From Leucobacter sp. UT-8R-CII-1-4 (GTDB lineage Bacteria; Actinomycetota; Actinomycetes; Actinomycetales; Microbacteriaceae): DNA of 64,000 nt. This document shows, one piece after another, positions 1 to 64,000 of this stretch. A model generated the notes under the pieces. The model did no database searches, was not told where the DNA came from, and saw only the letters and a program-made list of their open reading frames with translations. The stretch lies in assembly GCF_030010235.1 (NCBI RefSeq), contig NZ_JASCRS010000003.1:310001-374000 (forward strand), read 5' to 3'. Position 1 is the stretch's first letter. Each line of letters starts with the position of its first letter. The position numbers and the translations under genes were made by a program.

Positions 1-140
1 ACGTCTTCGTAGCCGCTGCCCATTGCGCGAAGTCGCACTTCGAAGTCGTCGACGAGAGCGTCCATGTCGCCGCGCAGGTCGGCGAGAGTGGTGTTCCACC
101 AGCTGCATTCGGTTTCGCTGTTTATTGTTGTGTGGTGCAC
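1..140 (-). CDS. PucR-like transcriptional regulator, N-terminal fragment
   Basis: Only the first 46 codons are inside the window; the rest lies to the left. The GTG start at 138-140 follows a strong ribosome binding site (GAGGGAGGAG on the minus strand). The visible peptide has a Trp-rich opening, then a helix reading ALVDDFEVRLRAMGSGYEDV. This is the layout of the N-terminus of PucR/CdaR-type regulators, and it resembles the start of the complete PucR protein at 9144-10313 (Trp, then LA-L, then a basic helix ending in GYD). It is divergent from the transporter operon at 353, so it is probably that operon's regulator. The family call rests on about 45 residues; another helical N-terminus is possible. 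Confidence 0.45.
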   Translation of the reverse strand, partial: MHHTTINSETECSWWNTTLADLRGDMDALVDDFEVRLRAMGSGYED

Positions 141-352
141 TCGGCTCCTCCCTCGATAGCGCGTACTCCCATAGTATTGAATTTTCACACACTTAAGAGT
201 ACGTTTTTGAGGTTAAATCTGATTGTGACTGTGCAAATGCCTAATTTGACTGGTAAACCGTGTGCGAATGTCGGTTGCCGGTCTCTCGGGAACAAGCGAA
301 CGTAGATAGGTGGGCCAGTGAAGTGCCCAACACGTATTCCATGGAGGAAACA

Positions 353-1705
353 ATGACTGCACAGCTAGCTACGGACGAGGCTGTCCCCAACGCGCGCCTT
401 GACCAGTCCAAGATGCGAAAAATCGCTACGGCGAGCGTCATCGGGACGACTGTCGAATGGTACGACCTGTTCTTGTTTGGTACAGCCTCAGCGCTCGTCT
501 TCAACCAGGTGTTCTTCCCGAACCTGCCACCTGCCGTCGGCACGATCCTTGCCTTCCTGACCTTCGCTGCGGCCTACGTCGCACGTACGCTCGGTGCAAT
601 CCTGTTCGGTCACTTCGGTGATCGTCTTGGCCGCAAGTCAATGCTGCTGATCTCGCTGCTCACCATGGGCGCCGCGACCCTCGCGATCGGCCTCGTGCCC
701 GACTACAACACGATCGGCCTCGCCGCTCCGTTTATCCTGCTCACCCTCCGCATCATCCAGGGCCTCGCGCTCGGTGGCGAATGGGGTGGCGCGGTGCTGA
801 TGACCGTTGAGCACGCTCCAGAAGACAAGCGCGGTTGGTACGGCTCGCTTGTGCAGGTTGGTGTGCCATTCGGTACCCTGCTCGCAAACGTTGCCTTCCT
901 CATTGTTACCGCTTCGGTCTCGCAGGAAGCTCTCATCTCGTGGGGCTGGCGAGTACCGTTCATCGCTTCGGTGCTGCTCGTTGCGGTCGGCATTTACATT
1001 CGTTTGAACATCGAAGAGACCCCAAGCTTCCAGCAGGTTCGCGAGCAGGGCGCAAAGGCCAAGCTGCCTTTCGCTTACCTGATGAAGCACTACTGGAAGC
1101 AGGTTATCCTCGGTGGCGTTGCAACGCTCTCGACCGGTTCGACCTTCACCCTGATGGTTGCCTCGGGCATGAACTACGGCACCAGTGAGCAGGGTTTCTC
1201 GGCAAACCTGATGCTCTGGGTAGTGCTCGTTGCCTGCCTGCTCGGCCTGTTCCTGATCCCGTTCTTTGGCAAGCTCTCTGACAAGTACGGCCGCAAGCCA
1301 ATCATCGCGGCAGGTATCGCGGCAGAAGCGCTGCTCGCCTTCCCGTTCTTCTGGCTGATCAACACCGGCGAGGTCTGGGCAGTGTTCCTTGCGTACGGCC
1401 TGATGATGATCGCCTTCTCGGCAAACTATGGTCCAATCGCCACCTTCCTCGCAGAGCTCTTCGGTTCAAAGGTTCGTTACTCGGGTCTGTCGATCGCGTA
1501 CATGCTTTCGGGTCTGCTCGGTTCGGCGATCACCCCAGCGGTTACCGTCTGGTTGCTTGATCTCACCGGCCAGAGCGATTCGATCGCCTGGTACATCGCG
1601 GCTGCTGCGGCGCTGTCGTTCATTGCACTCTTCCTGCTGAACGATAACCACAAACGCGACATCGACCGCGTTGGCGCGACCTCGGCAATCTCGGTCGACC
1701 ATTGA
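353..1705 (+). CDS. MFS transporter, metabolite:H+ symporter (MHS) family
   Basis: Inner-membrane proton symporter of 450 residues with about 12 membrane segments, the normal length for the family. Family marks are GTTVEWYDLFLFG in the first helix, the loop 2-3 signature GHFGDRLGRKS (about residues 86-96) and GGEWGGAV (about 140-147). MHS members carry organic acids, osmolytes or ureides; the substrate here is unknown. ATG at 353 is preferred over upstream alternatives because GGAGGAAA lies just before it. It is the first gene of a five-gene operon and its stop overlaps the next start by four bases (TTGA). The downstream amidohydrolase and ThDP enzyme suggest a nitrogen-containing carboxylic acid, but that is inference. 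Confidence 0.9.
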   Translation: MTAQLATDEAVPNARLDQSKMRKIATASVIGTTVEWYDLFLFGTASALVFNQVFFPNLPPAVGTILAFLTFAAAYVARTLGAILFGHFGDRLGRKSMLLISLLTMGAATLAIGLVPDYNTIGLAAPFILLTLRIIQGLALGGEWGGAVLMTVEHAPEDKRGWYGSLVQVGVPFGTLLANVAFLIVTASVSQEALISWGWRVPFIASVLLVAVGIYIRLNIEETPSFQQVREQGAKAKLPFAYLMKHYWKQVILGGVATLSTGSTFTLMVASGMNYGTSEQGFSANLMLWVVLVACLLGLFLIPFFGKLSDKYGRKPIIAAGIAAEALLAFPFFWLINTGEVWAVFLAYGLMMIAFSANYGPIATFLAELFGSKVRYSGLSIAYMLSGLLGSAITPAVTVWLLDLTGQSDSIAWYIAAAAALSFIALFLLNDNHKRDIDRVGATSAISVDH

Positions 1706-2088
1706 TTCGCCGGATCGACTCGGCGCCGGGGCTTGCCCCGGCGATCGGACCCTACTCGCAGGCGGTTGTCGCGAACGGTTTTGTGTTCACGACGGGCCAG
1801 GTGCCGTTCCACGCGGACGGCACCGCGCCAGCGGAGTTTGAAGATCAGGTGCGGGTTTGCATCGAGAATCTACGCTCTGTGCTTGAGACTGCCGGTTCCG
1901 GCCTGGACCTGGTGGTCAAGGTGAACGCCTACCTCACCGATGCTGCGCAGCGCGATCCCTTCAACCGGATCTACGCCGAGTACTTTGGCGAGGCAAAGCC
2001 GGCGCGTACAACCGTGTGCGTTGACATCTGGGACATTCCGTTCGAGATTGAGTGCGTTGCGGTCGTTCGAGAAGGGGCAGAAAAATGA
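1702..2088 (+). CDS. RidA/YjgF/UK114 family enamine/imine deaminase-like protein
   Basis: A 128-residue protein, normal RidA length. It carries the family hallmarks: AIGPYSQAV near the N-terminus, FTTGQVP, the NLRSVLE helix, and PARTTVCVD, which contains the conserved Arg of the active site. RidA proteins hydrolyse reactive enamine/imine intermediates to ketones and ammonia; pathway-specific members sit in catabolic operons such as rut. The TTG start overlaps the transporter stop and its own stop overlaps the next ATG (ATGA), so it is translationally coupled on both sides. Its place in this operon suggests that one step releases an enamine or imine, perhaps from an amino acid made by the downstream M20 hydrolase. 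Confidence 0.9.
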   Translation: MIRRIDSAPGLAPAIGPYSQAVVANGFVFTTGQVPFHADGTAPAEFEDQVRVCIENLRSVLETAGSGLDLVVKVNAYLTDAAQRDPFNRIYAEYFGEAKPARTTVCVDIWDIPFEIECVAVVREGAEK

Positions 2089-2729
2089 GTCGATCCAGAA
2101 ACGAATTGATTGAAGCGCTCAAGAGCGTTGAGATTCCTACGCTCGGTCACTTTCTGGAAGACGGCTTTTGCGATCAGGATCTTCGCCCGATCAATAGTGC
2201 CCCCCAGATGGTCGGCCGCGCGCGCACCCTCGACCTCACGCAGCCCGACGCCTTCGCGGTAAACCGTGCGCTGCTTGCGCTCGAGCCCGGTGACGTGCTC
2301 GTGATCCGCGTTGCGGGTCGCGGGCACGCCCCGGTCGGCGCTGTTACCGCGCACGCTGCTATCGCGCAGGGCGCTGCAGGCATCGTGGTCGATGGCCCCG
2401 TCACCGATCAGGCCGCTTTGCGTGAACTGCAGGATCGTCTGCCGGTGTTCGCAACCGGGCTCACCGCCCGCACCACAAAGCGATCGGGCGCTCTTGCCGG
2501 TGAACCAGATGGCGCGTTGGATCGGGCAATCGAGATTGCCGGTGTCACTGTGCGCCCAGGCGATCTGGTGCTTGGTGATGCGCAGGGCATTCTTGTGCTT
2601 GGCCCCGAGGGTCCTGGCGACGAGGTGCTTGACGCCGCGCTCGCTTCGGATGCCGCCGAGCCAGCGCTTGTCGCCCGCATCGAGTCGGGGGAGCCGCTTT
2701 CGGCGATCCTCGCCACTAGCAACGCGTAA
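2085..2729 (+). CDS. RraA-like / HMG-aldolase family protein
   Basis: A 214-residue member of the RraA-like fold, which includes 4-hydroxy-4-methyl-2-oxoglutarate aldolase, oxaloacetate decarboxylase and the RNase E inhibitor RraA. Family features are VEIPTLGHFLED at the start, the central GDVLVI...GRGHAPVG, a run AAIAQGAAGIVVDGPVTD with the Asp expected to hold the metal, and RPGDLVLGDAQGILV. In a catabolic operon an enzyme splitting or decarboxylating a 2-oxo acid fits better than an RNase regulator. ATG at 2085 overlaps the RidA stop. The exact reaction cannot be told from sequence. Confidence 0.8.
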   Translation: MSRSRNELIEALKSVEIPTLGHFLEDGFCDQDLRPINSAPQMVGRARTLDLTQPDAFAVNRALLALEPGDVLVIRVAGRGHAPVGAVTAHAAIAQGAAGIVVDGPVTDQAALRELQDRLPVFATGLTARTTKRSGALAGEPDGALDRAIEIAGVTVRPGDLVLGDAQGILVLGPEGPGDEVLDAALASDAAEPALVARIESGEPLSAILATSNA

Positions 2730-2801
2730 ACCGCGTACTACCGCAGACTGACACTTCGAAACCCGCGACGAACGTTCGCAACGCTTCACAAGGAGAGCAT
2801 C

Positions 2802-4490
2802 ATGACCTCGCAGCACGCACCAGCACCGCACTCGGCCGGACACCTCATCGTTCGTACGCTTGAGGCGCACGGCATTAAGCGTGTCTACGCGGTGCCAGGC
2901 GAAAGCTACCTTGATGTGCTTGATGGCCTGCACGACTCGGGTGTTGAGACCGTTGTTTGCCGCCAAGAGGGCGGTGCGGGGTTCATGGCGCTTGCCGAAG
3001 GCCGACTTACCGGTCGCCCAGGTATTGCGATGGTCACTCGCGGCCCAGGTGCGGCGAACGCAATGATTGCCGTGCACACCGCCTACCAAGACGCGACACC
3101 ACTGGTGCTGTTTGTTGGCCTCGTGCCAGTGAACGACCGCGAACGTGACGCGTTCCAGGAGTTCTCGCTGACCGGTTGGTTTGGCTCAACCGCGAAGCGT
3201 GTCATGACTATTGACAACCCTGACCGTGCAGGCGAGCTTGTCGCTGAGGCAATGCGCATCGCAGCCTCGGGTCGCCCCGGCCCAGTGGTGATCGGGCTGC
3301 CAGAAGACGTGCTGGTGTTGCCAGCGACGCCAGCGGTTGCGTTGCCAGTTGCCGCCCCAGCCCCAGCGGTACACCCGGCCGAGATTGATGCGCTCGTTGC
3401 TCGCCTCGCTGCCGCAAAGCGCCCGGCGATTGTCACCGGTGGTGACGGATGGCACGAGGGTGTTGGCGCCGAGCTGATCAGCTTCGCTGAAGCCGCAGGC
3501 GTGCCAGTGTTCTGCGATTGGCGAGCCTACGACGCTGTGCCACACGCCGGTGAAGCTTGGGCAGGCTGGCTCGGCTACGGCCGCACTGACGCTGTCGCCG
3601 AAGGCTACATCAACGCCGATCTGCTGGTGTTCGTTGGCTGCGGTCGCGCCGATGTGCTCAGCGACGGCTACACCCAGGGCTTCAACGCAGAGACAGTGCT
3701 TGTTACTGCCGACCCTGACGCCACTATGCACTCGGGTCGCACCGATCAGCACGTGCTGGCTACTCCCGCAACGTTTGTGCAGGCACTCGTGCAGGCTGAT
3801 CCAGCGTCGGCTCGTGGCGATCGCGATAACTCGTGGATGTCAGGCCGTGCCGAGGCACAGCGCCAGACCGAAGCGCACCGTCCCGACGCGTCGATTGATG
3901 GCGTCGCGCAGCAGATGGACCTCGGAGTTGCTTTCGGTGAACTTGATGACCGTCTCGCTGGCGAAGCTGTGCTGACCTTTGGTGCGGGCAACGCAACAAT
4001 CTGGGCGCACCGGTTCGTGAAGCATTTGCAGCCGGCGAGCCTCGTCGGCGCGCGAAATGGCGCGATGGGTCTTGCCGTGCCAGCTGCAGTTGCTGGTTCG
4101 CTGATCTTCCCCGAGCGCAACGTCGTGGCTGTCTGCGGTGACGGCGATTTCCTGATGAACGGTCAGGAAATTGCGACCGCTGTCGCGCACGGCGCAAAGC
4201 CACTCGTGATCGTGATCGACAACGAGATTTACGGCACCATCGTGCAGCATCAGGAGAACCACTACCCGGGCCGCCGCTCTGGCACCCGCATGGCGAACCC
4301 TGACTTTGCAGACTGGATGCGCTCATTCGGTGGCCACGGTGAGCGCGTTGAGCGCACCGAAGAATTTGGCCCCGCACTTGATCGTGCGCTCGCAGCTGAC
4401 GCGCCAGCGCTGATCCACATACTTATTCCAGACACCATCATGCCGCCGGCATCGAGTGACGTCGCGGCCACCGGCATCGCCCGCGACTGA
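2802..4490 (+). CDS. Thiamine diphosphate-dependent enzyme, acetolactate synthase/decarboxylase-like
   Basis: A 562-residue ThDP enzyme with three domains in order: PYR (about 10-180), central (about 190-330) and PP (about 380-540). Glu56 in CRQEGGAGFMA is the probable ThDP-activating glutamate. GDGDFLMNGQEI with a following DNEIYG (about 446-473) is the ThDP/Mg-binding signature. The family covers 2-oxo acid decarboxylases, carboligases such as glyoxylate carboligase, and acetolactate synthases. As there is no small regulatory subunit gene and the operon looks catabolic, a decarboxylase or carboligase is more likely than branched-chain synthesis. A good Shine-Dalgarno (AAGGAGAG) precedes ATG 2802; the 72-base gap to the upstream gene shows no terminator. 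Confidence 0.85.
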   Translation: MTSQHAPAPHSAGHLIVRTLEAHGIKRVYAVPGESYLDVLDGLHDSGVETVVCRQEGGAGFMALAEGRLTGRPGIAMVTRGPGAANAMIAVHTAYQDATPLVLFVGLVPVNDRERDAFQEFSLTGWFGSTAKRVMTIDNPDRAGELVAEAMRIAASGRPGPVVIGLPEDVLVLPATPAVALPVAAPAPAVHPAEIDALVARLAAAKRPAIVTGGDGWHEGVGAELISFAEAAGVPVFCDWRAYDAVPHAGEAWAGWLGYGRTDAVAEGYINADLLVFVGCGRADVLSDGYTQGFNAETVLVTADPDATMHSGRTDQHVLATPATFVQALVQADPASARGDRDNSWMSGRAEAQRQTEAHRPDASIDGVAQQMDLGVAFGELDDRLAGEAVLTFGAGNATIWAHRFVKHLQPASLVGARNGAMGLAVPAAVAGSLIFPERNVVAVCGDGDFLMNGQEIATAVAHGAKPLVIVIDNEIYGTIVQHQENHYPGRRSGTRMANPDFADWMRSFGGHGERVERTEEFGPALDRALAADAPALIHILIPDTIMPPASSDVAATGIARD

Positions 4491-4511
4491 GCGATTCGAA
4501 AGGACTGAAAA

Positions 4512-5762
4512 ATGACTGACCAGAATCTGGCCGAATCGTTCCTCGCTGACTGGGCGATCCACTCGCAATTTGGCGCGGTAGAGGGCACCAACGGTGTTGA
4601 GCGCCAGGCGGCAAGCGCCGCCGACGGTGAGCAGCGTAAATGGTTCGCTGAGCTGCTTGAATCGCACGGCTTCACTGTGCAGAACGATGCAATTGGCAAC
4701 CAGTTCGGGTTGCTTGAGCTTGTTCCGGGCGCACCGTATGTGCTTACCGGATCGCACATGGACTCGCAGCCAACTGCGGGGCGCTTCGATGGCGCGTATG
4801 GTGTGATGGCGTCGGCACACGCGTGTTTCCGGGTCGCAGATGAGCTGCGCGCGAACCCCGAACGAGCCAAGTTCAACCTGGCCGTTGTGAACTGGTTCAA
4901 CGAGGAAGGTTCACGTTTCAAGCCATCGATGATGGGTTCGAGCGTGTTTACTGACAAGCTTGCACTCGAAGAGGCGCTCGCGACTGAAGACCCAAAGGGC
5001 ATCACTGTGCGTGACGCGCTCGATGAGATTGGCGAGCGCGGCGATTTTGCTGGGCTCGATGTCGCTTCGTACGCTGAAATTCACGTGCAGCAGGGGCGCA
5101 GTATGGAGGAAGACGGCGTCGCCATTGGCCTCGTCAACGCTACCTGGGCTGCGCATAAGTATGATTTCCGGGTCAAGGGTGAGCAGGCTCACTCGGGTTC
5201 GACGCTGATGGTAGATCGCCGCGATGCGTTGCTGGGTGCTGCCCGCCTTGTCGTCGCAGCGCGCGAACTTGTCGACGAGTTTGAGCCAGAAGCACTGCAC
5301 ACTGCGTGCGGTGAGCTCACGGTGTACCCGAACTCTCCTGTGGTTGTTGCAAGCGAGGTGCGCTTGCTGCTCGATCTGCGCTCACCAAGCGCCGAGGTGA
5401 TTCGTGCAGCGCACGAGCGCCTGATGGCCGTGATTGAGCGGGTGCAGCGCGAAGATCGTGTCGAAATCGAGATTGTTGCAGAGCACAGCTGGGATCAGAA
5501 CCCCTACCAAGAAGAGGGCGTTGCGCTTGCTCGCGAGGTGGCCGAGGATCTTGGCCTCACCCACGACAGGGTGATGACGGTGGCTGGCCACGATTCAACT
5601 AACATGAAGGATCTCGTGCCGACCGTGATGCTGTTCGTGCCAAGCGTGAACGGTGTCTCGCACAACCTCAACGAATACACCCGCGATGAAGATTTGATCG
5701 CTGGGATTGACCACCTGACCGGTGTGATCGGCAGGCTTGCTGCTGGTGCGCTCGTCGACTAG
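4512..5762 (+). CDS. M20 family Zn-dependent amidohydrolase (N-carbamoyl amino acid / allantoate hydrolase type)
   Basis: A 416-residue cytoplasmic metallohydrolase. Motifs are GSHMDSQPTAGRFDGAYG (His82, Asp84, Asp93 as metal ligands or neighbours), NWFNEEGSRF (Glu131/Glu132, catalytic and metal) and GEQAHSG in the dimerisation lid. These define the N-carbamoyl-L-amino acid hydrolase / beta-ureidopropionase / allantoate amidohydrolase group, which removes carbamoyl or ureido groups. The start follows AAGGACTGAAA at normal spacing. It is the last gene of the operon and is followed by a strong shared terminator. With the divergent PucR-like regulator, a ureido or carbamoyl compound is a plausible operon substrate. 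Confidence 0.85.
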   Translation: MTDQNLAESFLADWAIHSQFGAVEGTNGVERQAASAADGEQRKWFAELLESHGFTVQNDAIGNQFGLLELVPGAPYVLTGSHMDSQPTAGRFDGAYGVMASAHACFRVADELRANPERAKFNLAVVNWFNEEGSRFKPSMMGSSVFTDKLALEEALATEDPKGITVRDALDEIGERGDFAGLDVASYAEIHVQQGRSMEEDGVAIGLVNATWAAHKYDFRVKGEQAHSGSTLMVDRRDALLGAARLVVAARELVDEFEPEALHTACGELTVYPNSPVVVASEVRLLLDLRSPSAEVIRAAHERLMAVIERVQREDRVEIEIVAEHSWDQNPYQEEGVALAREVAEDLGLTHDRVMTVAGHDSTNMKDLVPTVMLFVPSVNGVSHNLNEYTRDEDLIAGIDHLTGVIGRLAAGALVD

Positions 5763-5770
5763 TCAGCGTA

Positions 5771-5816
5771 CAAAACAAAAGAGGGCCGAGTGCAAATTCG
5801 GCCCTCTTTTGTTTTG
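5771..5816. terminator. Bidirectional intrinsic terminator
   Basis: Perfect 19-base arms at 5771-5789 and 5798-5816 with an 8-base loop. The inner half is GC-rich, and A/T-rich outer ends give a U-tract on both strands. It lies between convergent genes, serving both the M20 operon and the copper ATPase. Confidence 0.95.
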
Positions 5817-5832
5817 ATTTCTCGCCTGCTAC

Positions 5833-8061
5833 TTAGCCGTTGAGTACCGCTTTGGTGGTTGACTCTGGGCGCAAATCGAGACGGCGCAACAGCTGAGCGT
5901 TGAGCGCGACCACGATGGTCGAGAGCGACATCAGCACAGCGCCCACCGACATTGGCAGCACGAACCCGATCGGTGCGAGCACGCCGGCAGCGAGTGGCAC
6001 GGAGATGAGGTTGTAGCCTGCAGCCCACCAGAGGTTCTGTTTCATCTTTCGATAGGCAGCCCGTGAGAGTTCGATGACCGAGAGCACGGAGCGAGGATCA
6101 TCACTCGCGAGAATCACGCCAGCCGATGCGATCGCAACGTCTGTTCCCGCGCCAATCGCCAGGCCGACATTTGCTTGCGCTAGTGCTGGGGCATCGTTGA
6201 CGCCGTCGCCGACCATTGCGACGGTGCGCCCTTCTGCCTGCAGTTCTTGCACCTTTGCGGCTTTGTCTTCAGGTCGAACGCCAGAGTACACGCGATCAAT
6301 TCCAAGCTCTTGTGCAACCGAGTGCGCCACTGCTTCGGCATCGCCCGTGATCATTACAACCTGCACGCCGAGTTTGTGCAGCGCATCGACGGCTTCGCGA
6401 GATTCTGTGCGGATCTCATCAGCCAGTTTCAACGCGCCAATCACTTCTCCGTTCAGAATTACGTGCAGAATGATCGCCCCGTCTGCGCGCCACTGATCGG
6501 CGACCGGCAACTCTGTTGCCTGTTCCTCAGTGAGCAGGTGGGGCCCGCCGACTCGCACGGTGTTGCTATCAATTGTTGCGGTAACTCCGACCGCGGGTGA
6601 TGAGGTGAAGTCCCGGCTCGCCGGTACTGTGAGTTGCTTGCGTTCTGCTGCTCGCACGATCGCTCGTGCGAGGGGGTGCTCGCTGTCTGATTCGGCGGCT
6701 GCCGCCAGGGCGAGCACTCGGTCATCGTCACTATCGACGGCGAATACTTCGGTGACAGTTGGTTCGCCCTTGGTAAGGGTGCCGGTTTTGTCGAAGAGTA
6801 CGGTATCGACGGTACGCATGCTCTCAAGGGCGAGGCGATCTTTTACGAGCACGCCGCCGCGCGCTGCACGCTCGGTCGCGATTGAGACAACCAGCGGAAT
6901 GGCAAGCCCGAGTGCGTGCGGGCAAGCGATCACGAGCACGGTGATTGTGCGCACCACGGCATTATCGGGCAATCCTACGAGCGTCCACACGATTGCAGTA
7001 ATTGCAGCTGCTCCGAGCGCGAACCAGAACAACCAACCGGCTGCCGTGTCGGCGAGGCGCTGGGCGCGTGAGGAGGAGTTTTGGGCCTCAGACACGAGTC
7101 GCTGAATACCGGCCAGGGTGGTGTCGTCGCCGGTTGCCGTGATTTCAACCCGCAGGCCAGAATCGGTCGCAACGGTGCCAGCCGTAACAACGTCGCCGAT
7201 CCCACGCCCAACTGTTTGAGACTCTCCGGTCACCATCGACTCGTCCATTGAGGCCCGGCCCTCTACGATGCGACCGTCGGCGGGCACGCTGCCGCCGGGG
7301 CGCACCACGACTACGTCGCCGACAACAAGATCTGCGGGTGAAACCGAGACAACTCGGTCGCCCTCGATGCGTTCTGCCTCATCGGGAAGTAGTGCGGCGA
7401 GTGAATCTAGAGCTGATGTCGTTTGCGCGAGGGAGCGCATTTCGATCCAGTGGCCAAGCAGCATGATCACGACGAGTAGCGCGAGCTCCCACCAGAAGTC
7501 GAGCTCGTGGTGGATCAGGCCGAGGCTCGCACCCCAGGAAGCAAGGAACGCGACCGTGATGGCGAGGCCGATCAGTAGCATCATGCCTGGTTTTCGTGCG
7601 CGAATCTCTGAGACTGCGCCGACGAGGAATGGTTTGCCTCCCCAGACATACATCACGGTACCGAGCACTGGCGATACCCATGCGATGCCGGGAATTTCGG
7701 GGAGTGAGTAGCCGACAATCATCGCGAACATGCTTGAAAGTGCCACTGTCGGTATGGCGATCACCAGCATGATCCAGAACAATCTGCGGAATTGGGCTAC
7801 GTGATCGCCGTGGCCGCTATGGCCGCCATGACCTGCATGGCCGGAGTGGTCGCTGTGGCTGGTTGGGTTTTCATGCTTCGTGTGAGCCTCGTGGCCTGCA
7901 TGACTCTCATGCCCTGAATGCGTGGAGTGCCCCGTCTGCTGCATATGCGGTTCGCGCTGTTCGCTGACGTGGTGCTCCGTGTGGGCGTGGTGCCCTTCGT
8001 GCTCACTGTGTTCGCCACCTGTGTGCGATTCGTGCGTATTCGACTCACCCGATGCTGCCAT
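5833..8061 (-). CDS. copB: Copper-translocating P1B-type ATPase with His-rich N-terminus
   Basis: A 742-residue membrane pump exporting copper. The first ~90 residues hold about two dozen histidines (HH, GH and SH repeats) and no Cys-x-x-Cys domain. Ion-binding motif CPH lies near residue 378, the phosphorylated Asp of DKTGTLT near 424 and hinge GDGVND near 616. CPH with a His-rich tail is the CopB (P1B-3) pattern. ATG at 8061 is chosen because GGAGG sits just upstream; a TTG 42 bases earlier lacks a site. A CsoR-like operator and GAGGGG/CCCCTC inverted repeats precede it. No chaperone or regulator gene adjoins it. Confidence 0.9.
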   Translation of the reverse strand: MAASGESNTHESHTGGEHSEHEGHHAHTEHHVSEQREPHMQQTGHSTHSGHESHAGHEAHTKHENPTSHSDHSGHAGHGGHSGHGDHVAQFRRLFWIMLVIAIPTVALSSMFAMIVGYSLPEIPGIAWVSPVLGTVMYVWGGKPFLVGAVSEIRARKPGMMLLIGLAITVAFLASWGASLGLIHHELDFWWELALLVVIMLLGHWIEMRSLAQTTSALDSLAALLPDEAERIEGDRVVSVSPADLVVGDVVVVRPGGSVPADGRIVEGRASMDESMVTGESQTVGRGIGDVVTAGTVATDSGLRVEITATGDDTTLAGIQRLVSEAQNSSSRAQRLADTAAGWLFWFALGAAAITAIVWTLVGLPDNAVVRTITVLVIACPHALGLAIPLVVSIATERAARGGVLVKDRLALESMRTVDTVLFDKTGTLTKGEPTVTEVFAVDSDDDRVLALAAAAESDSEHPLARAIVRAAERKQLTVPASRDFTSSPAVGVTATIDSNTVRVGGPHLLTEEQATELPVADQWRADGAIILHVILNGEVIGALKLADEIRTESREAVDALHKLGVQVVMITGDAEAVAHSVAQELGIDRVYSGVRPEDKAAKVQELQAEGRTVAMVGDGVNDAPALAQANVGLAIGAGTDVAIASAGVILASDDPRSVLSVIELSRAAYRKMKQNLWWAAGYNLISVPLAAGVLAPIGFVLPMSVGAVLMSLSTIVVALNAQLLRRLDLRPESTTKAVLNG

Positions 8062-8071
8062 TTCAGCCTCC

Positions 8072-8111
8072 ACCCCTCGGCAAAACTCTGAGGGGTAGGT
8101 CAAGGCCCCTC
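8072..8111 (-). promoter_or_regulatory. Competing inverted repeats in the copB leader
   Basis: ACCCCTC (8072-8078) can pair with GAGGGGT (8090-8096), while the same GAGGGG (8090-8095) can pair with CCCCTC (8106-8111). The two hairpins exclude each other and the first lies next to the copB ribosome binding site. They may be extra operator copies or a leader RNA structure; the sequence cannot decide. Confidence 0.35.
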
Positions 8112-8131
8112 AGGGTGTTGATGCTTCCAAC

Positions 8132-8150
8132 GTATACCCGGAGGGGGTAA
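8132..8150. promoter_or_regulatory. CsoR-like copper operator upstream of copB
   Basis: GTATACCCGGAGGGGGTAA fits the TACCC-N3-GGGGGTA pattern of CsoR-family operators and lies about 75 bases upstream of the copB start. CsoR is the usual copper-sensing repressor in actinobacteria; no csoR gene is in the window, so control would be in trans. Confidence 0.55.
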
Positions 8151-8211
8151 GTGGCAAGGGTGCAGAGTTCGCGATAGCTAACTGGTCGCCACTGGGTGAA
8201 CGCCGGTCGAG

Positions 8212-8700
8212 CTAAACGAATTCAAGTACGTAGCTCTGCATGGGGTAACCGGCGGTTGGGTGGGGCACGGGCTCACCGAGGGCCACGAACCCCTGCCTGG
8301 TGTAGAGCTCAATTGCGCGGCTATTTACATCACGCACCTCGAGCAAGAGACGGGTGAATCCCGCCTGCTTGGTGTGCCTGATCGCATCGGCGAGCAGCGC
8401 GCGGCCAACTCCGCCGCCGGACCCTGCCGGATCGACGGCGAGATAGTGCAGCAACGCCGTTCCCGCCTCGGCTGGCACGGTCTCGACAAAAACAAAACCC
8501 TGCCGAGGGGAGGTCGCTACGCCAAAGTGCACGATCTCGTTTTCAAATGCATCGCGTACGCGCTGGCCCATGGTTTGTCGATCGACACTGCCATCGCGGG
8601 CTTCAAGCGCGCTGGTCCAGATATTGGCACAGAGTTCCACGTCTGCTGGCACCACGCCAGCTCGAATTGACGGTGCTGGGGGTGCTGCTGCTTCACTCAT
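8212..8700 (-). CDS. GNAT family N-acetyltransferase
   Basis: A 162-residue single-domain acetyltransferase. The acetyl-CoA binding motif GSGGGVGRALL follows the beta-strand HYLAVDPA (about residues 85-105), and NSRAIELYTRQGF is the usual C-terminal GNAT motif. The acceptor is unknown. No Shine-Dalgarno precedes ATG 8700; instead TAATAT lies nine bases upstream on the minus strand, so the mRNA may be leaderless. The palindrome TTGTGCACAA (8701-8710) abuts the start. Stand-alone gene. Confidence 0.85.
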   Translation of the reverse strand: MSEAAAPPAPSIRAGVVPADVELCANIWTSALEARDGSVDRQTMGQRVRDAFENEIVHFGVATSPRQGFVFVETVPAEAGTALLHYLAVDPAGSGGGVGRALLADAIRHTKQAGFTRLLLEVRDVNSRAIELYTRQGFVALGEPVPHPTAGYPMQSYVLEFV

Positions 8701-8750
8701 TTGTGCACAATATTACTCGTACCTTCGAAGCCAAAATGACGCGTTTTGGG

Positions 8751-9071
8751 TTACACGTCGTCATCGGCGGGTAGCCCGCCTTCGTCTTCCCAGGTCTCGA
8801 TTTTTTCGACCTTGTCGGCCGAAAACTTTAGCCGCACTCCGTGGCCGCGCTTCTGCTCGCCGTCGGCAATAAACACCGCCCCGAGCTGTTCGAGAGCGGC
8901 CCGTAGGGCGGCCTGCTGATCCTCGTTCAGCGTGCCGATGCTCTTCTCAAAATCGCGAAGCTGCGCCTTGCTCAGGCCTGCCACACCAGCCGTGTGCGAG
9001 GCCGAGGTGCCAACGAGAGCCCGAGCTGCGCGAGCAAGATGTCCGGTCAGTTCTACAGTGTGCGTCTCCAT
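8751..9071 (-). CDS. Small protein with a degenerate XRE-like helix-turn-helix
   Basis: A 106-residue protein. The stretch ARAARALVGTSASHTAG...LSKAQLRDFE resembles the ARALLGWSQ..LA..AGVS...I..FE helix-turn-helix of short XRE-like proteins, and GAVFIADGEQKRGHGVRLKF matches the beta-hairpin that follows it in those proteins. The turn and recognition helix are poorly conserved, so DNA binding is not certain. It ends in an acidic tail. It sits 72 bases downstream of the pucR-like gene on the same strand and might be co-transcribed with it. Confidence 0.6.
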   Translation of the reverse strand: METHTVELTGHLARAARALVGTSASHTAGVAGLSKAQLRDFEKSIGTLNEDQQAALRAALEQLGAVFIADGEQKRGHGVRLKFSADKVEKIETWEDEGGLPADDDV

Positions 9072-9143
9072 GCTGCCACTCTTTCAGATGCCTGACCGAA
9101 ACGAAAGGGATACCGCGCGGGCGCACAGATTCTTACAGCTTGT

Positions 9144-10313
9144 TCACGCCCAACCAACGACCAGTCGGGCCGCATCTGCCGGAATCGAAGGGTCAAGGCC
9201 AGTGAGCTCGGCAAAACGATGTAGGCGGTTGGCCACAGTATTGCGATGACAAAACAGCTCTTGCGCTGAAAGCACCACACTCCCGGTCGAGAGGTAACTG
9301 CGCACCGCTTCTTCTAGGCGGGAGCGCTCGCTCGGACCGCACTGTTCAAGTGCAGAGTTCACGTCATCGAGAATCGGATTACCCGCAGTAAGCAGGTGCT
9401 CAGCTGCGAGTCTCGCCCAGCCCCGTTGCCAGGTCATCGCTCCGTCTTCGCCCGGGCGCAATTGCCTGGCCAGGTCGCGTGCGGTGACCGAGGCACGTCG
9501 CAGCTCACCGAGTGTCTCGGCTTCGCTCACGCCAATCCTGAGTGCGGCAAGCTCAGCCAGCGGTGCCTCGGCTCGTGAGCCGGCTAGCGTGCCTCCGCGC
9601 CGAAACATTATCAAGCTATCGCCGAGGTGATGAGTGAAGAGCTGCACGCCATTTCGCTCGAGTGCGGCGACAGCCACACGAAGCGTCCCGATGTCTTCAC
9701 CAATCGCGGCAACTACGATCAGTGGCTCATCGGCAATGAGGCCGAGTTCCCGAGCGATACGTGAGATGCCCTCTTCGCTGGGGACAAGATCTTGAAAGAG
9801 TGAAGCGATGAGACCGCGCCTTACCGAAGCTTCGTCTTCGCGCATTCGCTGTAGCTCACTTGCGTATGCTGCCTGAGCTTGACTGGCAAAAGCATCAACC
9901 GCGTTCAGGACAATGCCAGTGTGGCGAACAATCAGTTCGGCGTCAGCGGGCGTCGCGATAGCGGTGAGAGACTCCCAAAGCACTGCGAAATCAAGGCGAA
10001 TCGCTGTGATCAGTGCGGCAATTGGTACTTCTGCACGAGCGCGAGAGACCCCGATCTCGTGGGCTATGGGAATTGCGCCGGGCAGTTCAGTGCCGCTGAG
10101 GCCGTCGATAAGAGCCTGAAAGGTGAGCCTGCCGGTGCGACGAATTTCGGCGAGAGGCACCGGTGACGGATCGTAACCTTGAATTGATGTCACCCGTTTG
10201 AGAAATGTCTCAGTGAGTGTCATTGGGTCAAGCTGAGCGAGCAGCCGGTGCCAGCGCGCGCTGTCGCCTGATTGCGGCTGCGCACGCAGGGTGGGGCGCT
10301 GCGAAGTGCTCAT
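9144..10313 (-). CDS. PucR/CdaR family transcriptional regulator
   Basis: A 389-residue regulator. The long N-terminal helical region (about 1-170, RsbR-like) is followed by a middle domain (about 180-300) and a C-terminal HTH (about 335-389) with LSAQELFCHRNTVANRLHRFAELTG, typical of the PucR C-terminal helix-turn-helix. Members control catabolic operons for purines, sugar acids or amines and often act as activators. It is divergent from the symporter-amidase-amidohydrolase operon at 10526 and is its likely regulator. The TGTGC-N4-GCACA repeat just upstream of the gene could be its site. Confidence 0.9.
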   Translation of the reverse strand: MSTSQRPTLRAQPQSGDSARWHRLLAQLDPMTLTETFLKRVTSIQGYDPSPVPLAEIRRTGRLTFQALIDGLSGTELPGAIPIAHEIGVSRARAEVPIAALITAIRLDFAVLWESLTAIATPADAELIVRHTGIVLNAVDAFASQAQAAYASELQRMREDEASVRRGLIASLFQDLVPSEEGISRIARELGLIADEPLIVVAAIGEDIGTLRVAVAALERNGVQLFTHHLGDSLIMFRRGGTLAGSRAEAPLAELAALRIGVSEAETLGELRRASVTARDLARQLRPGEDGAMTWQRGWARLAAEHLLTAGNPILDDVNSALEQCGPSERSRLEEAVRSYLSTGSVVLSAQELFCHRNTVANRLHRFAELTGLDPSIPADAARLVVGWA

Positions 10314-10326
10314 TTTGACGAGTATA

Positions 10327-10340
10327 TGTGCTTATGCACA
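10327..10340. promoter_or_regulatory. Inverted repeat, candidate PucR operator
   Basis: TGTGCTTATGCACA has perfect 5-base arms around four bases. It lies 14 bases upstream of the pucR-like start in the 212-base region between the divergent genes. Binding is inferred from position only. Confidence 0.35.
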
Positions 10341-10525
10341 ATTTTGAGCGAGAAAATGACGGCATTGGCCAGCAAAACATTGCCTAAGCCTTGAGATGCT
10401 GGTGAGTGCAATGTGGCGAGCGCTGCGAGGGGAAAATTGCAGACGTAGTAAAAATCCCTTCGCGGGGTCGTTGATGACCAGAGCTGCGACGTGCAATGAC
10501 TTGACCGAGGAGGGTCTGAATACCT

Positions 10526-12043
10526 ATGGATATGTGGATTGGATTTGCGGGCATCGCCCTCTTCCTGCTGCTCACAATCGCCGTCATGGAGCGGGGCCGC
10601 AAACGTTCTAACGACTTCGATGACTACGCCACCGCAGGCCGATCCTTCGGGCCGTTCTACGCCACGATGGCGTACGTAAACACCTTTCTGCCGGGCACAG
10701 TGTTTATCTCCTTTGCGGGTCTCGCAGCGCTGAGTGGCCTCGTCGGCTACTACCTCATGGCCTATGCCATGCTTGGTGTGCTGCTCATGCTTGCGCTGTC
10801 AAAGCCGGTTTTCCGCTGGGGCAAGCGGTTTAATCTCGGTACACAGTCAGACCTGCTTGCGCTGCGTTACCGCTCACGCGGAGTACGTATTGTCGCCTCG
10901 ATTATCGGTATCGTTTCTACGATTCCGTGGATCGTGCTTGGCCTGCAGTCCCTCGCGCTGGTATTCGAGTTCATCTCTGGCGGAGTGGTCGGCCCGCTGC
11001 TTGCAATCGTGATTAGTATCGCCGTGATTGTGCTGCGTCAGATCTGGACCGTGCGCCACGGTATGCGAGGCATCATCGTCAGTGACATGGTGCAGGGCAT
11101 CTTCGCCTACTTCATTGGCACCGTGATTGCGATCGGTCTGATTGTCGCGTTGCTCACTAACGGCCACGGATTTGGTGATGTGCCCGAGGGCTTCACCTCG
11201 CTTCGTGGTCCGGGCGATGCCTTCGGGCCGCTTTACGCAGTCTCGATCACCCTCACAGGAGCGCTTGGAACCTGGTGCTGGCCAGACATCTTCGTTCGCC
11301 TCTTCACCGTGAAGAGCACCCAGACGATCCGCCGCACCGCGGGATATGCAGCGCCACTCATGCTGATCTTCACCTTCTCGGTGCTCACCATGGCCTACCT
11401 CGCATCTTCAGATGAGCGCGTGGCAGCAGCGCCCGATCATGTCTGGTTCATTCTGGCCGGTGACGGCGGCATCCTGCTGCTCACCCTTGCCTGCATCTCG
11501 GTGATTGGCGCGACCCTGGGCAACGTCGGGGCAAACATTCAGGCCGTGGGCGCACAGGCAGCAAATGACATTGTTGGGTTGATTGGCCGTAAAGACAAGG
11601 TCGATGTTCGAGTGGCAAAGTGGGCAGTCGCGATTACCACCGCAATCTCGGCTGTGATCGCATTCGGCACACTTGGCTCGGTGTCTGGCCTGGTTGGTCT
11701 CGCCATGCTTTCTTATCAGGGCATTGTGCAGCTTGCTCCAACTCTTTTGATTGGCATCTTCTGGAAGCGCGCAACCGCAGCTGGAGCCATCTCGGGCATG
11801 ATTGTTGGTTTTGCCCTCGCTGCGGTGCTGCAGGTGCTCTACCCTGCCGAGATTCCGTGGCTCGGTGGTCTCACTTCGGGCATCGTGGCAATGGCGGTCA
11901 ACGCGCTGGTACTGGTAGTTGTCTCGTTGCTTCGCCCGCAGAACGGCAAGGAGCGCAGCCGAGTTGATGAGCTGTGGGCAATTACCGCGGCCGATGAGGA
12001 TCCAAAAACCGAGCACATTGTGCTCACCGAGGAGACCGCATAA
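10526..12043 (+). CDS. Sodium:solute symporter (SSS) family transporter
   Basis: A 505-residue inner-membrane protein with about 13 membrane segments, matching SSS family length. The N-terminal helix, the DYATAGRSFGPFYATMAY stretch and the GLVGYYLMAY helix resemble the DxxxAGRxLG start of SSS proteins. The family couples sodium uptake to sugars, amino acids, ureides or vitamins. It is the first gene of an operon with an amidase and an amidohydrolase, so the substrate is probably an amide, ureide or cyclic amide. GAGGAGGG sits upstream of ATG 10526; a second in-frame ATG six bases on is possible. Confidence 0.9.
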   Translation: MDMWIGFAGIALFLLLTIAVMERGRKRSNDFDDYATAGRSFGPFYATMAYVNTFLPGTVFISFAGLAALSGLVGYYLMAYAMLGVLLMLALSKPVFRWGKRFNLGTQSDLLALRYRSRGVRIVASIIGIVSTIPWIVLGLQSLALVFEFISGGVVGPLLAIVISIAVIVLRQIWTVRHGMRGIIVSDMVQGIFAYFIGTVIAIGLIVALLTNGHGFGDVPEGFTSLRGPGDAFGPLYAVSITLTGALGTWCWPDIFVRLFTVKSTQTIRRTAGYAAPLMLIFTFSVLTMAYLASSDERVAAAPDHVWFILAGDGGILLLTLACISVIGATLGNVGANIQAVGAQAANDIVGLIGRKDKVDVRVAKWAVAITTAISAVIAFGTLGSVSGLVGLAMLSYQGIVQLAPTLLIGIFWKRATAAGAISGMIVGFALAAVLQVLYPAEIPWLGGLTSGIVAMAVNALVLVVVSLLRPQNGKERSRVDELWAITAADEDPKTEHIVLTEETA

Positions 12044-12045
12044 CC

Positions 12046-13305
12046 ATGTCTAAACGCTGGGTTCCCACCGGGGGAGAGCAGGCCTTCATCACTGAAGACG
12101 CGAAGCTGCCAACTGGCGACGGTGCACTCTCGCACTGGACTCTCGCGATCAAAGACAATATTGATGTTGAGGGCATGCTCACCACCGGTGGGACCCGGTA
12201 TTTGGCAGATAATCGGGCGCACGAAGATGCCGAGGCCGTAGCGCGGCTGCGCGCGGCCGGCGCAACCATCGTTGGAAAAAGCAAGATGCACGAGCTCGGT
12301 CACGGCATTACGGGAGTGAACCCTAGCTATGGCAACACCGCGCATCCCGCTGATCCTCGGCGAACCGTAGGTGGTTCAAGCGGGGGCAGCGCACTCGCCG
12401 TTTTGCAGGAGCGTGTGCGCGCCGCACTCGGAACCGACACCGGCGGATCTGCGCGTATCCCAGCCGCGTTTACCGGTCTGGTCGGTTTTCGGCCCAGCGC
12501 CGGTCGTTACGCTGACGGCGGGGTGCTGCACATTTCGCCCACGAGAGACACCATCGGTGTGATCGCCACGAAGGTTTCAGATGTTCGTGTGCTCGATGCG
12601 GTGCTGAGCGCCGATGCGAATAACGCTGAGCCCGCCATGGGTCTTGCCGATCCACCGCGAATAGGTGTGTTGGCAGAAGCCCGAGACGGGCTCTCCGACG
12701 CGCTCCGTGAAGTATTCGATACGGGCCTTGAGCTGCTTGCGCAGGCAGGATGGCAGATAGTTCAGCTCGAAAATTCTCGTTCGTTGGATCGCTATTTCGA
12801 ACTCGGCATCACCGTATTACGCGCGGAAACCATCGACGCCATCGCAGATTATCTGGCCGCTCACAATCGAGCCGGCACCGTTCACGAGTTGATCGCCTGC
12901 TCGGAGTCACCAGACGTCCGGGCAATTCTTGAGTTTGCTGTGCAAGAGCCGGTGAGCGAGGAGAATTACCGAGCAGCGCTTGAAGAGCTTGCCGTGCTCA
13001 GCAGCAGTTACCGCGAAGAGCTGCTAGCGCAGGGTGTGCAGGTGGTTGTTTACCCAACAACTTCGGTCGAACCGCCGCTGCTGACCGGCCCGGCAGACAA
13101 CAATGTTGCCGAAGAACTTCGCAACACTGTGCTGCTATCAACCCCGGCGACTCTCGGAGGTACGCCCGCGATCTCATTGCCAAACGGCATCTCAGTGGCA
13201 ACCGGCCTGCCAGCTGGCCTCACTTTTGAACATCTTGGCGGTGCTGACACCGCCCTCCTGCAACTTGCTGAAGCCGCAGAACTTCCGCTGAAAGGTATCT
13301 TGTGA
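12046..13305 (+). CDS. Amidase signature family enzyme
   Basis: A 419-residue amidase with the Ser-cisSer-Lys triad: Lys in WTLAIKDNIDVEG (about residue 35), the Gly/Ser-rich GGSSGGSALA (about 109-118) and the nucleophile in GTDTGGSARIP. The family hydrolyses linear amides to acid plus ammonia, and includes allophanate hydrolase and GatA. It is shorter than GatA and no gatB or gatC is nearby, so a catabolic role is likely. The ATG lies two bases after the transporter stop and the stop overlaps the next GTG by four bases. Confidence 0.9.
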   Translation: MSKRWVPTGGEQAFITEDAKLPTGDGALSHWTLAIKDNIDVEGMLTTGGTRYLADNRAHEDAEAVARLRAAGATIVGKSKMHELGHGITGVNPSYGNTAHPADPRRTVGGSSGGSALAVLQERVRAALGTDTGGSARIPAAFTGLVGFRPSAGRYADGGVLHISPTRDTIGVIATKVSDVRVLDAVLSADANNAEPAMGLADPPRIGVLAEARDGLSDALREVFDTGLELLAQAGWQIVQLENSRSLDRYFELGITVLRAETIDAIADYLAAHNRAGTVHELIACSESPDVRAILEFAVQEPVSEENYRAALEELAVLSSSYREELLAQGVQVVVYPTTSVEPPLLTGPADNNVAEELRNTVLLSTPATLGGTPAISLPNGISVATGLPAGLTFEHLGGADTALLQLAEAAELPLKGIL

Positions 13306-14957
13306 AGCTCGATCTGATTGTTCGTGCCGCTGAGATTATTACGCTCGACCCAGCCCGGCCAACGGCACAGGCCGTAGGTGTACTGCATCACCGCATTGTT
13401 GGTTTTGATGAAGAACTCGATGGCATCGGTGCAGAACGTGAGCTAGATTTTGGTGCCGCAACTGCGACACCCGGTTTGATCGATGCACACTGCCACACCG
13501 CATGGTGGGGACTCAGCCTTGCGTCGGTTGATCTTTCTGCGGCGCGTGGCCTCGACGAGCTCTACCGGCTGATTCGCGCCGAGGTAGAGCGGCTTGAACG
13601 TTCGGGCGACAAGCAAGCCTGGGTGCACGCCACTGGCTTCAACCAATCGCATCACGGAGGCCAGCTGCCAGATATCGCGGTGCTCGACGAGATCACCGGC
13701 ACTCGGCCGCTGTACATTCGGCACACTTCTGGCCATGCGTCGATCACTAATTCGGCGACTCTCGCCTTGGTTGGTGCGCTCGAGAGTGATTTCACCGACC
13801 CAGTGGGCGGCATAGTGGTTCGAGATGAGCAGGGCGCACCCACAGGCCTCATCGAAGAATCAGCACAGGGACTCGTTCAGGCTCTGCTTTTGCCCTACGC
13901 GCTTGAGCCGCTGGTGAACGCGATTGATGCTGCGACCAGCCGATATGCGGCCCAGGGCATTACCAGTTTCACCGAGGCAGGAGTGGGCGGCGGCTGGATC
14001 GGGCACAGTCCTATTGAAGCCTCGGTCTATCAGGCTGCCGCAGAGCGAGGAAAGCTACATGCTCGCGCGCAACTGATGCCGACTATGGATGCGCTTCGGC
14101 CAATTAGCGGGCACCGCGCCGATATGGCAGATGAGGGGCGAGGTATCGGGCTCGACCTTGGTATTCGAGCGGGTTTTGGGGATGATCTGGTGCGCTTCGG
14201 GCACGTGAAGGTGTTTCTTGACGGCTCACTTCTCGGTGCTACTGCGGCGGTGACCGAAGATTTTTGTGGGCATGAGCACAATGTTGGCTATCTGCTCGAT
14301 GATCCAGCGAGTTATCGTGAGCGCGCGCTCGGTGCTTACAGTGCGGGCTGGCCGCTCGCACTGCACGCGATCGGCGACGCCGCTATTGATCTCGCGCTTG
14401 ATCTGATTGCCGAGGCCCAAGAACACTACGGAAAGCTTGCCGCGCCGTGCCGTATTGAGCACTTCGGTATTGCTCGACCAGATCAGGTGGTGCGTGCCGG
14501 CGAGCTTGGCATTGCCGTCACGCCGCAGGCTGGGTTTATTGGCCCGGTTGGTGATCAGATGCTTGAGCGGGTTGGTGAGCATCGGGCCGATTGGCTGTAT
14601 CGGGGGCGTTCGGTGATTGATGCCGGGATTCTGCTCGCGGGTTCTTCAGATTTGCCGGTAGCCGACAACAATCTGCGCCGAGGTATGCAATCTGCGGTGG
14701 ATCGCCTGACTGATAGCGGTCAAGCGCTCGGCGCAGGCGAAGCTATTTCGAGTGAAGAAGCTTTGCGGACGCACACAGAATGGGCAGCAAAAGCGACCGG
14801 GCTTTTCGCAGATCGGGGGAGCCTCGAACGTGGAAAGCTCGCCGACTTCACGGTGTTCTCGGCGTCACCAATCACCGCTCCAAATATTGCGGAGCTCGAC
14901 ATCGTGGCGACGCTCGTTGGCGGCGAGCTCAGCTACGACGGGCGCGAATCGCAGTAG
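13302..14957 (+). CDS. Amidohydrolase family protein, YtcJ-like
   Basis: A 551-residue metal-dependent hydrolase of the YtcJ-like group in the amidohydrolase superfamily. It has a composite beta-domain at the N-terminus, the metal motif DAHCHTAWWGL (about residues 60-70), KVFLDGSLLGATAA with the bridging Lys region (about 303-317), ALHAIGDAAID (about 350-360) and SSDLPVADNN near the C-terminus. YtcJ-like enzymes are poorly characterised; they act on amide, ester or cyclic amide bonds. GTG start coupled to the amidase stop. With the amidase it could open and then deamidate a cyclic amide, but the substrate is unknown. Confidence 0.88.
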   Translation: MKLDLIVRAAEIITLDPARPTAQAVGVLHHRIVGFDEELDGIGAERELDFGAATATPGLIDAHCHTAWWGLSLASVDLSAARGLDELYRLIRAEVERLERSGDKQAWVHATGFNQSHHGGQLPDIAVLDEITGTRPLYIRHTSGHASITNSATLALVGALESDFTDPVGGIVVRDEQGAPTGLIEESAQGLVQALLLPYALEPLVNAIDAATSRYAAQGITSFTEAGVGGGWIGHSPIEASVYQAAAERGKLHARAQLMPTMDALRPISGHRADMADEGRGIGLDLGIRAGFGDDLVRFGHVKVFLDGSLLGATAAVTEDFCGHEHNVGYLLDDPASYRERALGAYSAGWPLALHAIGDAAIDLALDLIAEAQEHYGKLAAPCRIEHFGIARPDQVVRAGELGIAVTPQAGFIGPVGDQMLERVGEHRADWLYRGRSVIDAGILLAGSSDLPVADNNLRRGMQSAVDRLTDSGQALGAGEAISSEEALRTHTEWAAKATGLFADRGSLERGKLADFTVFSASPITAPNIAELDIVATLVGGELSYDGRESQ

Positions 14958-14994
14958 CGATTTATTCGCTGTCGGCCGCGTCTGTTCATACGAT

Positions 14995-15363
14995 TTACAG
15001 GGCCACTAGCAAAGCAAAAATCGCAAGCGTCGCGGCTATGGGTGTCATCACGGCCCGCTCTTTACGTGAACGAGAAATAAGATTCAGCAGCGTTCCGAGT
15101 GCCATATAGGCAAACACTACCCACGCCGCGGGCACCGCGAATGACATTGGAAAAAGTTCAATCACGCCAGCTTTTGAGAGCAGGATGAGGGCTAGCAAGG
15201 CATAGACCAGAATGCTCACGAGCGAGCCGAGACGCAGCTTTTTCGGTAGCGATCCATCGTGCTGTCCGCCCCAGGCGTACGCACCGAGGGGTGCGCCGAG
15301 CGCGAGGGCGAGTTGAAAGGCAGCAAGAAGCGCGATACCTACGCTGAAAAGAATTGCGGGCAC
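14995..15363 (-). CDS. Small integral membrane protein
   Basis: A 122-residue protein with four predicted membrane helices and a short polar loop, APLGAYAWGGQHDGSLP. GTG start at 15363. No function is recognised. It is followed on the same strand, upstream, by the DUF3817-like gene, so the two may be co-transcribed. Codon use looks like the neighbours. Confidence 0.65.
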   Translation of the reverse strand: MPAILFSVGIALLAAFQLALALGAPLGAYAWGGQHDGSLPKKLRLGSLVSILVYALLALILLSKAGVIELFPMSFAVPAAWVVFAYMALGTLLNLISRSRKERAVMTPIAATLAIFALLVAL

Positions 15364-15412
15364 GTGACCATCGTAGTTGCGTGGCGCTGGATCACCAGGT
15401 CAACGGCCAGAT

Positions 15413-15868
15413 TTACCCCTTGGGTACGGGTGGCCCGAGCCAAAGCAGCACAACGAACACGACAGCGACGGCGATGAAGAGCAGGCCGATAGCGAGCAAT
15501 GGGCGGCGTAGCACCCAAGCTTGAACGTGCTCGATGAAGCCGCGAGGAGTGTCTCCGCCGGGGCGCAGACGCCACTCGCCAGCGAGTTTACCCTTGCGGT
15601 CGAGCACGATTTCAAAGGGCACAGTTGCGAACGGGATCACCGAGAGAGCGAGGCCGAGAATGCCGGTGCCCGCACCCCAACGCTGGTTCACCCACATAAA
15701 TACGGTGACAACGCAGTACGACAGAAACACGAAACCGTGAATTCCGCCGGCGATTGACACGGCGCCGTCGGTGACACCGGTAGCGCGAAGCACCAGGGCG
15801 AGGATCAGCCCGGCCCAGGTGAAAGCCTCTGCCGTTGCAAAAGTGCGAAACAAAAGTCGGGGTGACAT
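15413..15868 (-). CDS. DUF3817-like integral membrane protein
   Basis: A 151-residue membrane protein with four helices: FRTFATAEAFTWAGLILALVL, GIHGFVFLSYCV, GLALSVIPFATVPFEIVL and a C-terminal helix. The first three match the actinobacterial DUF3817 layout (F/Y..A..E..TW..L, G..HG..F..Y, ...P....FE). The function of this family is not established. ATG at 15868 is preferred over an upstream in-frame start because GAGAGGA precedes it. Confidence 0.75.
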   Translation of the reverse strand: MSPRLLFRTFATAEAFTWAGLILALVLRATGVTDGAVSIAGGIHGFVFLSYCVVTVFMWVNQRWGAGTGILGLALSVIPFATVPFEIVLDRKGKLAGEWRLRPGGDTPRGFIEHVQAWVLRRPLLAIGLLFIAVAVVFVVLLWLGPPVPKG

Positions 15869-15990
15869 GGGGATCCTCTCGGAAGTCTCCCTCAACGCTA
15901 CCGACACTCGTCTGTGAACTTGCTCGCTAATTTTGCGTGCCGCTCTGCTACCGAGTGATCACACTGCGCGCACCGAGGTACTCTGAGGTC

Positions 15991-17367
15991 ATGCCGAGCA
16001 ATGCCGCCATCGAACACCGCAGTGATTCAGCGACCGACGATCTTCTCAGCGACACCGTTGAGCTGCTGCAAGAACTGGTTCGGGCGGCCTGCGTGAACGA
16101 CGGGACCGAGGCCTCCGGGCACGAAGTGCGTGGCGTGCGAGTGCTATTGCGATTTTTCGATGAAGAGATCGAGAGTGGTCGCCTCGACGCACAGGTGCTT
16201 GAGTCGGCGCCCGGCCGGGCCTCCCTCATCGTGCGGCTTCGCGGTAGCGACTCTGATGATCCGAGCGTTCCAGCGCTCGGCCTGCTTGGCCATCTAGATG
16301 TGGTTCCGGCTAGCCCCGAACGCTGGCAACGGGACCCCTTTGGTGGCGAACTCGTTGACGGTGAGATTTGGGGCCGCGGCACCGTCGACATGCTGTATCT
16401 CACCGCAGTATTCGCTGCTGTGCTGCGTGAGGCCGCACGCTCTGGGCAGTTACTCAGAGGCGATCTGGTGCTGCTTGCGGTGGCCGACGAAGAGGCTGGC
16501 GGCGAATACGGTTTGAAGTGGTTGCTGCGAGAGCATCCAGAGGTGGTGCGAGTTTCTGAGGCGCTCAGCGAAACCGGTGGCATGCGCCTTGGTGCGCACG
16601 TGGCGATCGACGTTGCCGAAAAAGGTTCGGCTGGTCGGCGGCTTGTTGTGCGGGGGATCCCAGGACACGCTTCAATCCCATTCGGTGCCGAGAGCGCTGC
16701 CGTTCGGGCCGGTGTGGTGTTGCAGCGACTAGCTCAGGTTGAGCCCGGCATTGAACTGGGGGAACTTTGGCGGCCCTTTGTCGCGGCCAGAATTGCTGAT
16801 GCAAGTCTCGCTGAACGATTGCTTGATCCGGTGCGAGTTGATGGGGCGCTCGCTGAACTTGGCGGGATCGCGGGCTATGCTCACGCAATTTCGAGGGTGA
16901 CGATTGCGCCGACTGTGCTGCGTGCTGGTAGCAGTCACAATGTGATTCCTGATGAGGCGCACATCGATCTTGATATTCGAACCTTGCCCGGAACAAGCGA
17001 TACTCAGGTAGATGCGCTGCTGCGAGAGATGCTTGCAGATCAGGCCGAACAGGTTGAGATTCAACATCTCAAAGGCTGGCCAGCTACTGCCTCGCCTGCT
17101 GAGCACCCGCTCTTTGCTGCCGTGTGCAGATCTATCACCGAGACCGACGGCTCACCGGTCGTGCCGGTGATGGCAGCCGGCGGCTCTGACGCCAGGCTGT
17201 TCAGAATGGCAGGCGTACCCGCTTTCGGATTTGGTTTGCTCTCTGCAGAGTGGAGTTACGAGCGCTATCGGGAACGAATTCACGCACATAATGAGCGTAT
17301 CGACGTCGCCTCGGTAGAGCTGACCCTTCGGGCTGCACGCTCGGTTGTGGCGCAGCGGCTGAGTTGA
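15991..17367 (+). CDS. M20/M25/M40 family metallopeptidase
   Basis: A 458-residue dizinc hydrolase of the ArgE/DapE/carboxypeptidase type. Motifs are LLGHLDVVPA (His and Asp near residues 87-89), GRGTVDML with the bridging Asp (about 128), ADEEAGG with the catalytic Glu pair (about 167) and the lid sequence GIPGHASIP. The domain order catalytic-lid-catalytic is complete. Likely a dipeptidase or aminoacylase in the cytoplasm. ATG 15991 is chosen because TGAGG precedes it; earlier in-frame starts lack a site. It ends four bases from the convergent D,D-carboxypeptidase gene. Confidence 0.88.
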   Translation: MPSNAAIEHRSDSATDDLLSDTVELLQELVRAACVNDGTEASGHEVRGVRVLLRFFDEEIESGRLDAQVLESAPGRASLIVRLRGSDSDDPSVPALGLLGHLDVVPASPERWQRDPFGGELVDGEIWGRGTVDMLYLTAVFAAVLREAARSGQLLRGDLVLLAVADEEAGGEYGLKWLLREHPEVVRVSEALSETGGMRLGAHVAIDVAEKGSAGRRLVVRGIPGHASIPFGAESAAVRAGVVLQRLAQVEPGIELGELWRPFVAARIADASLAERLLDPVRVDGALAELGGIAGYAHAISRVTIAPTVLRAGSSHNVIPDEAHIDLDIRTLPGTSDTQVDALLREMLADQAEQVEIQHLKGWPATASPAEHPLFAAVCRSITETDGSPVVPVMAAGGSDARLFRMAGVPAFGFGLLSAEWSYERYRERIHAHNERIDVASVELTLRAARSVVAQRLS

Positions 17368-17371
17368 GCCT

Positions 17372-18625
17372 CTAGCCTCCGAAGAGCGCGCCAGGGTGCA
17401 AAAAGCGCCAGAAGAAATCAGGTGTGGCGATTGCTTCATCGGTCACCACACGAACTGAGCTTTCTCCGCTCGGACCGGTGGCCCGAATGGTGCCTGCCTC
17501 GGTACCGCGGGCTCCGGCGGTGACTCCGGTGAGCACGATGGTTCGTTTCACCGACTCACCTGGCACAAGGGCGACACTAAGGTCATCACTCGCGAGCAGG
17601 GCAACGTCTTCACCGGTCCAGGTGGTGACCTTGCCAATTCGTTCACCCGACTCAACTAGGGCGATGTTCTGACCTGACTCGGCCATTGCGGCAAGCACCG
17701 CCCGGGTATCTGCGGCGCGAGCTTCGCCGTCTGGGCGATCAAGTGTGACCGCAACGGCAACAAGTTCACGGCCGAGAACGTCCATTCGTTTTGCGGCGGC
17801 AAGACTGTAGCCGTTTGGAAAGGTTGTGCCAGTTTTTACGCCGATGACACCTGAATCAACAAGCAGGCGGTTTGTGGTTGTAATCTCGCCAAGGCCCGGA
17901 ATGTCTACCGAGGATTGCGCAACAATCTCAGCGATGAGAGGGTTTTCCAGGGCAAGTTTTGCGAGACGCACAATGTCTGAAGGACTACCAACATTGTTGT
18001 CGGAGAGACCGGATGGCTCCTCGATATTGATGCTGTCGAGACCGTTGCGAGTAAGCCAGTCACTTGCCGCCTGGACGAAGGCATCGTTGCTGCCGAAGAT
18101 CCATCGCGAATAAGAAATCGCGTAGTTATTTGCCGAGGGCACAAGGATCAGATCGAGCATCTGCCGAGTCGTGAGTTCGAGACCAACCGGTGCCGGTGCA
18201 AATGTGCCGTCTTGAGCGAGCACCTCGTCAATCAGGGCAGCATCAACATCGGTGACGGTGTACACCGGGCCGTCACTGCCAGCTTCTACCGGTGCCGCAT
18301 CGAGGCCGACCAGCACGGTGACAAGCTTGGTGATGCTCGCAATGCGGTAGCTTTCTTCGCTGTTCGCCCACACTTGATCTTCACCAAACCAGCCGGTGGC
18401 GGCGGGCAGTGCCTGTGCGTCTACCGCTTGTTGAGCGAGCGATTGATCGGCCTGCACTTGCTTTTCGGCATCAACCGAAAGTGTCGCCTGCAACTCGGGC
18501 AGGGGGGCCGCGGCAACCGCTGCGCTGTACCCGCCGAGTAGTACTAGGGTGACGATGCCGCCCGCAGCGATTCTGCGTCGACGATACATCTTTCGTTTTG
18601 AATCAGAGAGAGAGCCGACAGTCAC
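17372..18625 (-). CDS. Serine-type D-Ala-D-Ala carboxypeptidase (S11 family)
   Basis: A 417-residue cell-wall enzyme that trims pentapeptide side chains of peptidoglycan. The N-terminal RRRRIAAGGIVTLVLLGGYSA is a signal sequence or anchor, putting the enzyme outside the membrane. The penicillin-binding motifs are present: SITK (Ser about 97), SAN in VPSANNYA and KTG in GVKTGTTF. The C-terminal part is a beta-rich domain that may hold the enzyme near the wall. The GTG at 18625 has no clear ribosome binding site; an ATG 36 bases later (18589) is an alternative start. Confidence 0.88.
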   Translation of the reverse strand: MTVGSLSDSKRKMYRRRRIAAGGIVTLVLLGGYSAAVAAAPLPELQATLSVDAEKQVQADQSLAQQAVDAQALPAATGWFGEDQVWANSEESYRIASITKLVTVLVGLDAAPVEAGSDGPVYTVTDVDAALIDEVLAQDGTFAPAPVGLELTTRQMLDLILVPSANNYAISYSRWIFGSNDAFVQAASDWLTRNGLDSINIEEPSGLSDNNVGSPSDIVRLAKLALENPLIAEIVAQSSVDIPGLGEITTTNRLLVDSGVIGVKTGTTFPNGYSLAAAKRMDVLGRELVAVAVTLDRPDGEARAADTRAVLAAMAESGQNIALVESGERIGKVTTWTGEDVALLASDDLSVALVPGESVKRTIVLTGVTAGARGTEAGTIRATGPSGESSVRVVTDEAIATPDFFWRFLHPGALFGG

Positions 18626-18731
18626 CTAGTCAGCATAGTCGCCAGAAATCTCAGCCGCAGATCGAGGCAAGTGCTGCGGCGTGTACGACACTTGTTGGGG
18701 TTCTTTGCCGGGTCGCGCCGGGTCGAGCAAG

Positions 18732-19511
18732 CTATCGCGATCCAGCGAGTGCCTTTGTGAGCCGATGCGCGTGCTGCAGCAGTAGCCGACCGAGTTCGAC
18801 CTGACGTTCGGGCGAAAAACGGGGTTCGATGCCGGTCAAGCTGAGCGCCCACGCGGGCGAACCAGAGCGGTCGAAAACGGCGGCCCCCATACCCCAGCTG
18901 CCCTCAACAATGAGGCCGGGGTTGATCGCGTAACCTCTGGCTCGGGTCTCAGAAATGCGCTGACGCAGCTGTTCGGCCTCGTGTGCCGGGCCGTGATCTG
19001 CGGTGAGATCGTGAGTGGTGAGGTAGGCGTCGGCTTGTTCTTCTGGCAGGAAAGACAAAATCGCGAGGCCAGCGGAGGCGACTCCGAGCGGAAAACGTTT
19101 GCCCTCGAAAAGCACAAATGAGCGGATCGGAAACGAGCCGTCTTCGCGCAGTAGGCATACTGTCTCATTGCCTCGCCTGGCAGAGAGGAAAGCGCTTTCT
19201 CCGGTTGCTTCCGCGAGGGCAGCAATGTGGTCGCGAGCAAGCTCAGATATGTCGTAGCGATCTGCTGCAATCGCGCCCATCAGATAGAGTTCTGGCCCGA
19301 GAAGCCAGGCGCCACTGTGCTGATCGCGGTCCACGAACCCCTGCGCTGCGAGTGAGGCGAGCAGACGGTGAGCCGTTGGGCGGGAGATGCCTGTGAGCCG
19401 CGCTAGGTCGCTTGTGCCGGTGCCCTCTGGCATTTTGCTGCTGAGTGCCCGAAGTAGTGCGGAAATTCGCGCCACAACTTGCGCGCCAGCCATCGACTCT
19501 GATGCGTTCAT
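18732..19511 (-). CDS. IclR family transcriptional regulator
   Basis: A 259-residue regulator: N-terminal winged HTH (about 10-70, with TSDLARLTGISRPTAHRLLASLAAQGFVDRD) and C-terminal effector domain (about 80-255) with the usual RRGNETVCLLREDGS and INPGLIVEGSWGMGAAVFD. IclR proteins near CoA transferase and thiolase genes usually sense an aromatic or organic acid intermediate. It is divergent from the CoA transferase genes at 19668 with 156 bases between, so it is their probable regulator. No convincing palindrome was identified in that gap. Confidence 0.92.
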   Translation of the reverse strand: MNASESMAGAQVVARISALLRALSSKMPEGTGTSDLARLTGISRPTAHRLLASLAAQGFVDRDQHSGAWLLGPELYLMGAIAADRYDISELARDHIAALAEATGESAFLSARRGNETVCLLREDGSFPIRSFVLFEGKRFPLGVASAGLAILSFLPEEQADAYLTTHDLTADHGPAHEAEQLRQRISETRARGYAINPGLIVEGSWGMGAAVFDRSGSPAWALSLTGIEPRFSPERQVELGRLLLQHAHRLTKALAGSR

Positions 19512-19667
19512 AATGTGAACGTTACCTCATCCTCGGATCATAAGGCGAGCAATATTGCCAGCAGCGGGCCTCATTGTTGCCGTTTGTATATAAGCAAGAA
19601 TACGCTCAATGTTAGGAAAACAGACGCGCCCACATCGTGGACGCTAAACCGAATACGAGGAGGCAGA

Positions 19668-20393
19668 GTGGCTTCGAAGATCTATCAAGACGCTAGTGAG
19701 GCACTGGCGGGAATCGTTCGCGACGGCATGACTATCGCCGTTGGCGGATTTGGGCTGAGTGGCAACCCCACTAACCTGATCCGTGCGCTGCGTGATACCG
19801 GTGCGAAAGACCTGACCATCGTGTCGAACAACATGGGTGTTGACGGCAAGGGTCTTGGGCTGCTGCTTGAAAACCGACAGGTGAAGAAGGTACTGGCTTC
19901 ATACGTCGGCGAAAACAAGCTGTTCGCCGAACAGTACCTCAGTGGCGAACTCGAGGTTGAGTTTGTGCCGCAGGGCACTCTGGCCGAGCGGATGCGCGCC
20001 GGCGGCGCCGGTATTCCCGCGTTCTACACACCAACTGGCGTGGGCACTCCAATTGCCGAGGGCAAAGAAGAGGCTGTGTTTGACGGTAAGCGGGTGATTC
20101 TTGAGCGCGGCATCGTTGCTGACATCGCTCTTGTCCGTGCCCATATCGGCGATCACGAGGGCAATCTTCGCTACCGCCTCACCTCTCGAAACTTCAATCC
20201 TCTGGCGGCAACCTGCGGGCGAATCACTCTCGCCGAGGTGGAGACCCTGAGTGACGAGTACCTCGACCCCGAGCGGATCGACACCCCCGGTGTCTATGTT
20301 CAGCGAATTGTGCGCTGTGAGGATCAGAGTAAAGAGATCGAACAGCTCACTGTTCGGCCAAAGCCGGGCGCGGCGAACGCAGAGGAGGCCTAA
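19668..20393 (+). CDS. 3-oxoacid CoA-transferase subunit A
   Basis: A 241-residue alpha subunit of a type I CoA transferase, which moves CoA from succinyl-CoA (or another donor) to acetoacetate or 3-oxoadipate. It shows the [19 protein letters not shown] glycine-rich CoA signature near the start and the [16 protein letters not shown] region. The GTG at 19668 is preceded by GAGGAGG at ideal spacing, so the longer in-frame extension is rejected. It is two bases upstream of subunit B and followed by a thiolase. Acetoacetate or 3-oxoadipate are both possible; a 3-hydroxybutyrate dehydrogenase downstream favours acetoacetate. Confidence 0.92.
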
Positions 20394-20395
20394 TC

Positions 20396-21037
20396 ATGTG
20401 GACCAGAGATGAAATGGCTGCAATCGCGGCGTCGGAGCTTGAAGACGGCCAGTACGTCAACCTCGGTATCGGGATTCCAACGCTCGTCGCGAATCACCTG
20501 CCTGCGGGAATCACTGTGAAGCTGCAGAGCGAAAACGGCATTCTTGGCATGGGCCAGTTTCCTTACGAGGGCGAGGCAGACGCCGACCTCATTAACGCCG
20601 GAAAACAGACGGTGACTTTGGTGCCAGGCGCGTCGATTTTCGATTCGGCAACTTCTTTCGGCATGATCCGCGGCGGCCATGTGCAGACCGCGATCCTCGG
20701 AGCTATGGAGGTTGCTGGCAACGGCGACCTGGCCAACTGGACCATTCCCGGCAAGCTCGTAAAAGGCATGGGCGGCGCGATGGATCTAGTGGCTGGCACA
20801 CCTCGCGTGATTGTGCTCACGGACCATGTCTCGAAGGACGGCAGTCCTAAGATCGTTACCGAGTGCTCGCTGCCGCTGACCGGTGCGGGCGTTGTGAACC
20901 GAATTATCAGCGACCGGGCCGTGTTTGACGTTGTTGACGGTTCGCTCGTGCTCAAGCGGCTCGCGCCGGGCTGTGAGCTTGAAGACATTCGCGCCATGAC
21001 TGGCGCGGCATTCACTGTAGACCTCGAGGAGGAATAA
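20396..21037 (+). CDS. 3-oxoacid CoA-transferase subunit B
   Basis: The 213-residue beta subunit partnering the gene just upstream. The catalytic glutamate is Glu46 in [10 protein letters not shown], which forms the covalent CoA thioester; [13 protein letters not shown] near the N-terminus is the family signature. Normal length. Forms an A2B2 or similar complex in the cytoplasm. Two bases separate it from subunit A and two from the thiolase. Confidence 0.93.
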
Positions 21038-21039
21038 TC

Positions 21040-22212
21040 ATGACCGCATTTATCGCTGGATACGCTCGTACTCCATTTGTGAAATTCACCGGGCAATTTG
21101 CCGCTCAGCCGGCGACCGTGCTCGGTGCACACGCGGTGAAGGCCGCGCTTGCTCGCGCTGGTGTGTCTGCCGAACAGGTTGACCTGCTGGTTGCAGGCCA
21201 GGTGCTGCAGGGTGGCGCGGGCCAGAACCCTGCTCGTCAGACCGCTGTTGGTGCTGGCATTCCAATGAATGTGCCTGCGCAGACTATTAACGCCGTGTGC
21301 TTGTCGGGCACCGAAGCGGTATCGCAGGCTGCCCGTCTGATTCGCTCGGGTGAGGCAGACATTGTGGTTGCTGTTGGGCAGGAATCGATGACTCTCGCGC
21401 CGCACGTGATGTCGATGCGGGCAGGTCAGAAGTACGGCAATGCCACTCTGGTAGACACCGTTGAGAACGACGGTCTGACCGATGCGTTCGACAAAATCGC
21501 AATGGGTTCGCTGACCGAAAGCGGGAACACTCCACTCGGACTTGGCCGTGCTGAGCAAGACGAATTTGCTGCTCTCTCGCATCAGCGGGCTGCGGCTTCG
21601 GCTGAGTTCTTGGCTGGTGAGATCGCGCCGTTCACGGTTTCTTCGCGCCGCGGTGACACCGTGGTTTCAAGCGACGACGGCGTGCGTGGCGATACTACCG
21701 CTGAGACCCTCGCCGGTCTTCGCCCGGCGTTCGCCAAGGACGGTTCAATCACCGCGGGCAACGCTTCACAGATCACCGACGGCGCTGCCGCACTGGTGAT
21801 CGTCAGTGAAGCCGCAGTTCAGAAGTTCGGACTGAAGCCGATCGCCAGCATTGAGGCCACTGCCTTTGTTGCTGGTCCAGATACTCAGCTGCACTCGCAG
21901 CCCTCAAACGCGATCAAGGCTGCGCTTGCAAAGCTTGACGGTGTGAGCGCTGGCGACCTTGCCGCTGTTGAGATTAACGAGGCCTTCGCCTCGGTTGGTT
22001 TGCAGTCGACTAAGGAGCTCGAGATTGATCCAGCGATTGTGAACGCTCATGGCGGTGCGATCGCGCTCGGTCACCCGATTGGTGCTTCTGGTGCGCGGAT
22101 CGTTGGCACGCTTGCCCGTCGCCTTGCTGAAGCTGGCGCTGGATCGCTCGGCGCAGTAGGTATTTGTGGTGGTGGCGGTCAGGGCAGCGCAGTGGTGCTG
22201 AAGGCCCTCTAA
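21040..22212 (+). CDS. Acetyl-CoA acetyltransferase (thiolase)
   Basis: A 390-residue thiolase that splits 3-oxoacyl-CoA with CoA, here probably acetoacetyl-CoA to two acetyl-CoA. Catalytic residues are all present: nucleophile Cys87 in NAVCLSG, His345 in GHPIGASGAR and Cys376 in GICGGGGQG. Length is right for AtoB/PhaA-type enzymes; 3-oxoadipyl-CoA thiolase (PcaF) is an alternative. It ends the CoA-transferase operon before a strong terminator. Confidence 0.92.
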   Translation: MTAFIAGYARTPFVKFTGQFAAQPATVLGAHAVKAALARAGVSAEQVDLLVAGQVLQGGAGQNPARQTAVGAGIPMNVPAQTINAVCLSGTEAVSQAARLIRSGEADIVVAVGQESMTLAPHVMSMRAGQKYGNATLVDTVENDGLTDAFDKIAMGSLTESGNTPLGLGRAEQDEFAALSHQRAAASAEFLAGEIAPFTVSSRRGDTVVSSDDGVRGDTTAETLAGLRPAFAKDGSITAGNASQITDGAAALVIVSEAAVQKFGLKPIASIEATAFVAGPDTQLHSQPSNAIKAALAKLDGVSAGDLAAVEINEAFASVGLQSTKELEIDPAIVNAHGGAIALGHPIGASGARIVGTLARRLAEAGAGSLGAVGICGGGGQGSAVVLKAL

Positions 22213-22225
22213 ACCGCACGTATTG

Positions 22226-22262
22226 CAAGCCCCCGGAGCACGTTTGTGTCTCCGGGGGCTTG
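22226..22262 (+). terminator. Intrinsic terminator after the thiolase gene
   Basis: Perfect 13-base arms (22226-22238 and 22250-22262), GC-rich, with an 11-base loop, followed by TTGTGTTTTG. It separates the CoA-transferase operon from the ABC transporter operon, so the latter needs its own promoter. Confidence 0.9.
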
Positions 22263-22432
22263 TTGTGTTTTGTGCAGAATTTGTCATTGAACAGGTATTT
22301 TTCTCTCGTTAGTTGATAACAAAGCAGCAACGGAGAATTGCGATGCTTGACTCAAAAGCAATTCGGCTCTAGCGTGATCTTGGAACCTGAATCAGGTTTC
22401 ATATTTACCTTCCAATGACGAAAGGCAAGCGC

Positions 22433-23614
22433 ATGCGCGTTCCGAAGAAACTCACCATCGGTGCGGTGGCTCTCTCAGCTGCCCTGGCTCTGTCGGCGTG
22501 TGCGCCGGCAGCGGGCGGCAACGGTGAATCCGGCGATGGCCCGGCAGAGGTGACCGTTGGCGTGATCACCAGCGAGACTGGCCCCTTGGCCGGCTACGGC
22601 GCCCAGTACCTCGACGGCTTTAAAGCAGGCCTCGACTACGCAACCGATGGTTCAGGCGAAATCGACGGCACCAAGATCAACGTGAAATACCTTGATGACG
22701 CAGGTGACCCCGACAAGGCAGTCACCGCGGCAAAAGAGTTGATCGGCGAGGGAGTGAACATTCTCGCCGGTAGCGCCTCCTCAGGCGTTGCGCTCAAGGT
22801 CGCCGAACAAGCAGAACAGAACAAAGTGCTCTTCGTTTCAGGCCCAGCAGCAGTCGACGCCATTACCGGAATCAACGACTACACCTTTCGTAGCGGTCGA
22901 CAGAGCGCACAGGATGTAGCTACCGCTGGCACCTTCGTTGATGACATCTCGGGCAAAAAAGTTGTTGTGTATGCACAGGACAACGCCTTTGGTCAGGGCA
23001 ATGTCGCCGCAGTCGATGCGATCCTCGGAGCCAAAGGCGCGGTAGTTGAACCGGTGCTCGTTGCCGAAGACGTGACCGAATTCACGCCATTCGCGCAGCA
23101 AGTTATTTCCGCATCACCAGACCTCGTCTTTGTCGCTTGGGCAGGCGCAACCTCGGGCGCGATGTGGCAGGCAATGAGCCAGCAGGGCGTATTCGACAAA
23201 GCACCAGTCGTCACCGGCCTCGGCGACGCGGCCACCTTCGGAGCCTACGGCGACGCCTCTGAAAACATCAGCTTCTTGAATCACTACTTCCCAGCAGCGC
23301 CAGACAATGACATCAACGACGAAATGATCAAGGCTGTGGAAACTGGCGGCGGCACTCCAGACCTCTTTACTCCCGACGGGTTCAACGCGGCGATCATGAT
23401 CGTGCAGGCCATTAAAGAGGGCAACGGCGATGTTGATGCCATGATCTCGGCGCTTGAGGGTTTCAGCTTTGAAGGGCCTAAGGGCAGCAACACCGTGCGC
23501 GCCGAAGACCACGCACTGATCCAAGACATGTATCAGGTGAAGCTTGTCTCGAAAGACGGCGCATTCGTGCCGGAACTCATCTCAACCATTCCAGGAGACC
23601 AGGTCGCCCCCTAG
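22433..23614 (+). CDS. ABC transporter substrate-binding lipoprotein, branched-chain amino acid (LivJ) type
   Basis: A 393-residue periplasmic-binding-protein fold of the HAAT/LivJ class. The signal peptide ends in the lipobox LSAC (Cys near residue 23), so it is a membrane-anchored lipoprotein. The mature part has GVITSETGPLAGYGAQYLDGFKAG and, later, DNAFGQGN, typical of this class. GAAAGG lies eight bases before ATG 22433; an ATG 18 bases earlier lacks a site. It heads a transporter operon that goes on to an acyl-CoA synthetase and 3-hydroxybutyrate dehydrogenase, so the ligand may be an organic acid rather than an amino acid. Confidence 0.88.
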   Translation: MRVPKKLTIGAVALSAALALSACAPAAGGNGESGDGPAEVTVGVITSETGPLAGYGAQYLDGFKAGLDYATDGSGEIDGTKINVKYLDDAGDPDKAVTAAKELIGEGVNILAGSASSGVALKVAEQAEQNKVLFVSGPAAVDAITGINDYTFRSGRQSAQDVATAGTFVDDISGKKVVVYAQDNAFGQGNVAAVDAILGAKGAVVEPVLVAEDVTEFTPFAQQVISASPDLVFVAWAGATSGAMWQAMSQQGVFDKAPVVTGLGDAATFGAYGDASENISFLNHYFPAAPDNDINDEMIKAVETGGGTPDLFTPDGFNAAIMIVQAIKEGNGDVDAMISALEGFSFEGPKGSNTVRAEDHALIQDMYQVKLVSKDGAFVPELISTIPGDQVAP

Positions 23615-23656
23615 ATTGCGTCACTCGTGAGAAGTCGTGCGCGGCGATGACGTCGC

Positions 23657-23704
23657 ACACGACAACACGACAACACGACAACACGACAACACGGCAACAC
23701 GATT
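23657..23704. repeat. 8-bp tandem repeat, ACACGACA x about 6
   Basis: Four exact copies of ACACGACA, then ACACGGCA and ACACGATT, in the 130-base gap between the binding protein and the first ATPase gene. Copy number could vary by slippage. It is not in a coding frame with good start signals and does not look like a CRISPR. Confidence 0.85.
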
Positions 23705-23744
23705 CACGCAGCGATCAATTCAACGAAGAAACAGGTCTGAATAC

Positions 23745-24509
23745 ATGCAAACCGCAACCCCGTCCGCGCTGCAAATCAAAGGTCTCGGCCTGAAGATCGG
23801 CGGCGCCACGATTCTGAAGAATGTCGAACTCGACATTCCGCAGGGCGCAATCGTGGGAGTGATCGGCCCGAATGGTGCAGGCAAGACAACACTCTTTAAT
23901 GCAATTTCTGGTCTAATCACTCCCACCGCCGGCACAGTGCAGATGCACGGCATCGACATCACAAAGGCGTCGGTGCCCGCCCGAGCGCGGGCGGGGCTGG
24001 GACGCACGTTTCAAACCTCAAGCTATTTCCCTGGGCTCAGCGTGCTAGAAAACGTTCGTCTGGCAGCGCAGGTTGCCGAGGGCGGCAACTATTCACTGTT
24101 CCGATTTCCGAAAGCGCACGATAAGGCAACCGAACGTGCGCTCGAAACCCTGCAAAGCGTTGGTCTCGCGCACAAGGCACACACCCTTGCCGGTGACATC
24201 TCGCACGGCGACAAACGCAAACTTGAGATTGCGGTGCTGCTCGTGACCGAGGCCAACCTGGTACTCCTGGACGAGCCAATGGCAGGTGTCGCCTCCGGCG
24301 AAGTAGCCGGGCTTGTGCAAAACATTCGTGAGATGCAGGTCGAAAAGCAGTGCACCGTGCTGATGGTTGAACACCACATCGACGTGTTGCTTGGCTTCGT
24401 TGACATGGTCGCTGTGATGTACTTCGGCACCATCATTGCCTACGACACCCCGCAAAACATTATGAACAATCCAACCGTGCAAAGCGCGTACCTGGGGAAG
24501 AGCGCATGA
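23745..24509 (+). CDS. ABC transporter ATP-binding protein, LivG type
   Basis: A 254-residue ATPase of the branched-chain amino acid class. Walker A is GPNGAGKTT (about residues 43-51) and Walker B is LVLLDEP. The signature segment reads ISHGDKRKLEIA, where most relatives have LSYGxQRxLEIA, a mild departure (Lys for Gln/Glu-Arg). The ATG at 23745 is chosen because the upstream in-frame extension runs through the tandem repeat. Four-base overlap with the next gene. Partner of the LivF-type ATPase. Confidence 0.9.
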   Translation: MQTATPSALQIKGLGLKIGGATILKNVELDIPQGAIVGVIGPNGAGKTTLFNAISGLITPTAGTVQMHGIDITKASVPARARAGLGRTFQTSSYFPGLSVLENVRLAAQVAEGGNYSLFRFPKAHDKATERALETLQSVGLAHKAHTLAGDISHGDKRKLEIAVLLVTEANLVLLDEPMAGVASGEVAGLVQNIREMQVEKQCTVLMVEHHIDVLLGFVDMVAVMYFGTIIAYDTPQNIMNNPTVQSAYLGKSA

Positions 24510-25222
24510 CCGATCCAATTCTTGAAGTGGCGCACCTGCGCTGCAGTATTGCCGGCCAGCAAGTGGTCGAGGACGTCTCATTTCAAGTGCCAGCGACCGG
24601 CATTACTGCCGTGCTCGGCCGCAATGGTGCCGGTAAAACCTCAACGTTACGCGGCATCATGGGGCTCATTTCTCGATCCGGTGAAGTTCGTCTCGCCGGT
24701 GAACGAATCGACCAAATGCCAACACACAAACTGGTGCAGCGCGGCATCGGTTATGTGCCAGAAGACCGAGAAGTGTTCGCCTCGCTGACGGTCGCTGAAA
24801 ATCTTGCCCTCGCTGAGCGCCAGGCAACTCCGCGACGTGAGTTCGTGGCAGAGCTTTTTCCCGACCTTGTGCAGCGCAAAGATCAACAGGCGGGCACGCT
24901 CTCGGGCGGCCAGCAGCAAATGGTCTCGGTGGCAAGGGCACTGCTCAATGACAACCGGATCTTGCTCGTTGATGAGCCAACAAAGGGGCTGGCACCAAAG
25001 ATCGTCTCCGAGGTAGCCGATGCGCTACAAGAAGCGGCGAAAACCGTGCCCATCTTGTTGGTCGAACAAAACCTAGAGGTCGTTCGACAACTGGCCGATG
25101 ACGCCATTGTGATCTCTGGAGGCAAAGTGGTGCACGTCGCCAAGGCGGCCCAGATCCTCGACGATGAAGAACTCACCAAACGCCTTCTTGGCGTGCATGC
25201 GGAGCAGGAGGCAGCCCTATGA
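24506..25222 (+). CDS. ABC transporter ATP-binding protein, LivF type
   Basis: A 238-residue second ATPase of the same transporter. Walker A GRNGAGKTS (about 34-42), signature LSGGQQQMVSVARAL (about 131-145) and Walker B ILLVDEPTKGL. GYVPEDREVF is a LivF hallmark. Start overlaps the LivG-type stop (ATGA) and its stop overlaps the permease start, so all four membrane/ATPase genes are translationally coupled. Confidence 0.92.
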   Translation: MTDPILEVAHLRCSIAGQQVVEDVSFQVPATGITAVLGRNGAGKTSTLRGIMGLISRSGEVRLAGERIDQMPTHKLVQRGIGYVPEDREVFASLTVAENLALAERQATPRREFVAELFPDLVQRKDQQAGTLSGGQQQMVSVARALLNDNRILLVDEPTKGLAPKIVSEVADALQEAAKTVPILLVEQNLEVVRQLADDAIVISGGKVVHVAKAAQILDDEELTKRLLGVHAEQEAAL

Positions 25223-26094
25223 GCGCCATCGTTCTCACGCTGATCACCGGTATTGGCCTTGGCGCCCTGTACTTTCTGGTTGCCTCGGGACTGAGCCTGA
25301 TCTACGGCCTGATGCATGTGCTCAACTTTGCGCACGGCGCATTTTTGACCCTCGCCGCCTTCATCGGCTGGCGCACCGCCGAAGCGCTCGGAACTGATTC
25401 TTGGGGATCGCTCCTCGTCTCAGTCGTGGTGGGCGGTCTGGTCGGAGCAATCTTCGCGACCCTCACCGAGCTACTACTGATTCGGCCGCTCTATGAACGA
25501 CACATTGAGCAGGTACTCGTAACTGTCGGCCTGTCGTTTGCGGCGATCGCGCTATTTGAGGGTATCTGGGGGAGTGACCCAATCAACATCTCTGGCCCCT
25601 CTTGGCTGAAACAAACCACTGAGGTGCTCGGTGCTCGAGTGCCGAATGTGTACTGGGTGCTGATGATTGCCGCTGCCCTGGTGCTTGGCCTGCTCGTCTT
25701 GTTCCTGCGAAAGACCCGCTACGGCATGATCATTCGAGCTGGCGTCGAAAACCGCGCGATGGTGACTGCCCTCGGCATCGATGTGCGCCGCGCTTTTACT
25801 CTCGTGTTCGCCATTGGTGGTGGCGCCGCGGGCATCGGCGGCGTACTCGCAATGCACTACATGACCTTCGTCTCAGCGCATCTTGGTCAGACCCTTTTGA
25901 TCTTCGCCTTCATCGTGACGGTCGTTGGCGGCCTCGGATCGCTCGCAGGCGCGGCGATTGCCTCGGTGATTGTCGCGGTGCTGCAGCAATTCGCGAATTT
26001 CTACCTTGGCGGAACCGGCGACTTTATTGTCGTGATTTTGCTCGCTGTCGTGCTGCTAGTGCGACCGCGCGGACTGATGGGAAGGAAAGCATGA
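25219..26094 (+). CDS. ABC transporter permease, LivH type
   Basis: A 291-residue inner-membrane permease with about eight helices. GLSLIYGLMHVLNFAHGAF near the start and the GIDVRRAFTLVFAIGGGAAGIGG loop near residue 185 are characteristic of LivH. Partner of the LivM-type permease immediately downstream (four-base overlap). Confidence 0.92.
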   Translation: MSAIVLTLITGIGLGALYFLVASGLSLIYGLMHVLNFAHGAFLTLAAFIGWRTAEALGTDSWGSLLVSVVVGGLVGAIFATLTELLLIRPLYERHIEQVLVTVGLSFAAIALFEGIWGSDPINISGPSWLKQTTEVLGARVPNVYWVLMIAAALVLGLLVLFLRKTRYGMIIRAGVENRAMVTALGIDVRRAFTLVFAIGGGAAGIGGVLAMHYMTFVSAHLGQTLLIFAFIVTVVGGLGSLAGAAIASVIVAVLQQFANFYLGGTGDFIVVILLAVVLLVRPRGLMGRKA

Positions 26095-27242
26095 GCGCGA
26101 TCATGACCACAGGAGATGCGCGTCGAAAGCGCCGCAATTACACGCCGGTCATCGTAGGTGTTGGCATCGTGGTGCTGATGGCACTGCTGCCCATGATGAA
26201 TCTTTCGATTCCGGGAATTCTGCCGACCCCCACCTATATGCCTGGCAGCCTCGCACTGCTCTCACTATGCATGGTGTTCGCAGCCCTTTCGCTCTCCTAC
26301 AACATGATGCTTGGCACCGCTGGCATGCTCTCCTTCGGGCACGCGCTCTCATTCGGTGGTGGCGCCTATCTGCTCGGCATGGTGCTTCGTTATCTTGAGA
26401 TGCCGCTTGTACCCGCGACGCTGCTCGCGCTGCTCGGTGGTCTAGTGATTGCTCTGCTCACCGGTTCAATTGCCAACCGAGTCGGCGGCATTCCCTTCGC
26501 AATGGTGACCCTCGCATTCGCGCAAGCCGGCTCGGTGCTCGTTCGCCGTAACTCGAAGATCACCGGTGGTGAAGAGGGCCTTGGGCTTGCGACCGCGCAG
26601 GTGCCCGATTGGTTGCTCGGTGTGGTGAACACACGCAACCTGTACTGGGTGATCCTCGGCATATTGGTGCTGGTGTACCTCGTTGCACTCTGGGTTGATA
26701 AGAGTCGGCTTGGGCACATCGTGCGGGCCACCCGAGAGAACGAACAGCGCGTGCAGGTGCTGGGTCTGCACCCATACACGGCAAAGCTCATGGTCTTTGT
26801 GATCGCTGCGCTGCTGGCGAGCATCGCCGGGATGGGATACCTGCTCTTGCAATCCGGCACGGTGCCGCGAGCCGTATCTGCCGATCTGACGATCACCGTC
26901 TTGGTGATGGTTGTGCTCGGTGGGGTTGGTTTTCGTTGGGGTGCAATCGTGGGTGGCGTCGTTTACACACTCCTTGACCAGCGACTGACAGTGCTGGCCA
27001 AGGCAGACTTCATTCAGGGTCTGCCCGACGTGCTGCGGATTCCGCTTTCTGAGCCACTCTTTTTGCTCGGCACTTTGTTTATCTTGGTGGTGATGTTCCT
27101 CCCGGGCGGCATCGCCGGTACGCTCGACAAAGCTTGGAATCGTGCCCGACATCGTTCACACTCAAAAACTGTGGGGCTCACGGCGCTCGACCAGACAGAA
27201 TTTGCTGATTCGACTGACCCAATTGACGGGTCGAGGCGCTAG
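26091..27242 (+). CDS. ABC transporter permease, LivM type
   Basis: A 383-residue permease with about nine helices. SLSYNMMLGTAGMLSFGHALSF matches the LivM family (SLNLLxGYAGQLSFGHAAF), and ATRENEQRVQVLGLHPYTAKL is the cytoplasmic coupling loop. It ends in a basic C-terminal tail. It completes the transporter; a 47-base gap separates it from the acyl-CoA synthetase. Confidence 0.92.
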   Translation: MSAIMTTGDARRKRRNYTPVIVGVGIVVLMALLPMMNLSIPGILPTPTYMPGSLALLSLCMVFAALSLSYNMMLGTAGMLSFGHALSFGGGAYLLGMVLRYLEMPLVPATLLALLGGLVIALLTGSIANRVGGIPFAMVTLAFAQAGSVLVRRNSKITGGEEGLGLATAQVPDWLLGVVNTRNLYWVILGILVLVYLVALWVDKSRLGHIVRATRENEQRVQVLGLHPYTAKLMVFVIAALLASIAGMGYLLLQSGTVPRAVSADLTITVLVMVVLGGVGFRWGAIVGGVVYTLLDQRLTVLAKADFIQGLPDVLRIPLSEPLFLLGTLFILVVMFLPGGIAGTLDKAWNRARHRSHSKTVGLTALDQTEFADSTDPIDGSRR

Positions 27243-27289
27243 CGTCAGAAGCGACTGCTCCGCACTCGCATCAGAACTGAGACAGAGAT

Positions 27290-28915
27290 ATGACCACTGA
27301 GGGTGACCACACGATTGGTCGCTGGCTGCGCGATCGGGCCAGCGCCGATCCACATCGCGTCGCGATCGACGATCGAGGCGTGCTCGTCGACTATGCAACG
27401 CTTTACGCTCGCGCGAGTTCCCTCGCCGATACCTTAGGCGGGGCAGGCTATGGGTCGGGCGCGCGCATCTGCACGGTGTCAGGTAATTCAGTTGATCACG
27501 TCGTGGCGTTTTTTGCCTGTGCGCTGCTCGGTGCCGCGTTTGTGCCACTTTCTTGGCGGCTCACCCCCGCAGAGCTCGCTGAACTGCTTCGGCGCAGTCG
27601 TGCCGATTTGGTGCTGATTGAAGAAGAACACTCGTCACTGGCGAGTGAAGCTCTGAGATTGTTCGCGAGCGGTGCTTCAGCTTCAACAGCGCTGCCCCGC
27701 TGCGCCCCACTCGGCTCGGTGGGTATTGAGCAGCAGGCACCGCGAGCGCTATTCGTTCGCGAGCGTCGCGCCCCACAGAGTGATGATCCGCTTCTGGTGA
27801 TCTACACTTCTGGCAGCGAAGCAGCTCCGAAGGGAGTGGTGCTCACCCACGCGAGTTGTTTCTGGAACAACTTGGCACTGAGCCAGGCGATGCCGATGTC
27901 ACGCGATGACGTGGTGCTCGCGATTTTGCCGCAGCACCACGTCGCAGCGTGGAACGTGCAACCTCTGCTTGCCTGGTGGGTCGGTGCGACAGTTGTGCTT
28001 GAACGGTCGTTTCAGCCAGAGCGTGCGTTGCAACTGATTCAGGAGCGACGAGTCACCACGGTGATGGGCGTGCCAACCCAGTACCGAATGCTGCTCGACG
28101 TGCCGCATCTTGATCGTTTTGATCTCAGTTCGCTGCGCCGGGTGGTAGTTGGTGGTGCCACGACACCCCGAGACCTTGCTGAGTCTTGGGCTGCCCGCGG
28201 CGTGCACCTCACCCAAGGCTATGGACTCACTGAAGCTGCGCCCAACGTGCTGTTTCTCAGACCCGAGGATCTGCCTGCAAATCCCGAGGCAATCGGTCGG
28301 CCATATCCCACCGTGGACACTTGCATTGTTGACCCAGATTCTGGTTTGGTGCTTGAAGGCGCAGCTGCCGGGGAACTCTGGGTACGCGGGCCAAGCCTGT
28401 TCGCTGGTTATCTTGATGACGATGAGGCAACCGAGCGCGCGATGAGCGACGGTTGGCTGCGCACGGGTGATCTGGTCGCCCGCGATGCGCACGGTGTGCA
28501 TCGGGTCATCGATCGTTTGAAGAACATTTATGTCTCTGGTGGTGAAAATGTCGCGCCCGCAGAAGTTGAATTTGCGCTCACTGCGCACCCACTGGTTGAA
28601 GAGGCGTCGGTAGTCGCGGTGCCCGACCCAGTTTGGGGTGAACGCGGTTTCGCATTTGTGGTGACGCGTGAACCGCTGAGTGCAGACGAACTGCTCGCTT
28701 TTGCGCGCACCAGAATTGCAAGTTTCAAACTGCCTGCGCGGGTCGAGTTTGTGGCAGAGCTACCGCGAAGCACGATTGAAAAAGTGGCGCGAACAAGGCT
28801 TCAAGATCTGGCGATGAAACTCTGTGGTGTGGCTGAAGTAGGTACGCAACACAATGCGCAGACGCTTGTTGATCCTGCGCAAAACCCCAAGACGAAGGGA
28901 AAGGCACATGCCTGA
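27290..28915 (+). CDS. AMP-dependent acyl-CoA synthetase/ligase
   Basis: A 541-residue adenylating enzyme activating a carboxylic acid to its CoA thioester with ATP. P-loop-like motif IYTSGSEAAPKGV (about residues 171-183), the core GYGLTEAAP, the hinge DGWLRTGDLV and the DRLKNIYVSGGENV plus C-terminal Lys in RSTIEKVART. Length is normal for medium- or short-chain acyl or aromatic acid ligases. Its place after an organic-acid-like importer suggests that it activates the imported acid. The stop overlaps the TetR start by eight bases. Confidence 0.9.
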   Translation: MTTEGDHTIGRWLRDRASADPHRVAIDDRGVLVDYATLYARASSLADTLGGAGYGSGARICTVSGNSVDHVVAFFACALLGAAFVPLSWRLTPAELAELLRRSRADLVLIEEEHSSLASEALRLFASGASASTALPRCAPLGSVGIEQQAPRALFVRERRAPQSDDPLLVIYTSGSEAAPKGVVLTHASCFWNNLALSQAMPMSRDDVVLAILPQHHVAAWNVQPLLAWWVGATVVLERSFQPERALQLIQERRVTTVMGVPTQYRMLLDVPHLDRFDLSSLRRVVVGGATTPRDLAESWAARGVHLTQGYGLTEAAPNVLFLRPEDLPANPEAIGRPYPTVDTCIVDPDSGLVLEGAAAGELWVRGPSLFAGYLDDDEATERAMSDGWLRTGDLVARDAHGVHRVIDRLKNIYVSGGENVAPAEVEFALTAHPLVEEASVVAVPDPVWGERGFAFVVTREPLSADELLAFARTRIASFKLPARVEFVAELPRSTIEKVARTRLQDLAMKLCGVAEVGTQHNAQTLVDPAQNPKTKGKAHA

Positions 28916-29600
28916 CATCAGGAGTATCCCCGAAACCAAGGGTGGGCAAGCTGTTTCGTCAACCACCGGACGGCCACTGACCAAGCGAGGCGAAGCCACC
29001 CGGCGACGCATTCTTGAAGCCGCCGAAGACGTATTTGCCGAGCACGGCTACCACGAAGCCTCCATCGTCAAAGTAACCGAGCGGGCCGGTGTAGCTCTCG
29101 GCACCTTCTACCTGTACTTCGACAGCAAACGCAGCGTGTTTGAAGCGCTCGTGCTCGACTTAAACGGACGAGTACGCCAATCAATGAGCGAAGCCATGGT
29201 GGGCGCCAGCAACCGAGTTGAGGCGGAGCGGCGCGGCTTTGAGGGTTTCTTCCGCTTCACCGCGCAGCACCCGGCACTGTATCGCGTAGTGCGCGAGGCA
29301 GAATTTGTTTCTCCCGCGGTGATGCACATGCACTACCAGCGCATCGTCGAAGGATACGCGGTCGGGCTTGCGGCAGCGCAGCAACAGGGCGATATCGACC
29401 CGGCGCTCGATCCTGAGATTGCCGCCTGGGCGCTGATGGGCATGGGCGAATTGATCGGTATGCGCTTTTTGCTCTGGCAGCGAGACGGCGATGAGCAGAG
29501 ACCAAGCGAGATAGACCCAGAGGTGTTCGACGCAATGATGCGATTCATCGCAAATGCGCTCGGTGCCCCCAACTCAGCAGCACAAAGGAGTAGCGAATGA
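28908..29600 (+). CDS. TetR family transcriptional regulator
   Basis: A 230-residue repressor-type protein. The N-terminal HTH (about 25-70) reads RRRILEAAEDVFAEHGYHEASIVKVTERAGVALGTFYLYFDSKRSVFEAL; the rest is the helical ligand domain. GAAGGGAAAGG precedes ATG 28908. It lies inside the operon, overlapping the ligase and the dehydrogenase genes, so it probably autoregulates the cluster, with an acyl-CoA as the likely ligand by analogy with other TetR proteins next to ligases. Confidence 0.92.
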   Translation: MPDIRSIPETKGGQAVSSTTGRPLTKRGEATRRRILEAAEDVFAEHGYHEASIVKVTERAGVALGTFYLYFDSKRSVFEALVLDLNGRVRQSMSEAMVGASNRVEAERRGFEGFFRFTAQHPALYRVVREAEFVSPAVMHMHYQRIVEGYAVGLAAAQQQGDIDPALDPEIAAWALMGMGELIGMRFLLWQRDGDEQRPSEIDPEVFDAMMRFIANALGAPNSAAQRSSE

Positions 29601-30349
29601 CTACGCAAGATCTCAACGGAAAACGGGCCGTGATTACCGGTGGCGCGAGCGGCATCGGTTTGGCGTGTGCTCGCGAGTTCGCTGACCGTGGTGCCACAGT
29701 GGTGATCGCCGATATCAACGCGGATGCCGCAGCCGCCGCCGCAGCTGAACTCGGTGGTGAGTCGTGGCAGGTCGATCTGAGTGACACTCGTGCGCTCGAC
29801 GAGCTGAGCTTGAACGCCGACATTTTGGTGAATAACGCCGGAATTCAGCAGGTGAGTCCGATTGAAGATTTTGATCCCGAGAAATTTCGGCTGATCCAGC
29901 GAATCATGCTTGAGGCACCATTTCTGTTGATTCGTGCGGCGCTGCCAGGCATGTATGAGCGCGGATGGGGTCGTGTGATCAACATTTCGAGTGTGCACGG
30001 TCTGCGGGCGAGCGCGTTCAAATCTGCCTATGTCGCAGCGAAACATGGGCTTGAGGGGCTCTCGAAGGTGACCGCTCTTGAGGGTGGTCCCCACGGAGTA
30101 ACGAGCAACTGTATTAACCCCGGCTACGTGCGTACGCCTCTGGTTGAGCGACAGATTGCGGATCAGGCGAAGGTGCACGGTATCGCTGAAAGCGAGGTGG
30201 TCGCGAAGGTCATGCTGACCGAAAGCGCCGTAAAGCGGCTCGTCGAGGCAGACGAGGTCGCCTCGCTTGCGGGTTGGCTGGCTTCAGACGCGGCCACGAT
30301 GGTGACCGGCGCTTCGTACACGATGGATGGCGGGTGGAGCGCTCGATGA
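29597..30349 (+). CDS. bdhA: 3-hydroxybutyrate dehydrogenase (SDR family)
   Basis: A 250-residue short-chain dehydrogenase oxidising 3-hydroxybutyrate to acetoacetate with NAD. Cofactor motif TGGASGIG (about 14-21), NNAGIQQVSPIEDF, INISSVHGLRAS, active-site Tyr145/Lys149 in SAYVAAKHG, and the 3-HBDH-specific NPGYVRTPLVERQIADQAK. Ends in DGGWSAR as expected. It links the operon to the CoA transferase and thiolase upstream, giving acetoacetate use. Four-base overlaps on both sides. Confidence 0.88.
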   Translation: MTTQDLNGKRAVITGGASGIGLACAREFADRGATVVIADINADAAAAAAAELGGESWQVDLSDTRALDELSLNADILVNNAGIQQVSPIEDFDPEKFRLIQRIMLEAPFLLIRAALPGMYERGWGRVINISSVHGLRASAFKSAYVAAKHGLEGLSKVTALEGGPHGVTSNCINPGYVRTPLVERQIADQAKVHGIAESEVVAKVMLTESAVKRLVEADEVASLAGWLASDAATMVTGASYTMDGGWSAR

Positions 30350-31257
30350 TCAGTCACAAATACCGCACCATCGATGTGCCGGTAGCGGGTGGTCAACTTC
30401 GGGTCGGCATCTGGGATCCAATTGAAGTGGCAGAGGGCACCGAGGTTCCCCAGGTTTTGGCGATTCATGGCATCACCTCTTCGCACCTTGTCTGGCCGCT
30501 GTTGGTGGCCCAACTGCCGGGTGTGCGGGTTATCGCCCCTGACTTGCGGGGGCGCGGTTCGAGTCGAGATATCGCTGGATCAGGAGGGATGCTGGCGCAC
30601 TCGGCAGACATGGTCAGTTTGCTTGATGCGCTTGGAATCGATTCGCTACCGGTAATTGGTCACTCGATGGGCGGTTTTGTGTCGGTGGTGCTTGCGCACA
30701 CGGCACCTGAGCGGGTCTCACGCTTGGTTCTGCTTGACGGCGGCTTGCCGCTCGATGCGCCGGCCGACTTGCAGCCGGAGCAATTGGTGAAAGCCATTCT
30801 TGGATCGACTGCCGATCGGCTCTCTATGCGTTTTGACTCGGTCGCCGCATATCTCGAGTTTTGGCGTGGACACCCGGCGTTTGCTGATGCTTGGTCAGTC
30901 GAGCTTGAAGAGTATTTCGCGTACGATATGGCGCCGGTCGGGGCGCAATTGCGTTCGGCGACAAGCTTGCAAACAACCACAGACGACACGATCGATATGA
31001 ATACCGGTGCGGCCCTGCCGGATGCGCTCGCCGCGCTCGCCGCATGGGGGAAGCCGGTGCTTTTTGTGAGTGTGCCGCTTGGCCTCGCGAACGAGGCTCC
31101 CGGCCTGTACGCCGAAGACTATCTCGCTCGGGTGCTGCCACACTTCTCAACCGTGCGACATGAGCGCTTGCCAGGATTGAACCACTACACAATCGTGTTG
31201 GCCGAGGCCGGTGCTGTTGCGGTCGCCGAGTTGTTGCAGCGGGAGCTCAATTATTAG
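30346..31257 (+). CDS. Alpha/beta hydrolase
   Basis: A 303-residue alpha/beta-hydrolase-fold protein. Nucleophile elbow GHSMGG puts Ser at about residue 107; LAIHGITSSHLVW holds the oxyanion strand and LPGLNHYTI the catalytic His. The ATG at 30346 overlaps the dehydrogenase stop (ATGA), which favours it over a longer in-frame start. In this context it may hydrolyse a hydroxybutyrate ester or oligomer to feed the dehydrogenase, but no substrate can be read from sequence. Confidence 0.85.
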   Translation: MISHKYRTIDVPVAGGQLRVGIWDPIEVAEGTEVPQVLAIHGITSSHLVWPLLVAQLPGVRVIAPDLRGRGSSRDIAGSGGMLAHSADMVSLLDALGIDSLPVIGHSMGGFVSVVLAHTAPERVSRLVLLDGGLPLDAPADLQPEQLVKAILGSTADRLSMRFDSVAAYLEFWRGHPAFADAWSVELEEYFAYDMAPVGAQLRSATSLQTTTDDTIDMNTGAALPDALAALAAWGKPVLFVSVPLGLANEAPGLYAEDYLARVLPHFSTVRHERLPGLNHYTIVLAEAGAVAVAELLQRELNY

Positions 31258-31274
31258 GCGAGCGAACGTCAGCA

Positions 31275-31322
31275 AACGTTCAGGGGGCCGAGGATCACAC
31301 GATCCTCGGCCCCCTGAACGTT
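31275..31322. terminator. Terminator hairpin between convergent operons
   Basis: Perfect 22-base arms (31275-31296 and 31301-31322) around the loop ACAC. It lies between the hydrolase gene and the convergent MetQ-like gene and can fold on either strand. There is no long U-tract, but the stem is very strong. Confidence 0.85.
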
Positions 31323-31333
31323 GCGGGTAAACG

Positions 31334-32284
31334 CTACTGCTGTGCGAATTCCTTCTCCTGCTCAGCGAGCACGCTCTTTAGGGTCTTTTCGTCAAGCTGC
31401 TTGAAGACACCCTGGTAACCGCTTTCTGCCTGGATGGCTGCGATCACGTCTGGGTGGTGGTACAGCTCGGCAACCTTCTTGAGCGCAGGGTTATCGGCGT
31501 TTTCTGCGCGCACGGCGAAGACGTTTACGTACTGCTGCAAGTCGTCGCGGTCGGCGTCTTCAACGTAGATCTGCTCTTTTTCGCCGAGGCCGGCAGCGAG
31601 CTGGTATGGCGTGTCAACGAAGGCGATATCGACTGAGTCGAGTGATGCGGCGGTCTGTGTTGGATCAATCGGGGTGATCTTGCCAAGCTTCGACTTTGAG
31701 TAGTCAACGTCGTCGATCGTTACGCTCCAGTCGGCGGGCTTGGTGAACTCAATTAGGCCGGCGTTGTAGAGCGCGAGGAGTGGGCGCACCTGGTTTGCAG
31801 GGTTGTTCGAGAGCGTGACTTCAGCGCCCGCCGGGATTTCTTCAACGCTTGTCCACTTCTTTGAGAAGAAGCCGATGGGGAAGATTTCGGTCGAAGCCAG
31901 TGGCACGAGGTCGCCGCCCTGAGTCGCGTTGTACTGTGCGAGGAAGCGCAGGTGCTGGAACTTGTTGATGTCTACATCGCCGGCATCAAGCGCTGGGTTT
32001 GGGGTGTTGTAGTCGGTGAATGAAACAAGTTCAACGTCAATGCCCTCTTCCTTGGCAAGATCAACGAGCACTTCCCAGTGACCAGCAGCGATGTCGTTTA
32101 CGCCGAGTTTCACGGTCTCGACCGATGCGCCGTTTTCACCATTGTTTCCGGCCGAGTTTGCGTTCAGCAGAGCTGGTGTGACGATGGCTGCAACGATTGC
32201 GATGACGGCAGCAACGGCAATGCCGATCCAGAGGCCGAGCCGGCTCTTTGGCTTTTCGGGGCGGGCGGGGCGTTCGGTAGACAT
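31334..32284 (-). CDS. metQ: MetQ/NlpA-type substrate-binding protein, membrane-anchored
   Basis: A 316-residue binding protein of the methionine ABC transporter class. The mature part has LGVNDIAAGHWEVLVDLAKEEGIDVELVSFTDY and later DTPYQLAAG, matching MetQ. Unlike typical MetQ it has no lipobox cysteine after the N-terminal hydrophobic segment (about residues 17-45, LWIGIAVAAVIAIVAAIV); a single transmembrane anchor, not a lipid, would hold it. It is divergent from metN-metI, with 184 bases between. An SD-like element is present just upstream of ATG 32284. Confidence 0.88.
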   Translation of the reverse strand: MSTERPARPEKPKSRLGLWIGIAVAAVIAIVAAIVTPALLNANSAGNNGENGASVETVKLGVNDIAAGHWEVLVDLAKEEGIDVELVSFTDYNTPNPALDAGDVDINKFQHLRFLAQYNATQGGDLVPLASTEIFPIGFFSKKWTSVEEIPAGAEVTLSNNPANQVRPLLALYNAGLIEFTKPADWSVTIDDVDYSKSKLGKITPIDPTQTAASLDSVDIAFVDTPYQLAAGLGEKEQIYVEDADRDDLQQYVNVFAVRAENADNPALKKVAELYHHPDVIAAIQAESGYQGVFKQLDEKTLKSVLAEQEKEFAQQ

Positions 32285-32367
32285 TCTGTGCTCCTGGTGG
32301 TGGGTGGGCTGCGCGGTAGGTTGCGCGCTGAGTATTGGCTAGATCGCGGTGTTTCGTGGTCTGCCAG

Positions 32368-32397
32368 CTTGGTAATGTTCGCCGAAAAGCTACCAAG
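32368..32397. promoter_or_regulatory. Inverted repeat between metQ and metN
   Basis: CTTGGTA (32368-32374) and TACCAAG (32391-32397) form a 7-base inverted repeat in the 184-base divergent region. It may be an operator; no S-box/SAM riboswitch or T-box was recognised in the region. Confidence 0.3.
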
Positions 32398-32468
32398 GGA
32401 GCAAAATATATTTCGCACCGTTACGCTTCAAGTCGCCCGGTGAACAGCGATACGTCAAGCTCGTCTGT

Positions 32469-33530
32469 ATGTCATATGCGGGTTCCACACACGACGCAAA
32501 CGAAGAGATCATTCGTTTTGAGGGCGTTACAAAAACCTTTGGTGTGCCTGGCAAGCGTCAGGCCGCCGCAGTGCCGGCGCTCAGCGATCTTGATCTGAGC
32601 ATTCGTCGAGGTGAGATCTTCGCGGTGATCGGCTATTCGGGGGCAGGGAAAAGCACTCTCGTTCGTTTGATTAACGGGCTTGAAAAAGTTACCAGCGGCA
32701 CCGTCACAGTTGATGGACGGGTGGTGAGCGGGCTCGGCGAACGGCAGCTCAGCGAGGTGCGCGAACACATCGGCATGGTGTTTCAACAGTTCAATTTGCT
32801 GCGCTCGCGTACCGTCTTTGGCAACATCGAGTTTCCGCTGCGCGTGGCCAAATGGAGCAAACAAGAACGCGAAGATCGCGTGTGGGAATTGCTTGAATTT
32901 GTGGGCCTGACCGAGAAGGCTTGGGCTTACCCCGAGCAGCTCTCAGGTGGCCAGCGGCAGCGGGTGGGTATCGCACGTGCGCTTGCAGCCAGGCCCTCAG
33001 TGCTACTCGCTGACGAAGCTACGAGTGCGCTTGACCCAGAGACAACCGCCGATGTGCTGGCCCTCTTGCGTCGCACGAATCGTGAGCTTGGTGTCACCGT
33101 TGTCGTGATCACGCACGAGATGGAGGTGGTGCGGGCCATCGCGGACCGGGTTGCGGTGCTTGATGCGGGGCGGGTGGCCGAGATTGGCAGTACTTTTGAC
33201 GTGTTCTCAAACCCGCAGTCCGAGCGTGCGCGTGCCTTTCTCGCGACGGTAGTGCATAACGTGCCAAACGCTGAACAGCTCACTGCCCTGCGCGATCGCG
33301 GGGCAGAACGTCTGTTCACCGTGACAATTGCCGACGGCAGTGACATCGGTGCGTTGCTCTCGCGAGTGGTCTCGCAGCATGGGGTCGAATTCTCGCTGGC
33401 ATTTGGTGGGGTCGACTTGGTGCAGGGCAAACAATTTGGCTCGCTCACTTTTGGTCTGCGCGGTGGCGACATTGATGCGGCGCTCACTCAATTGCGAGCA
33501 GAAGCAACGATCGAGGAGGTCGCACTGTGA
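32469..33530 (+). CDS. metN: Methionine ABC transporter ATP-binding protein
   Basis: A 353-residue ATPase. Walker A GYSGAGKST (about 57-65), signature LSGGQRQRVGIARAL (about 157-171), Walker B LLADEATSALDP, and a C-terminal NIL-like domain (about 270-345) that in MetN senses methionine. The longer length relative to most ABC ATPases is explained by this domain. The start lacks a strong Shine-Dalgarno; ATG 32469 gives the expected length. Stop overlaps the permease start. Confidence 0.93.
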   Translation: MSYAGSTHDANEEIIRFEGVTKTFGVPGKRQAAAVPALSDLDLSIRRGEIFAVIGYSGAGKSTLVRLINGLEKVTSGTVTVDGRVVSGLGERQLSEVREHIGMVFQQFNLLRSRTVFGNIEFPLRVAKWSKQEREDRVWELLEFVGLTEKAWAYPEQLSGGQRQRVGIARALAARPSVLLADEATSALDPETTADVLALLRRTNRELGVTVVVITHEMEVVRAIADRVAVLDAGRVAEIGSTFDVFSNPQSERARAFLATVVHNVPNAEQLTALRDRGAERLFTVTIADGSDIGALLSRVVSQHGVEFSLAFGGVDLVQGKQFGSLTFGLRGGDIDAALTQLRAEATIEEVAL

Positions 33531-34189
33531 ACGCGACATGGGAAACGCTGTGGCCGCTGCTCTTGAAGGGCCTTGGGCAGACTCTCTACATGGTGTCATT
33601 CACCCTGTTGATCGCCGGGTTTATTGGCCTCCTGCTGGGCCTCGCGCTTTCGGTCACTCGGCCGGGCGGGGTTCTCGCGAATCGCGGCTTTAATGCGACT
33701 CTGAACTTTTTGGTGAACGTGTTTCGGCCAATTCCGTTCATTATCTTGGTGGCGGTGCTTGGCCCGCTGACCAAGGTGGTTACCGGCAGCATTATTGGCA
33801 CAAACGCGGGCATTTTTGTGATGATCGTTGGCGGTGTCTTTTCTATCGCGCGTATCGTTGAGCAGAATTTGGTGGCGGTGGATCCGGGAGTCATCGAGGC
33901 GGTGCGGGCCACCGGGGCGAGGCCGCTGCGAATCATTGCCACAGTGCTGATTCCTGAGGCGCTTGGGCCGCTGGTGCTCGGGTACACCTATATCGTGATT
34001 GGCATTGTTGATATGTCGGCAATGGTTGGCGCGATTGGTGGTGGCGGACTCGGTGACTTCGCCCTGACCCGCGGCTACCAGGTCTTCCGCTGGGATGTCA
34101 CGCTGGTGGCGACCGCTGTGATTATTCTGCTGGTGCAGTTGTTGCAGTTCCTTGGTAACCGCTTGGCGCGCAAGGCGCTGCGCCAGTAG
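33527..34189 (+). CDS. metI: Methionine ABC transporter permease
   Basis: A 220-residue permease with five helices, normal for MetI. VIEAVRATGARPLRIIATVLIPEALGPLVLGYTY is the cytoplasmic coupling (EAA) loop and GAIGGGGLGDFALTRGY is the MetI C-terminal signature. GTG start overlaps the metN stop by four bases. Confidence 0.93.
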   Translation: MNATWETLWPLLLKGLGQTLYMVSFTLLIAGFIGLLLGLALSVTRPGGVLANRGFNATLNFLVNVFRPIPFIILVAVLGPLTKVVTGSIIGTNAGIFVMIVGGVFSIARIVEQNLVAVDPGVIEAVRATGARPLRIIATVLIPEALGPLVLGYTYIVIGIVDMSAMVGAIGGGGLGDFALTRGYQVFRWDVTLVATAVIILLVQLLQFLGNRLARKALRQ

Positions 34190-34195
34190 TGCGTC

Positions 34196-34879
34196 TCAGC
34201 GCTCGGTTTCGAGGGAGTCGACGAGCAGGGTTTCTGCGCGGTGCAGATGCGTGGTGAGTAGCTCGCAGGCTCTGGTTTCTTCGCCGCCCTCGAGTGCTTG
34301 CAGAATGAGAGCGTGCTCGTCGCCAATGAGTTCGGGGTGCAATAGTCTGCGGCCTTGCACCTGAGCCATGCACAATCGCACCTCAGAGAGAATGCGGCGG
34401 TAGAGCACGCTCATGCGGGGGCTGTTGAGCGCGTCGACGATCGAGAGGTGAAATTCAAGATCATGCTCGACGATGGCGCTCGGGTGTTCGCTGCGTAGGG
34501 CGAGAATCTGGTTGTTTGCTGCGTGAGCTCGACTTGGCGCGTGCCGAGCCTCGGCAAGTTCGCGCAGTGCGGAAGACTCAAGTCTGCGCCTGGTCTGGTA
34601 GATGTCGTGAACGGCATCTGAGTCGATTGTGAGCACCCTCGCGCTTCGGTTCGCGGTGCGTTGGAGCAGGCCCTCGGCGGTGAGCTTTTCGATTGCGGCT
34701 TTTGCGCTTGGCCGAGCGATTGCGAATTCGCTGGCGACGAGAGCCTCGGTTACCGCAGTGCCTGGCGCGAGCGTACCGGCGAAGATTGCTTCGCGCAGGC
34801 GGCCAGCAACGGCGTCGACCACGCCGCGAATATTGAGCTCGGTGCCGAGTTGCAGGGCAGGGCTGGGATTTGCTGGCAT
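34196..34879 (-). CDS. GntR family regulator, FCD-type (LldR-like)
   Basis: A 227-residue regulator. N-terminal winged HTH (about 15-85) has LREAIFAGTLAPGTAVTEALVASEFAIARPSAKAAIEKLTAEGLL; the C-terminal all-helical FCD domain (about 95-220) includes EHDLEFHLSIVDA. FCD proteins commonly sense lactate, glycolate or other organic acids. It is divergent from the D-lactate-type dehydrogenase at 35001, and TTGTC-A-GACAA lies between, so it is very probably the dehydrogenase regulator. Confidence 0.9.
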   Translation of the reverse strand: MPANPSPALQLGTELNIRGVVDAVAGRLREAIFAGTLAPGTAVTEALVASEFAIARPSAKAAIEKLTAEGLLQRTANRSARVLTIDSDAVHDIYQTRRRLESSALRELAEARHAPSRAHAANNQILALRSEHPSAIVEHDLEFHLSIVDALNSPRMSVLYRRILSEVRLCMAQVQGRRLLHPELIGDEHALILQALEGGEETRACELLTTHLHRAETLLVDSLETER

Positions 34880-34909
34880 GGCAGTAGCGTAGCGCAGTTG
34901 CCATTCAGG

Positions 34910-34925
34910 TATAGTTGTCAGACAA
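34910..34925 (+). promoter_or_regulatory. Promoter -10 with FCD-GntR operator for the D-lactate-type dehydrogenase
   Basis: TTGTCAGACAA (34915-34925) fits the FCD/GntR consensus TNGTNNNACNA exactly and overlaps TATAGT (34910-34915), a fair -10 box. Binding here would block transcription of the gene at 35001. Confidence 0.6.
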
Positions 34926-35000
34926 TCTTAAATGCGCTGTTGCATACACGAACCGCCAAACCCGGTTGCGACGCCGCAAAAGTGACAAAGGAGCACCCCG

Positions 35001-37847
35001 ATGGTCGCACCGGCGCGAGTCGAGTCACCACTCAGCACGCTAGAGAGTGACGAGACAGAGCAGCTCAGCAGATCGATCGATCGATTCGCCTACGCCCACG
35101 ATGCCTCGCACTACCTCCTTGTTCCGCAAGAAGTGCTGGTGCCCAAAAGCGCTGACGGAGTTTCTGCCATTTTCGAAGCGGCGCAGCAGGCGGGCCTCAG
35201 CATCACATTTCGCTCAGGTGGCACGAGCCTTTCCGGCCAGGGAGTAAGCGGCGAGGTGCTCGTAGACACCAGGCGTAACTTCCGGGGCATTCGAGTCTCA
35301 CAAGACGCAAGCCAGGTGATCGCCGAACCTGGCGCCACCGTGCGCCAAGTAAACACTCGGCTGCTGCGCCACGGCCGCAAACTTGGCCCCGATCCAGCGA
35401 GTGAAATCGCCTGCACAATTGGCGGCGTGATCGCCAACAACTCAAGCGGCATGGCCTGTGGCGTTGAGCAGAACAGCTACCGAACCGTTGAATCGCTGCT
35501 GTTAGTGCTGCCAAGCGGAACTGTGCTCGACACCGGATCCGCTGATGCCGACAAGCAATTGCGAAGCCAGGAGCCCGAGATTTATCAGGGACTCATCAAA
35601 TTGCGCGAGCAGTTGCTCGCAGAACCCGCGCTCGTTGAGCGAGTACAAGCCTTTTTCAGCATGAAAAACACAATGGGCTACGGAATTAACTCGCTGCTCG
35701 ATTTTGAAGACCCCGTGAAAATCCTTGAGCACCTTGTTATCGGCAGTGAGGGCACCCTCGCGTTTGTCGCCGAAGCCCGATTCGCAACCGTACCGATTCT
35801 GCCCGCCATTGCAACGGGCCTATTGGTGTTTCGCACACTTGCCGACGCGACAGCGGCGCTGCCGCAGCTCGTCGAAATGGGGCTCGCGACAATCGAACTG
35901 CTCGATTCAACCTCGCTTCGGGTGGCGCAGGGACTCAGCGACGTACCAGCTCTCATTACCGATATTGCGGTGGATCAGCACGCCGCCTACCTGGTTGAGA
36001 TTCATGCAACCGATGCGGCCTCACTGCAAACACGCAGCGCAGAAGCGCTTGAGCAATTAGCCAAGCTGCCCCTAGTCTCGGCGCCAAACCTCACCGAAGA
36101 TGCGAGCGAGCGAGCTTCGCTCTGGCATGTGCGCAAGGGGTTGTACGCCGCCATCGCCGGGGCGAGGCCCTCTGGCACAACGGCACTGCTTGAAGACGTA
36201 GTGGTGCCAGTTGAACGACTGTACGCGACCTGCCAAGGCTTGGCCGAACTCTTTGAGAAACACGGCTACGAAAATGCGGTGATCTTCGGTCACGCCAAAG
36301 ACGGCAATATTCACTTCATGCTCACTGAACGCTTTGATAGCCAGGCCGGAATCGACCGACATCAGGCTTTCGTCGAAGACATGGTCGAGCTCATTCTGGC
36401 GCAGGAAGGATCTCTCAAAGCCGAGCACGGAACCGGGCGAGTAATGGCACCTTTTGTGCGCAGACAATACGGTGACAAACTCACCGACTTGATGTGGGCA
36501 ATCAAACGACTGATCGATCCCAACGGTCTACTCAACCCAGGGGTAGTGCTGAGCGAGGACGCCGATTCATACGTGCGTCACCTCAAAGTTTCGCCGAAGG
36601 TTGAGTCGGAGGTCGACCGCTGCGTCGAGTGCGGATATTGCGAACCAAGCTGCCCGAGTAAAGACCTCACCCTCACCCCGCGACAGCGAATTGTCTTGCG
36701 CCGCGAGATTGCGGCAGCCGAACAGCGCGGTGACATTGCCTTGCTTGCAGAACTTCGCGATTCATACGAGTACGACGGAGTGCAGACCTGCGCAGTAGAC
36801 GGCATGTGTGGGGTCGCGTGCCCTGTTGATATCAACACCGGAGACCTGGTGCGCAGACTGCGCGCCGAGACTGCAAACCCGGTTGAGAATGCAATTTGGA
36901 ACACCGCAGCAAAACACTGGGGCACCGTGACCTCGCTCGGCGGGGTAGCGCTGAGCGTCGCAAAGGCAGTGCCGGCCCCGCTCGTGCGCGGAGTCACCAG
37001 AGTGGGCCGGGCTCTGCTCGGTGCGGATTCAGTGCCGCTCTATGACAGTGGCCTGCCCGCCGGAGGATCCTCGAACCGAAAGGCGCTCGCAGCAGCTAGC
37101 TCGCAAGATTCGGCTCAGGTGGTGTTTTTTGCCGCTTGTATTGGCGAAATGTTCGGCCCGGAGACTGAGCATCCCGGATCACGCAGCGCCGTGCAAGCGG
37201 TGCTGCAGCGTGCAGGCATCGCCTATGCTGTGCCCGATGACGCCGGAGGGCTGTGCTGCGGCACCCCCTGGAAATCGAAAGGTCACCTCGACGGGTATCG
37301 CGTTATTTCTGAGCGCACACTGGCCGCGCTCTGGGCCGCGAGCAATGAGGGCGCGTTGCCAGTGATCTGTGACGCAGCATCGTGTTCTGAAGGCCTTGAG
37401 GTGATGCTTCGGTCAGCGCTTGTTGAGCACCCCGAATATCGCGCCCTGCGCGTCGAAGACGCGACAGTGTTTCTCGCTCGAGAAGCGCTGCCCGGGCTTA
37501 GGGCAAAGCGAAGTTTTGGCAGAGTTGCGGTTCATCCAAGCTGCTCAACTACAGCGCTCGGCGCTACTCCAGCGCTTCGCGAGATTGCCGATTTTGTCGC
37601 CGATGAGGTGTACGTGCCAGATGCTTGGGGCTGTTGCGCGTTCGCGGGAGACCGAGGCATGTTGCACCCCGAACTCACCGAGAGCGCCACCGCTGCAGAG
37701 CGTGCAGAGTTGCGTGAAGCAGAACAAGATCGCGGCAGGTTTGATGCCTACGTGTCAGCGAACCGTACCTGCGAGATCGGTATGTCACGTGCCACCGGAA
37801 TGCCGTACCGTCACGTACTCGAATTGCTTGAAGAGGTCACTCGTTAA
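35001..37847 (+). CDS. FAD-linked D-lactate (2-hydroxyacid) dehydrogenase fused to Fe-S/CCG module
   Basis: A 948-residue fusion. The first half (about 1-520) is a GlcD/VAO-type FAD domain with RSGGTSLSGQGVSG (about 71-84) and GSEGTLAF. Then comes a 4Fe-4S ferredoxin module starting CVECGYCEPSC (Cys about 541) and CAVDGMCGVACPVD (Cys about 597), and finally CCG-type domains with GGLCCGTPW (about 750) and WGCCAFAGD (about 875). This is the GlcD-GlcF architecture of membrane-associated D-lactate dehydrogenases feeding electrons to the quinone pool. Lactate or glycolate cannot be told apart. Strong AAAGGAG before ATG 35001. Its GntR/FCD neighbour is the likely regulator. Confidence 0.9.
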   Translation: MVAPARVESPLSTLESDETEQLSRSIDRFAYAHDASHYLLVPQEVLVPKSADGVSAIFEAAQQAGLSITFRSGGTSLSGQGVSGEVLVDTRRNFRGIRVSQDASQVIAEPGATVRQVNTRLLRHGRKLGPDPASEIACTIGGVIANNSSGMACGVEQNSYRTVESLLLVLPSGTVLDTGSADADKQLRSQEPEIYQGLIKLREQLLAEPALVERVQAFFSMKNTMGYGINSLLDFEDPVKILEHLVIGSEGTLAFVAEARFATVPILPAIATGLLVFRTLADATAALPQLVEMGLATIELLDSTSLRVAQGLSDVPALITDIAVDQHAAYLVEIHATDAASLQTRSAEALEQLAKLPLVSAPNLTEDASERASLWHVRKGLYAAIAGARPSGTTALLEDVVVPVERLYATCQGLAELFEKHGYENAVIFGHAKDGNIHFMLTERFDSQAGIDRHQAFVEDMVELILAQEGSLKAEHGTGRVMAPFVRRQYGDKLTDLMWAIKRLIDPNGLLNPGVVLSEDADSYVRHLKVSPKVESEVDRCVECGYCEPSCPSKDLTLTPRQRIVLRREIAAAEQRGDIALLAELRDSYEYDGVQTCAVDGMCGVACPVDINTGDLVRRLRAETANPVENAIWNTAAKHWGTVTSLGGVALSVAKAVPAPLVRGVTRVGRALLGADSVPLYDSGLPAGGSSNRKALAAASSQDSAQVVFFAACIGEMFGPETEHPGSRSAVQAVLQRAGIAYAVPDDAGGLCCGTPWKSKGHLDGYRVISERTLAALWAASNEGALPVICDAASCSEGLEVMLRSALVEHPEYRALRVEDATVFLAREALPGLRAKRSFGRVAVHPSCSTTALGATPALREIADFVADEVYVPDAWGCCAFAGDRGMLHPELTESATAAERAELREAEQDRGRFDAYVSANRTCEIGMSRATGMPYRHVLELLEEVTR

Positions 37848-37894
37848 CGACTGACGTCGCAGACAGCGCACACTGTAAGTGCAAGGGGAAACAA

Positions 37895-38860
37895 ATGCCA
37901 ATCGTCGCAGAGATTCTTTCGCTCATGAACGAAAAAGAAGCAGATTCCGATTACGCCAGGCCAGGTGAAGCGCCTGTGTCGATCTCTGACGCAAGACGAT
38001 TCCATGAGGCCGATATCGTGAGTTTCGCTCCGCTTGATTCTCGAGACGCGGTTGGCTCGGTCGAAGCAGTCAGCTTTTCCGGTCCACTTGGCGAAATCTC
38101 CGCTCGTTTGTACCGGCCGTTGAACGCTGCAAACCCAGCTACCCTGGTCTGGTTTCACGGTGGCGGTTGGGTAACCGGAAGCCTCGACACCGCAGATGCA
38201 GTGGTGCGGGCGCTTTGCGCAAGAGCGGGCATTGCCGTGCTTTCAGTCGACTATGCGCTGGCTCCCGAGCAGTTCTGGCCGGCGGCAGTGCACGATGCTC
38301 GTGCCGCGCTGCTCTGGGCGGCGAGTCATCGCGATCAGCTCGGCGGTGAAGGCTCGATTCTGGTTGGCGGAGACAGCGCAGGTGGAAATCTCGCTGCCGT
38401 GCTCGCAAACACGGAGACCGATGTGGTCGAAGGGCAAGTGTTGCTGTACCCGGTAGTCGACCTTGATATCGCTACAACCGCGTACCCCTCTCGGGTCACC
38501 AACGGGGTCGGATGCTTTGTTGCCTGGGCAGATATTGAGTGGGCGATTCGCGAATATGCGCCCGACTTCACCAGAGCGGGGGATCCGCTACTCAGCCCAA
38601 TTCGCGCAGCGAATTTTGCTGGGGTGGCGCCAGCAATTATCGCCGCAGCCGAATACGATCCGCTTCGCGACGAAAACCGGGCCTATGCCAAGGCTCTTGA
38701 ATTACACGGTGTCGAAGTGAACTATTTTGAGTTCGCAGGGTTGGTGCACGGTGGATTCGACATGATGCAGCCGGTACCTGCCGTGAATGTCGCAATGAGC
38801 GATATTGCCGAAGCGCTGCGGGTGCTCGTCGCCCAACTGGGCGACGAGCACAGCGGCTAG
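37895..38860 (+). CDS. Alpha/beta hydrolase, hormone-sensitive-lipase-like esterase
   Basis: A 321-residue esterase. Oxyanion motif HGGGWVTGS (His about 88), nucleophile GDSAGGN (Ser about 161) and the Asp/His region EYDPLRDENR...GLVHGGFD complete the triad. HSL-type enzymes cleave short-chain esters, often on natural products. AAGGGGAAA precedes ATG 37895; a 47-base gap to the dehydrogenase. In the sugar cluster it may de-acylate the substrate. It ends 13 bases from the convergent enolase-superfamily gene. Confidence 0.85.
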   Translation: MPIVAEILSLMNEKEADSDYARPGEAPVSISDARRFHEADIVSFAPLDSRDAVGSVEAVSFSGPLGEISARLYRPLNAANPATLVWFHGGGWVTGSLDTADAVVRALCARAGIAVLSVDYALAPEQFWPAAVHDARAALLWAASHRDQLGGEGSILVGGDSAGGNLAAVLANTETDVVEGQVLLYPVVDLDIATTAYPSRVTNGVGCFVAWADIEWAIREYAPDFTRAGDPLLSPIRAANFAGVAPAIIAAAEYDPLRDENRAYAKALELHGVEVNYFEFAGLVHGGFDMMQPVPAVNVAMSDIAEALRVLVAQLGDEHSG

Positions 38861-38873
38861 GCCGCGCTGTTGT

Positions 38874-40010
38874 TTAGTCGATGAACAGCGAAGCGCCCCG
38901 GGTGTAGTGTGCGATGGCTTCGCGATCCCACGTAATGCCAAGGCCGGGGCCAGTCGGAATATCTAGCATTCCCTGCTCATCGAGTGACCAGCCGCCGGAG
39001 ACAATGTCGTCAATGTAGGCAGAGCCGGTGCAGTACTCGACGAAGTCGGTGCGCGGCAGGGCTGCGGCCGTATGTAGATCTGCGGCAAGCCCCACGGCGG
39101 TGTTCCAGCCGTGCGGAATGAGGCGCATGCCTGCCTCTTCTGCGCGTCGGCCGATCGCCATCGACTCGTCGATGCCGCCGTTCTTGGTGACGTCTGGCTG
39201 CACAATGTCGAATGCCCTGGCGTCAATGAACGGGGTGAAGCTTTGCCTGCGGGTGAGTGTTTCAGCTCCGCTGATCGGTACGGGTGAGTGGGTGGTCAGT
39301 TCGACGTACCCGGCAAGATCGTCGGGGCTTAGCGCTTCTTCAAACCAAGCTACGTTGTATTCGGCCAGCATGTGGGCTGTGTTGATTGCCCACTTGTAGC
39401 CGTGTGGCCAAAAGCCATCGCTGCCTCCGGCGTCAACTGCCAGCACGGCATCGGGGCCGACGGCCTCGCGCGCTGCCGCAATAATCTTGCGATCGGTTGC
39501 TGCCGAATCGCGGCCGAATCGGCCCCAGCCAATCTTGAATGCGCGGAAACCCTCTGAGGCATAGCCCTCAAGGCGGGGCACCATTATCTCTGGGTCGTCC
39601 ATCAAGAGTGAGGCATACGGCAGCACTTTCGAGCGGTAATTGCCGCCAAGCAGACGGCTGATCGGCATGCCAGTAACCTGCCCGAAAATGTCCCAGAGCG
39701 CGGTATTCACGCCGCTGATGGTGTGGGTGATCGAGCCGCCTCGACCCATCCAGAAGTTTGCCTGATGTAGGCGCTCGGTGATCGCCGTTGGTGAATCAAA
39801 TTCCATGCCAACCAGCAAATCGTTGAGCACTGAGAGTGCACCAGCAACCAAGTCTTGGTGGGTGAATACGCTGCCGAGCCCGGTGTGGCCTTCGTCGGTG
39901 TGCACGGCGATTAGGGTGTGCAGGGAATCGTTTGGGTTGAGCTCATTTGCCCAGCCGCCCTTGGGCGTTGCGCCGATGAGCCCCGCGCTCACTACGTTAC
40001 GAATCTTCAT
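38874..40010 (-). CDS. Enolase superfamily (mandelate racemase/muconate lactonizing) enzyme, probable sugar-acid dehydratase
   Basis: A 378-residue enzyme with capping domain (about 1-125) and TIM barrel. Metal ligands: Asp193 in VDAGGSDG, Glu of FEEALSPDD (about 220) and Glu of GAETLT (about 245). The barrel-strand-2 motif reads KIGWGRFG instead of the KxK of muconate enzymes, and IPHGWNT near residue 320 supplies a His. Acid-sugar dehydratases of this type turn an aldonate into a 2-keto-3-deoxy acid. ATG 40010 is favoured over GTG 40022. Divergent from the transporter operon, sharing a 188-base control region. The second copy at 49470 is a relative. Confidence 0.85.
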   Translation of the reverse strand: MKIRNVVSAGLIGATPKGGWANELNPNDSLHTLIAVHTDEGHTGLGSVFTHQDLVAGALSVLNDLLVGMEFDSPTAITERLHQANFWMGRGGSITHTISGVNTALWDIFGQVTGMPISRLLGGNYRSKVLPYASLLMDDPEIMVPRLEGYASEGFRAFKIGWGRFGRDSAATDRKIIAAAREAVGPDAVLAVDAGGSDGFWPHGYKWAINTAHMLAEYNVAWFEEALSPDDLAGYVELTTHSPVPISGAETLTRRQSFTPFIDARAFDIVQPDVTKNGGIDESMAIGRRAEEAGMRLIPHGWNTAVGLAADLHTAAALPRTDFVEYCTGSAYIDDIVSGGWSLDEQGMLDIPTGPGLGITWDREAIAHYTRGASLFID

Positions 40011-40079
40011 TGATGGGAACACTTTCTCTCGTCGCGCCCTCTTCTTCGAGGGCTGGCAGACAGCTGCACTTTGAAGAAG

Positions 40080-40117
40080 GTTAACAGTTTCGACACAAGA
40101 TTGTTAACAGTTGACAG
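40080..40117. promoter_or_regulatory. TGTTAACA palindrome operator(s), divergent control region
   Basis: TTGTTAACAG (TGTTAACA at 40102-40109) and GTTAACAG (40080-40087) lie between the divergent enolase-superfamily gene and the transporter operon. The same TGTTAACA recurs at 49410-49417 before the second enolase-superfamily gene. The clustered GntR gene at 46143 is the probable binder; FCD-GntR sites are short AT-rich palindromes. Confidence 0.5.
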
Positions 40118-40139
40118 TCTACGCTATGCTCGGTATTCG
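40111..40139 (+). promoter_or_regulatory. Promoter of the Dpp-type transporter operon
   Basis: TTGACA (40111-40116), a 17-base spacer and TATTCG (40134-40139). The TGTTAACA operator directly abuts the -35 box, which would suit repression. Predicted by eye. Confidence 0.4.
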
Positions 40140-40198
40140 GCAGATACTTCTAACACCTGCCAAAGTCCGAAAGTTCAATGATGAACAGGAGAGTGGCC

Positions 40199-41740
40199 AT
40201 GAAGCCAGAACGAGTAATGCGGGGACGTTGGAGGTTCGCGGGTATCGCGGTACTCGCATCTGCCGCACTGATGTTGAGCGCATGTAGCTCGCCAGCCACC
40301 GAAGGAGGAAACACGGGTGGAGACCGCGGCGGTCAAGTGATCGTTGCTAACGCTGAACCGCCCACGGCAGCGTATTGGGATCCAGCCGCCTCCTTCGGTC
40401 TTGTCGATGAGCAGGTAGCCTCGCTCGTATTCGACACGCTGCTATCGATGGACGCCGAAGGAAACATCGGCCCCAACCTCGCCACCGAGTGGGAATGGGT
40501 GAGCGACACCGAAATGAAGCTCACACTCCGCACCGATGCGAAGTTCCACGACGGCACCCCCGTGACCGCTGACGACGTAGTCGCTTCACTGAACCGCCTC
40601 ATGCAGCCCGGATCAGAAACCCTCGCAAAGGCAATTCTGCTCACCTCCGGCGAAGCAAGCGCTGAAGGCGACGTCGTGACGATCCGCACCGACCAGCCAT
40701 TTGGCCCGCTTGAAAACTCGCTCGCCGCGGTGTCGATCCTCTCGAAGGCCGACATCGACTCGCCGGACAACTTCAAAAAGGGCGCAAACGGCAGCGGCCC
40801 ATACAAGTTTGTTTCCTACGCGAACGACGACATCACCCTCGAAGCAAACGCCGATTACTGGGGCGGAGCACCAAAGAACGACGGCGTAGTGCTGCGATAC
40901 ATCGCCGACGCTGACGCCCGCCAGAACGCACTGCTCGCCGGCCAGATCGACATCACCACCCGCACCGGCCCGAACTACGTGAACGCGGTCAAGGACAACG
41001 CCGACATTACGGTTGAGTCGGTATCGCCACCGTCGCAGATCGTGATGATCTACCAGCACAATGGTGCACTTGCCGATCTGAAGATCCGTGAGGCTCTGGC
41101 CTATGCGATCGACCGTGAGGGCATTGCAGCGAGCATCATGCACGGCGTGAACAAGGTCGGCTTCAACGCCATCCCAACCACCCTCGCGAGCTACCAGGAA
41201 GCAAGCAACAAGTTCGAGTTCGATCCAGAGAAGGCAAAGAGCCTGCTCGCCGAAGCCGGCAAGTCAGAGGGCCTCACGCTCACCATGGCCACCAGCACAC
41301 TGGTGCCAGGACAGCTGGAAATCGACCAGGCGATCGCGCAGAACCTGAAGGACATCGGCATTGATGTTGAGGTTACCCAGCTTGAGGTCGGCGAGTTCCG
41401 CACGAGCTACCCACAGTACGACCTGAGCATGAACACGCTTGCCTCGTTCAACAACGACCCAAGCTTCATTCTCGCAACCTTCACCGGCGCAACCGGTCAG
41501 GCCGTATTCAACCTGGCTGATCCAAAGGTCGACGAACTCGTGGCAACCCAGAACGCAACCGTTGGCGAAGCACGCAACCCGGCTATCAACGCTGCGGCAA
41601 CCTACATGTGGGACAACCAGCTCACACTCTGGCTGAGCGACGAGACCTGGACGACACTCGTGAACAACCGGGTCACCGGTTACGAACGCAACCCACTGGT
41701 CGGCGAACCGCTGCTGCGGAACGTTTCAGTAGCTAAGTAA
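40199..41740 (+). CDS. ABC transporter substrate-binding lipoprotein, SBP family 5 (Dpp/Opp type)
   Basis: A 513-residue extracytoplasmic binding protein. Signal peptide and lipobox LSAC (Cys about 29) anchor it to the membrane. The mature part carries LATEWEWVSDTEMKLTLRTDAKFHDGTPVTADDVVASLNRLM-type family 5 signature and LREALAYAIDREGIA-like motifs. Family 5 proteins bind peptides, nickel, or some oligosaccharides and glycosides. AGGAGAG before ATG 40199 decides against a start 21 bases upstream. In a sugar-acid operon a glycoside, oligosaccharide or amide-linked sugar is more likely than a peptide. Confidence 0.88.
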   Translation: MKPERVMRGRWRFAGIAVLASAALMLSACSSPATEGGNTGGDRGGQVIVANAEPPTAAYWDPAASFGLVDEQVASLVFDTLLSMDAEGNIGPNLATEWEWVSDTEMKLTLRTDAKFHDGTPVTADDVVASLNRLMQPGSETLAKAILLTSGEASAEGDVVTIRTDQPFGPLENSLAAVSILSKADIDSPDNFKKGANGSGPYKFVSYANDDITLEANADYWGGAPKNDGVVLRYIADADARQNALLAGQIDITTRTGPNYVNAVKDNADITVESVSPPSQIVMIYQHNGALADLKIREALAYAIDREGIAASIMHGVNKVGFNAIPTTLASYQEASNKFEFDPEKAKSLLAEAGKSEGLTLTMATSTLVPGQLEIDQAIAQNLKDIGIDVEVTQLEVGEFRTSYPQYDLSMNTLASFNNDPSFILATFTGATGQAVFNLADPKVDELVATQNATVGEARNPAINAAATYMWDNQLTLWLSDETWTTLVNNRVTGYERNPLVGEPLLRNVSVAK

Positions 41741-41791
41741 CCTCTACCCCTCGGGAAACCGAGAAACTGGTCGCCGAAGGAGGCACCCACT

Positions 41792-42718
41792 TTGAGATAT
41801 GTACTTTCACGTATCGGACAGGCCGCGATAGTTGTCTGTGTGATCTCAGTGGGGGCCTTCTTCGCGCTTCGACTGACTGCGGGTGACCCGGCCCGTATCC
41901 GCGGTCAGGTGTTTACCCAAGAATCGGTACTGCAGTCGTACCGCGAACAATTTGGCACGGATAAGCCCATCATCGTGCAGCTGTTTAACACGATCGGCGG
42001 CATGTTTCGTGGCGACTTCGGCACAAGCTTCCGCTATGAAGTGCCAGTGCTCGACATTCTGCTTCCGGCACTAGGCAACACGCTTTTGCTCGGCGGGATC
42101 GCCCTCGCAATCTCCTTCGTGCTGGCAACGGTGCTTGGCACACTCTCGGCACGCTACCCAACAAGCCTGATCGCGCGGTTCAGCTCACTGCTGGCAATCG
42201 TCGGTCAGAGTGCGCCACTGTTTTGGGTGTCCCTGCTGCTCATCTCACTCTTCGCAATGAACCTTGGCTGGTTCCCGCCGGGCGGTCTCGACAGTTGGAA
42301 GAGCCTGGTGCTACCCGTGACCGCGCTCACCCTCAGCATCTTGCCGTCACAGATGCGAGTGCTGATCAGCGGCGTGCGCAAAGAGCTCGGTGAAGACTAT
42401 GTGCGTTCGGCCCGCGCCTTTGGGCTCTCCGAGTCAAAGATCGGCTTCGTGTACGTCTACCGCAACGCAGTGCTGCCACTAATGACCGTGATCGGTGTCG
42501 ATATGGGCACTGTGCTCGGAGGCGTGATTGTGGCTGAGATGGTCTTCAACTACCCGGGACTTGGCAGCGTTGCCCTGAACGCGATGAATGCCCGTGACTA
42601 CCCGCTGATCCAGGGCGTCACCATTATTGCAGCGGTCACCTTTGTGCTGATTAACCTCATCGTCGACTTGCTGTACACCGTGGTGAACCCACGCGTGCGA
42701 CTCGGAAAGGCAGCATGA
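41792..42718 (+). CDS. ABC transporter permease, DppB type
   Basis: A 308-residue permease with six membrane helices. The N-terminal RQGAxxxVxCVISVGAFFALRLTAGDPAR matches DppB, and VRSARAFGLSESKIGFVYVYRNAVLP is the coupling loop. TTG start at 41792 after GAAGGAGG. Four-base overlap with the next gene. Partner of the DppC-type permease. Confidence 0.9.
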   Translation: MRYVLSRIGQAAIVVCVISVGAFFALRLTAGDPARIRGQVFTQESVLQSYREQFGTDKPIIVQLFNTIGGMFRGDFGTSFRYEVPVLDILLPALGNTLLLGGIALAISFVLATVLGTLSARYPTSLIARFSSLLAIVGQSAPLFWVSLLLISLFAMNLGWFPPGGLDSWKSLVLPVTALTLSILPSQMRVLISGVRKELGEDYVRSARAFGLSESKIGFVYVYRNAVLPLMTVIGVDMGTVLGGVIVAEMVFNYPGLGSVALNAMNARDYPLIQGVTIIAAVTFVLINLIVDLLYTVVNPRVRLGKAA

Positions 42719-43665
42719 TGAACGCGAAAAACCGCACATCCTGGGTGCAATTGACCACACCACTGTTTTGGATCAGTTCGAGCGTGCTCGCGGTGATCAT
42801 TCTGCTCTCCTTCGTCGGCCCGTTCTTTTTACCAGACCCGTATACGCAGAGTCTCGCCGCTCGATTGTTGCCCCCGCTCACCGATGGTCACCTGCTCGGC
42901 ACCGACAGCCTCGGCCGTGACCTCTTCAGTCGAATCGTGAATGGTGGTCGAATCTCGCTCCCCGTTGCGTTGATCGGCATGACCGGATCAATTGTGATCG
43001 GTGTGCTCGCCGGCCTCGCGGCAAGTTCGTCGCAGCCGGGCCTGCGCTGGGCCGTCGAACGGCTGATCGATGTGCAGATGGCACTGCCCTACGTGATCCT
43101 CGCGATTGTGATTGTGAGTGCTGTTGGTACTTCACTTGGTGTGCTGATCGTGCTGATGATGCTCGCGGGTTGGGCCTCTGCGGCTCGCGTAGTGCGAAGC
43201 GTGGCAGTCGGTGAGCGCGCGAAGGACTACGTGAGTGCCGCCGAAATGGTTGGTGCCGGTGGCGGCCGAGTGCTGTTTCGCTATATCGGACCAACCGTCT
43301 TGCCAGTTGTGCTCACCATTGCGCCGCTGCAGGCTTCGGCCATGATCGTTATGGAATCCACCCTTTCCTTCCTTGGCTTGGGTATTCAGCCGCCGACCGC
43401 TTCATGGGGTGGTGTGCTGCTTGAGGGTAAGTCGTACATGGCAGATGCCTGGTGGCTCACCACGCTTCCTGGCATCATGATTGCGATTACCTGTGCGGCC
43501 ATGATCGGCCTTGGTACTGCTCTCGAAACTCTCGTGCGTAAGCGCCAGAAGCTGCGGGCGGTCGATGGTGGAAGCGAAGCTCCGCTTGAGACCGAACAGA
43601 CTCAGGCACCTGCCGGACCGCTGACCTCTGCGAACCGTGTGATCGAAGGGATGTCTTCACTGTGA
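42715..43665 (+). CDS. ABC transporter permease, DppC type
   Basis: A 316-residue permease with five or six helices. It has the DppC signature HLLGTDSLGRDLFSRIVNGGRISL near residues 62-85 and the coupling loop AAEMVGAGGGRVLFRYIGPTVLP. The tandem ATGs at 42715 and 42718 leave the exact start open by one codon. C-terminal tail is a longer polar extension with a run EAPLETEQTQAPAGP. The stop overlaps the first ATPase start. Confidence 0.9.
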   Translation: MMNAKNRTSWVQLTTPLFWISSSVLAVIILLSFVGPFFLPDPYTQSLAARLLPPLTDGHLLGTDSLGRDLFSRIVNGGRISLPVALIGMTGSIVIGVLAGLAASSSQPGLRWAVERLIDVQMALPYVILAIVIVSAVGTSLGVLIVLMMLAGWASAARVVRSVAVGERAKDYVSAAEMVGAGGGRVLFRYIGPTVLPVVLTIAPLQASAMIVMESTLSFLGLGIQPPTASWGGVLLEGKSYMADAWWLTTLPGIMIAITCAAMIGLGTALETLVRKRQKLRAVDGGSEAPLETEQTQAPAGPLTSANRVIEGMSSL

Positions 43666-44618
43666 ATACTCTGCAGAGCGCTGTGCCGATTATTGATGTA
43701 CAGAACCTCACCGTCTCACTTGGCTCAACGGCTGTCGATGCGCCAGCACTGGTGCACGAACTCAGCCTTCAAGTGCGCCCGGGTGAGTGCGTTGGTCTCG
43801 TTGGCGAGTCTGGCTCGGGCAAGTCGCTCACCGGTCTCACCACAATGGGTTTGCTTCCCGAGGGACTTCACGTGCGTGCTGGCGAGGTGAAATTTGTTGG
43901 AGACGATCTCACCTCACTCAGTAATGCTGAATTACGAAAGCTGCGCGGGGCAGAGCTTTCGATGATCTTTCAGGATCCCTCGGCTGCTTTGAACCCCACC
44001 AGAACCGTCAAGAAACAGCTTGTGGATGTGCTTCGTGCTCACCAATCGTTGAGCAAAAAAGAAGCAGAAGAGCGCGCGGTCGTGGCGCTCGAAGACGTCG
44101 GATTCCCGAACCCGCGCGAGCGGTTCAACTCCTTCCCGTTCCAGCTCAGCGGTGGGCTCAAGCAGCGTGTCTGCATCGCGATGGCGCTCGCTTGTCGGCC
44201 AAGGTTTGTGGTCGCTGACGAACCGACCACGAACCTTGACGTGAGCGTGCAGGAGGGAATCTTGAACCTGATTCGCGCCAGGATCGAGAGTGATGGCTTC
44301 GGCTGCCTCTTTGTCAGTCACGACCTGGGTGTGATTGGTGCCGTGGCCGACCGGGTGATGGTGATGTATGCCGGTCAGATCGTTGAGGCTGGCCCGGTAG
44401 AGAGCATCTTGAATAACCCGCAGCACCCTTACACTCGCGGTTTGATTGATGCCGCGCCGACGCTGCACAGCACCAAAGACGAGCCGCTTCGGCCGTACAC
44501 GGCGGTACGCCCAAAGATGTCACCGACCAGACCAGCCAGTGAAATGGTGCCGGTGCAGGGCAACCCAGAGCACACCGTGCGGGTTTCTCTTGAAACGCGA
44601 GGAGACACAAATGACTGA
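43662..44618 (+). CDS. ABC transporter ATP-binding protein, DppD type
   Basis: A 318-residue ATPase of the peptide/oligosaccharide class. Walker A GESGSGKSL (about 47-55), signature QLSGGLKQRVCIAMAL (about 164-179, with Lys where Met/Arg is commoner), Walker B VVADEPTTNLD, and the C-terminal oligopeptide-transporter extension. GTG start overlaps the DppC-type stop. Confidence 0.9.
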   Translation: MNTLQSAVPIIDVQNLTVSLGSTAVDAPALVHELSLQVRPGECVGLVGESGSGKSLTGLTTMGLLPEGLHVRAGEVKFVGDDLTSLSNAELRKLRGAELSMIFQDPSAALNPTRTVKKQLVDVLRAHQSLSKKEAEERAVVALEDVGFPNPRERFNSFPFQLSGGLKQRVCIAMALACRPRFVVADEPTTNLDVSVQEGILNLIRARIESDGFGCLFVSHDLGVIGAVADRVMVMYAGQIVEAGPVESILNNPQHPYTRGLIDAAPTLHSTKDEPLRPYTAVRPKMSPTRPASEMVPVQGNPEHTVRVSLETRGDTND

Positions 44619-45405
44619 GATTCTGCGTGGTGAACACCTGCGACGCGAATACCGAATTCCCGGGCAGCGCTCGCCGCTGGTGGCGGTAGATGATGTCTCG
44701 CTATCGGTCTCTTCTGGCGAGATCGTTGGTCTTGTCGGTGAGAGCGGATCGGGCAAGAGCACTGTCTCGCGCATGCTTGTTGGCATTGAGCAGCTCACCT
44801 CGGGTGACCTGTACTTTGACGGGAAGCCGGTGCGGTCCCGGGGTGACTTCCGGACCCTTCGTGAAGATGTGCAGTATGTTTTCCAAGATCCATACGGCTC
44901 GCTTGCTCCGCACCTGACCGTGCGGCAGACCGTAGGCGATTCTCTTGATCTGCGGGGTCTTGGTACGCCTAAGGAACGCGATGACAGGGTGGCGCAGGTG
45001 CTTGAGGAAGTCGGTCTGCGTGCCGCCGACGCGAAAAGTTACCCTGCGGTTTTCAGTGGTGGGCAACGGCAGCGAATCAGTCTCGCGCGCGCACTGATTA
45101 TGCAGCCGCGCCTGATTATCTGCGACGAGATTACCTCGGGTCTTGACGTTTCGGTGCAGGCTCAGATTTTGAATCTGCTGCTCGAATTGCGTGATCGGCT
45201 CGACGTGGCCTACATCTTTGTTTCGCACGATCTGCGAGTGGTGAAGTACCTCTCAGATCGCATCATTGTGATGAAGCAGGGGCAGATTGTTGAAGAGGGT
45301 GCGGTGGAGCAGATCTTTGCCGCGCCAAACGCTGAATACACTAGGGACCTCATTGCAGCGGTTCCACATTTTGATCCCACGCGTGGATCAACGGCAGCTC
45401 TCTGA
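44611..45405 (+). CDS. ABC transporter ATP-binding protein, DppF type (short)
   Basis: A 264-residue second ATPase with Walker A GESGSGKST (about 45-53), signature FSGGQRQRISLARAL (about 152-166) and Walker B IICDEITSGLD. Dpp/Opp F proteins are usually about 320-330 residues with a C-terminal extension; this one lacks most of it, as in single-domain relatives. ATG 44611 overlaps the DppD-type stop by eight bases. Completes a five-gene importer. Confidence 0.9.
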   Translation: MTEILRGEHLRREYRIPGQRSPLVAVDDVSLSVSSGEIVGLVGESGSGKSTVSRMLVGIEQLTSGDLYFDGKPVRSRGDFRTLREDVQYVFQDPYGSLAPHLTVRQTVGDSLDLRGLGTPKERDDRVAQVLEEVGLRAADAKSYPAVFSGGQRQRISLARALIMQPRLIICDEITSGLDVSVQAQILNLLLELRDRLDVAYIFVSHDLRVVKYLSDRIIVMKQGQIVEEGAVEQIFAAPNAEYTRDLIAAVPHFDPTRGSTAAL

Positions 45406-45420
45406 GCAGAAGAAGGGTTA

Positions 45421-46143
45421 ATGAAGATGAAGGTACTGGCGATCGGTGCACACCCCGATGACATTGAAAACTTCTGCGCTGGCACACTGATCTTGCTCGC
45501 AGATCAGGGGCATGAGATTTACATTGCTATTGCGACGAAGGGCGATATCGGTCACCCAACCGGAACCCGGGAGAAGATTGCGTTGATGCGTCAAGAGGAG
45601 GCTCAGGCCTCTTGTGATCTGATCGGTGCCAAACTCATTTGGATGGGTTATGACGATGAGTTTCTCTTCAGTAATCGTGAATCGCGTCTGAGTTTTATTG
45701 ATGCGATTCGTGAGGCTCAGCCGGATCTTATGTTTATTCTGAGCGAGCAGGACTACCATCCGGATCATCGGATCGCTGGAACGATTGCTCGTGACGCTCG
45801 TATTCCGGCGAGTGTGCCGCTGATCAAAACAGCCTTCCCGCCAGCTGAGATACCTACAACGTTCATCATGGATACTTACCAGGGCCAAAATTTTGTTCCT
45901 GAGGGCTATGTTGATGTCACTTCGGTGATTGAGCGGCGCAAGGAAATGCTCGCGCAGCACGTTAGCCAGGTAGCGTGGATGGAGCGAATCTTTGAGACTG
46001 ACATGGACGACGACTCAACCCGCATGGCAAAACAACGCGGGGAGGAGGCTGGCGTTCCATTCGCTGAGGGATTCCAGCTTTTGGGTGACCACCCAAAGGT
46101 TGGCGGCTGGGAGCTGCTGCCGAATGTGATCGGAGTGAACTGA
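45421..46143 (+). CDS. PIG-L family N-deacetylase
   Basis: A 240-residue zinc-dependent deacetylase of the LmbE/MshB group. Metal and catalytic motif AHPDD near residues 10-14 and HPDH near residues 114-117 are intact. Family members remove acetyl from N-acetylglucosamine in sugar lipids, mycothiol or antibiotics. Codon use here and in the next gene looks visibly more T-rich at third positions than in the transporter genes. It follows the transporter by 16 bases and shares TGATG with the regulator. It suggests that the imported substrate carries an N-acylated amino sugar. Confidence 0.88.
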   Translation: MKMKVLAIGAHPDDIENFCAGTLILLADQGHEIYIAIATKGDIGHPTGTREKIALMRQEEAQASCDLIGAKLIWMGYDDEFLFSNRESRLSFIDAIREAQPDLMFILSEQDYHPDHRIAGTIARDARIPASVPLIKTAFPPAEIPTTFIMDTYQGQNFVPEGYVDVTSVIERRKEMLAQHVSQVAWMERIFETDMDDDSTRMAKQRGEEAGVPFAEGFQLLGDHPKVGGWELLPNVIGVN

Positions 46144-46844
46144 TGAACAAAGAGAAGGAGTCGCGAGTGCTTCGCGACCGCCTCACTATTTCGCAGGAGC
46201 TCACTGACATCTTGCGCGGTCGAGTCATCCGGGGTGAGTTTCCGCCCGGTACTCGTATCGCTGAGGAGTCGATTGCGCGCGAGTTCGGAATTAGCCGTGG
46301 CCCGGTCCGCGAGGCTTTGCGTCAGCTCGAAAAAGATGGCTTGATCGTTGTTGAGGCCTATAAGGGCGCGATTGTCGTAGAGATTTCAGACGCTGATCTG
46401 CGCGGAATCCTGCTGCCGGTCCGCTACGTGCTTGAAAAGTTTGCTCTTGAGGGCGCACTGAAGGTGCTGCAAGAACGCGATCTTGAAGCGTTGCAGAACA
46501 TCATCGACTTGATGACGCAGACGGTGAACGAGGGCGGCCCCGATCAGCTGCAGAATCTTGTTGATCTTGATGTTGAGTTCCACACTTACATCATCAATAT
46601 GTCGAATGATTATCATGCTGAGCAGTTGTGGTCGACGATTGAACCTCGCATTCGTGCTGGTTTTTATCAGCTGGGTTCACTGCATGAGCACCCTGGGGTG
46701 ATCGTTGATGAGCATGTGCAATTGCTTGAGGTGATCCGCGGTGGCGATCTCACTGCAGCTCTAGAAATGCTTGACGAGCACGTGCTTGCGTCGCCTATTC
46801 GACTGCTCGGTAGGCGCCAGGGAAACGAGGCGCACGGTGAGTGA
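46143..46844 (+). CDS. GntR family regulator, FCD-type, of the sugar-acid cluster
   Basis: A 233-residue regulator: winged HTH (about 15-80, with LRGRVIRGEFPPGTRIAEESIAREFGISRGPVREALRQLEKDGLI) and FCD domain (about 90-225). FCD regulators respond to sugar acids or 2-keto-3-deoxy acids in many sugar-acid operons. It is cotranscribed with the genes it likely controls. Candidate sites are the TGTTAACA palindromes at 40102 and 49410. Overlaps the PIG-L gene stop (TGATG). Confidence 0.92.
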   Translation: MNKEKESRVLRDRLTISQELTDILRGRVIRGEFPPGTRIAEESIAREFGISRGPVREALRQLEKDGLIVVEAYKGAIVVEISDADLRGILLPVRYVLEKFALEGALKVLQERDLEALQNIIDLMTQTVNEGGPDQLQNLVDLDVEFHTYIINMSNDYHAEQLWSTIEPRIRAGFYQLGSLHEHPGVIVDEHVQLLEVIRGGDLTAALEMLDEHVLASPIRLLGRRQGNEAHGE

Positions 46845-47619
46845 GCCGGCAGTTGTGTACCGCAGTTTGCAGCACTCGCACATCTTGGTGAGCGGTGGCG
46901 GCAGCGGCATTGGTTTGGCGACGGTCACGGCTTTGCTCGCGCAGGGTTGCCGGGTTTCGGTTGCCGACCTCAATATTGAGGCGCTGGATCAATTGCGTGG
47001 AGCGGTCGGTGACGAGCGTCTGCGGGCGACCCGCGTTGATGTGAGTGACAGCGAAAGCGTGAACTCTTGGGTGCAGGCGGCAGTCGCTGCGTTCGGTGCG
47101 CCAGATGGGCTCGTCGCCTCGGCCGGTATTGAGCCGGAGAGCGATGCGGCGGTCGACAGTCTCTCTGATGAGGTTTGGAGCAGGGTTGTTGATGTAAACA
47201 CGGGCGGCACCATGCGGGTGTCGCGGGCTGTTGTCGGTGCGATGCTGCAGGCGGCGCCGCATTCGGGCAGTGTGGTGTTGATCGGTTCACCTACCGGGCA
47301 CTTTGGCTTGGAGCTTGGCCACCATGCCTATAGCGCGAGTAAGGCTGCGGTGACGGGGCTTGGCCGAGTTATGGCGAATGAGTATGCGGCTCAGGGTATT
47401 CGGGTGAATGTGATTTGGCCGGGCCTGATCAATACCCCGATCAATGATTTTGTGATGCGTGACGAAGTGAAACTTGCCCAGGAGGTGCAGGGTATTCCGC
47501 AGCGGCGGGTTGGCCGGCCTGATGAGATCGCGGCAATGAGCTTGTTCCTGCTGAGCGATCAGGCCGCGTACTGCACCGGTGGAATTTTCACTGTAGATGG
47601 TGGTTTGACAGCGGTATGA
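46837..47619 (+). CDS. SDR oxidoreductase, possible sugar dehydrogenase
   Basis: A 260-residue NAD(P)-dependent short-chain dehydrogenase. Cofactor motif SGGGSGIG near residues 22-29, ASAGIE at the strand-4 position, active-site HHAYSASKAA (Tyr and Lys) and ending TVDGGLTAV. GTG at 46837 lies within the regulator's last codons (GTGAGTGA). Coupled to a lactonase, so sugar to lactone oxidation is a plausible role, but it could equally act on the 2-keto-3-deoxy acid. Confidence 0.85.
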   Translation: MSEPAVVYRSLQHSHILVSGGGSGIGLATVTALLAQGCRVSVADLNIEALDQLRGAVGDERLRATRVDVSDSESVNSWVQAAVAAFGAPDGLVASAGIEPESDAAVDSLSDEVWSRVVDVNTGGTMRVSRAVVGAMLQAAPHSGSVVLIGSPTGHFGLELGHHAYSASKAAVTGLGRVMANEYAAQGIRVNVIWPGLINTPINDFVMRDEVKLAQEVQGIPQRRVGRPDEIAAMSLFLLSDQAAYCTGGIFTVDGGLTAV

Positions 47620-48455
47620 CCGAGCACGAGTGTGAACAACTCTCGGCCGCTCCAACTGGTTCTCTCCTTGAGGGGCCTCGGTGGAGTGCGCCCAGTGGGC
47701 GGTTGTCGTGGATAGATATTCCAACTGGGCGAGTGTTTTTACTCGACCCGGCCACAGAAGCGATTCGCAGTTACGACACGGGAATTGCTCCGTTGGGTGC
47801 TGCGCTTCCGCTCGCGGGCGGTGAGTTCGAGTTGGTTGGAGCCGAGGGCATCTACCGTTGGCGACCGGAGTCGACTGCGCAGCTTATCTTTCGCTTTGAT
47901 GATGGTTCCGAACTGATTTCAAACGACGCGAACATCGACCCCTGGGGGAGGCGTTACGTGGGCAGAATGGCTGCAGATGAAGCGCAGGGTGCTGCTGAGC
48001 TTGTGGCGATTGAGATTGATGGTTCAACGCGCACGGTAGCGAGTGGTCTCACAATCCCGAATGGTCTCGCTTGGAGCTCAGACCAAAGTTGGCTCTATTT
48101 TGCCGAGAGCGTCGAGCAGCGTGTTTATCGTGTGCCGACGGGGGCGAAGGGTGAGAGCTGGCACAAGCGCGAGGTTTTGATCCAGCATGACTCGGCGCTT
48201 CCTGATGGAATCTGTATTGGACCAGACGGCAATCTTTGGGTGGCCTGTTTTGGGGGAGCCCGGGTGGAACGTTATTCGCTTGCGGGGATGAAGCTCGGCG
48301 AGTATTCGCTTCCGGTGAGTCAGGTGACTGCTTGCGAGTTTGTCGGTGACGATCTGTATGTGACTACGGCAGCCGAAGGTTTCACTGAATTAGATTGGCG
48401 GCGTGAGCCGCTGGCTGGCAGCCTTTTCCGTTTCCGCGCATTGTCCAGGGCTTGA
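47616..48455 (+). CDS. SMP-30/gluconolactonase family lactonase
   Basis: A 279-residue six-bladed beta-propeller enzyme. Metal ligands expected at Glu of LEGPRWSAP (about residue 19), Asn in the IPNGLAWS turn (about 148) and Asp in LPDGICIGPDGNLWVA (about 197). Family members hydrolyse aldono-lactones to aldonates. It overlaps the upstream SDR and the downstream mutarotase, matching a sugar dehydrogenase, lactonase, dehydratase route. Confidence 0.9.
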   Translation: MTEHECEQLSAAPTGSLLEGPRWSAPSGRLSWIDIPTGRVFLLDPATEAIRSYDTGIAPLGAALPLAGGEFELVGAEGIYRWRPESTAQLIFRFDDGSELISNDANIDPWGRRYVGRMAADEAQGAAELVAIEIDGSTRTVASGLTIPNGLAWSSDQSWLYFAESVEQRVYRVPTGAKGESWHKREVLIQHDSALPDGICIGPDGNLWVACFGGARVERYSLAGMKLGEYSLPVSQVTACEFVGDDLYVTTAAEGFTELDWRREPLAGSLFRFRALSRA

Positions 48456-49408
48456 TGATGAACGCAATTGTGTTGCGCACTCGTGAACTTGAAGTCGCTT
48501 GCGTACCGGAACACGGAATGTTGCTGACTGAAATTGTTCCTACCGCAATTGGAGTGAATCTGCTTTGGCAGCGCCCGAACGCCCCGTTGCATCCGTTCGT
48601 GGATCCGGCACAGGCAAGTTCGACTGGCGATCCTTTTGACGCAGAGGTTTTTGCCGGCGGTTGGTTTGGCATGTTTCCGAATGCCGGGATCCCCGGCGCC
48701 AATGATGTCGATGAACAGATGCACGGAACCTTTCCTCGCTTTGCTTGGCATGTGCTGCAACACGACGACACAAGCTTGAGCTGCGAGCTTGAGGTGGATG
48801 GGCTGCGCGCTGTGCGCAAGGTGCAGCTTGATGGCACGAACGTGCGAGTAAGCACGACGGTAGTGAATCAGGGCGCAATGGATAGGGAAGTGAGTTTCGG
48901 TGAACATCCCTGTTTTGCACGCTCGGTTTTTGCGGGCGGAGAGGTTGCTCTTCGAGCCGCTCGGGCTCACACTACGCCTGAGGTCTCTGAGCCCGGTGCG
49001 AATCGTTTTCTCGCTGGTCAAGATTTCAGCTGGCCGACAGCAATAGAGCGATTGGGCGGTAGTGCGCGAACCGATGTGATTCCGGTTGCAGCCGACGGTT
49101 CGCACGACCACTTGTGTGTCACGCTCGCTGACCCAGAAATCATCTTGACTGCGCCAGACTACGCCGGTTCGGTGCGCATAAGTTCTGATCTGACAAAGAC
49201 GGCTGAACTGCTGTTTTGGCGGCATTTCCGGCCGCCGCGCTCGCCTTGGTGTGGTGACGTGTTTGGTATCGAGATGATGTCGACACCGGGTCGAACGAGA
49301 GATGATGCGCGCGCTGCAGACGCGCTCAGCTGGCTTCGTGCTGGTGGAAAGCTCTCGTGGCACCTTGAAATTCAGTGGCAGGACGATCTGCCGCGCACGT
49401 ATGGTTAA
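48455..49408 (+). CDS. Aldose 1-epimerase-like (mutarotase-fold) protein
   Basis: A 317-residue protein of the galactose mutarotase fold. GEHPCF near residue 150 carries the conserved His, and GGWFGMFPNAG near 68-78 the ligand loop. It interconverts anomers, here presumably of the sugar before oxidation. TTG and two ATGs are possible starts; ATG 48455 overlaps the lactonase stop. Last gene before the TGTTAACA site at 49410. Confidence 0.8.
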   Translation: MMNAIVLRTRELEVACVPEHGMLLTEIVPTAIGVNLLWQRPNAPLHPFVDPAQASSTGDPFDAEVFAGGWFGMFPNAGIPGANDVDEQMHGTFPRFAWHVLQHDDTSLSCELEVDGLRAVRKVQLDGTNVRVSTTVVNQGAMDREVSFGEHPCFARSVFAGGEVALRAARAHTTPEVSEPGANRFLAGQDFSWPTAIERLGGSARTDVIPVAADGSHDHLCVTLADPEIILTAPDYAGSVRISSDLTKTAELLFWRHFRPPRSPWCGDVFGIEMMSTPGRTRDDARAADALSWLRAGGKLSWHLEIQWQDDLPRTYG

Positions 49409-49426
49409 CTGTTAACAATCTATAAT
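49404..49426 (+). promoter_or_regulatory. GTTAAC/TGTTAACA operator with TATAAT for the second enolase-superfamily gene
   Basis: TGTTAACA (49410-49417) sits directly upstream of a perfect TATAAT (49421-49426), in the -35/-10 spacer, preceded by GTTAAC (49404-49409). It matches the site at 40102, so one regulator probably controls both promoters. Confidence 0.55.
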
Positions 49427-49469
49427 TTTTGTCGATTCGACACTCAACGGTGAGAGAACGGAGGGCGAC

Positions 49470-50654
49470 GTGCAGATCAGCGCGGTCGACTTTTTTTACG
49501 CGGCAATGCCGGTAGTGACACTTGATGCAGACGGCAGCCAAGACGCGCTACTGGTTCGCGTGCGCTCTGCCGACGGAGCAGAAGGTTGGGGCGAGTGCGA
49601 AGCCTCCCCGCTCGTATCCATTGCGGCGTTCGTCACGCCACGGTCGCACGGAGTCTGCCAGCCAGTCGCAGCCTCGGTCATCGGCGAGCGACTAGAGTCA
49701 CCAGCTGATATCGCGCGATTGAGCGAAAACGTGCGCCGCAACAGTATGGACCTGCTGCAGGCAGCGCACACCTGGTCAGGCGTAGAAATGGCGCTCTGGG
49801 ACCTGCTCGGCACCCAACTCGGCGCCCCAGTCTGGCAACTACTCGGTTACAAACAAAACATTGCCAAAGACCCCTACGCGTCACTGCTCTTTGGCGGAAC
49901 ACCAGAAGAAACCTTTGAGCGCGGTCGCGCCGCAGTCGAAGCGGGCTACGGCGCGGTGAAGTTCGGTTGGGGCGGCTTCGGCGCTGGATCGCTCGACGCC
50001 GATCAGGCACAACTTCGTGCCGCGCGCGAGGGCGTAAGCGAAGCGAAGCTGATGGTCGACGCCGGGCAAATCTGGGGCGAAGATGTCGATGCTGCCGCTG
50101 CGCGCATCCCGCTGCTAGAAGAAGTGAACGCGCTATGGCTCGAAGAACCATTTAGCCCATACGCCTATCTCGCACATGCCGAACTTGCGCGGCGCTCGCC
50201 GCAGGTGGCGCTCGCTGGCGGTGAAGCCTCACACAACCCAGAAATGGCGAAGAACCTGATTCGCTTCGGCGGCATCCGGTTTGTCCAGATCGATACCGGT
50301 CGTGTCGGCGGCATTGGAGCGTCAAAGGAAATCGCTGATTTCGCGGCAGCCGAGGGCGTTACCTATGTGAACCACTCCTTCACCTCACACCTCGCGCTCG
50401 CCGCCTCGCTGCACTCATTCGCCGGGCAAGCGACGAGCACACTCTGCGAGTTCCCCGCGGGCCTCAGCGAACTCGCGAAGGCCGTCACCGCGACCGCGCT
50501 CGTGCCGGACGAGCAATGGCAGGTGAGCGCGCCAACGGCGCCCGGAATCGGCATCGCCGTGAACCTTGATGCCGTGGCGCCGTATCTGCGGGAGGTAGAA
50601 CTTCGAGTTGATGGGGCGGTGCTGAACGCCGCCGCAATGAGCGTAGGAAAGTAG
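49470..50654 (+). CDS. Enolase superfamily enzyme, second copy, probable sugar-acid dehydratase
   Basis: A 394-residue capped TIM-barrel enzyme. Metal ligands Asp near 196 (VDAGQIWG), Glu in WLEEPF (about 223) and Glu in GGEAS (about 250). Barrel motif KFGWGGFG mirrors KIGWGRFG of the copy at 38874, so both belong to the same subgroup, but the C-terminal base loop is VNHSFTSH (about 301) rather than HGWNT. Different substrates or steps are likely. GGAGGG precedes the GTG at 49470. Own promoter with the shared TGTTAACA site. Followed by an SDR eight bases later. Confidence 0.85.
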   Translation: MQISAVDFFYAAMPVVTLDADGSQDALLVRVRSADGAEGWGECEASPLVSIAAFVTPRSHGVCQPVAASVIGERLESPADIARLSENVRRNSMDLLQAAHTWSGVEMALWDLLGTQLGAPVWQLLGYKQNIAKDPYASLLFGGTPEETFERGRAAVEAGYGAVKFGWGGFGAGSLDADQAQLRAAREGVSEAKLMVDAGQIWGEDVDAAAARIPLLEEVNALWLEEPFSPYAYLAHAELARRSPQVALAGGEASHNPEMAKNLIRFGGIRFVQIDTGRVGGIGASKEIADFAAAEGVTYVNHSFTSHLALAASLHSFAGQATSTLCEFPAGLSELAKAVTATALVPDEQWQVSAPTAPGIGIAVNLDAVAPYLREVELRVDGAVLNAAAMSVGK

Positions 50655-50662
50655 GGAGCAGC

Positions 50663-51418
50663 ATGAGTAACGAGTTTTCTGGCCTTGCCGCGATTGTGAC
50701 CGGCGGCGCATCGGGAATCGGGGCTGCGATTGTTGCCCGCTTGCGTGCGGGTGGGGCGCGCGTGGCGATCCTCGATCGAAATATTGTTGCCGTCGCCAAT
50801 GATGTGCCGGCTTTTCAAGCAGACATCTCAGATGCAGAGCAAGTCCAAGCAGCAGTCGAGGCGGCTGCCGAGCGCCTTGGTGGCATCGACATCGTGGTGA
50901 ACAACGCTGGAATTGGTGCTCAGGGCACCATCGAAGGCAACGATGAGGCCGAATGGCATCGAGTCTTTGACATCAACGTGCTTGGGCTCGTACGGGTTTC
51001 GCGTGCAGCAATGCCGTGGCTTCGCGCATCGCCGCACGCAGCGATCGTGAATACCTCGTCAGTGCTTGCGATTGTGGGGGTGCCTAATCGCGCGTTGTAC
51101 GGCGCAACCAAGGGGGCGGTCTCGTCGCTTTCGCTGCAGATGGCGGCCGACCACATGGCCGAAGGCATTCGCGTGAATGCGGTGCTGCCGGGCACCGCAG
51201 ATACGCCGTGGATTCAGAACCTAATGGATCAGGCCGACGACCCAGCTGCCGAGCGCGCGGCGCTCGAAGCTAGGCAGCCGCACGGGCGACTGGTCAAGGC
51301 TGAAGAGGTGGCCGAGGCGATTGCTTATCTGGCTGGCCCCCTCGCCGGATCAACTACTGGAACCACGCTTGTGGTCGATGGGGGACTGAGCGGCTTACGC
51401 CTTCCGGCAAAAAGCTGA
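50663..51418 (+). CDS. SDR oxidoreductase, possible 2-keto-3-deoxy acid dehydrogenase
   Basis: A 251-residue short-chain dehydrogenase: TGGASGIG (about 13-20), NNAGIGAQG, NTSSVLA, RALYGATKGA (Tyr/Lys pair) and DGGLSG. In the fucose/rhamnose type routes an SDR oxidises C4 of the 2-keto-3-deoxy acid before a fumarylacetoacetate-type hydrolase cleaves it. Its position next to a dehydratase fits this. Eight bases after the dehydratase, good AGGGAG site. Ends before a terminator. Confidence 0.83.
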   Translation: MSNEFSGLAAIVTGGASGIGAAIVARLRAGGARVAILDRNIVAVANDVPAFQADISDAEQVQAAVEAAAERLGGIDIVVNNAGIGAQGTIEGNDEAEWHRVFDINVLGLVRVSRAAMPWLRASPHAAIVNTSSVLAIVGVPNRALYGATKGAVSSLSLQMAADHMAEGIRVNAVLPGTADTPWIQNLMDQADDPAAERAALEARQPHGRLVKAEEVAEAIAYLAGPLAGSTTGTTLVVDGGLSGLRLPAKS

Positions 51419-51427
51419 GCCTCCGGG

Positions 51428-51466
51428 AAAGCGGGATGCGCGGAGAGCGTGCATCCCGCTTTTCTG
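51428..51466 (+). terminator. Terminator after the SDR at 50663
   Basis: Perfect 12-base arms (51428-51439 and 51451-51462), GC-rich core, 11-base loop, followed by a T-rich run (TTTCTGTTT). Confidence 0.85.
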
Positions 51467-51531
51467 TTTGCTCGGGTGGTTTTGGCGGGGGTTTTGCGGG
51501 GGATCGCCCGCACCATCCCGATGGCTTCTTG

Positions 51532-51580
51532 GCACTCAATGTCTGGTTATTGGAAATTCCAATAACCAGACATTGAGTGC
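51532..51580. repeat. 49-bp near-perfect palindrome
   Basis: Perfect 24-base arms (51532-51555 and 51557-51580) around one base, A51556. The core is TATTGGAAATTCCAATA. It lies between convergent genes, directly downstream of a terminator. It has no U-tract on either side, so it is not a simple terminator. It may fold as a hairpin or be a protein site; part of the core resembles TTGGAATTT at 52330. Confidence 0.85.
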
Positions 51581-51585
51581 AGGGG

Positions 51586-52263
51586 CTAGTAGGTTGCTCG
51601 GCCGCCGCTGATGTCGTAAACCGCTCCGGTTGAGAAGCTGCAGCGGTCGGAGGTCAGCCAGGCGATGAGTTCGGCGACTTCGTCGGCGCGGCCAACTCGG
51701 CCCATCGGGATCAGGCTCGTGATGTGGGCGAGCACTTCTGGGGCAGTGCTCTCGTTCATTGGAGTCGCCACTACCGCCGGGGCGATGGCGTTTGCGAGCA
51801 CACCATGGGGTGCGAGCTCCTTGCCCAGAGTCTTGGTGAGTCCGATTACGGCTGCCTTCGAAGCGGAATAGGGTGCCATGTTTGGATTGCCGTCTTTGCC
51901 TGCCATGCTCGCGATGTTTACGATTCGGCCCCAACCTGCGTTAATCATGCCTGGAGAAAACGCGCGGCAAAGGTTGAATGTGCCGGTGAGGTTTACCGCA
52001 AGGGTTTTCTGCCAGTCTTGGTCGCTGATTTCCCAGGTCGGCTTTCCCTCACCGACGATGCCGGCGCTGTTCACCAGAATGTCGATAGCTCCCACCTTTG
52101 CGGCGGCATCAGCAACTGAGGCTGAGTCGCTGACATCTACGCGAAAGTCTGCGTCGGGTGAGAGATCGAAGGTGATCACCTCAATGCCGTCCTCGGCTAG
52201 TCTCGCGGCGGTTGCTTGGCCAAGGCCGCTGCACCCACCAGTCACTACTGCTTTCCGCGACAT
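51586..52263 (-). CDS. SDR oxidoreductase
   Basis: A 225-residue short-chain dehydrogenase with TGGCSGLG (about 8-15), NSAGIVGEG, NIASMAGKDG, APYSASKAA and the final TGAVYDISGG. The Rossmann Asp of FDLSPDADF suggests NAD preference. Two neighbouring ATGs (52263 and 52266) follow GAAAGGA; the 52263 start has the better spacing. It is divergent from the IclR gene and is probably its target. One of three SDRs in the cluster. Confidence 0.85.
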   Translation of the reverse strand: MSRKAVVTGGCSGLGQATAARLAEDGIEVITFDLSPDADFRVDVSDSASVADAAAKVGAIDILVNSAGIVGEGKPTWEISDQDWQKTLAVNLTGTFNLCRAFSPGMINAGWGRIVNIASMAGKDGNPNMAPYSASKAAVIGLTKTLGKELAPHGVLANAIAPAVVATPMNESTAPEVLAHITSLIPMGRVGRADEVAELIAWLTSDRCSFSTGAVYDISGGRATY

Positions 52264-52301
52264 CATTGTCCTTTCATTGCGGCTTACTCTTGATTGCAAT
52301 A

Positions 52302-52316
52302 TTCCATTAAATGAAA
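52302..52316. promoter_or_regulatory. Imperfect palindrome, candidate IclR operator
   Basis: TTCCATTAAATGAAA: CATT/AATG arms around A, with outer TT/AA. It lies in the 116-base gap between the divergent SDR and IclR genes. IclR-family sites are short palindromes of this kind. TTGGAATTT (52330-52338) follows. Confidence 0.35.
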
Positions 52317-52379
52317 TCAAAGTCAAACAATTGGAATTTGCCGAGCGCTAGTAAACTGATCGAACGCAGAAGGAGAGTC

Positions 52380-53147
52380 ATGAGCGAAGAGCGAGCAGTC
52401 GGTGCCGACCGCGTGCTGTTGGTGTTGAGTGAATTAGGCAGACATCCCTCTGGTGTTTCACTTGAAGACCTCGCAATTGCTGTTGATGCGCCGAAGTCGA
52501 GCGTGCATCGAGCGCTTGCAACGCTGCGCAAGCGCGGATTTGCCGCTCAAGACGGGCGTGGAAGCTACGTCGTTGGAGACGAACTGCTACGCCTTGCGTT
52601 CACGGTCCACGAGCAGCGACCCGAGAGCGCAAGGGTCGAACCAGCACTGCAACGCTTGAGCGAACGCTTTGGAGAGACCGTGCATTTTGCGGTGCTTGAT
52701 GAGGCCGAGGTGGTGTATCGCGCGAAAGCGGATCCACCCTCGGGCGGAATGCGCTTGACCTCGGTGGTCGGCGGGCGAAATCCTGCTCACGCGACCGGAG
52801 TTGGCAAGCTGCTTCTCGCCGATCGTTTTCGTGACAGTGATTCATTTCTGCAGTGGGCGAAGGCTCGCGCATTGCCCGCGCGCACAGATTCGACGCTGAC
52901 TGACCCGGCGAAGCTTTGGCACGAGCTCGAGCAGATTCGCGAAAGCGGTTTTGCGTTGGATCGAGAGGAAAGCGAGATTGGAGTCGCCTGTATAGCTTTA
53001 CCGGTCTCGCTATCGGCGACAGCCTCAATCGACGGTGCAGTGAGCGTGAGCGCGATTGCGGTACGCACACCACTCGGTGAATTGATTGACCGTGTTGAAG
53101 AGTTCCGGACCGAACTTGGCGCCTTGGCGGTTCGGCTGCGCCCCTAA
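52380..53147 (+). CDS. IclR family transcriptional regulator
   Basis: A 255-residue regulator. N-terminal HTH (about 5-65) with SLEDLAIAVDAPKSSVHRALATLRKRGF; effector domain (about 80-250) including HATGVGKLLLA and REESEIGVACIALPV. AAGGAGAG precedes ATG 52380, so the upstream in-frame extension is rejected. Adjacent to sugar-acid genes; IclR proteins such as KdgR sense 2-keto-3-deoxy acids. Convergent with the GntR gene, 16 bases apart. Confidence 0.9.
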   Translation: MSEERAVGADRVLLVLSELGRHPSGVSLEDLAIAVDAPKSSVHRALATLRKRGFAAQDGRGSYVVGDELLRLAFTVHEQRPESARVEPALQRLSERFGETVHFAVLDEAEVVYRAKADPPSGGMRLTSVVGGRNPAHATGVGKLLLADRFRDSDSFLQWAKARALPARTDSTLTDPAKLWHELEQIRESGFALDREESEIGVACIALPVSLSATASIDGAVSVSAIAVRTPLGELIDRVEEFRTELGALAVRLRP

Positions 53148-53163
53148 CCGGGGCGGGGCAAAG

Positions 53164-53754
53164 TCACTTTGCGGGCAGATGGCTGAGGTGTTTGCGCATC
53201 GCGTCGGCGGCAGCCTGTTGCTGCCCGGACTCAATAGCTTCTACCAGCGTCGTGAGATCGGCGAGGGCCTGTGTGCGCGTTGACTGCAATGAGGCGGTGC
53301 GGCCGCGAGAAGCGCTAATGCGCTGCGTGAGGCTCGCGTAAAGCTCGATGATGACGCTATTTGCGCTGGCCTGCATCACCCGCGAGTGAATGCTCTGATC
53401 GTGAGCGGCGAAGCCTGCCTCATCATTAATCGCGTTGGCTGCGCCCGCAAGTTGGGCGCGCAGATGCGTGAGGTCATCGGCGGTGGCGTGCGTGGCTGCT
53501 TCGCTCGCGGCCCAGGGTTCGATGAGTAGGCGTGCGGCTAGAAGCTCTGAGGCGTCAGTAGCGCGGACATAGATACCGGATCGGTCGCGTGCCTCGAGCA
53601 CGCCGTGCTCAATGAGGGTCGCGATTGCTCGGCGCACGCGGGGGCGTGAGGCTTCGAAGTGTGTGGCGAGCTCACGCTCTGAGGGGAGCCGCTCGCCGGG
53701 TCGATACTCCCGAAGGCTGATCAGGGCGCGCAGTTGCTCGACAAGTGTTGTCAT
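53164..53754 (-). CDS. GntR family regulator, FCD-type
   Basis: A 196-residue regulator, shorter than the other two in the cluster. HTH (about 1-65): LREYRPGERLPSERELATHFEASRPRVRRAIATLIEHGVL. FCD-like C-terminal half contains HDQSIHSRVM and ends in MRKHLSHL. AAAGGAG precedes ATG 53754. It is divergent from the fumarylacetoacetate-hydrolase-like gene with TGGT...ACCA palindromes between, so it likely controls it. Confidence 0.9.
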   Translation of the reverse strand: MTTLVEQLRALISLREYRPGERLPSERELATHFEASRPRVRRAIATLIEHGVLEARDRSGIYVRATDASELLAARLLIEPWAASEAATHATADDLTHLRAQLAGAANAINDEAGFAAHDQSIHSRVMQASANSVIIELYASLTQRISASRGRTASLQSTRTQALADLTTLVEAIESGQQQAAADAMRKHLSHLPAK

Positions 53755-53793
53755 TTGCGTGCTCCTTTGTTTTTGTGTCTGCGATAACTGTAC

Positions 53794-53846
53794 TTGACGC
53801 AGTCGCACCTGGTTACATAATCTGGTACTACCAGTTTGGTTAACCA
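53794..53846 (+). promoter_or_regulatory. Promoter and GntR-type operators before the FAH-family gene
   Basis: TTGACG (53794-53799), 16 bases, CATAAT (53816-53821). Just downstream lie TGGTACTACCA (53823-53833), which fits TNGTNNNACNA exactly, and TGGTTAACCA (53837-53846). Both would block transcription of the gene at 53874; the divergent GntR at 53164 is the likely binder. Confidence 0.55.
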
Positions 53847-53873
53847 GACGCGAATGTGTGCAAAGGAGACACC

Positions 53874-54683
53874 ATGCGTATCGCTAGAATTCAGACTTCA
53901 GAGGGTCCTCGTCTTGCAGTGCAGCAAGATGAACGCTGGCTTGCCGCCGCGCCCGCAGGAGTAACACTCCCGCAAATGCTCGCTCGGGGTGCTGCCTTTA
54001 AAGCTGAAGGCCCAGAACTTGAGGGTGAGGTGCTAGCCCCGCTCATTCCCGGCAAGATCGTTGCCATTGGCCTCAACTACATGGACCACATTCGTGAAGC
54101 CCAGGCAGAGGTTCCGAAAGCTCCATTGGTATTTACCAAGTTCCCATCAAGTGTTACCGGCCCAGACAGTGATGTTGTGATTGACCAGGCGCGTACCCAG
54201 CGGGTCGATTGGGAAGTCGAACTTGCCCTAGTGATTGGCAAACGGGCTCAGCACGTTCAGATCGAAGAAGCTATGGACTACGTCTTTGGCTACACCATTG
54301 CAAACGATATTTCGGCGCGAGACATGCAATTCGGCGATGGGCAGTGGGTACGCGGCAAAAGCCAGGACACATTCTGTCCGCTTGGGCCGACAGTTGTCAC
54401 CGCTGACGAAGTTGCAAACCCTGGTGAGCTTGCGCTTTCAACCCGAGTCAACGATGTTATTAAGCAAGACTCAAATACCCGAGAGTTGATCTTCGGTCTT
54501 GCCGAACTCGTGGCCTACTGCTCTCAGAACTTCACCCTTGAACCCGGTGATGTGATCCTGTCTGGCACCCCGTGGGGATGCGGTGAATTCATGACACCAG
54601 CCGAGCACCTACAGCCCGGCGACATCGTTGAGTGCCGCATTGAAGGCCTCGGCTCGCTCCGCAACACGGTCATCGCCGCCTAG
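53874..54683 (+). CDS. Fumarylacetoacetate hydrolase (FAH) family enzyme
   Basis: A 269-residue metal-dependent C-C bond hydrolase. GLNYMDHIREAQ, the metal pair in DWEVELALVIGK (Glu about 113-115), NDISARDMQ and SGTPWGCG are the family hallmarks. In L-fucose and L-rhamnose type pathways such an enzyme splits 2,4-diketo-3-deoxy acids to pyruvate plus lactate. Its position after three SDRs and two dehydratases fits this. AAAGGAGA precedes ATG 53874; an earlier in-frame ATG is rejected. Own regulator and operator. Confidence 0.88.
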   Translation: MRIARIQTSEGPRLAVQQDERWLAAAPAGVTLPQMLARGAAFKAEGPELEGEVLAPLIPGKIVAIGLNYMDHIREAQAEVPKAPLVFTKFPSSVTGPDSDVVIDQARTQRVDWEVELALVIGKRAQHVQIEEAMDYVFGYTIANDISARDMQFGDGQWVRGKSQDTFCPLGPTVVTADEVANPGELALSTRVNDVIKQDSNTRELIFGLAELVAYCSQNFTLEPGDVILSGTPWGCGEFMTPAEHLQPGDIVECRIEGLGSLRNTVIAA

Positions 54684-54685
54684 CC

Positions 54686-54720
54686 AAGTTGCGCGCAAGC
54701 GTCTAGTTTGCGCGCAACTT
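54686..54720. terminator. Inverted repeat between convergent genes
   Basis: Perfect 13-base arms (54686-54698 and 54708-54720) around a 9-base loop. It overlaps the last codons of the aminotransferase. It probably stops transcription of the FAH-family gene; there is no clear U-tract. Confidence 0.65.
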
Positions 54721-55920
54721 CTGCAGGCGTTCAATCGCAGTATGCAGTGTGTCGTCGCGTTTCACAAAGGTGAAGCGAACCCAATTGGCAAACTCCGCAG
54801 CTGCGGGCGAACCCTCCGCGCAAAATGCGCTGAGCGGCACACAGGCTACGCCGATGTTCTCGGGCAGCCAGCGAGCGAATGCGGCGCCATCTGGTAGCTC
54901 CGAGCTTAAAAACGGCGTCGCGTCGGCACACACAAAATAGGTGCCGTCTGGCCTGAACGTCTCGAAGCCAGCACTCGAAAGCCCCGCAATCAGTACTTCT
55001 CGACGCCTCGCGAGTGTCTCGCGCAGTTCTCGAATATCAGTGTCGCCGTCGATGAGCGCCTGGGCGATAGCGCCTTGGAATGGGGCGCCGCTCGTGAAAG
55101 TAAGAAACTGTTTGACCGCGAGTACGGCGTCAACTAATTCGGCCGGGCCGGTGAGCCAGCCAATCTTCCAGCCTGTGATCGAAAAAGTTTTGCCCGAAGA
55201 AGAAATCGTAAGCGTGCGTTCGGCCATACCGGGCCGACTTGCGAGCGGTTGGTGCCGAGCCTCATCGAAAACCAGGTGTTCGTAGACTTCATCGGTGATC
55301 ACTATCGCGTCGGCACGCTGTGCGGCTGCGGCAATGGCATCAAGTTCGGCTTCGGTGAGCACCGTGCCGGTTGGGTTGTGCGGTGTATTTACGAGGATCG
55401 CCTTGGTGCGATCACTGATCGCACTTTCTAAGGCTTGCAGATCCAATTGAAATCTACCGTCGCGGGCGAGTAGTGGAACGGTGACGTGAGTTGCGCCGGC
55501 CATCGCGATACTCGCGGCATGTGAATCGTAGAACGGCTCGAGCGTGACGACCTCATCGCCTGGCCCGGTGAGCGCGATCAGGGCTGCTGCGATTGCCTCG
55601 GTTGCGCCGGTGGTTACGAGCACTTCACGATCGGGATCGAGCGTGATTCCGTAGTGTTTCGCCTGGTGCGCAGCGATGGCGTGTCGGAGTTCGGCGGTGC
55701 CGCGCCCCGGTGCGTATTGATTGACGCCAGCGCGAATGGCATCGACCGCGAGCTCGCGGATCCACTCGGGCCCATCTTCGTCGGGAAAACCCTGGCCAAG
55801 ATTCGCAGAATCCGTGCGCATCGCAAGAGCGCTCATCTCGGCAAAGATCGTCGGCTGCGCATTGCCAGCCTGATTGAGCAATCCAGTGGCTCCAGCTACT
55901 TCACGCCATCGTTCATTCAC
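54703..55920 (-). CDS. Class I/II PLP-dependent aminotransferase
   Basis: A 405-residue enzyme with the PLP Lys in SSSGKTFSITGWKIGW (about residue 240), NTPHNPTGTV and DEVYEH. The N-terminal LGQGFPDEDGP and C-terminal WVRFTFVK match the kynurenine/DapC-like group in actinobacteria. Possible acceptors are 2-oxoglutarate or pyruvate; the substrate is not settled. Stand-alone gene. ATG 55920 is 92 bases from the next gene on the left of the minus strand. Confidence 0.85.
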   Translation of the reverse strand: MNERWREVAGATGLLNQAGNAQPTIFAEMSALAMRTDSANLGQGFPDEDGPEWIRELAVDAIRAGVNQYAPGRGTAELRHAIAAHQAKHYGITLDPDREVLVTTGATEAIAAALIALTGPGDEVVTLEPFYDSHAASIAMAGATHVTVPLLARDGRFQLDLQALESAISDRTKAILVNTPHNPTGTVLTEAELDAIAAAAQRADAIVITDEVYEHLVFDEARHQPLASRPGMAERTLTISSSGKTFSITGWKIGWLTGPAELVDAVLAVKQFLTFTSGAPFQGAIAQALIDGDTDIRELRETLARRREVLIAGLSSAGFETFRPDGTYFVCADATPFLSSELPDGAAFARWLPENIGVACVPLSAFCAEGSPAAAEFANWVRFTFVKRDDTLHTAIERLQKLRAN

Positions 55921-55959
55921 GTATTCAGCTTAGAGGGCACGTGAAGTGCACGCACAAAA

Positions 55960-55998
55960 ATGCGGGGTCCGGCTGCAGCTTGCAACCGGACCCCGCAT
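55960..55998 (-). terminator. Terminator after the DUF4870-like gene
   Basis: Perfect 13-base arms (55960-55972 and 55986-55998); on the minus strand a U-tract follows. Confidence 0.88.
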
Positions 55999-56012
55999 CA
56001 AAACCGGATCGT

Positions 56013-56663
56013 TTACTTCACCATCGGAACGTTGAAGATGAATGGATCGGTCTTCGCGTTTGAGCGGTAATCAGCCGATACCTTCGCAGCAGCGATGATG
56101 TGGAAGATGAAGAGCACAAAGCCCGCGATACCGAGCAGTACTGCGATCAGGCCGCCGATCACTGGCAAGTAGCCGAGGATCGTAGCAGCGAGTGCAGCAC
56201 CGGTGCGCAGCAGCGAGAAGTTCAGGTTCGCCACGTTAAACTCGTGTGCGCGCTGGTTTCCCTTGTCCTTGCCGACAAAGTAGAAGATCAGCGCTGGGAT
56301 CCAGGCGAAGAACACTGAGAGCCAGTAGTTCAGTACCACGTTGCTCGCCTCTGGGTCGGCGACTGGCTGCTGGTATGGCTGCTGGTAGCCGCCTCCGGGA
56401 GGAGCCTGGTGGCCAGCGGCTGGCGGTGCCTGGTAGCCGGGCGCAGCTGGTGGTGCTGGTGGTGCTGGTGGTGCCTGGTACTGAGGTGCAGCTGGTGGCG
56501 CAGGTGGTGCAGCGTACTGCGGCGCTGTTGGAGCTGCCGGTGGTACCGGTGCGGCTGGTGGAACCGGTGCTGCTGGAGCGACCTGTTCCGGGGCAACTGG
56601 CTGCTCTGGAACGGTCGGCTGCTGAGGCTGCTCACCGTTTGCTTCGGGAGGCAAAGTCGACAT
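56013..56663 (-). CDS. DUF4870-like membrane protein with Pro/Ala-rich N-terminus
   Basis: A 216-residue protein. The first ~110 residues are Pro/Ala/Gln-rich repeats (APPAPPAAPQY type) and the last ~100 form a DUF4870-like domain with about three helices, including YWLSVFFAWIPALIFYFVG and GNQRAHEFNVANLNFSL. Function unknown; the soluble tail probably faces the cytoplasm. AGAGGG before ATG 56663 sets the start; an upstream extension lacks a site. Confidence 0.8.
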   Translation of the reverse strand: MSTLPPEANGEQPQQPTVPEQPVAPEQVAPAAPVPPAAPVPPAAPTAPQYAAPPAPPAAPQYQAPPAPPAPPAAPGYQAPPAAGHQAPPGGGYQQPYQQPVADPEASNVVLNYWLSVFFAWIPALIFYFVGKDKGNQRAHEFNVANLNFSLLRTGAALAATILGYLPVIGGLIAVLLGIAGFVLFIFHIIAAAKVSADYRSNAKTDPFIFNVPMVK

Positions 56664-56800
56664 GACGACCCTCTTCTCTTGTTGGGAACCGTATTGGTTG
56701 TATAAAAAAACTACCGCAGGAATGTGAACTTTTGGTAGTTTCACCAATCTGATTGCACACTTCTTGAGCGAAAACTGTGCAAACCGGCAAAAACGAGTGC

Positions 56801-57487
56801 TTAGAAAATGTCTGGGCTCGGCGTAGCCGCGTGCAGAATCGAGACGTCGGCGTGACGATCGAATCGGTAGCCGGTACCGCGAACTGTACGCACAATGTCC
56901 TGATAGTGGGCAAGCTTGACCCGCAGGCGACGCACGTGCACATCGATGGTGCGCTCATTCGGCGTCTCATCTTCGGGCGCGTCGGCCCAGAGCTTTTCGA
57001 TGAGCTCTTCGCGGCTCACGGTGAGGCCTTCGCGAAGCACGAAGTATTGCAGCAACTCAAACTCGCGGAATGTGAGAGGGGCTGCAATGTTGTCGAGCAG
57101 CACCCGCTTGCGCGACAGGTCGATAGTCACGCCACTGGCTGCGCGATCATCTTCGCTTGGTGCGTGCTGCTGCTTCTGACGTGCAACTGCCGCTGGATCG
57201 CCAAGCGCCAGGCGAACCACATCAACATCGCGGCCGCCGGTGCCCTCTGGGGCGAGCGCGACTGCGGCGTAGGTGCCGGCGTTTGGTGCGAGCTGCGAGA
57301 CGAGCTGCTTGATCTGCGAAACAATCTCGCCGAGCTTCGGGTCGCCCTCAGCGATCTTGTCGTCTGCGAGGCCAACGTAGAGGGCAAACCCACGAACCTC
57401 GGTGCCCTCTGGAACTCGACGTTCCGAGGTGTGTGCCTGAGCGAGGTCTGGGCGAACAGTTGCTGCGGTGCGAGTGATGGTAGTCAT
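56801..57487 (-). CDS. Winged-helix regulator without receiver domain
   Basis: A 228-residue protein. The C-terminal half (about 130-215) is an OmpR/PhoB winged helix: LTFREFELLQYFVLREGLTVSREELIEKLW and IDVHVRRLRVKLAHYQDIVRTVRGTGYRF. The N-terminal half (about 1-110) is not a phospho-acceptor domain; it reads RGFALYVGLADDKI and is unassigned, perhaps a ligand sensor. ATG 57487 gives the best-supported start. A leader with small ORFs and hairpins precedes it on the minus strand. Confidence 0.82.
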   Translation of the reverse strand: MTTITRTAATVRPDLAQAHTSERRVPEGTEVRGFALYVGLADDKIAEGDPKLGEIVSQIKQLVSQLAPNAGTYAAVALAPEGTGGRDVDVVRLALGDPAAVARQKQQHAPSEDDRAASGVTIDLSRKRVLLDNIAAPLTFREFELLQYFVLREGLTVSREELIEKLWADAPEDETPNERTIDVHVRRLRVKLAHYQDIVRTVRGTGYRFDRHADVSILHAATPSPDIF

Positions 57488-57729
57488 GATGATGTGCTGT
57501 CTTTCTGCGGTTGCCACCGTCGGTGGCTGCGGCGCTGCGAGGCCGCGTGTGCTGATTCAGACCAGGCGGCGTTCTACGTGAAACACCCGATCTGTGTGGC
57601 GGTATTCGCCAGGAGCAGCTGGAAGGCCGCTGTGCACGATCCTCGTCAGAAGGAGGATGCAGGCAGGATGCTCGGTTCTTTCGCCGAGCGCTAGGCGTGC
57701 GAAGCTCGAAGCTTTGCTGTTCTCTCGCC
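57488..57729 (-). other. Leader region of the winged-helix gene
   Basis: No gene is seen here. It contains hairpins GCTCGG-N8-CCGAGC (57670-57689) and ATCCTC-N8-GAGGAT (57639-57658). It lies between a possible leader peptide and the regulator start, so it could be a long untranslated leader. The antisense frames look like shadows. Confidence 0.5.
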
Positions 57730-57837
57730 TAGCTGAGGTGCATTCGACAGCACATGACACTACGGCGGCACATCATCATGCCAGCCTGCCCAAAGTTCAC
57801 CTCGCGGGTGGCCTGGGGACGATTCGTGTCAGTCATA
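57730..57837 (-). CDS. Possible Cys-rich leader peptide
   Basis: A 35-codon frame from ATG 57837 to TAG 57730, or a shorter one from one of three ATGs at 57774-57780. Its end reads MMMCRRSVMCCRMHLS. The pattern RRxVxxCRxx resembles the short leader peptides that precede actinobacterial sulfur genes (RRHVDLxRV type) where cysteine supply controls attenuation. No strong start signal was found. It may simply be chance. Confidence 0.3.
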
Positions 57838-57932
57838 AGTCAGAGTTAATCAAAGCATTGCGCTTCATGTCAAATTATTTCTTTGTGTGACGCTCGGCCG
57901 ACGGCCGCAGATCGCGGAACCTCACCCGCGCC

Positions 57933-57970
57933 AAAAAAAGAATCGCCCCGAGCCGTGCCCGGAGCGATTC
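57933..57970 (-). terminator. Terminator after upp
   Basis: GAATCGC/GCGATTC arms with a GC-rich inner stem, one mismatch, and on the minus strand a run of seven U (57933-57939). Confidence 0.88.
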
Positions 57971-57990
57971 AAAACAGATCAAAGTATTTG

Positions 57991-58626
57991 CTAGTCAGCT
58001 GTGCCGTACAAGCGGTCGCCGGCATCGCCGAGCCCCGGCACAATGTAGGCCTGCTCGTTGAGGCCGTCATCGAGTGCGCCGAGCACGAGGGTGACGTTGC
58101 GATCGCCGACGGTCTCGCGAACGGCATTAATGCCCTCGGGGGTGCCGAGAATACAAATCGCGATCACTTCTTCTGCACCGCGATCAAAGAGGAAGTTGAT
58201 CGCAGCTGCGAGCGATCCACCGGTAGCAAGCATCGGGTCAAGCACGAAGCACTGACGCTGTTCGAGATGATCCGGCAGACGCTCGGCGTAGGTTTCAGGC
58301 ACAAGCGTCTCTTCGTTGCGCTTCATACCGAGGAAGCCAACCTCTGCGGTGGGAATCAGCTTCACCATGCCCTCGAGCATGCCAAGACCCGCACGAATGA
58401 TGGGAACAATCAGCGGAGTTGGATGGCTGATTCGCACACCAGTGGTCGTGGTGACCGGCGTTTCGATCTCGATGGGATCGACCTTGACCTCGCGAGTCGC
58501 CTCGTAGGCGAGCAGGGTCATCAGTTCCTCGACCAAGAGTCGGAAGGTAGGCGGAGGCGTGCGCTTGTCGCGCAAAACCGTAAGCTTGTGAGTGATCAGC
58601 GGATGATCCGCAATGACAACGCGCAT
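57991..58626 (-). CDS. upp: Uracil phosphoribosyltransferase
   Basis: A 211-residue salvage enzyme making UMP from uracil and PRPP. PRPP-binding segment [14 protein letters not shown] (about 130-143), [11 protein letters not shown] near 75-85, and the final uracil-binding [10 protein letters not shown]. Normal length for bacterial Upp. ATG 58626 is divergent from tadA with 59 bases between, an arrangement seen in related actinobacteria. Confidence 0.96.
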
Positions 58627-58685
58627 GTTTCCAGCTTAGTCGAGGTCTTGGCGAGTGACTGCGCACTTTTTACGAGTGAGGCACA

Positions 58686-59159
58686 GTGGGCAGCATTCCA
58701 CCGAGTGATCGAGAGCGCGAGCTGATGGCTGCCGCGCTTGTCGAGGCACGGGTTGCAAGCGATGCCGGAGAAATTCCGGTTGGTGCGCTTGTGGTCGATG
58801 CGCAAGGCTCGGTGATTGCAACCGGTCGCAATTCTCGCGTGCTTGAGAAGGATCCAACGGCGCACGCCGAGGTGAATGCTATTCGTGAGGCAGCTCGCGT
58901 GTTGAACGACCGAGTGCTTGACGGGTGCACACTAGTAGTCACCCTCGAACCTTGCGTGATGTGCGCTGGCGTCATTCTTGCGGCGCGTATTCCGCGCGTG
59001 GTATTTGGCGCGTGGGACGAAAAAGCTGGTGCGGCTGGCAGCGTCTACGACCTCTTGCGAGATGGTCGATTGCCACACGCGGTACCTGAGGTCGTCAGCG
59101 GAGTAAACGCTGAAGATTGCCAGGCCCTACTTCAAGAGTTTTTTGCCGCACGGCGTTAG
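58686..59159 (+). CDS. tadA: tRNA-specific adenosine deaminase
   Basis: A 157-residue zinc deaminase that makes inosine at the tRNA-Arg wobble position. Zinc ligands His60 (HAEVNA, with catalytic Glu62) and Cys90, Cys93 in EPCVMC. KAGAAGSVYDLLRD is typical of TadA. GTG start at 58686. Essential in most bacteria. Confidence 0.96.
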   Translation: MGSIPPSDRERELMAAALVEARVASDAGEIPVGALVVDAQGSVIATGRNSRVLEKDPTAHAEVNAIREAARVLNDRVLDGCTLVVTLEPCVMCAGVILAARIPRVVFGAWDEKAGAAGSVYDLLRDGRLPHAVPEVVSGVNAEDCQALLQEFFAARR

Positions 59160-59222
59160 AAACTTGACATCGCTTCGTCCGTTGAGCTCGTCAAGATGTG
59201 CGTATTCGATACGCGCGAAAGC

Positions 59223-59525
59223 CTAGTCGAGACCGAGCATCACAATGGCGCTCGTGGTCGGTGGCGTCACATCGGGGTCGATCCAAACATCCGGCTCGAT
59301 GTAAATCACCTTTGCCTCTGGCAGAGCCTTCTGCACGCGACGTTTTGCCTGGGCGAGGATCACCGAGACCTCTTTCATGGTGAGCTCAGAGTCGATATCG
59401 ACCTTTGCGCCAACCACAAGTACTTCGCCGGCATGCGCGACCTGAAGACCGATCACGCGACGAATACTGGCGCCCTCAAGCAGGCTTGCCTCGATCTTTG
59501 CTACGTCTTCGCTGCTCGCCGTCAT
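59223..59525 (-). CDS. Stand-alone CDF C-terminal-like (ZT-dimer) domain protein
   Basis: A 100-residue cytoplasmic protein. VIGLQVAHAGEVLVVGAKVDIDSELTMKEV, then KRRVQKALPEAKVIYIEPDVW, closely resembles the dimerisation domain at the C-terminus of cation diffusion facilitators, but no membrane part is present. It may bind metal or partner with a transporter. AAAGGGGATT before ATG 59525 sets the start. It is divergent from proC with 52 bases between. Confidence 0.6.
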   Translation of the reverse strand: MTASSEDVAKIEASLLEGASIRRVIGLQVAHAGEVLVVGAKVDIDSELTMKEVSVILAQAKRRVQKALPEAKVIYIEPDVWIDPDVTPPTTSAIVMLGLD

Positions 59526-59563
59526 GTCCGAATCCCCTTTGTTCGATGGATCGCCTCCCATCC

Positions 59564-59569
59564 TAGACT
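59564..59569 (+). promoter_or_regulatory. -10 box TAGACT, leaderless proC mRNA
   Basis: TAGACT ends eight bases before ATG 59578, with no Shine-Dalgarno between. This spacing puts the transcript start at or next to the ATG. Confidence 0.45.
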
Positions 59570-59577
59570 TGGTGACT

Positions 59578-60432
59578 ATGAGCGAAGCGAATGTATCTCA
59601 GCAGCTACCCAGTATTGCGATGATCGGCGTCGGTTCGATGGGCGGCGCAATTCTTGCCGGATTGCGTGCTCCGGGCGTGGCGGTTGACGGCCTTATTTCG
59701 GTGACCACCCGTTCTGCCGCGAGCGCTGCAGCGTTCGATGGCGCGAGTGATGTGCGGGCTTTCGCGAATGAACTTGATGCTGAGGCGAACCGTAAAGCTG
59801 TGCGGGGCGCGAGCGTGGTGATCCTCGCTGTAAAGCCCTGGCAGATTGCCGAAGTGCTCAGTGAGGTTGCAGCGGATCTTGCCCCCGGAGCAGTTGTTGT
59901 AAGTGTTGCGGCAGGCGTCACCACAGCAAGCATGACTGAGGTGCTGCCAGAGGGCGTTTCTGTGGTGCGGGCCATGCCGAACACGCCATCGAATGTTGGT
60001 CTTGGCATGACCGGTATCGCTGGCAACGACCAGACCAGCGCGGAATCGCTAGCTTTGGTGAAGCGGATCTTTGAAACCGTGGGTGTTGCGATTGTGGTGC
60101 GCGAAGAGCAGATCAATGCGGTTGCTGCTGTTTCAGGCTCAGGCCCCGCCTACCTGTTCTTGTATGCCGAAGAAATGACGGCGGCCGCCAAGCGGCTCGG
60201 CTTTGACGACGATCAGGCTCGTCTGTTGGCGGAGCAGACCGTGATCGGTTCGGCAGAGCTGCTACGTCAAAGCGGTGAGGAACCGGCAGAGTTGCGTCGC
60301 AAGGTGACGAGCCCGAAGGGCACCACAGAGCAGGCGATCCTCGTGATGCAAGAAGCCAAGCTGGGCGAGATTTATGACCGGGCTTTCGCCGCAAACATTC
60401 GTCGATCAGAAGAGCTGGCTGCTGAAGGTTAA
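59578..60432 (+). CDS. proC: Pyrroline-5-carboxylate reductase
   Basis: A 284-residue enzyme reducing pyrroline-5-carboxylate to proline. N-terminal NAD(P) motif GVGSMGGAI (about 17-25), RAMPNTPSNVGLGMTGI, and the P5CR signature VSGSGPAYLFLYAEEM (about 185-200). Normal length. No Shine-Dalgarno; a -10 sequence TAGACT lies eight bases upstream. A proline dehydrogenase gene follows 0.9 kb downstream. Confidence 0.94.
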   Translation: MSEANVSQQLPSIAMIGVGSMGGAILAGLRAPGVAVDGLISVTTRSAASAAAFDGASDVRAFANELDAEANRKAVRGASVVILAVKPWQIAEVLSEVAADLAPGAVVVSVAAGVTTASMTEVLPEGVSVVRAMPNTPSNVGLGMTGIAGNDQTSAESLALVKRIFETVGVAIVVREEQINAVAAVSGSGPAYLFLYAEEMTAAAKRLGFDDDQARLLAEQTVIGSAELLRQSGEEPAELRRKVTSPKGTTEQAILVMQEAKLGEIYDRAFAANIRRSEELAAEG

Positions 60433-60497
60433 CGTTGGCAGCTTGCGCCATGTGCCCGCGCGGAACCGCAGGTCATGGCCTGTCGTATGCTCAGTGC

Positions 60498-60527
60498 ATG
60501 CCTGAGGGATTGCGACATAAGCGATGA
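60498..60527 (+). CDS. Possible nine-codon leader ORF coupled to araC
   Basis: ATG CCT ... TGA encodes MPEGLRHKR and its stop overlaps the araC-type ATG (ATGA). TATGCT (60486-60491) ends six bases before its ATG, as at leaderless starts. It could allow translational coupling, as the regulator has no clear ribosome binding site. It may be chance. Confidence 0.3.
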   Translation: MPEGLRHKR

Positions 60528-61309
60528 CCGAGTTTTGGCGCAGTGAACGGCTGCCGCACTTGGAATCTCGGCGCTCCTGCCAGGAGCTCACCTGCTATCG
60601 GCCGCATACGCACGACCGGTTTTCGATCGGGCTGATCGATTCCGGTACTGCGCTGGTGACAGGTGTCTCCGATCAGGCCGTGCAACTATTGGCGGGCGAC
60701 ATCATCGTTATTCCGGCGGGTCACGTACACGCGTGCAACCCGGATCAGGGCCGCTGGCAATACCAAATGATCCACGCTGACGAGAGTTGGGTCGCTGAGT
60801 TTCTTGCTGGAGACGCTCCGCAGTTGTTGAGTGAAATCACCATTTTCCGCGATAGTGCCGTATATCAGCGGCTAGATCAGCTCAATTCACGGCTATTTGC
60901 GGGACTGGAATCAGCGCAGGTGGAAGCTCAGATTGCCACTGCCTTGCGGGAGTGCGCAACACTGAGCCCGGTGCTACGGCTCACTCCGGTGACCGACCGG
61001 GTGCTGGCTGCGCAACTTGCGCCGGTTCTTGAACAGCTTGAGGAACACACTTCGGAATCAACGCTCGATGAGCTCGCCACGCTCGCCGGGATGGACAAGT
61101 ATCAGCTGATCCGCGCGACCAAACGTGCAACGGGGATGACACCGATCGCCTGGCGGCAGAACCAGCGCATTATTGCGGCGCGAGGTCTGCTCCGCGACGG
61201 GAGATCGCTCAGCGAAACTGCTGCGGTACTGGGGTTCACTGATCAAAGCCATTTTCACCGGGTATTTCGCGCTTATGTCGCGGCAACCCCTGGGGCCTAC
61301 CGCGGATAA
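60524..61309 (+). CDS. AraC family transcriptional regulator
   Basis: A 261-residue regulator. N-terminal AraC-type cupin (about 20-150, with CYRPHTHDRFSIGLIDSG and GDIIVIPAGHVHACNP) and C-terminal double HTH (about 170-261) with LATLAGMDKYQLIRATKRATGMTP and LSETAAVLGFTDQSHFHRVFRAYVAATPGAY. Proline dehydrogenase follows 50 bases later on the same strand, so it may respond to proline or a derived metabolite. No clear Shine-Dalgarno; it may be coupled to a nine-codon leader ORF. Confidence 0.92.
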   Translation: MTEFWRSERLPHLESRRSCQELTCYRPHTHDRFSIGLIDSGTALVTGVSDQAVQLLAGDIIVIPAGHVHACNPDQGRWQYQMIHADESWVAEFLAGDAPQLLSEITIFRDSAVYQRLDQLNSRLFAGLESAQVEAQIATALRECATLSPVLRLTPVTDRVLAAQLAPVLEQLEEHTSESTLDELATLAGMDKYQLIRATKRATGMTPIAWRQNQRIIAARGLLRDGRSLSETAAVLGFTDQSHFHRVFRAYVAATPGAYRG

Positions 61310-61319
61310 CGCAATTTCG

Positions 61320-61325
61320 TACAAT
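61320..61325 (+). promoter_or_regulatory. -10 box TACAAT upstream of proline dehydrogenase
   Basis: TACAAT lies 34 bases before ATG 61359, and no good -35 was found. Transcription would start near 61332. Confidence 0.3.
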
Positions 61326-61358
61326 ACCGGCCTAGGCGAGGCGCAATACCTTGACGCT

Positions 61359-62357
61359 ATGACGATTCCTCACGAAGAACTTGCCGCCGCCGCAGACACC
61401 CTCCGAAGCTGGGCGCTTGATGAGCGCCTCAAAGAAACTGTGCGGGCTGATCCAGCGCTCGCTTCGATTGCGGAGCGTGTCGCGCGACGATACACAGCAG
61501 GTTCGCAAGTGGACGATGCGCTGCGACTGTTGGCCGCAAACCACGCGAAAGGTCACCAGGGAAGCATCGAGTGCGTGGGTGAATCAGTTCGCGATGCCGA
61601 TGTTGCGCTCCGCGAGACAGAGACGATCGTCGATTTGGCAGCGCAGCTTGCTGCTACACCTGGCACGGCGACAATCTCCTTTGACCTTTCGCACGTTGGT
61701 TCGGTGGTCTCGCCGGAGCTTGGCCTAAAACATGCCTTACGAATTGCGCAAGCTGCACGCGATGCTGGCAGCTATGTGATGGTTTCCGCAGAAGGCTCAT
61801 CGCGCACCGATCTTGTGCTGGAACTTTGGGAACGGATCTCTTCCGACTTCCCTGAAACCGGAATCACGCTGCAAGCTCGTCTGCATCGCACGCCGATCGA
61901 TCTTGATCGTGTGCGCAGACGGCCAGGCCCAATCCGCGTGGTAAAAGGCGCGTTTCTCGAAAGCTCGGCGGTCGCTCACCCACGTAACTCGGCCCCGATG
62001 TATCAGGCCTATCGGGCAATGGTGAGCGAACTTGTTCGCGCCAGCCACCGAGTCAATATCGCAAGCCATGACCGCACCCTTGTTGCCAGATTGCAAGATG
62101 AGCTTGGCGATGAGCTACGAGCTGAGCATGTGGAATTCGAAATGCTCCAGGGCCTTGGCACCGAACTCTTGGACAGCTTGCGCGACGAGGGTCTTGCTAC
62201 CAGGGAGTACATCGTGTTCGGACCTGAATGGTGGCTCTATGTGCTCAACCGGATCGCTGAGCACCCCGAACGAGCGATCACCGCGTTGGCAGACCTCAAC
62301 CCGCAATTCACGTCGCAATTGCGCGAGTGTGACGCAAAGTCAGGGCAATCGAGCTAG
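61359..62357 (+). CDS. Proline dehydrogenase
   Basis: A 332-residue monofunctional FAD-linked enzyme oxidising proline to pyrroline-5-carboxylate, near-normal length. Evidence is the barrel pattern: ATISFDLSHVGSVVSPELGL, IRVVKGAFLESS (compare VRLVKGAY), RVNIASHD, and the C-terminal EYIVFGPEWWLYVLNRIAEHPE with the arginine helix contacting proline. The second half of the pathway (P5C dehydrogenase) is not in the window. ATG 61359 is chosen as the first ATG after the regulator ends; no strong Shine-Dalgarno is seen. Confidence 0.8.
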   Translation: MTIPHEELAAAADTLRSWALDERLKETVRADPALASIAERVARRYTAGSQVDDALRLLAANHAKGHQGSIECVGESVRDADVALRETETIVDLAAQLAATPGTATISFDLSHVGSVVSPELGLKHALRIAQAARDAGSYVMVSAEGSSRTDLVLELWERISSDFPETGITLQARLHRTPIDLDRVRRRPGPIRVVKGAFLESSAVAHPRNSAPMYQAYRAMVSELVRASHRVNIASHDRTLVARLQDELGDELRAEHVEFEMLQGLGTELLDSLRDEGLATREYIVFGPEWWLYVLNRIAEHPERAITALADLNPQFTSQLRECDAKSGQSS

Positions 62358-62362
62358 ATCAG

Positions 62363-63028
62363 CTAGCCGATTGTGGCGAAGCGTTCCACGTCTTCTGCCG
62401 TGCCTGAAACGATAATCAGGTCTCGCGGTGAAACGACGGTGTGCTGCGTTGCGTGAGTGAACGGCTGGCCAGGCGTTTTCACGCCGACCACCGTCACGCG
62501 GTAACGAGTGCGCACGCCGCTGGCTTCAAGTGACAGACCGCGAATTGAGCGCGGCGGGTACATTTTGGCGATCACGTAGTTGTCATCAAACTGGATGAAG
62601 TCGAGCATGCTGCCGCTAAGCAGGTGGGCGACGCGCTCGCCCGCCTCTCGCTCTGGGTAGATGACATGGTTCACGCCAATACGCTCAAGAATCTTGCCGT
62701 GCGACTGCGAAATTGCCTTCGCCCAAATCTGCGGAATGCCAAGGTCTACCAGGTTTGCGGCAATGAGCACACTGGCCTCGATCGATGCGCCAGTGGCGAC
62801 GACGGCGATCTGAAACTGGTCAGCGCCGATCTGGCGCAGAGCCTCCATCGATCTGGCGTCTGCCTGCACCGCGTGGGTGACTCGATCGGCCCACTTCTGT
62901 ACGAGCTGCATGTCGGTATCGACCACCAACACTTCGCGGTCTTGGCGGTCGAGCTGACCAGCGGTGGCCGCCCCGAAGCGGCCAAGGCCAATCACGATGA
63001 CGGGTGCGTCGCTGCGAATATCAACCAA
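62363..63028 (-). CDS. TrkA/KtrA-type potassium channel regulatory subunit
   Basis: A 221-residue cytoplasmic RCK protein. Rossmann motif VIVIGLGRFGAATA near residues 9-22, DTD after strand 2, and a C-terminal TrkA_C part with YRVTVVGVK...DLIIVSGTAEDVERF. It gates the membrane subunit in response to nucleotides. TTG start at 63028 overlaps the TrkH-type stop; GAAAGG lies just upstream. Normal length. Confidence 0.9.
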   Translation of the reverse strand: MVDIRSDAPVIVIGLGRFGAATAGQLDRQDREVLVVDTDMQLVQKWADRVTHAVQADARSMEALRQIGADQFQIAVVATGASIEASVLIAANLVDLGIPQIWAKAISQSHGKILERIGVNHVIYPEREAGERVAHLLSGSMLDFIQFDDNYVIAKMYPPRSIRGLSLEASGVRTRYRVTVVGVKTPGQPFTHATQHTVVSPRDLIIVSGTAEDVERFATIG

Positions 63029-64000
63029 CGATCGGCCTTTCTTCGGGCAGGCTAAACATGCGCCTGCGGCTGGTTGCCGCAATTGCTGCGGCGAGCGTGA
63101 CGGTGCCGACTCGACCGGCCCACATTGTGGCGGCGAGCACGTACTTTCCAGAGTCCGGTAGGGCTTCAGAGAGACCTGTTGACAGGCCACACGTGCCGAA
63201 CGCGGAAATCACTTCAAAGAGCACAAGATCAAGCGGCAACTTGGTCATGTGCAGCAGGGTGATGGTCGAAGCGGCGACGATGGTCGCGCCCCAGATCACG
63301 ATGGAGACGGCGAGGCGCACAACTTCGTTTGGAATGCTGCGTTCGAAGACTTGCACGTTTTTGTAACCGCGAGCTTCGGCGTAGGCGGCCAGGAAGAGCA
63401 CCGCAATTGTGGTGACCTTGATACCGCCCGCGGTTGAGGCTGAGCCGCCGCCGACGAACATGAGCATGTCCATGGCGAGCATGGTTGAGCCGTTCATGTC
63501 GGTCGGATCGATAATGCCGAGCCCGCCAGACCTGGTCATTACCGACATGTAGCCGGATTGCATCAGGGTCTGCCAGAAGTTTTCGTTGCCGAAGGTGCCG
63601 GGATTATCTGCCTCAAGCGCGCCAATCGCGATCCAGCCGAGGATCACAAATGCGATCGTGGTGGTGAGCGTGAGCTTTGCGTGCAGCCCTAGGCGCTTGT
63701 GGGAGCGCCAGCCTCCGCGCACGACCACCCGATAGAGCGCGAAAATTACTGGAAAACCTATGCTGCCAAGAAAGACGCCGAGGGCGAGAACGACTAAGAG
63801 GTAGGTGTCGGTTGCGTAGGGCGCGAGGCCCTCGGACATCGGCACAAAACCGGTGTTCGTGAACGATGAGGCAGCGAGGTAGAAGCCGTACCAAAGGGCT
63901 TCCCAGAAGCTGTATCCGGCAACCAGCATGCGCGGCGTGATCAATAGGGTGAGGGCTGCTTCAATGACAAGCAGGCTGAGTGCTACCGCAGCGAGCAGGC
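63021..64000 (-). CDS. TrkH/KtrB-type potassium transporter, C-terminal part
   Basis: Open to the right edge; the N-terminus is missing. The visible 326 residues contain the K-filter loops SFTNTGFVP, GGGSASTAGGIKVTT and AFGTCGLSTGL, expected for TrkH/KtrB. Partner of the TrkA-type gene it overlaps. Takes up potassium across the cell membrane. Confidence 0.92.
   Translation of the reverse strand, partial: LLAAVALSLLVIEAALTLLITPRMLVAGYSFWEALWYGFYLAASSFTNTGFVPMSEGLAPYATDTYLLVVLALGVFLGSIGFPVIFALYRVVVRGGWRSHKRLGLHAKLTLTTTIAFVILGWIAIGALEADNPGTFGNENFWQTLMQSGYMSVMTRSGGLGIIDPTDMNGSTMLAMDMLMFVGGGSASTAGGIKVTTIAVLFLAAYAEARGYKNVQVFERSIPNEVVRLAVSIVIWGATIVAASTITLLHMTKLPLDLVLFEVISAFGTCGLSTGLSEALPDSGKYVLAATMWAGRVGTVTLAAAIAATSRRRMFSLPEERPIVG

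Follow-up and report, generated by a model that had tools for sequence, protein, structure and literature searches.

A candidate phosphorylation-free catabolic block for sugar acids in Leucobacter that carries a PIG-L family protein and a family-5 ABC importer

The window, the whole 64,000-nucleotide stretch of Leucobacter DNA analysed here, contains at positions 34196–54683 an accessory block in which every enzyme class named in an earlier note is confirmed by Pfam. The left edge of the conserved block is GntR1, a GntR/FCD regulator (34196–34879, − strand; Pfam GntR and FCD) that is syntenic in the congener G003 (74% identity; the percentages that follow in this paragraph also refer to G003 unless otherwise stated). 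Next to it lie an FAD and 4Fe-4S 2-hydroxyacid dehydrogenase-like protein resembling GlcD/YdiJ (35001–37847, +; Pfam FAD-oxidase_C, FAD_binding_4 and Fer4; 77%), an HSL-type esterase (37895–38860, +; Pfam Abhydrolase_3, with HGGG and GDSAG motifs; 67%) and MR1 (38874–40022, −), by its Pfam match and conserved residues an enolase-superfamily protein of the mandelate racemase subgroup, and a probable acid-sugar dehydratase. Together with the FAH-family hydrolase described below, these three enzymes flank a + strand run (40178–51418) that opens with an Opp/Dpp-type importer: a family-5 solute-binding protein (40178–41740; Pfam SBP_bac_5, 264 bits; 89%, and 51% in G289 and 57% in L027), permeases of Dpp/Opp B type (41792–42718; BPD_transp_1; 94%) and C type (42715–43665; BPD_transp_1; 90%), and two ABC ATPases with oligo_HPY, of OppD type (43662–44618; ABC_tran and oligo_HPY; 85%) and OppF type (44611–45405; ABC_tran, with oligo_HPY below its cut-off at 20.7 of 27.1 bits; the probable start is ATG 44611, in a reading frame listed from 44446). 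The run continues with the PIG-L family de-N-acetylase-like protein (45421–46143; Pfam PIG-L, 95 bits against a cut-off of 28; 91%), a second GntR/FCD regulator, GntR2, whose relatives accompany MR1 (46143–46844; Pfam), SDR1, a possible sugar 1-dehydrogenase (46837–47619; Pfam; 74%; probable start GTG 46837 in a frame listed from 46771), an SMP-30/SGL lactonase (47616–48455; Pfam SGL, 189 bits; 64%), a mutarotase-like, DUF4432-related protein (48452–49408; by profile comparison; 63%), the second enolase-superfamily protein MR2 (49470–50654; Pfam; 79%) and SDR2, a relative of L-KDF 4-dehydrogenase and BDH2 (50663–51418; PDB 8y11/8y46, 123 bits, and 2ag5, 119 bits). Beyond it come SDR3 (51586–52326, −; Pfam; 79%), an IclR regulator at the right edge of the G003-conserved part (52311–53147, +; Pfam; 69%), the GntR/FCD regulator GntR3 (53164–53808, −; Pfam; no G003 match above 100 bits in the 45-kb stretch) and the FAH-family hydrolase (53856–54683, +; Pfam FAA_hydrolase, 255 bits; H78/E81 pair). 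Among the matches listed, none of the block proteins tested reached an NCBIfam equivalog cut-off.

Seven of the 11 junctions in the + strand run overlap and the other four measure 8–61 bp, an operon-like arrangement; because the spacing is so tight, it is likely that the importer, PIG-L and the sugar-acid enzymes are co-transcribed, as had been proposed. Within the genus the block is accessory. PIG-L was detected (E ≤ 1e-20) in 2 of the 60 relatives searched, the own genome and G003, both of which belong to the 37 same-genus genomes searched. The protein P0001 is present in 2/40 relatives and phylum-wide in at least 2/396 (the own genome and G541, 41%), the FAD/FeS protein in 7/41 genomes of the genus, and FAH at E ≤ 1e-60 in 3/41, the other two being 45–46% identical and the partial FAH matches of G003 (54%) falling slightly short of this limit. 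Class- and phylum-wide counts are lower bounds, since only the best candidates per genome were scored (7 for PIG-L, 4 for MR1 and 5 for P0001). An aminotransferase gene at 54703, immediately beyond the block, is present in 33/41 genomes, which places the right edge near 54.7 kb; a search around it showed no empty site, since in all 5 genomes taken the surrounding 20-kb stretch contained none of the tested window neighbours.

Residues K163, D197, E228/E229, E254, D277 and H304 of MR1 are invariant in all nine aligned MR1/MR2 proteins and match the lysine, the three acidic metal ligands and the Asp/His pair that mark the mandelate racemase subgroup. MR1 occurs in at least 19/394 genomes of Actinomycetes; besides its own neighbourhood and that of G289, 14 of 17 were fetched (G169, G200 and G229 were left out). 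A GntR2-like gene (34–41%) accompanies it in 12 of these 14 loci, and an SDR whose best match is SDR1 (35–39%) in eight. In two genomes, MR1 relatives (57–62%) stand with a KDPG aldolase and a PfkB kinase: in G170 (L157) the Eda aldolase scores above its cut-off and the kinase is nearest to KDG-kinase-type models, and in G432 (L149) both are assigned by Pfam. This setting suggests that MR1 probably yields a 2-keto-3-deoxy acid, and, with FAH, lactonase and mutarotase-like genes found in 0/14 MR1 loci, it argues against the fixed 2,4-diketo route that the earlier note had envisaged. MR2 homologues are found in L024 (48%), in L027 (55%) and adjoining MR1 in G336 (54%), and in G288 it is an MR2 homologue (49%), not MR1, that adjoins PIG-L; the nearest solved structure to MR2 is 2hzg (466 bits). 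Neither the solved relatives of MR1 and MR2 nor NCBIfam gave a definite sugar.

The pairing of MR1 with PIG-L recurs in other Actinomycetota and in Alphaproteobacteria. The two stand together in L024, L029 and L058, and are joined by a family-5 importer in the Hyphomicrobiales MAG L027 and in G289, a member of the class from a different family; synteny in G003, G289 and L027 leads us to reject chance co-location of importer and PIG-L. Of the larger combination suggested for a genome search, importer, PIG-L and MR were thus recovered together in G289 and L027, whereas PIG-L, SGL, mutarotase-like and FAH proteins had no match above 60 bits in any of the 14 fetched MR1 loci. The importer itself falls below the DppA, OppA and NikA equivalog cut-offs. 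CUT1-type binding proteins lie with MR1 in L029 and L156 and SBP3 importers, such as that of L157, in some other MR1 settings; with the same core enzyme beside three importer types, the family-5 importer, previously put forward as a clue to the substrate, is therefore a poor guide, and the case for a peptide substrate is weakened.

The PIG-L protein is a member of the PIG-L/LmbE family and a putative de-N-acetylase. It keeps the AHPDD and HPDH motifs, whose residues presumably have the roles they play in the family; the first His of HPDH is variable among 25 aligned members (IADH in S. medicae). Its predicted model (pLDDT 94) finds its best PDB matches in diacetylchitobiose deacetylases, with 8bgo, of the diacetylchitobiose deacetylase/BshB group, matched at E 7.9e-19 and 28% identity. 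A BshB-like role with a thiol cofactor was rejected, since the scores lie below the cut-offs and the gene is linked to MR genes instead. MR homologues occur near PIG-L in 12/22 of the closest loci, 1/14 of the intermediate and 0/44 of the distant ones (p = 1.3e-7 for 12/22 against 0/44, with the grouping set after the list had been seen, 8 of the 12 positive loci from Paenibacillaceae and control loci of 3–21 kb). The PIG-L protein of L025 is among the closest (58%), yet neither an MR nor an importer match lies within some 10 kb of it, and in G288 and G210 PIG-L and MR1 are both present, far apart. PIG-L relatives on plasmids, in haloarchaea, Embleya and Chelatococcus, are only 31–38% identical. 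The annotated neighbours of three haloarchaeal relatives include Gfo/Idh and sugar isomerase genes, and one such relative also lies near MR, M81 and creatininase-family genes.

Our results support the proposal of a sugar-acid catabolic cluster. We read the block, tentatively and with slightly less than even confidence, as serving the phosphorylation-free catabolism of an N-acylated sugar, glycoside or sugar acid; an N-acylated substrate, also suggested earlier, has become more likely, but we infer it, like every reaction and the reaction order, from sequence. The ABC importer would take up the compound, and the HSL esterase, a 31% homologue of which lies beside the G289 cluster, and PIG-L would strip acyl groups, with PIG-L removing the N-acyl group before or after oxidation. 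The mutarotase-like protein, SDR1 and the SMP-30 protein would convert the aldose to the aldonate, from which (possibly as the 2-amino-2-deoxy form) MR1 and/or MR2 could produce a 2-keto-3-deoxy acid. In the window genome, SDR2 and FAH may then oxidise and cleave this acid to pyruvate and a 2-hydroxy acid, itself a candidate substrate for oxidation by the FAD/FeS enzyme. By profile comparison the mutarotase-like protein is related (probability 96%) to a sister cluster's DUF4432 protein and more weakly to a Pfam aldose epimerase (61%), but it has no curated match, DUF4432 staying under its cut-off (18.2 bits against 32.5). Its single-sequence fold prediction is of low confidence (pLDDT 35), and a scan of genome contigs found no relative; L027 holds an Aldose_epim protein.

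A doubtful alternative is a plain aldose or aldonate pathway in which PIG-L would be a GalB-like hydratase, another metal enzyme acting on a keto acid, or a passenger. GalB (5cgz) is a hydratase with the PIG-L fold, and it matches the model with a TM-score of 0.80, nearly equal to the deacetylase matches, so the fold is no proof of deacetylation. PIG-L also lies near RraA-like aldolases in Paenibacillus L033/L034 and Acidobacteriaceae L058, and near Amidohydro_2 genes in L033/L034, a company typical of gallate-type pathways, and MR1 stands without PIG-L in all 14 fetched loci. Against it, only one gene is better conserved between the two congeners than PIG-L, which stays with MR1 in L024, L027, L029 and G289 (49–57%) and is nearest to sugar deacetylases by both sequence and fold. 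Moreover, other amide-hydrolase families appear in other MR1 loci, namely Amidohydro_3 in 3/14 (at most 147 bits, NCBIfam cut-off 340) and a Ceramidase_alk-like gene in 7/14, all near-copies of one arrangement (a weak match of 50 bits; a 25% match is also near PIG-L in L058); neither had a match above 60 bits in the 44 distant PIG-L loci. That these enzymes act on the same bond as PIG-L is a guess.

Seventeen genes are syntenic between the block and its second copy in G003, which lacks SDR2, GntR3 and FAH. SDR2 and FAH are not simply missing from G003, since a whole-genome search found an SDR2 homologue (70%) adjoining FAH in an alpha-L-fucosidase locus that also holds an aldo/keto reductase and an MR protein, about 0.2 Mb from the block copy; the FAH paralogues of that genome lie outside the copy. 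SDR2 and FAH therefore look like a fucose-type ending attached to a separate core, a junction seen in the window genome alone. Such an ending is plausible for the block, and to this extent the fucose-type route proposed earlier stands, but its absence from the G003 copy speaks against the complete version, in which a conjugated or N-acylated 6-deoxy sugar would be degraded by a fucose/rhamnose-type route to pyruvate and lactate, the latter oxidised by the FAD/FeS enzyme. This we consider unlikely, although all its enzyme classes are in the block, SDR2 matches L-KDF dehydrogenase structures, and H78/E81 of FAH has, by eye, the spacing of His83/Glu86 in C785_RS20550, an H-x-x-E pair being reported as catalytic for such hydrolases (PMC6336799). 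The window FAH is 41% identical to that of the fucosidase locus and scores 226 bits against the NCBIfam L-DKDR hydrolase, below a cut-off of 500 that is strict, being reached by 0/7 genomes searched and 0/14 control genomes, and the two settings have dissimilar MR proteins (25%, P0003 against L165). Other SDR2 homologues adjoin MR1 near KDPG aldolase and kinase in G170 (59–60%) or lie in a G289 locus that contains FMN_dh, Pro_racemase and DHDPS genes (~60%), so the sugar cannot be read from SDR2. Compared by eye through the BDH2 sequence rather than an aligned L-KDF dehydrogenase row, SDR2 seems to share the T and the outer two R residues of the type 1 L-KDF 4-dehydrogenase motif R148-T183-R192-R214, but not its third residue. 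The supposed lactate-type dehydrogenase is present and dehydrogenase-like, but it is a 948-aa FAD and 4Fe-4S protein whose nearest models, GlcD and YdiJ, are both below cut-off (NCBIfam glcD, 189 bits of 568). Nothing was found that points to the D-series sugar once expected. A pentose or pentonate route to pyruvate and glycolate is very unlikely: a Route III of this kind is demonstrated in Herbaspirillum huttiense (PMC6336799), D-KDP is also accepted by L-KDF dehydrogenase (PMC11199699) and GlcD, the nearest model of the FAD/FeS protein, would suit glycolate oxidation, but this route leaves PIG-L unexplained, and in G170/G432 the KDPG aldolase and kinase next to MR1 point to a product of hexonate type.

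Within the preferred reading of an N-acylated substrate, a bolder version that we regard as speculative and improbable makes MR1 a dehydratase/ammonia-lyase for 2-amino-2-deoxy-aldonates (hexosaminates). MR1 would then be the centre of a widespread phosphorylation-free entry for amino sugars in Actinomycetota, Alphaproteobacteria and perhaps Acidobacteriota, with swapped importers (family 5, CUT1, SBP3), N-deacylases (PIG-L, Amidohydro_3, ceramidase-type) and endings (FAH, or kinase and KDPG aldolase). A precedent is the enolase-superfamily enzyme LhpJ, described as dehydrating a 2-amino-3-hydroxy acid (PMC5144071). If the proposal for the block is right, a branch of the enolase superfamily that is so far uncharacterised would gain a function, as would a PIG-L subfamily, in a sugar or amino-sugar route common to soil bacteria and small-genome actinobacteria, including the Nanopelagicaceae MAG L024.

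None of the open-access titles listed describes a catabolic cluster that combines PIG-L with an enolase-superfamily protein, and the likeness to known systems is partial. The oxidative GlcNAc route of older biochemistry, on which the literature search turned up no relevant paper, proceeds through N-acetylglucosaminate, glucosaminate and KDG. It calls for the same activities as the hexosaminate version above, those of a 1-dehydrogenase, a deacetylase and a dehydratase of amino-aldonates, but its dehydratase is PLP-dependent, in contrast to the enolase-superfamily protein proposed for the window. N,N'-diacetylchitobiose deacetylase and BshB share the fold and the AHPDD...HPDH residues with the window PIG-L, which is only 24–29% identical to them in structural alignments and has a catabolic setting with acid-sugar enzymes. 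LhpJ belongs to the muconate-lactonizing subclass, with two lysines (PMC5144071), whereas MR1 and MR2 have the K and D-H residues of the mandelate racemase subgroup. Route III for L-fucose/L-rhamnose and pentoses (PMC6336799, PMC11199699) has its classes of mutarotase-like, SDR, lactonase, enolase-superfamily, SDR2 and FAH proteins all represented in the window; unlike it, the window has in addition PIG-L, the esterase, two MR proteins and the family-5 importer, and in the congener SDR2 and FAH lie outside the block, in the fucosidase locus.

Our results tentatively suggest, at slightly less than even confidence, that the accessory cluster at 34196–54683 serves the oxidative breakdown, without phosphorylation, of a sugar, glycoside or sugar acid that is N-acylated. 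MR1 and MR2, two enolase-superfamily (MR) proteins, would form the sugar-acid core together with SDR1, the lactonase and the mutarotase-like protein; PIG-L would remove the N-acyl group, and SDR2 and FAH, of fucose-pathway type, would provide the ending in the window genome. The enzyme classes named in the earlier note, which proposed a fucose/rhamnose-type oxidative route for a conjugated or N-acylated 6-deoxy sugar or glycoside, are present according to Pfam.

The cluster comprises 20 genes in a 3.01-Mb genome of nine contigs and is flanked by MetQ/N/I-like genes on the left (31334–34189) and an aminotransferase gene on the right (54703–55920). Its central run (40178–51418) consists of twelve genes, all on the + strand, in which seven of the eleven junctions overlap and four are spaced by 8–61 bp; in order, they encode a family-5 binding protein, two permeases, two ATPases, PIG-L, GntR2, SDR1, the SMP-30 lactonase (SGL), the mutarotase-like protein, MR2 (49470–50654) and SDR2 (50663–51418). 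To the left of the run lie GntR1 (− strand), an FAD/FeS dehydrogenase, an esterase and MR1 (38874–40022, − strand), and to the right SDR3 (− strand), IclR, GntR3 (− strand) and FAH (53856–54683). The lysine, acidic residues and Asp/His pair of MR1 and MR2 are kept in all nine aligned proteins. PIG-L keeps the AHPDD and HPDH motifs, the first histidine of the latter not being invariant among 25 aligned members (IADH in Sinorhizobium medicae). The best matches of its AlphaFold model (pLDDT 94.4, pTM 0.92) are diacetylchitobiose deacetylases (8bgo, E 7.9e-19), nearly equalled by GalB, a hydratase with the PIG-L fold (5cgz, E 2.9e-17).

Elsewhere in the window, an SSF symporter, an amidase, an Amidohydro_3 protein and an M20 peptidase (10526–17367) make up a second group for uptake and amide hydrolysis. 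At 18732–22212 an IclR regulator is grouped with two CoA-transferase subunits and a thiolase, a set typical of beta-ketoadipate-type catabolism, and a branched-chain-type ABC importer, an AMP-binding enzyme, TetR, an SDR and an alpha/beta hydrolase follow in a row (22415–31257). Genes for proline catabolism (a P5CR-like protein, an AraC regulator and proline dehydrogenase) lie at 59524–62357; the ORFs at 56777–57694 (305 aa) and 57883–58725 (280 aa) gave no Pfam match at E 0.1.

The cluster is accessory, with a core. PIG-L was found in two of 60 relatives (E ≤ 1e-20), its own genome and the congener G003, both within the 37 same-genus genomes. In G003, synteny extends over seventeen genes, GntR1 through IclR, at 63–94% identity (permease B 94%, PIG-L 91%, permease C 90%, binding protein 89%, GntR2 87%, MR1 85%, SGL 64%, mutarotase-like protein 63%), and SDR2, GntR3 and FAH have no counterpart within the 45-kb stretch bearing this copy. 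FAH occurs in 3/41 genus genomes (E ≤ 1e-60; the other two at 45–46% identity), the FAD/FeS gene in 7/41 (above 65% in G003 only, at 77%) and the aminotransferase in 33/41, around which no empty site for the cluster was found in 20-kb stretches of five genomes.

SDR2 and FAH are probably a pair of fucose-pathway type, because the G003 pair sits in an alpha-L-fucosidase locus. A whole-genome search placed the G003 SDR2 homologue (70% identity) at C1:3439109–3439852, directly adjoining a FAH and ∼0.2 Mb from the cluster copy, so that the pair neighbours the cluster in the window genome only. The surrounding locus (G003:C1:3428001–3448000) encodes, besides the alpha-L-fucosidase (299 bits with Pfam), an MR protein, an M81 protein, an aldo/keto reductase and a further FAA_hydrolase-family protein, together with permease-like ORFs recognized by eye and a putative binding protein without a Pfam match at 1e-5; it is likely an L-fucose locus of the congener, apart from the cluster copy. 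Its FAH is 41% identical to that of the window, and the two score 260 and 226 bits, respectively, with the L-DKDR hydrolase model (cut-off 500). FAH-model matches occur in 7/7 genomes searched and 11/14 control genomes, none above the cut-off, and thus carry little information about a genome. The window FAH has an H78/E81 pair spaced as described for the C–C hydrolase (PMC6336799). SDR2 by itself leaves the sugar identity unfixed, because homologues at ∼60% identity sit in differing settings and L-KDF dehydrogenase reportedly accepts several substrates (L-KDF, L-KDGal, D-KDP, D-KDGlu and cis-4-hydroxy-L-proline; PMC11199699). One such homologue accompanies a KDPG aldolase and a kinase beside MR1 in the class genome G170; another (60%) lies with FMN_dh, Pro_racemase and DHDPS genes (G289:C28:47001–65000), perhaps a hydroxyproline locus. 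SDR2 scores 123 bits against L-KDF dehydrogenase structures, a match that is one among 46 SDR sequences under 1e-30.

At E ≤ 1e-30, PIG-L occurs in at least 5/394 class genomes, its own included. In G289 (1.5 Mb, another family) it accompanies a Zn-alcohol-dehydrogenase homologue, MR1 (60–61%), a family-5 importer (51–61%), a DUF4432 protein, a second PIG-L, a GntR2-like protein (44%) and an esterase (31%). In G288, PIG-L (46%) adjoins an MR2 homologue (49%), whereas MR1 lies on a different contig; G210 has its PIG-L >2 Mb from MR1, and in G301 only weak esterase matches lie near PIG-L. A scan of named genomes, from which the best 80 of 549 relatives were kept, extended this to a Nanopelagicaceae MAG (alcohol dehydrogenase 66% identical to that of G289, MR1 61%, PIG-L 57%, MR2 48%), a Hyphomicrobiales MAG (MR1 52%, MR2 55%, family-5 importer, GntR, SDR, Aldose_epim, AstE/AspA-type and M81 proteins), S. 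medicae (PIG-L 49%, MR1 54%, GntR, SDR and an importer that includes an SBP_bac_1 protein) and an Acidobacteriaceae MAG (MR1 45–46%, PIG-L 35%). In the Hyphomicrobiales MAG the PIG-L gene is sandwiched by the importer's two permease genes (4584–7101 of the locus), a position that ties it tightly to uptake. Among these best 80, one of the closest PIG-L proteins (58%, locus L025) lies in a neighbourhood where neither an MR nor an importer gene was matched, and Paenibacillaceae PIG-L is accompanied by more distant MR proteins (24–33% to MR1). The 22 closest loci of the 80 include a Zn-alcohol-dehydrogenase homologue in nine and a CUT1-type permease homologue in five. MR homologues lie near 12/22 close, 1/14 intermediate and 0/44 distant PIG-L genes of the same 80 (12/22 versus 0/44, p = 1.3e-7), a p-value that overstates independence because the loci were grouped after the list had been seen and 8 of the 12 are from Paenibacillaceae. 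On a Haloprofundus salinisoli plasmid (locus 1–10699), genes for a sugar ABC importer, a sugar isomerase and Gfo/Idh, MR/MLE, creatininase-family and M81 proteins surround that of a distant PIG-L; an M81 gene recurs beside MR2 in the Hyphomicrobiales MAG and near PIG-L in the Acidobacteriaceae MAG.

As a test against our own reading, neighbourhoods of MR1, which occurs at 56–61% identity in at least 19/394 class genomes (own included), were fetched from 14 of 17 genomes, the window genome and G289 being set aside. PIG-L, SGL, the mutarotase-like protein and FAH are not obligatory partners of MR1, since none of the 14 loci holds a match >60 bits to them. A GntR2-like gene is present in 12 and an SDR in 10 (best match SDR1 in eight, SDR2 or its relative in two). 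Seven large genomes share one arrangement (domains from a Pfam scan of one representative, L156) of DegT-type, MR1, alpha-amylase and Ceramidase_alk-like segments, CUT1-type importer, GntR2-like and SDR1-like genes; in L156 a single 956-aa ORF adjoining MR1 (10527–13397) carries both the Ceramidase_alk and alpha-amylase domains, and in L153 the alpha-amylase stands by itself. G264 has alpha-amylase and DegT-like genes without a ceramidase match and G177 an alpha-amylase-like gene; in G265 and G336, MR1 is close to a contig end. Amidohydro_3 proteins, a family that includes D-aminoacylases, lie beside or near MR1 in three loci (G170, G329 and G432) and score at most 147 bits against an NCBIfam cut-off of 340. 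Such other amide-hydrolase families beside MR1 hint that the substrate may contain an amide. For a 2-keto-3-deoxy acid as the product of MR1, the strongest evidence comes from the aldolase and PfkB kinase of two loci: in G170, which also has an SBP3 protein, the Eda aldolase scores 231.6 (curated cut-off 156.05), while the kinase has its nearest models, below their cut-offs, among aldolase/kinase fusions and KDG/KDGal kinases, and in G432 both were assigned by Pfam. Pathway endings thus differ among MR1 loci.

None of the protein families in the cluster is new; the open-access titles among the matches listed describe neither the gene combination nor its repeated occurrence, nor the swapping of importers and amide hydrolases around MR1. 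If the substrate is a 6-deoxy sugar acid, the earlier route would stand, with the acyl group removed first; its inference of a D-series sugar found no support in this analysis. If the substrate acid is instead a 2-amino-2-deoxy-aldonate, MR1 would represent a new dehydratase/ammonia-lyase activity; that dehydration of a 2-amino-3-hydroxy acid is within reach of the enolase superfamily is shown by LhpJ (PMC5144071).
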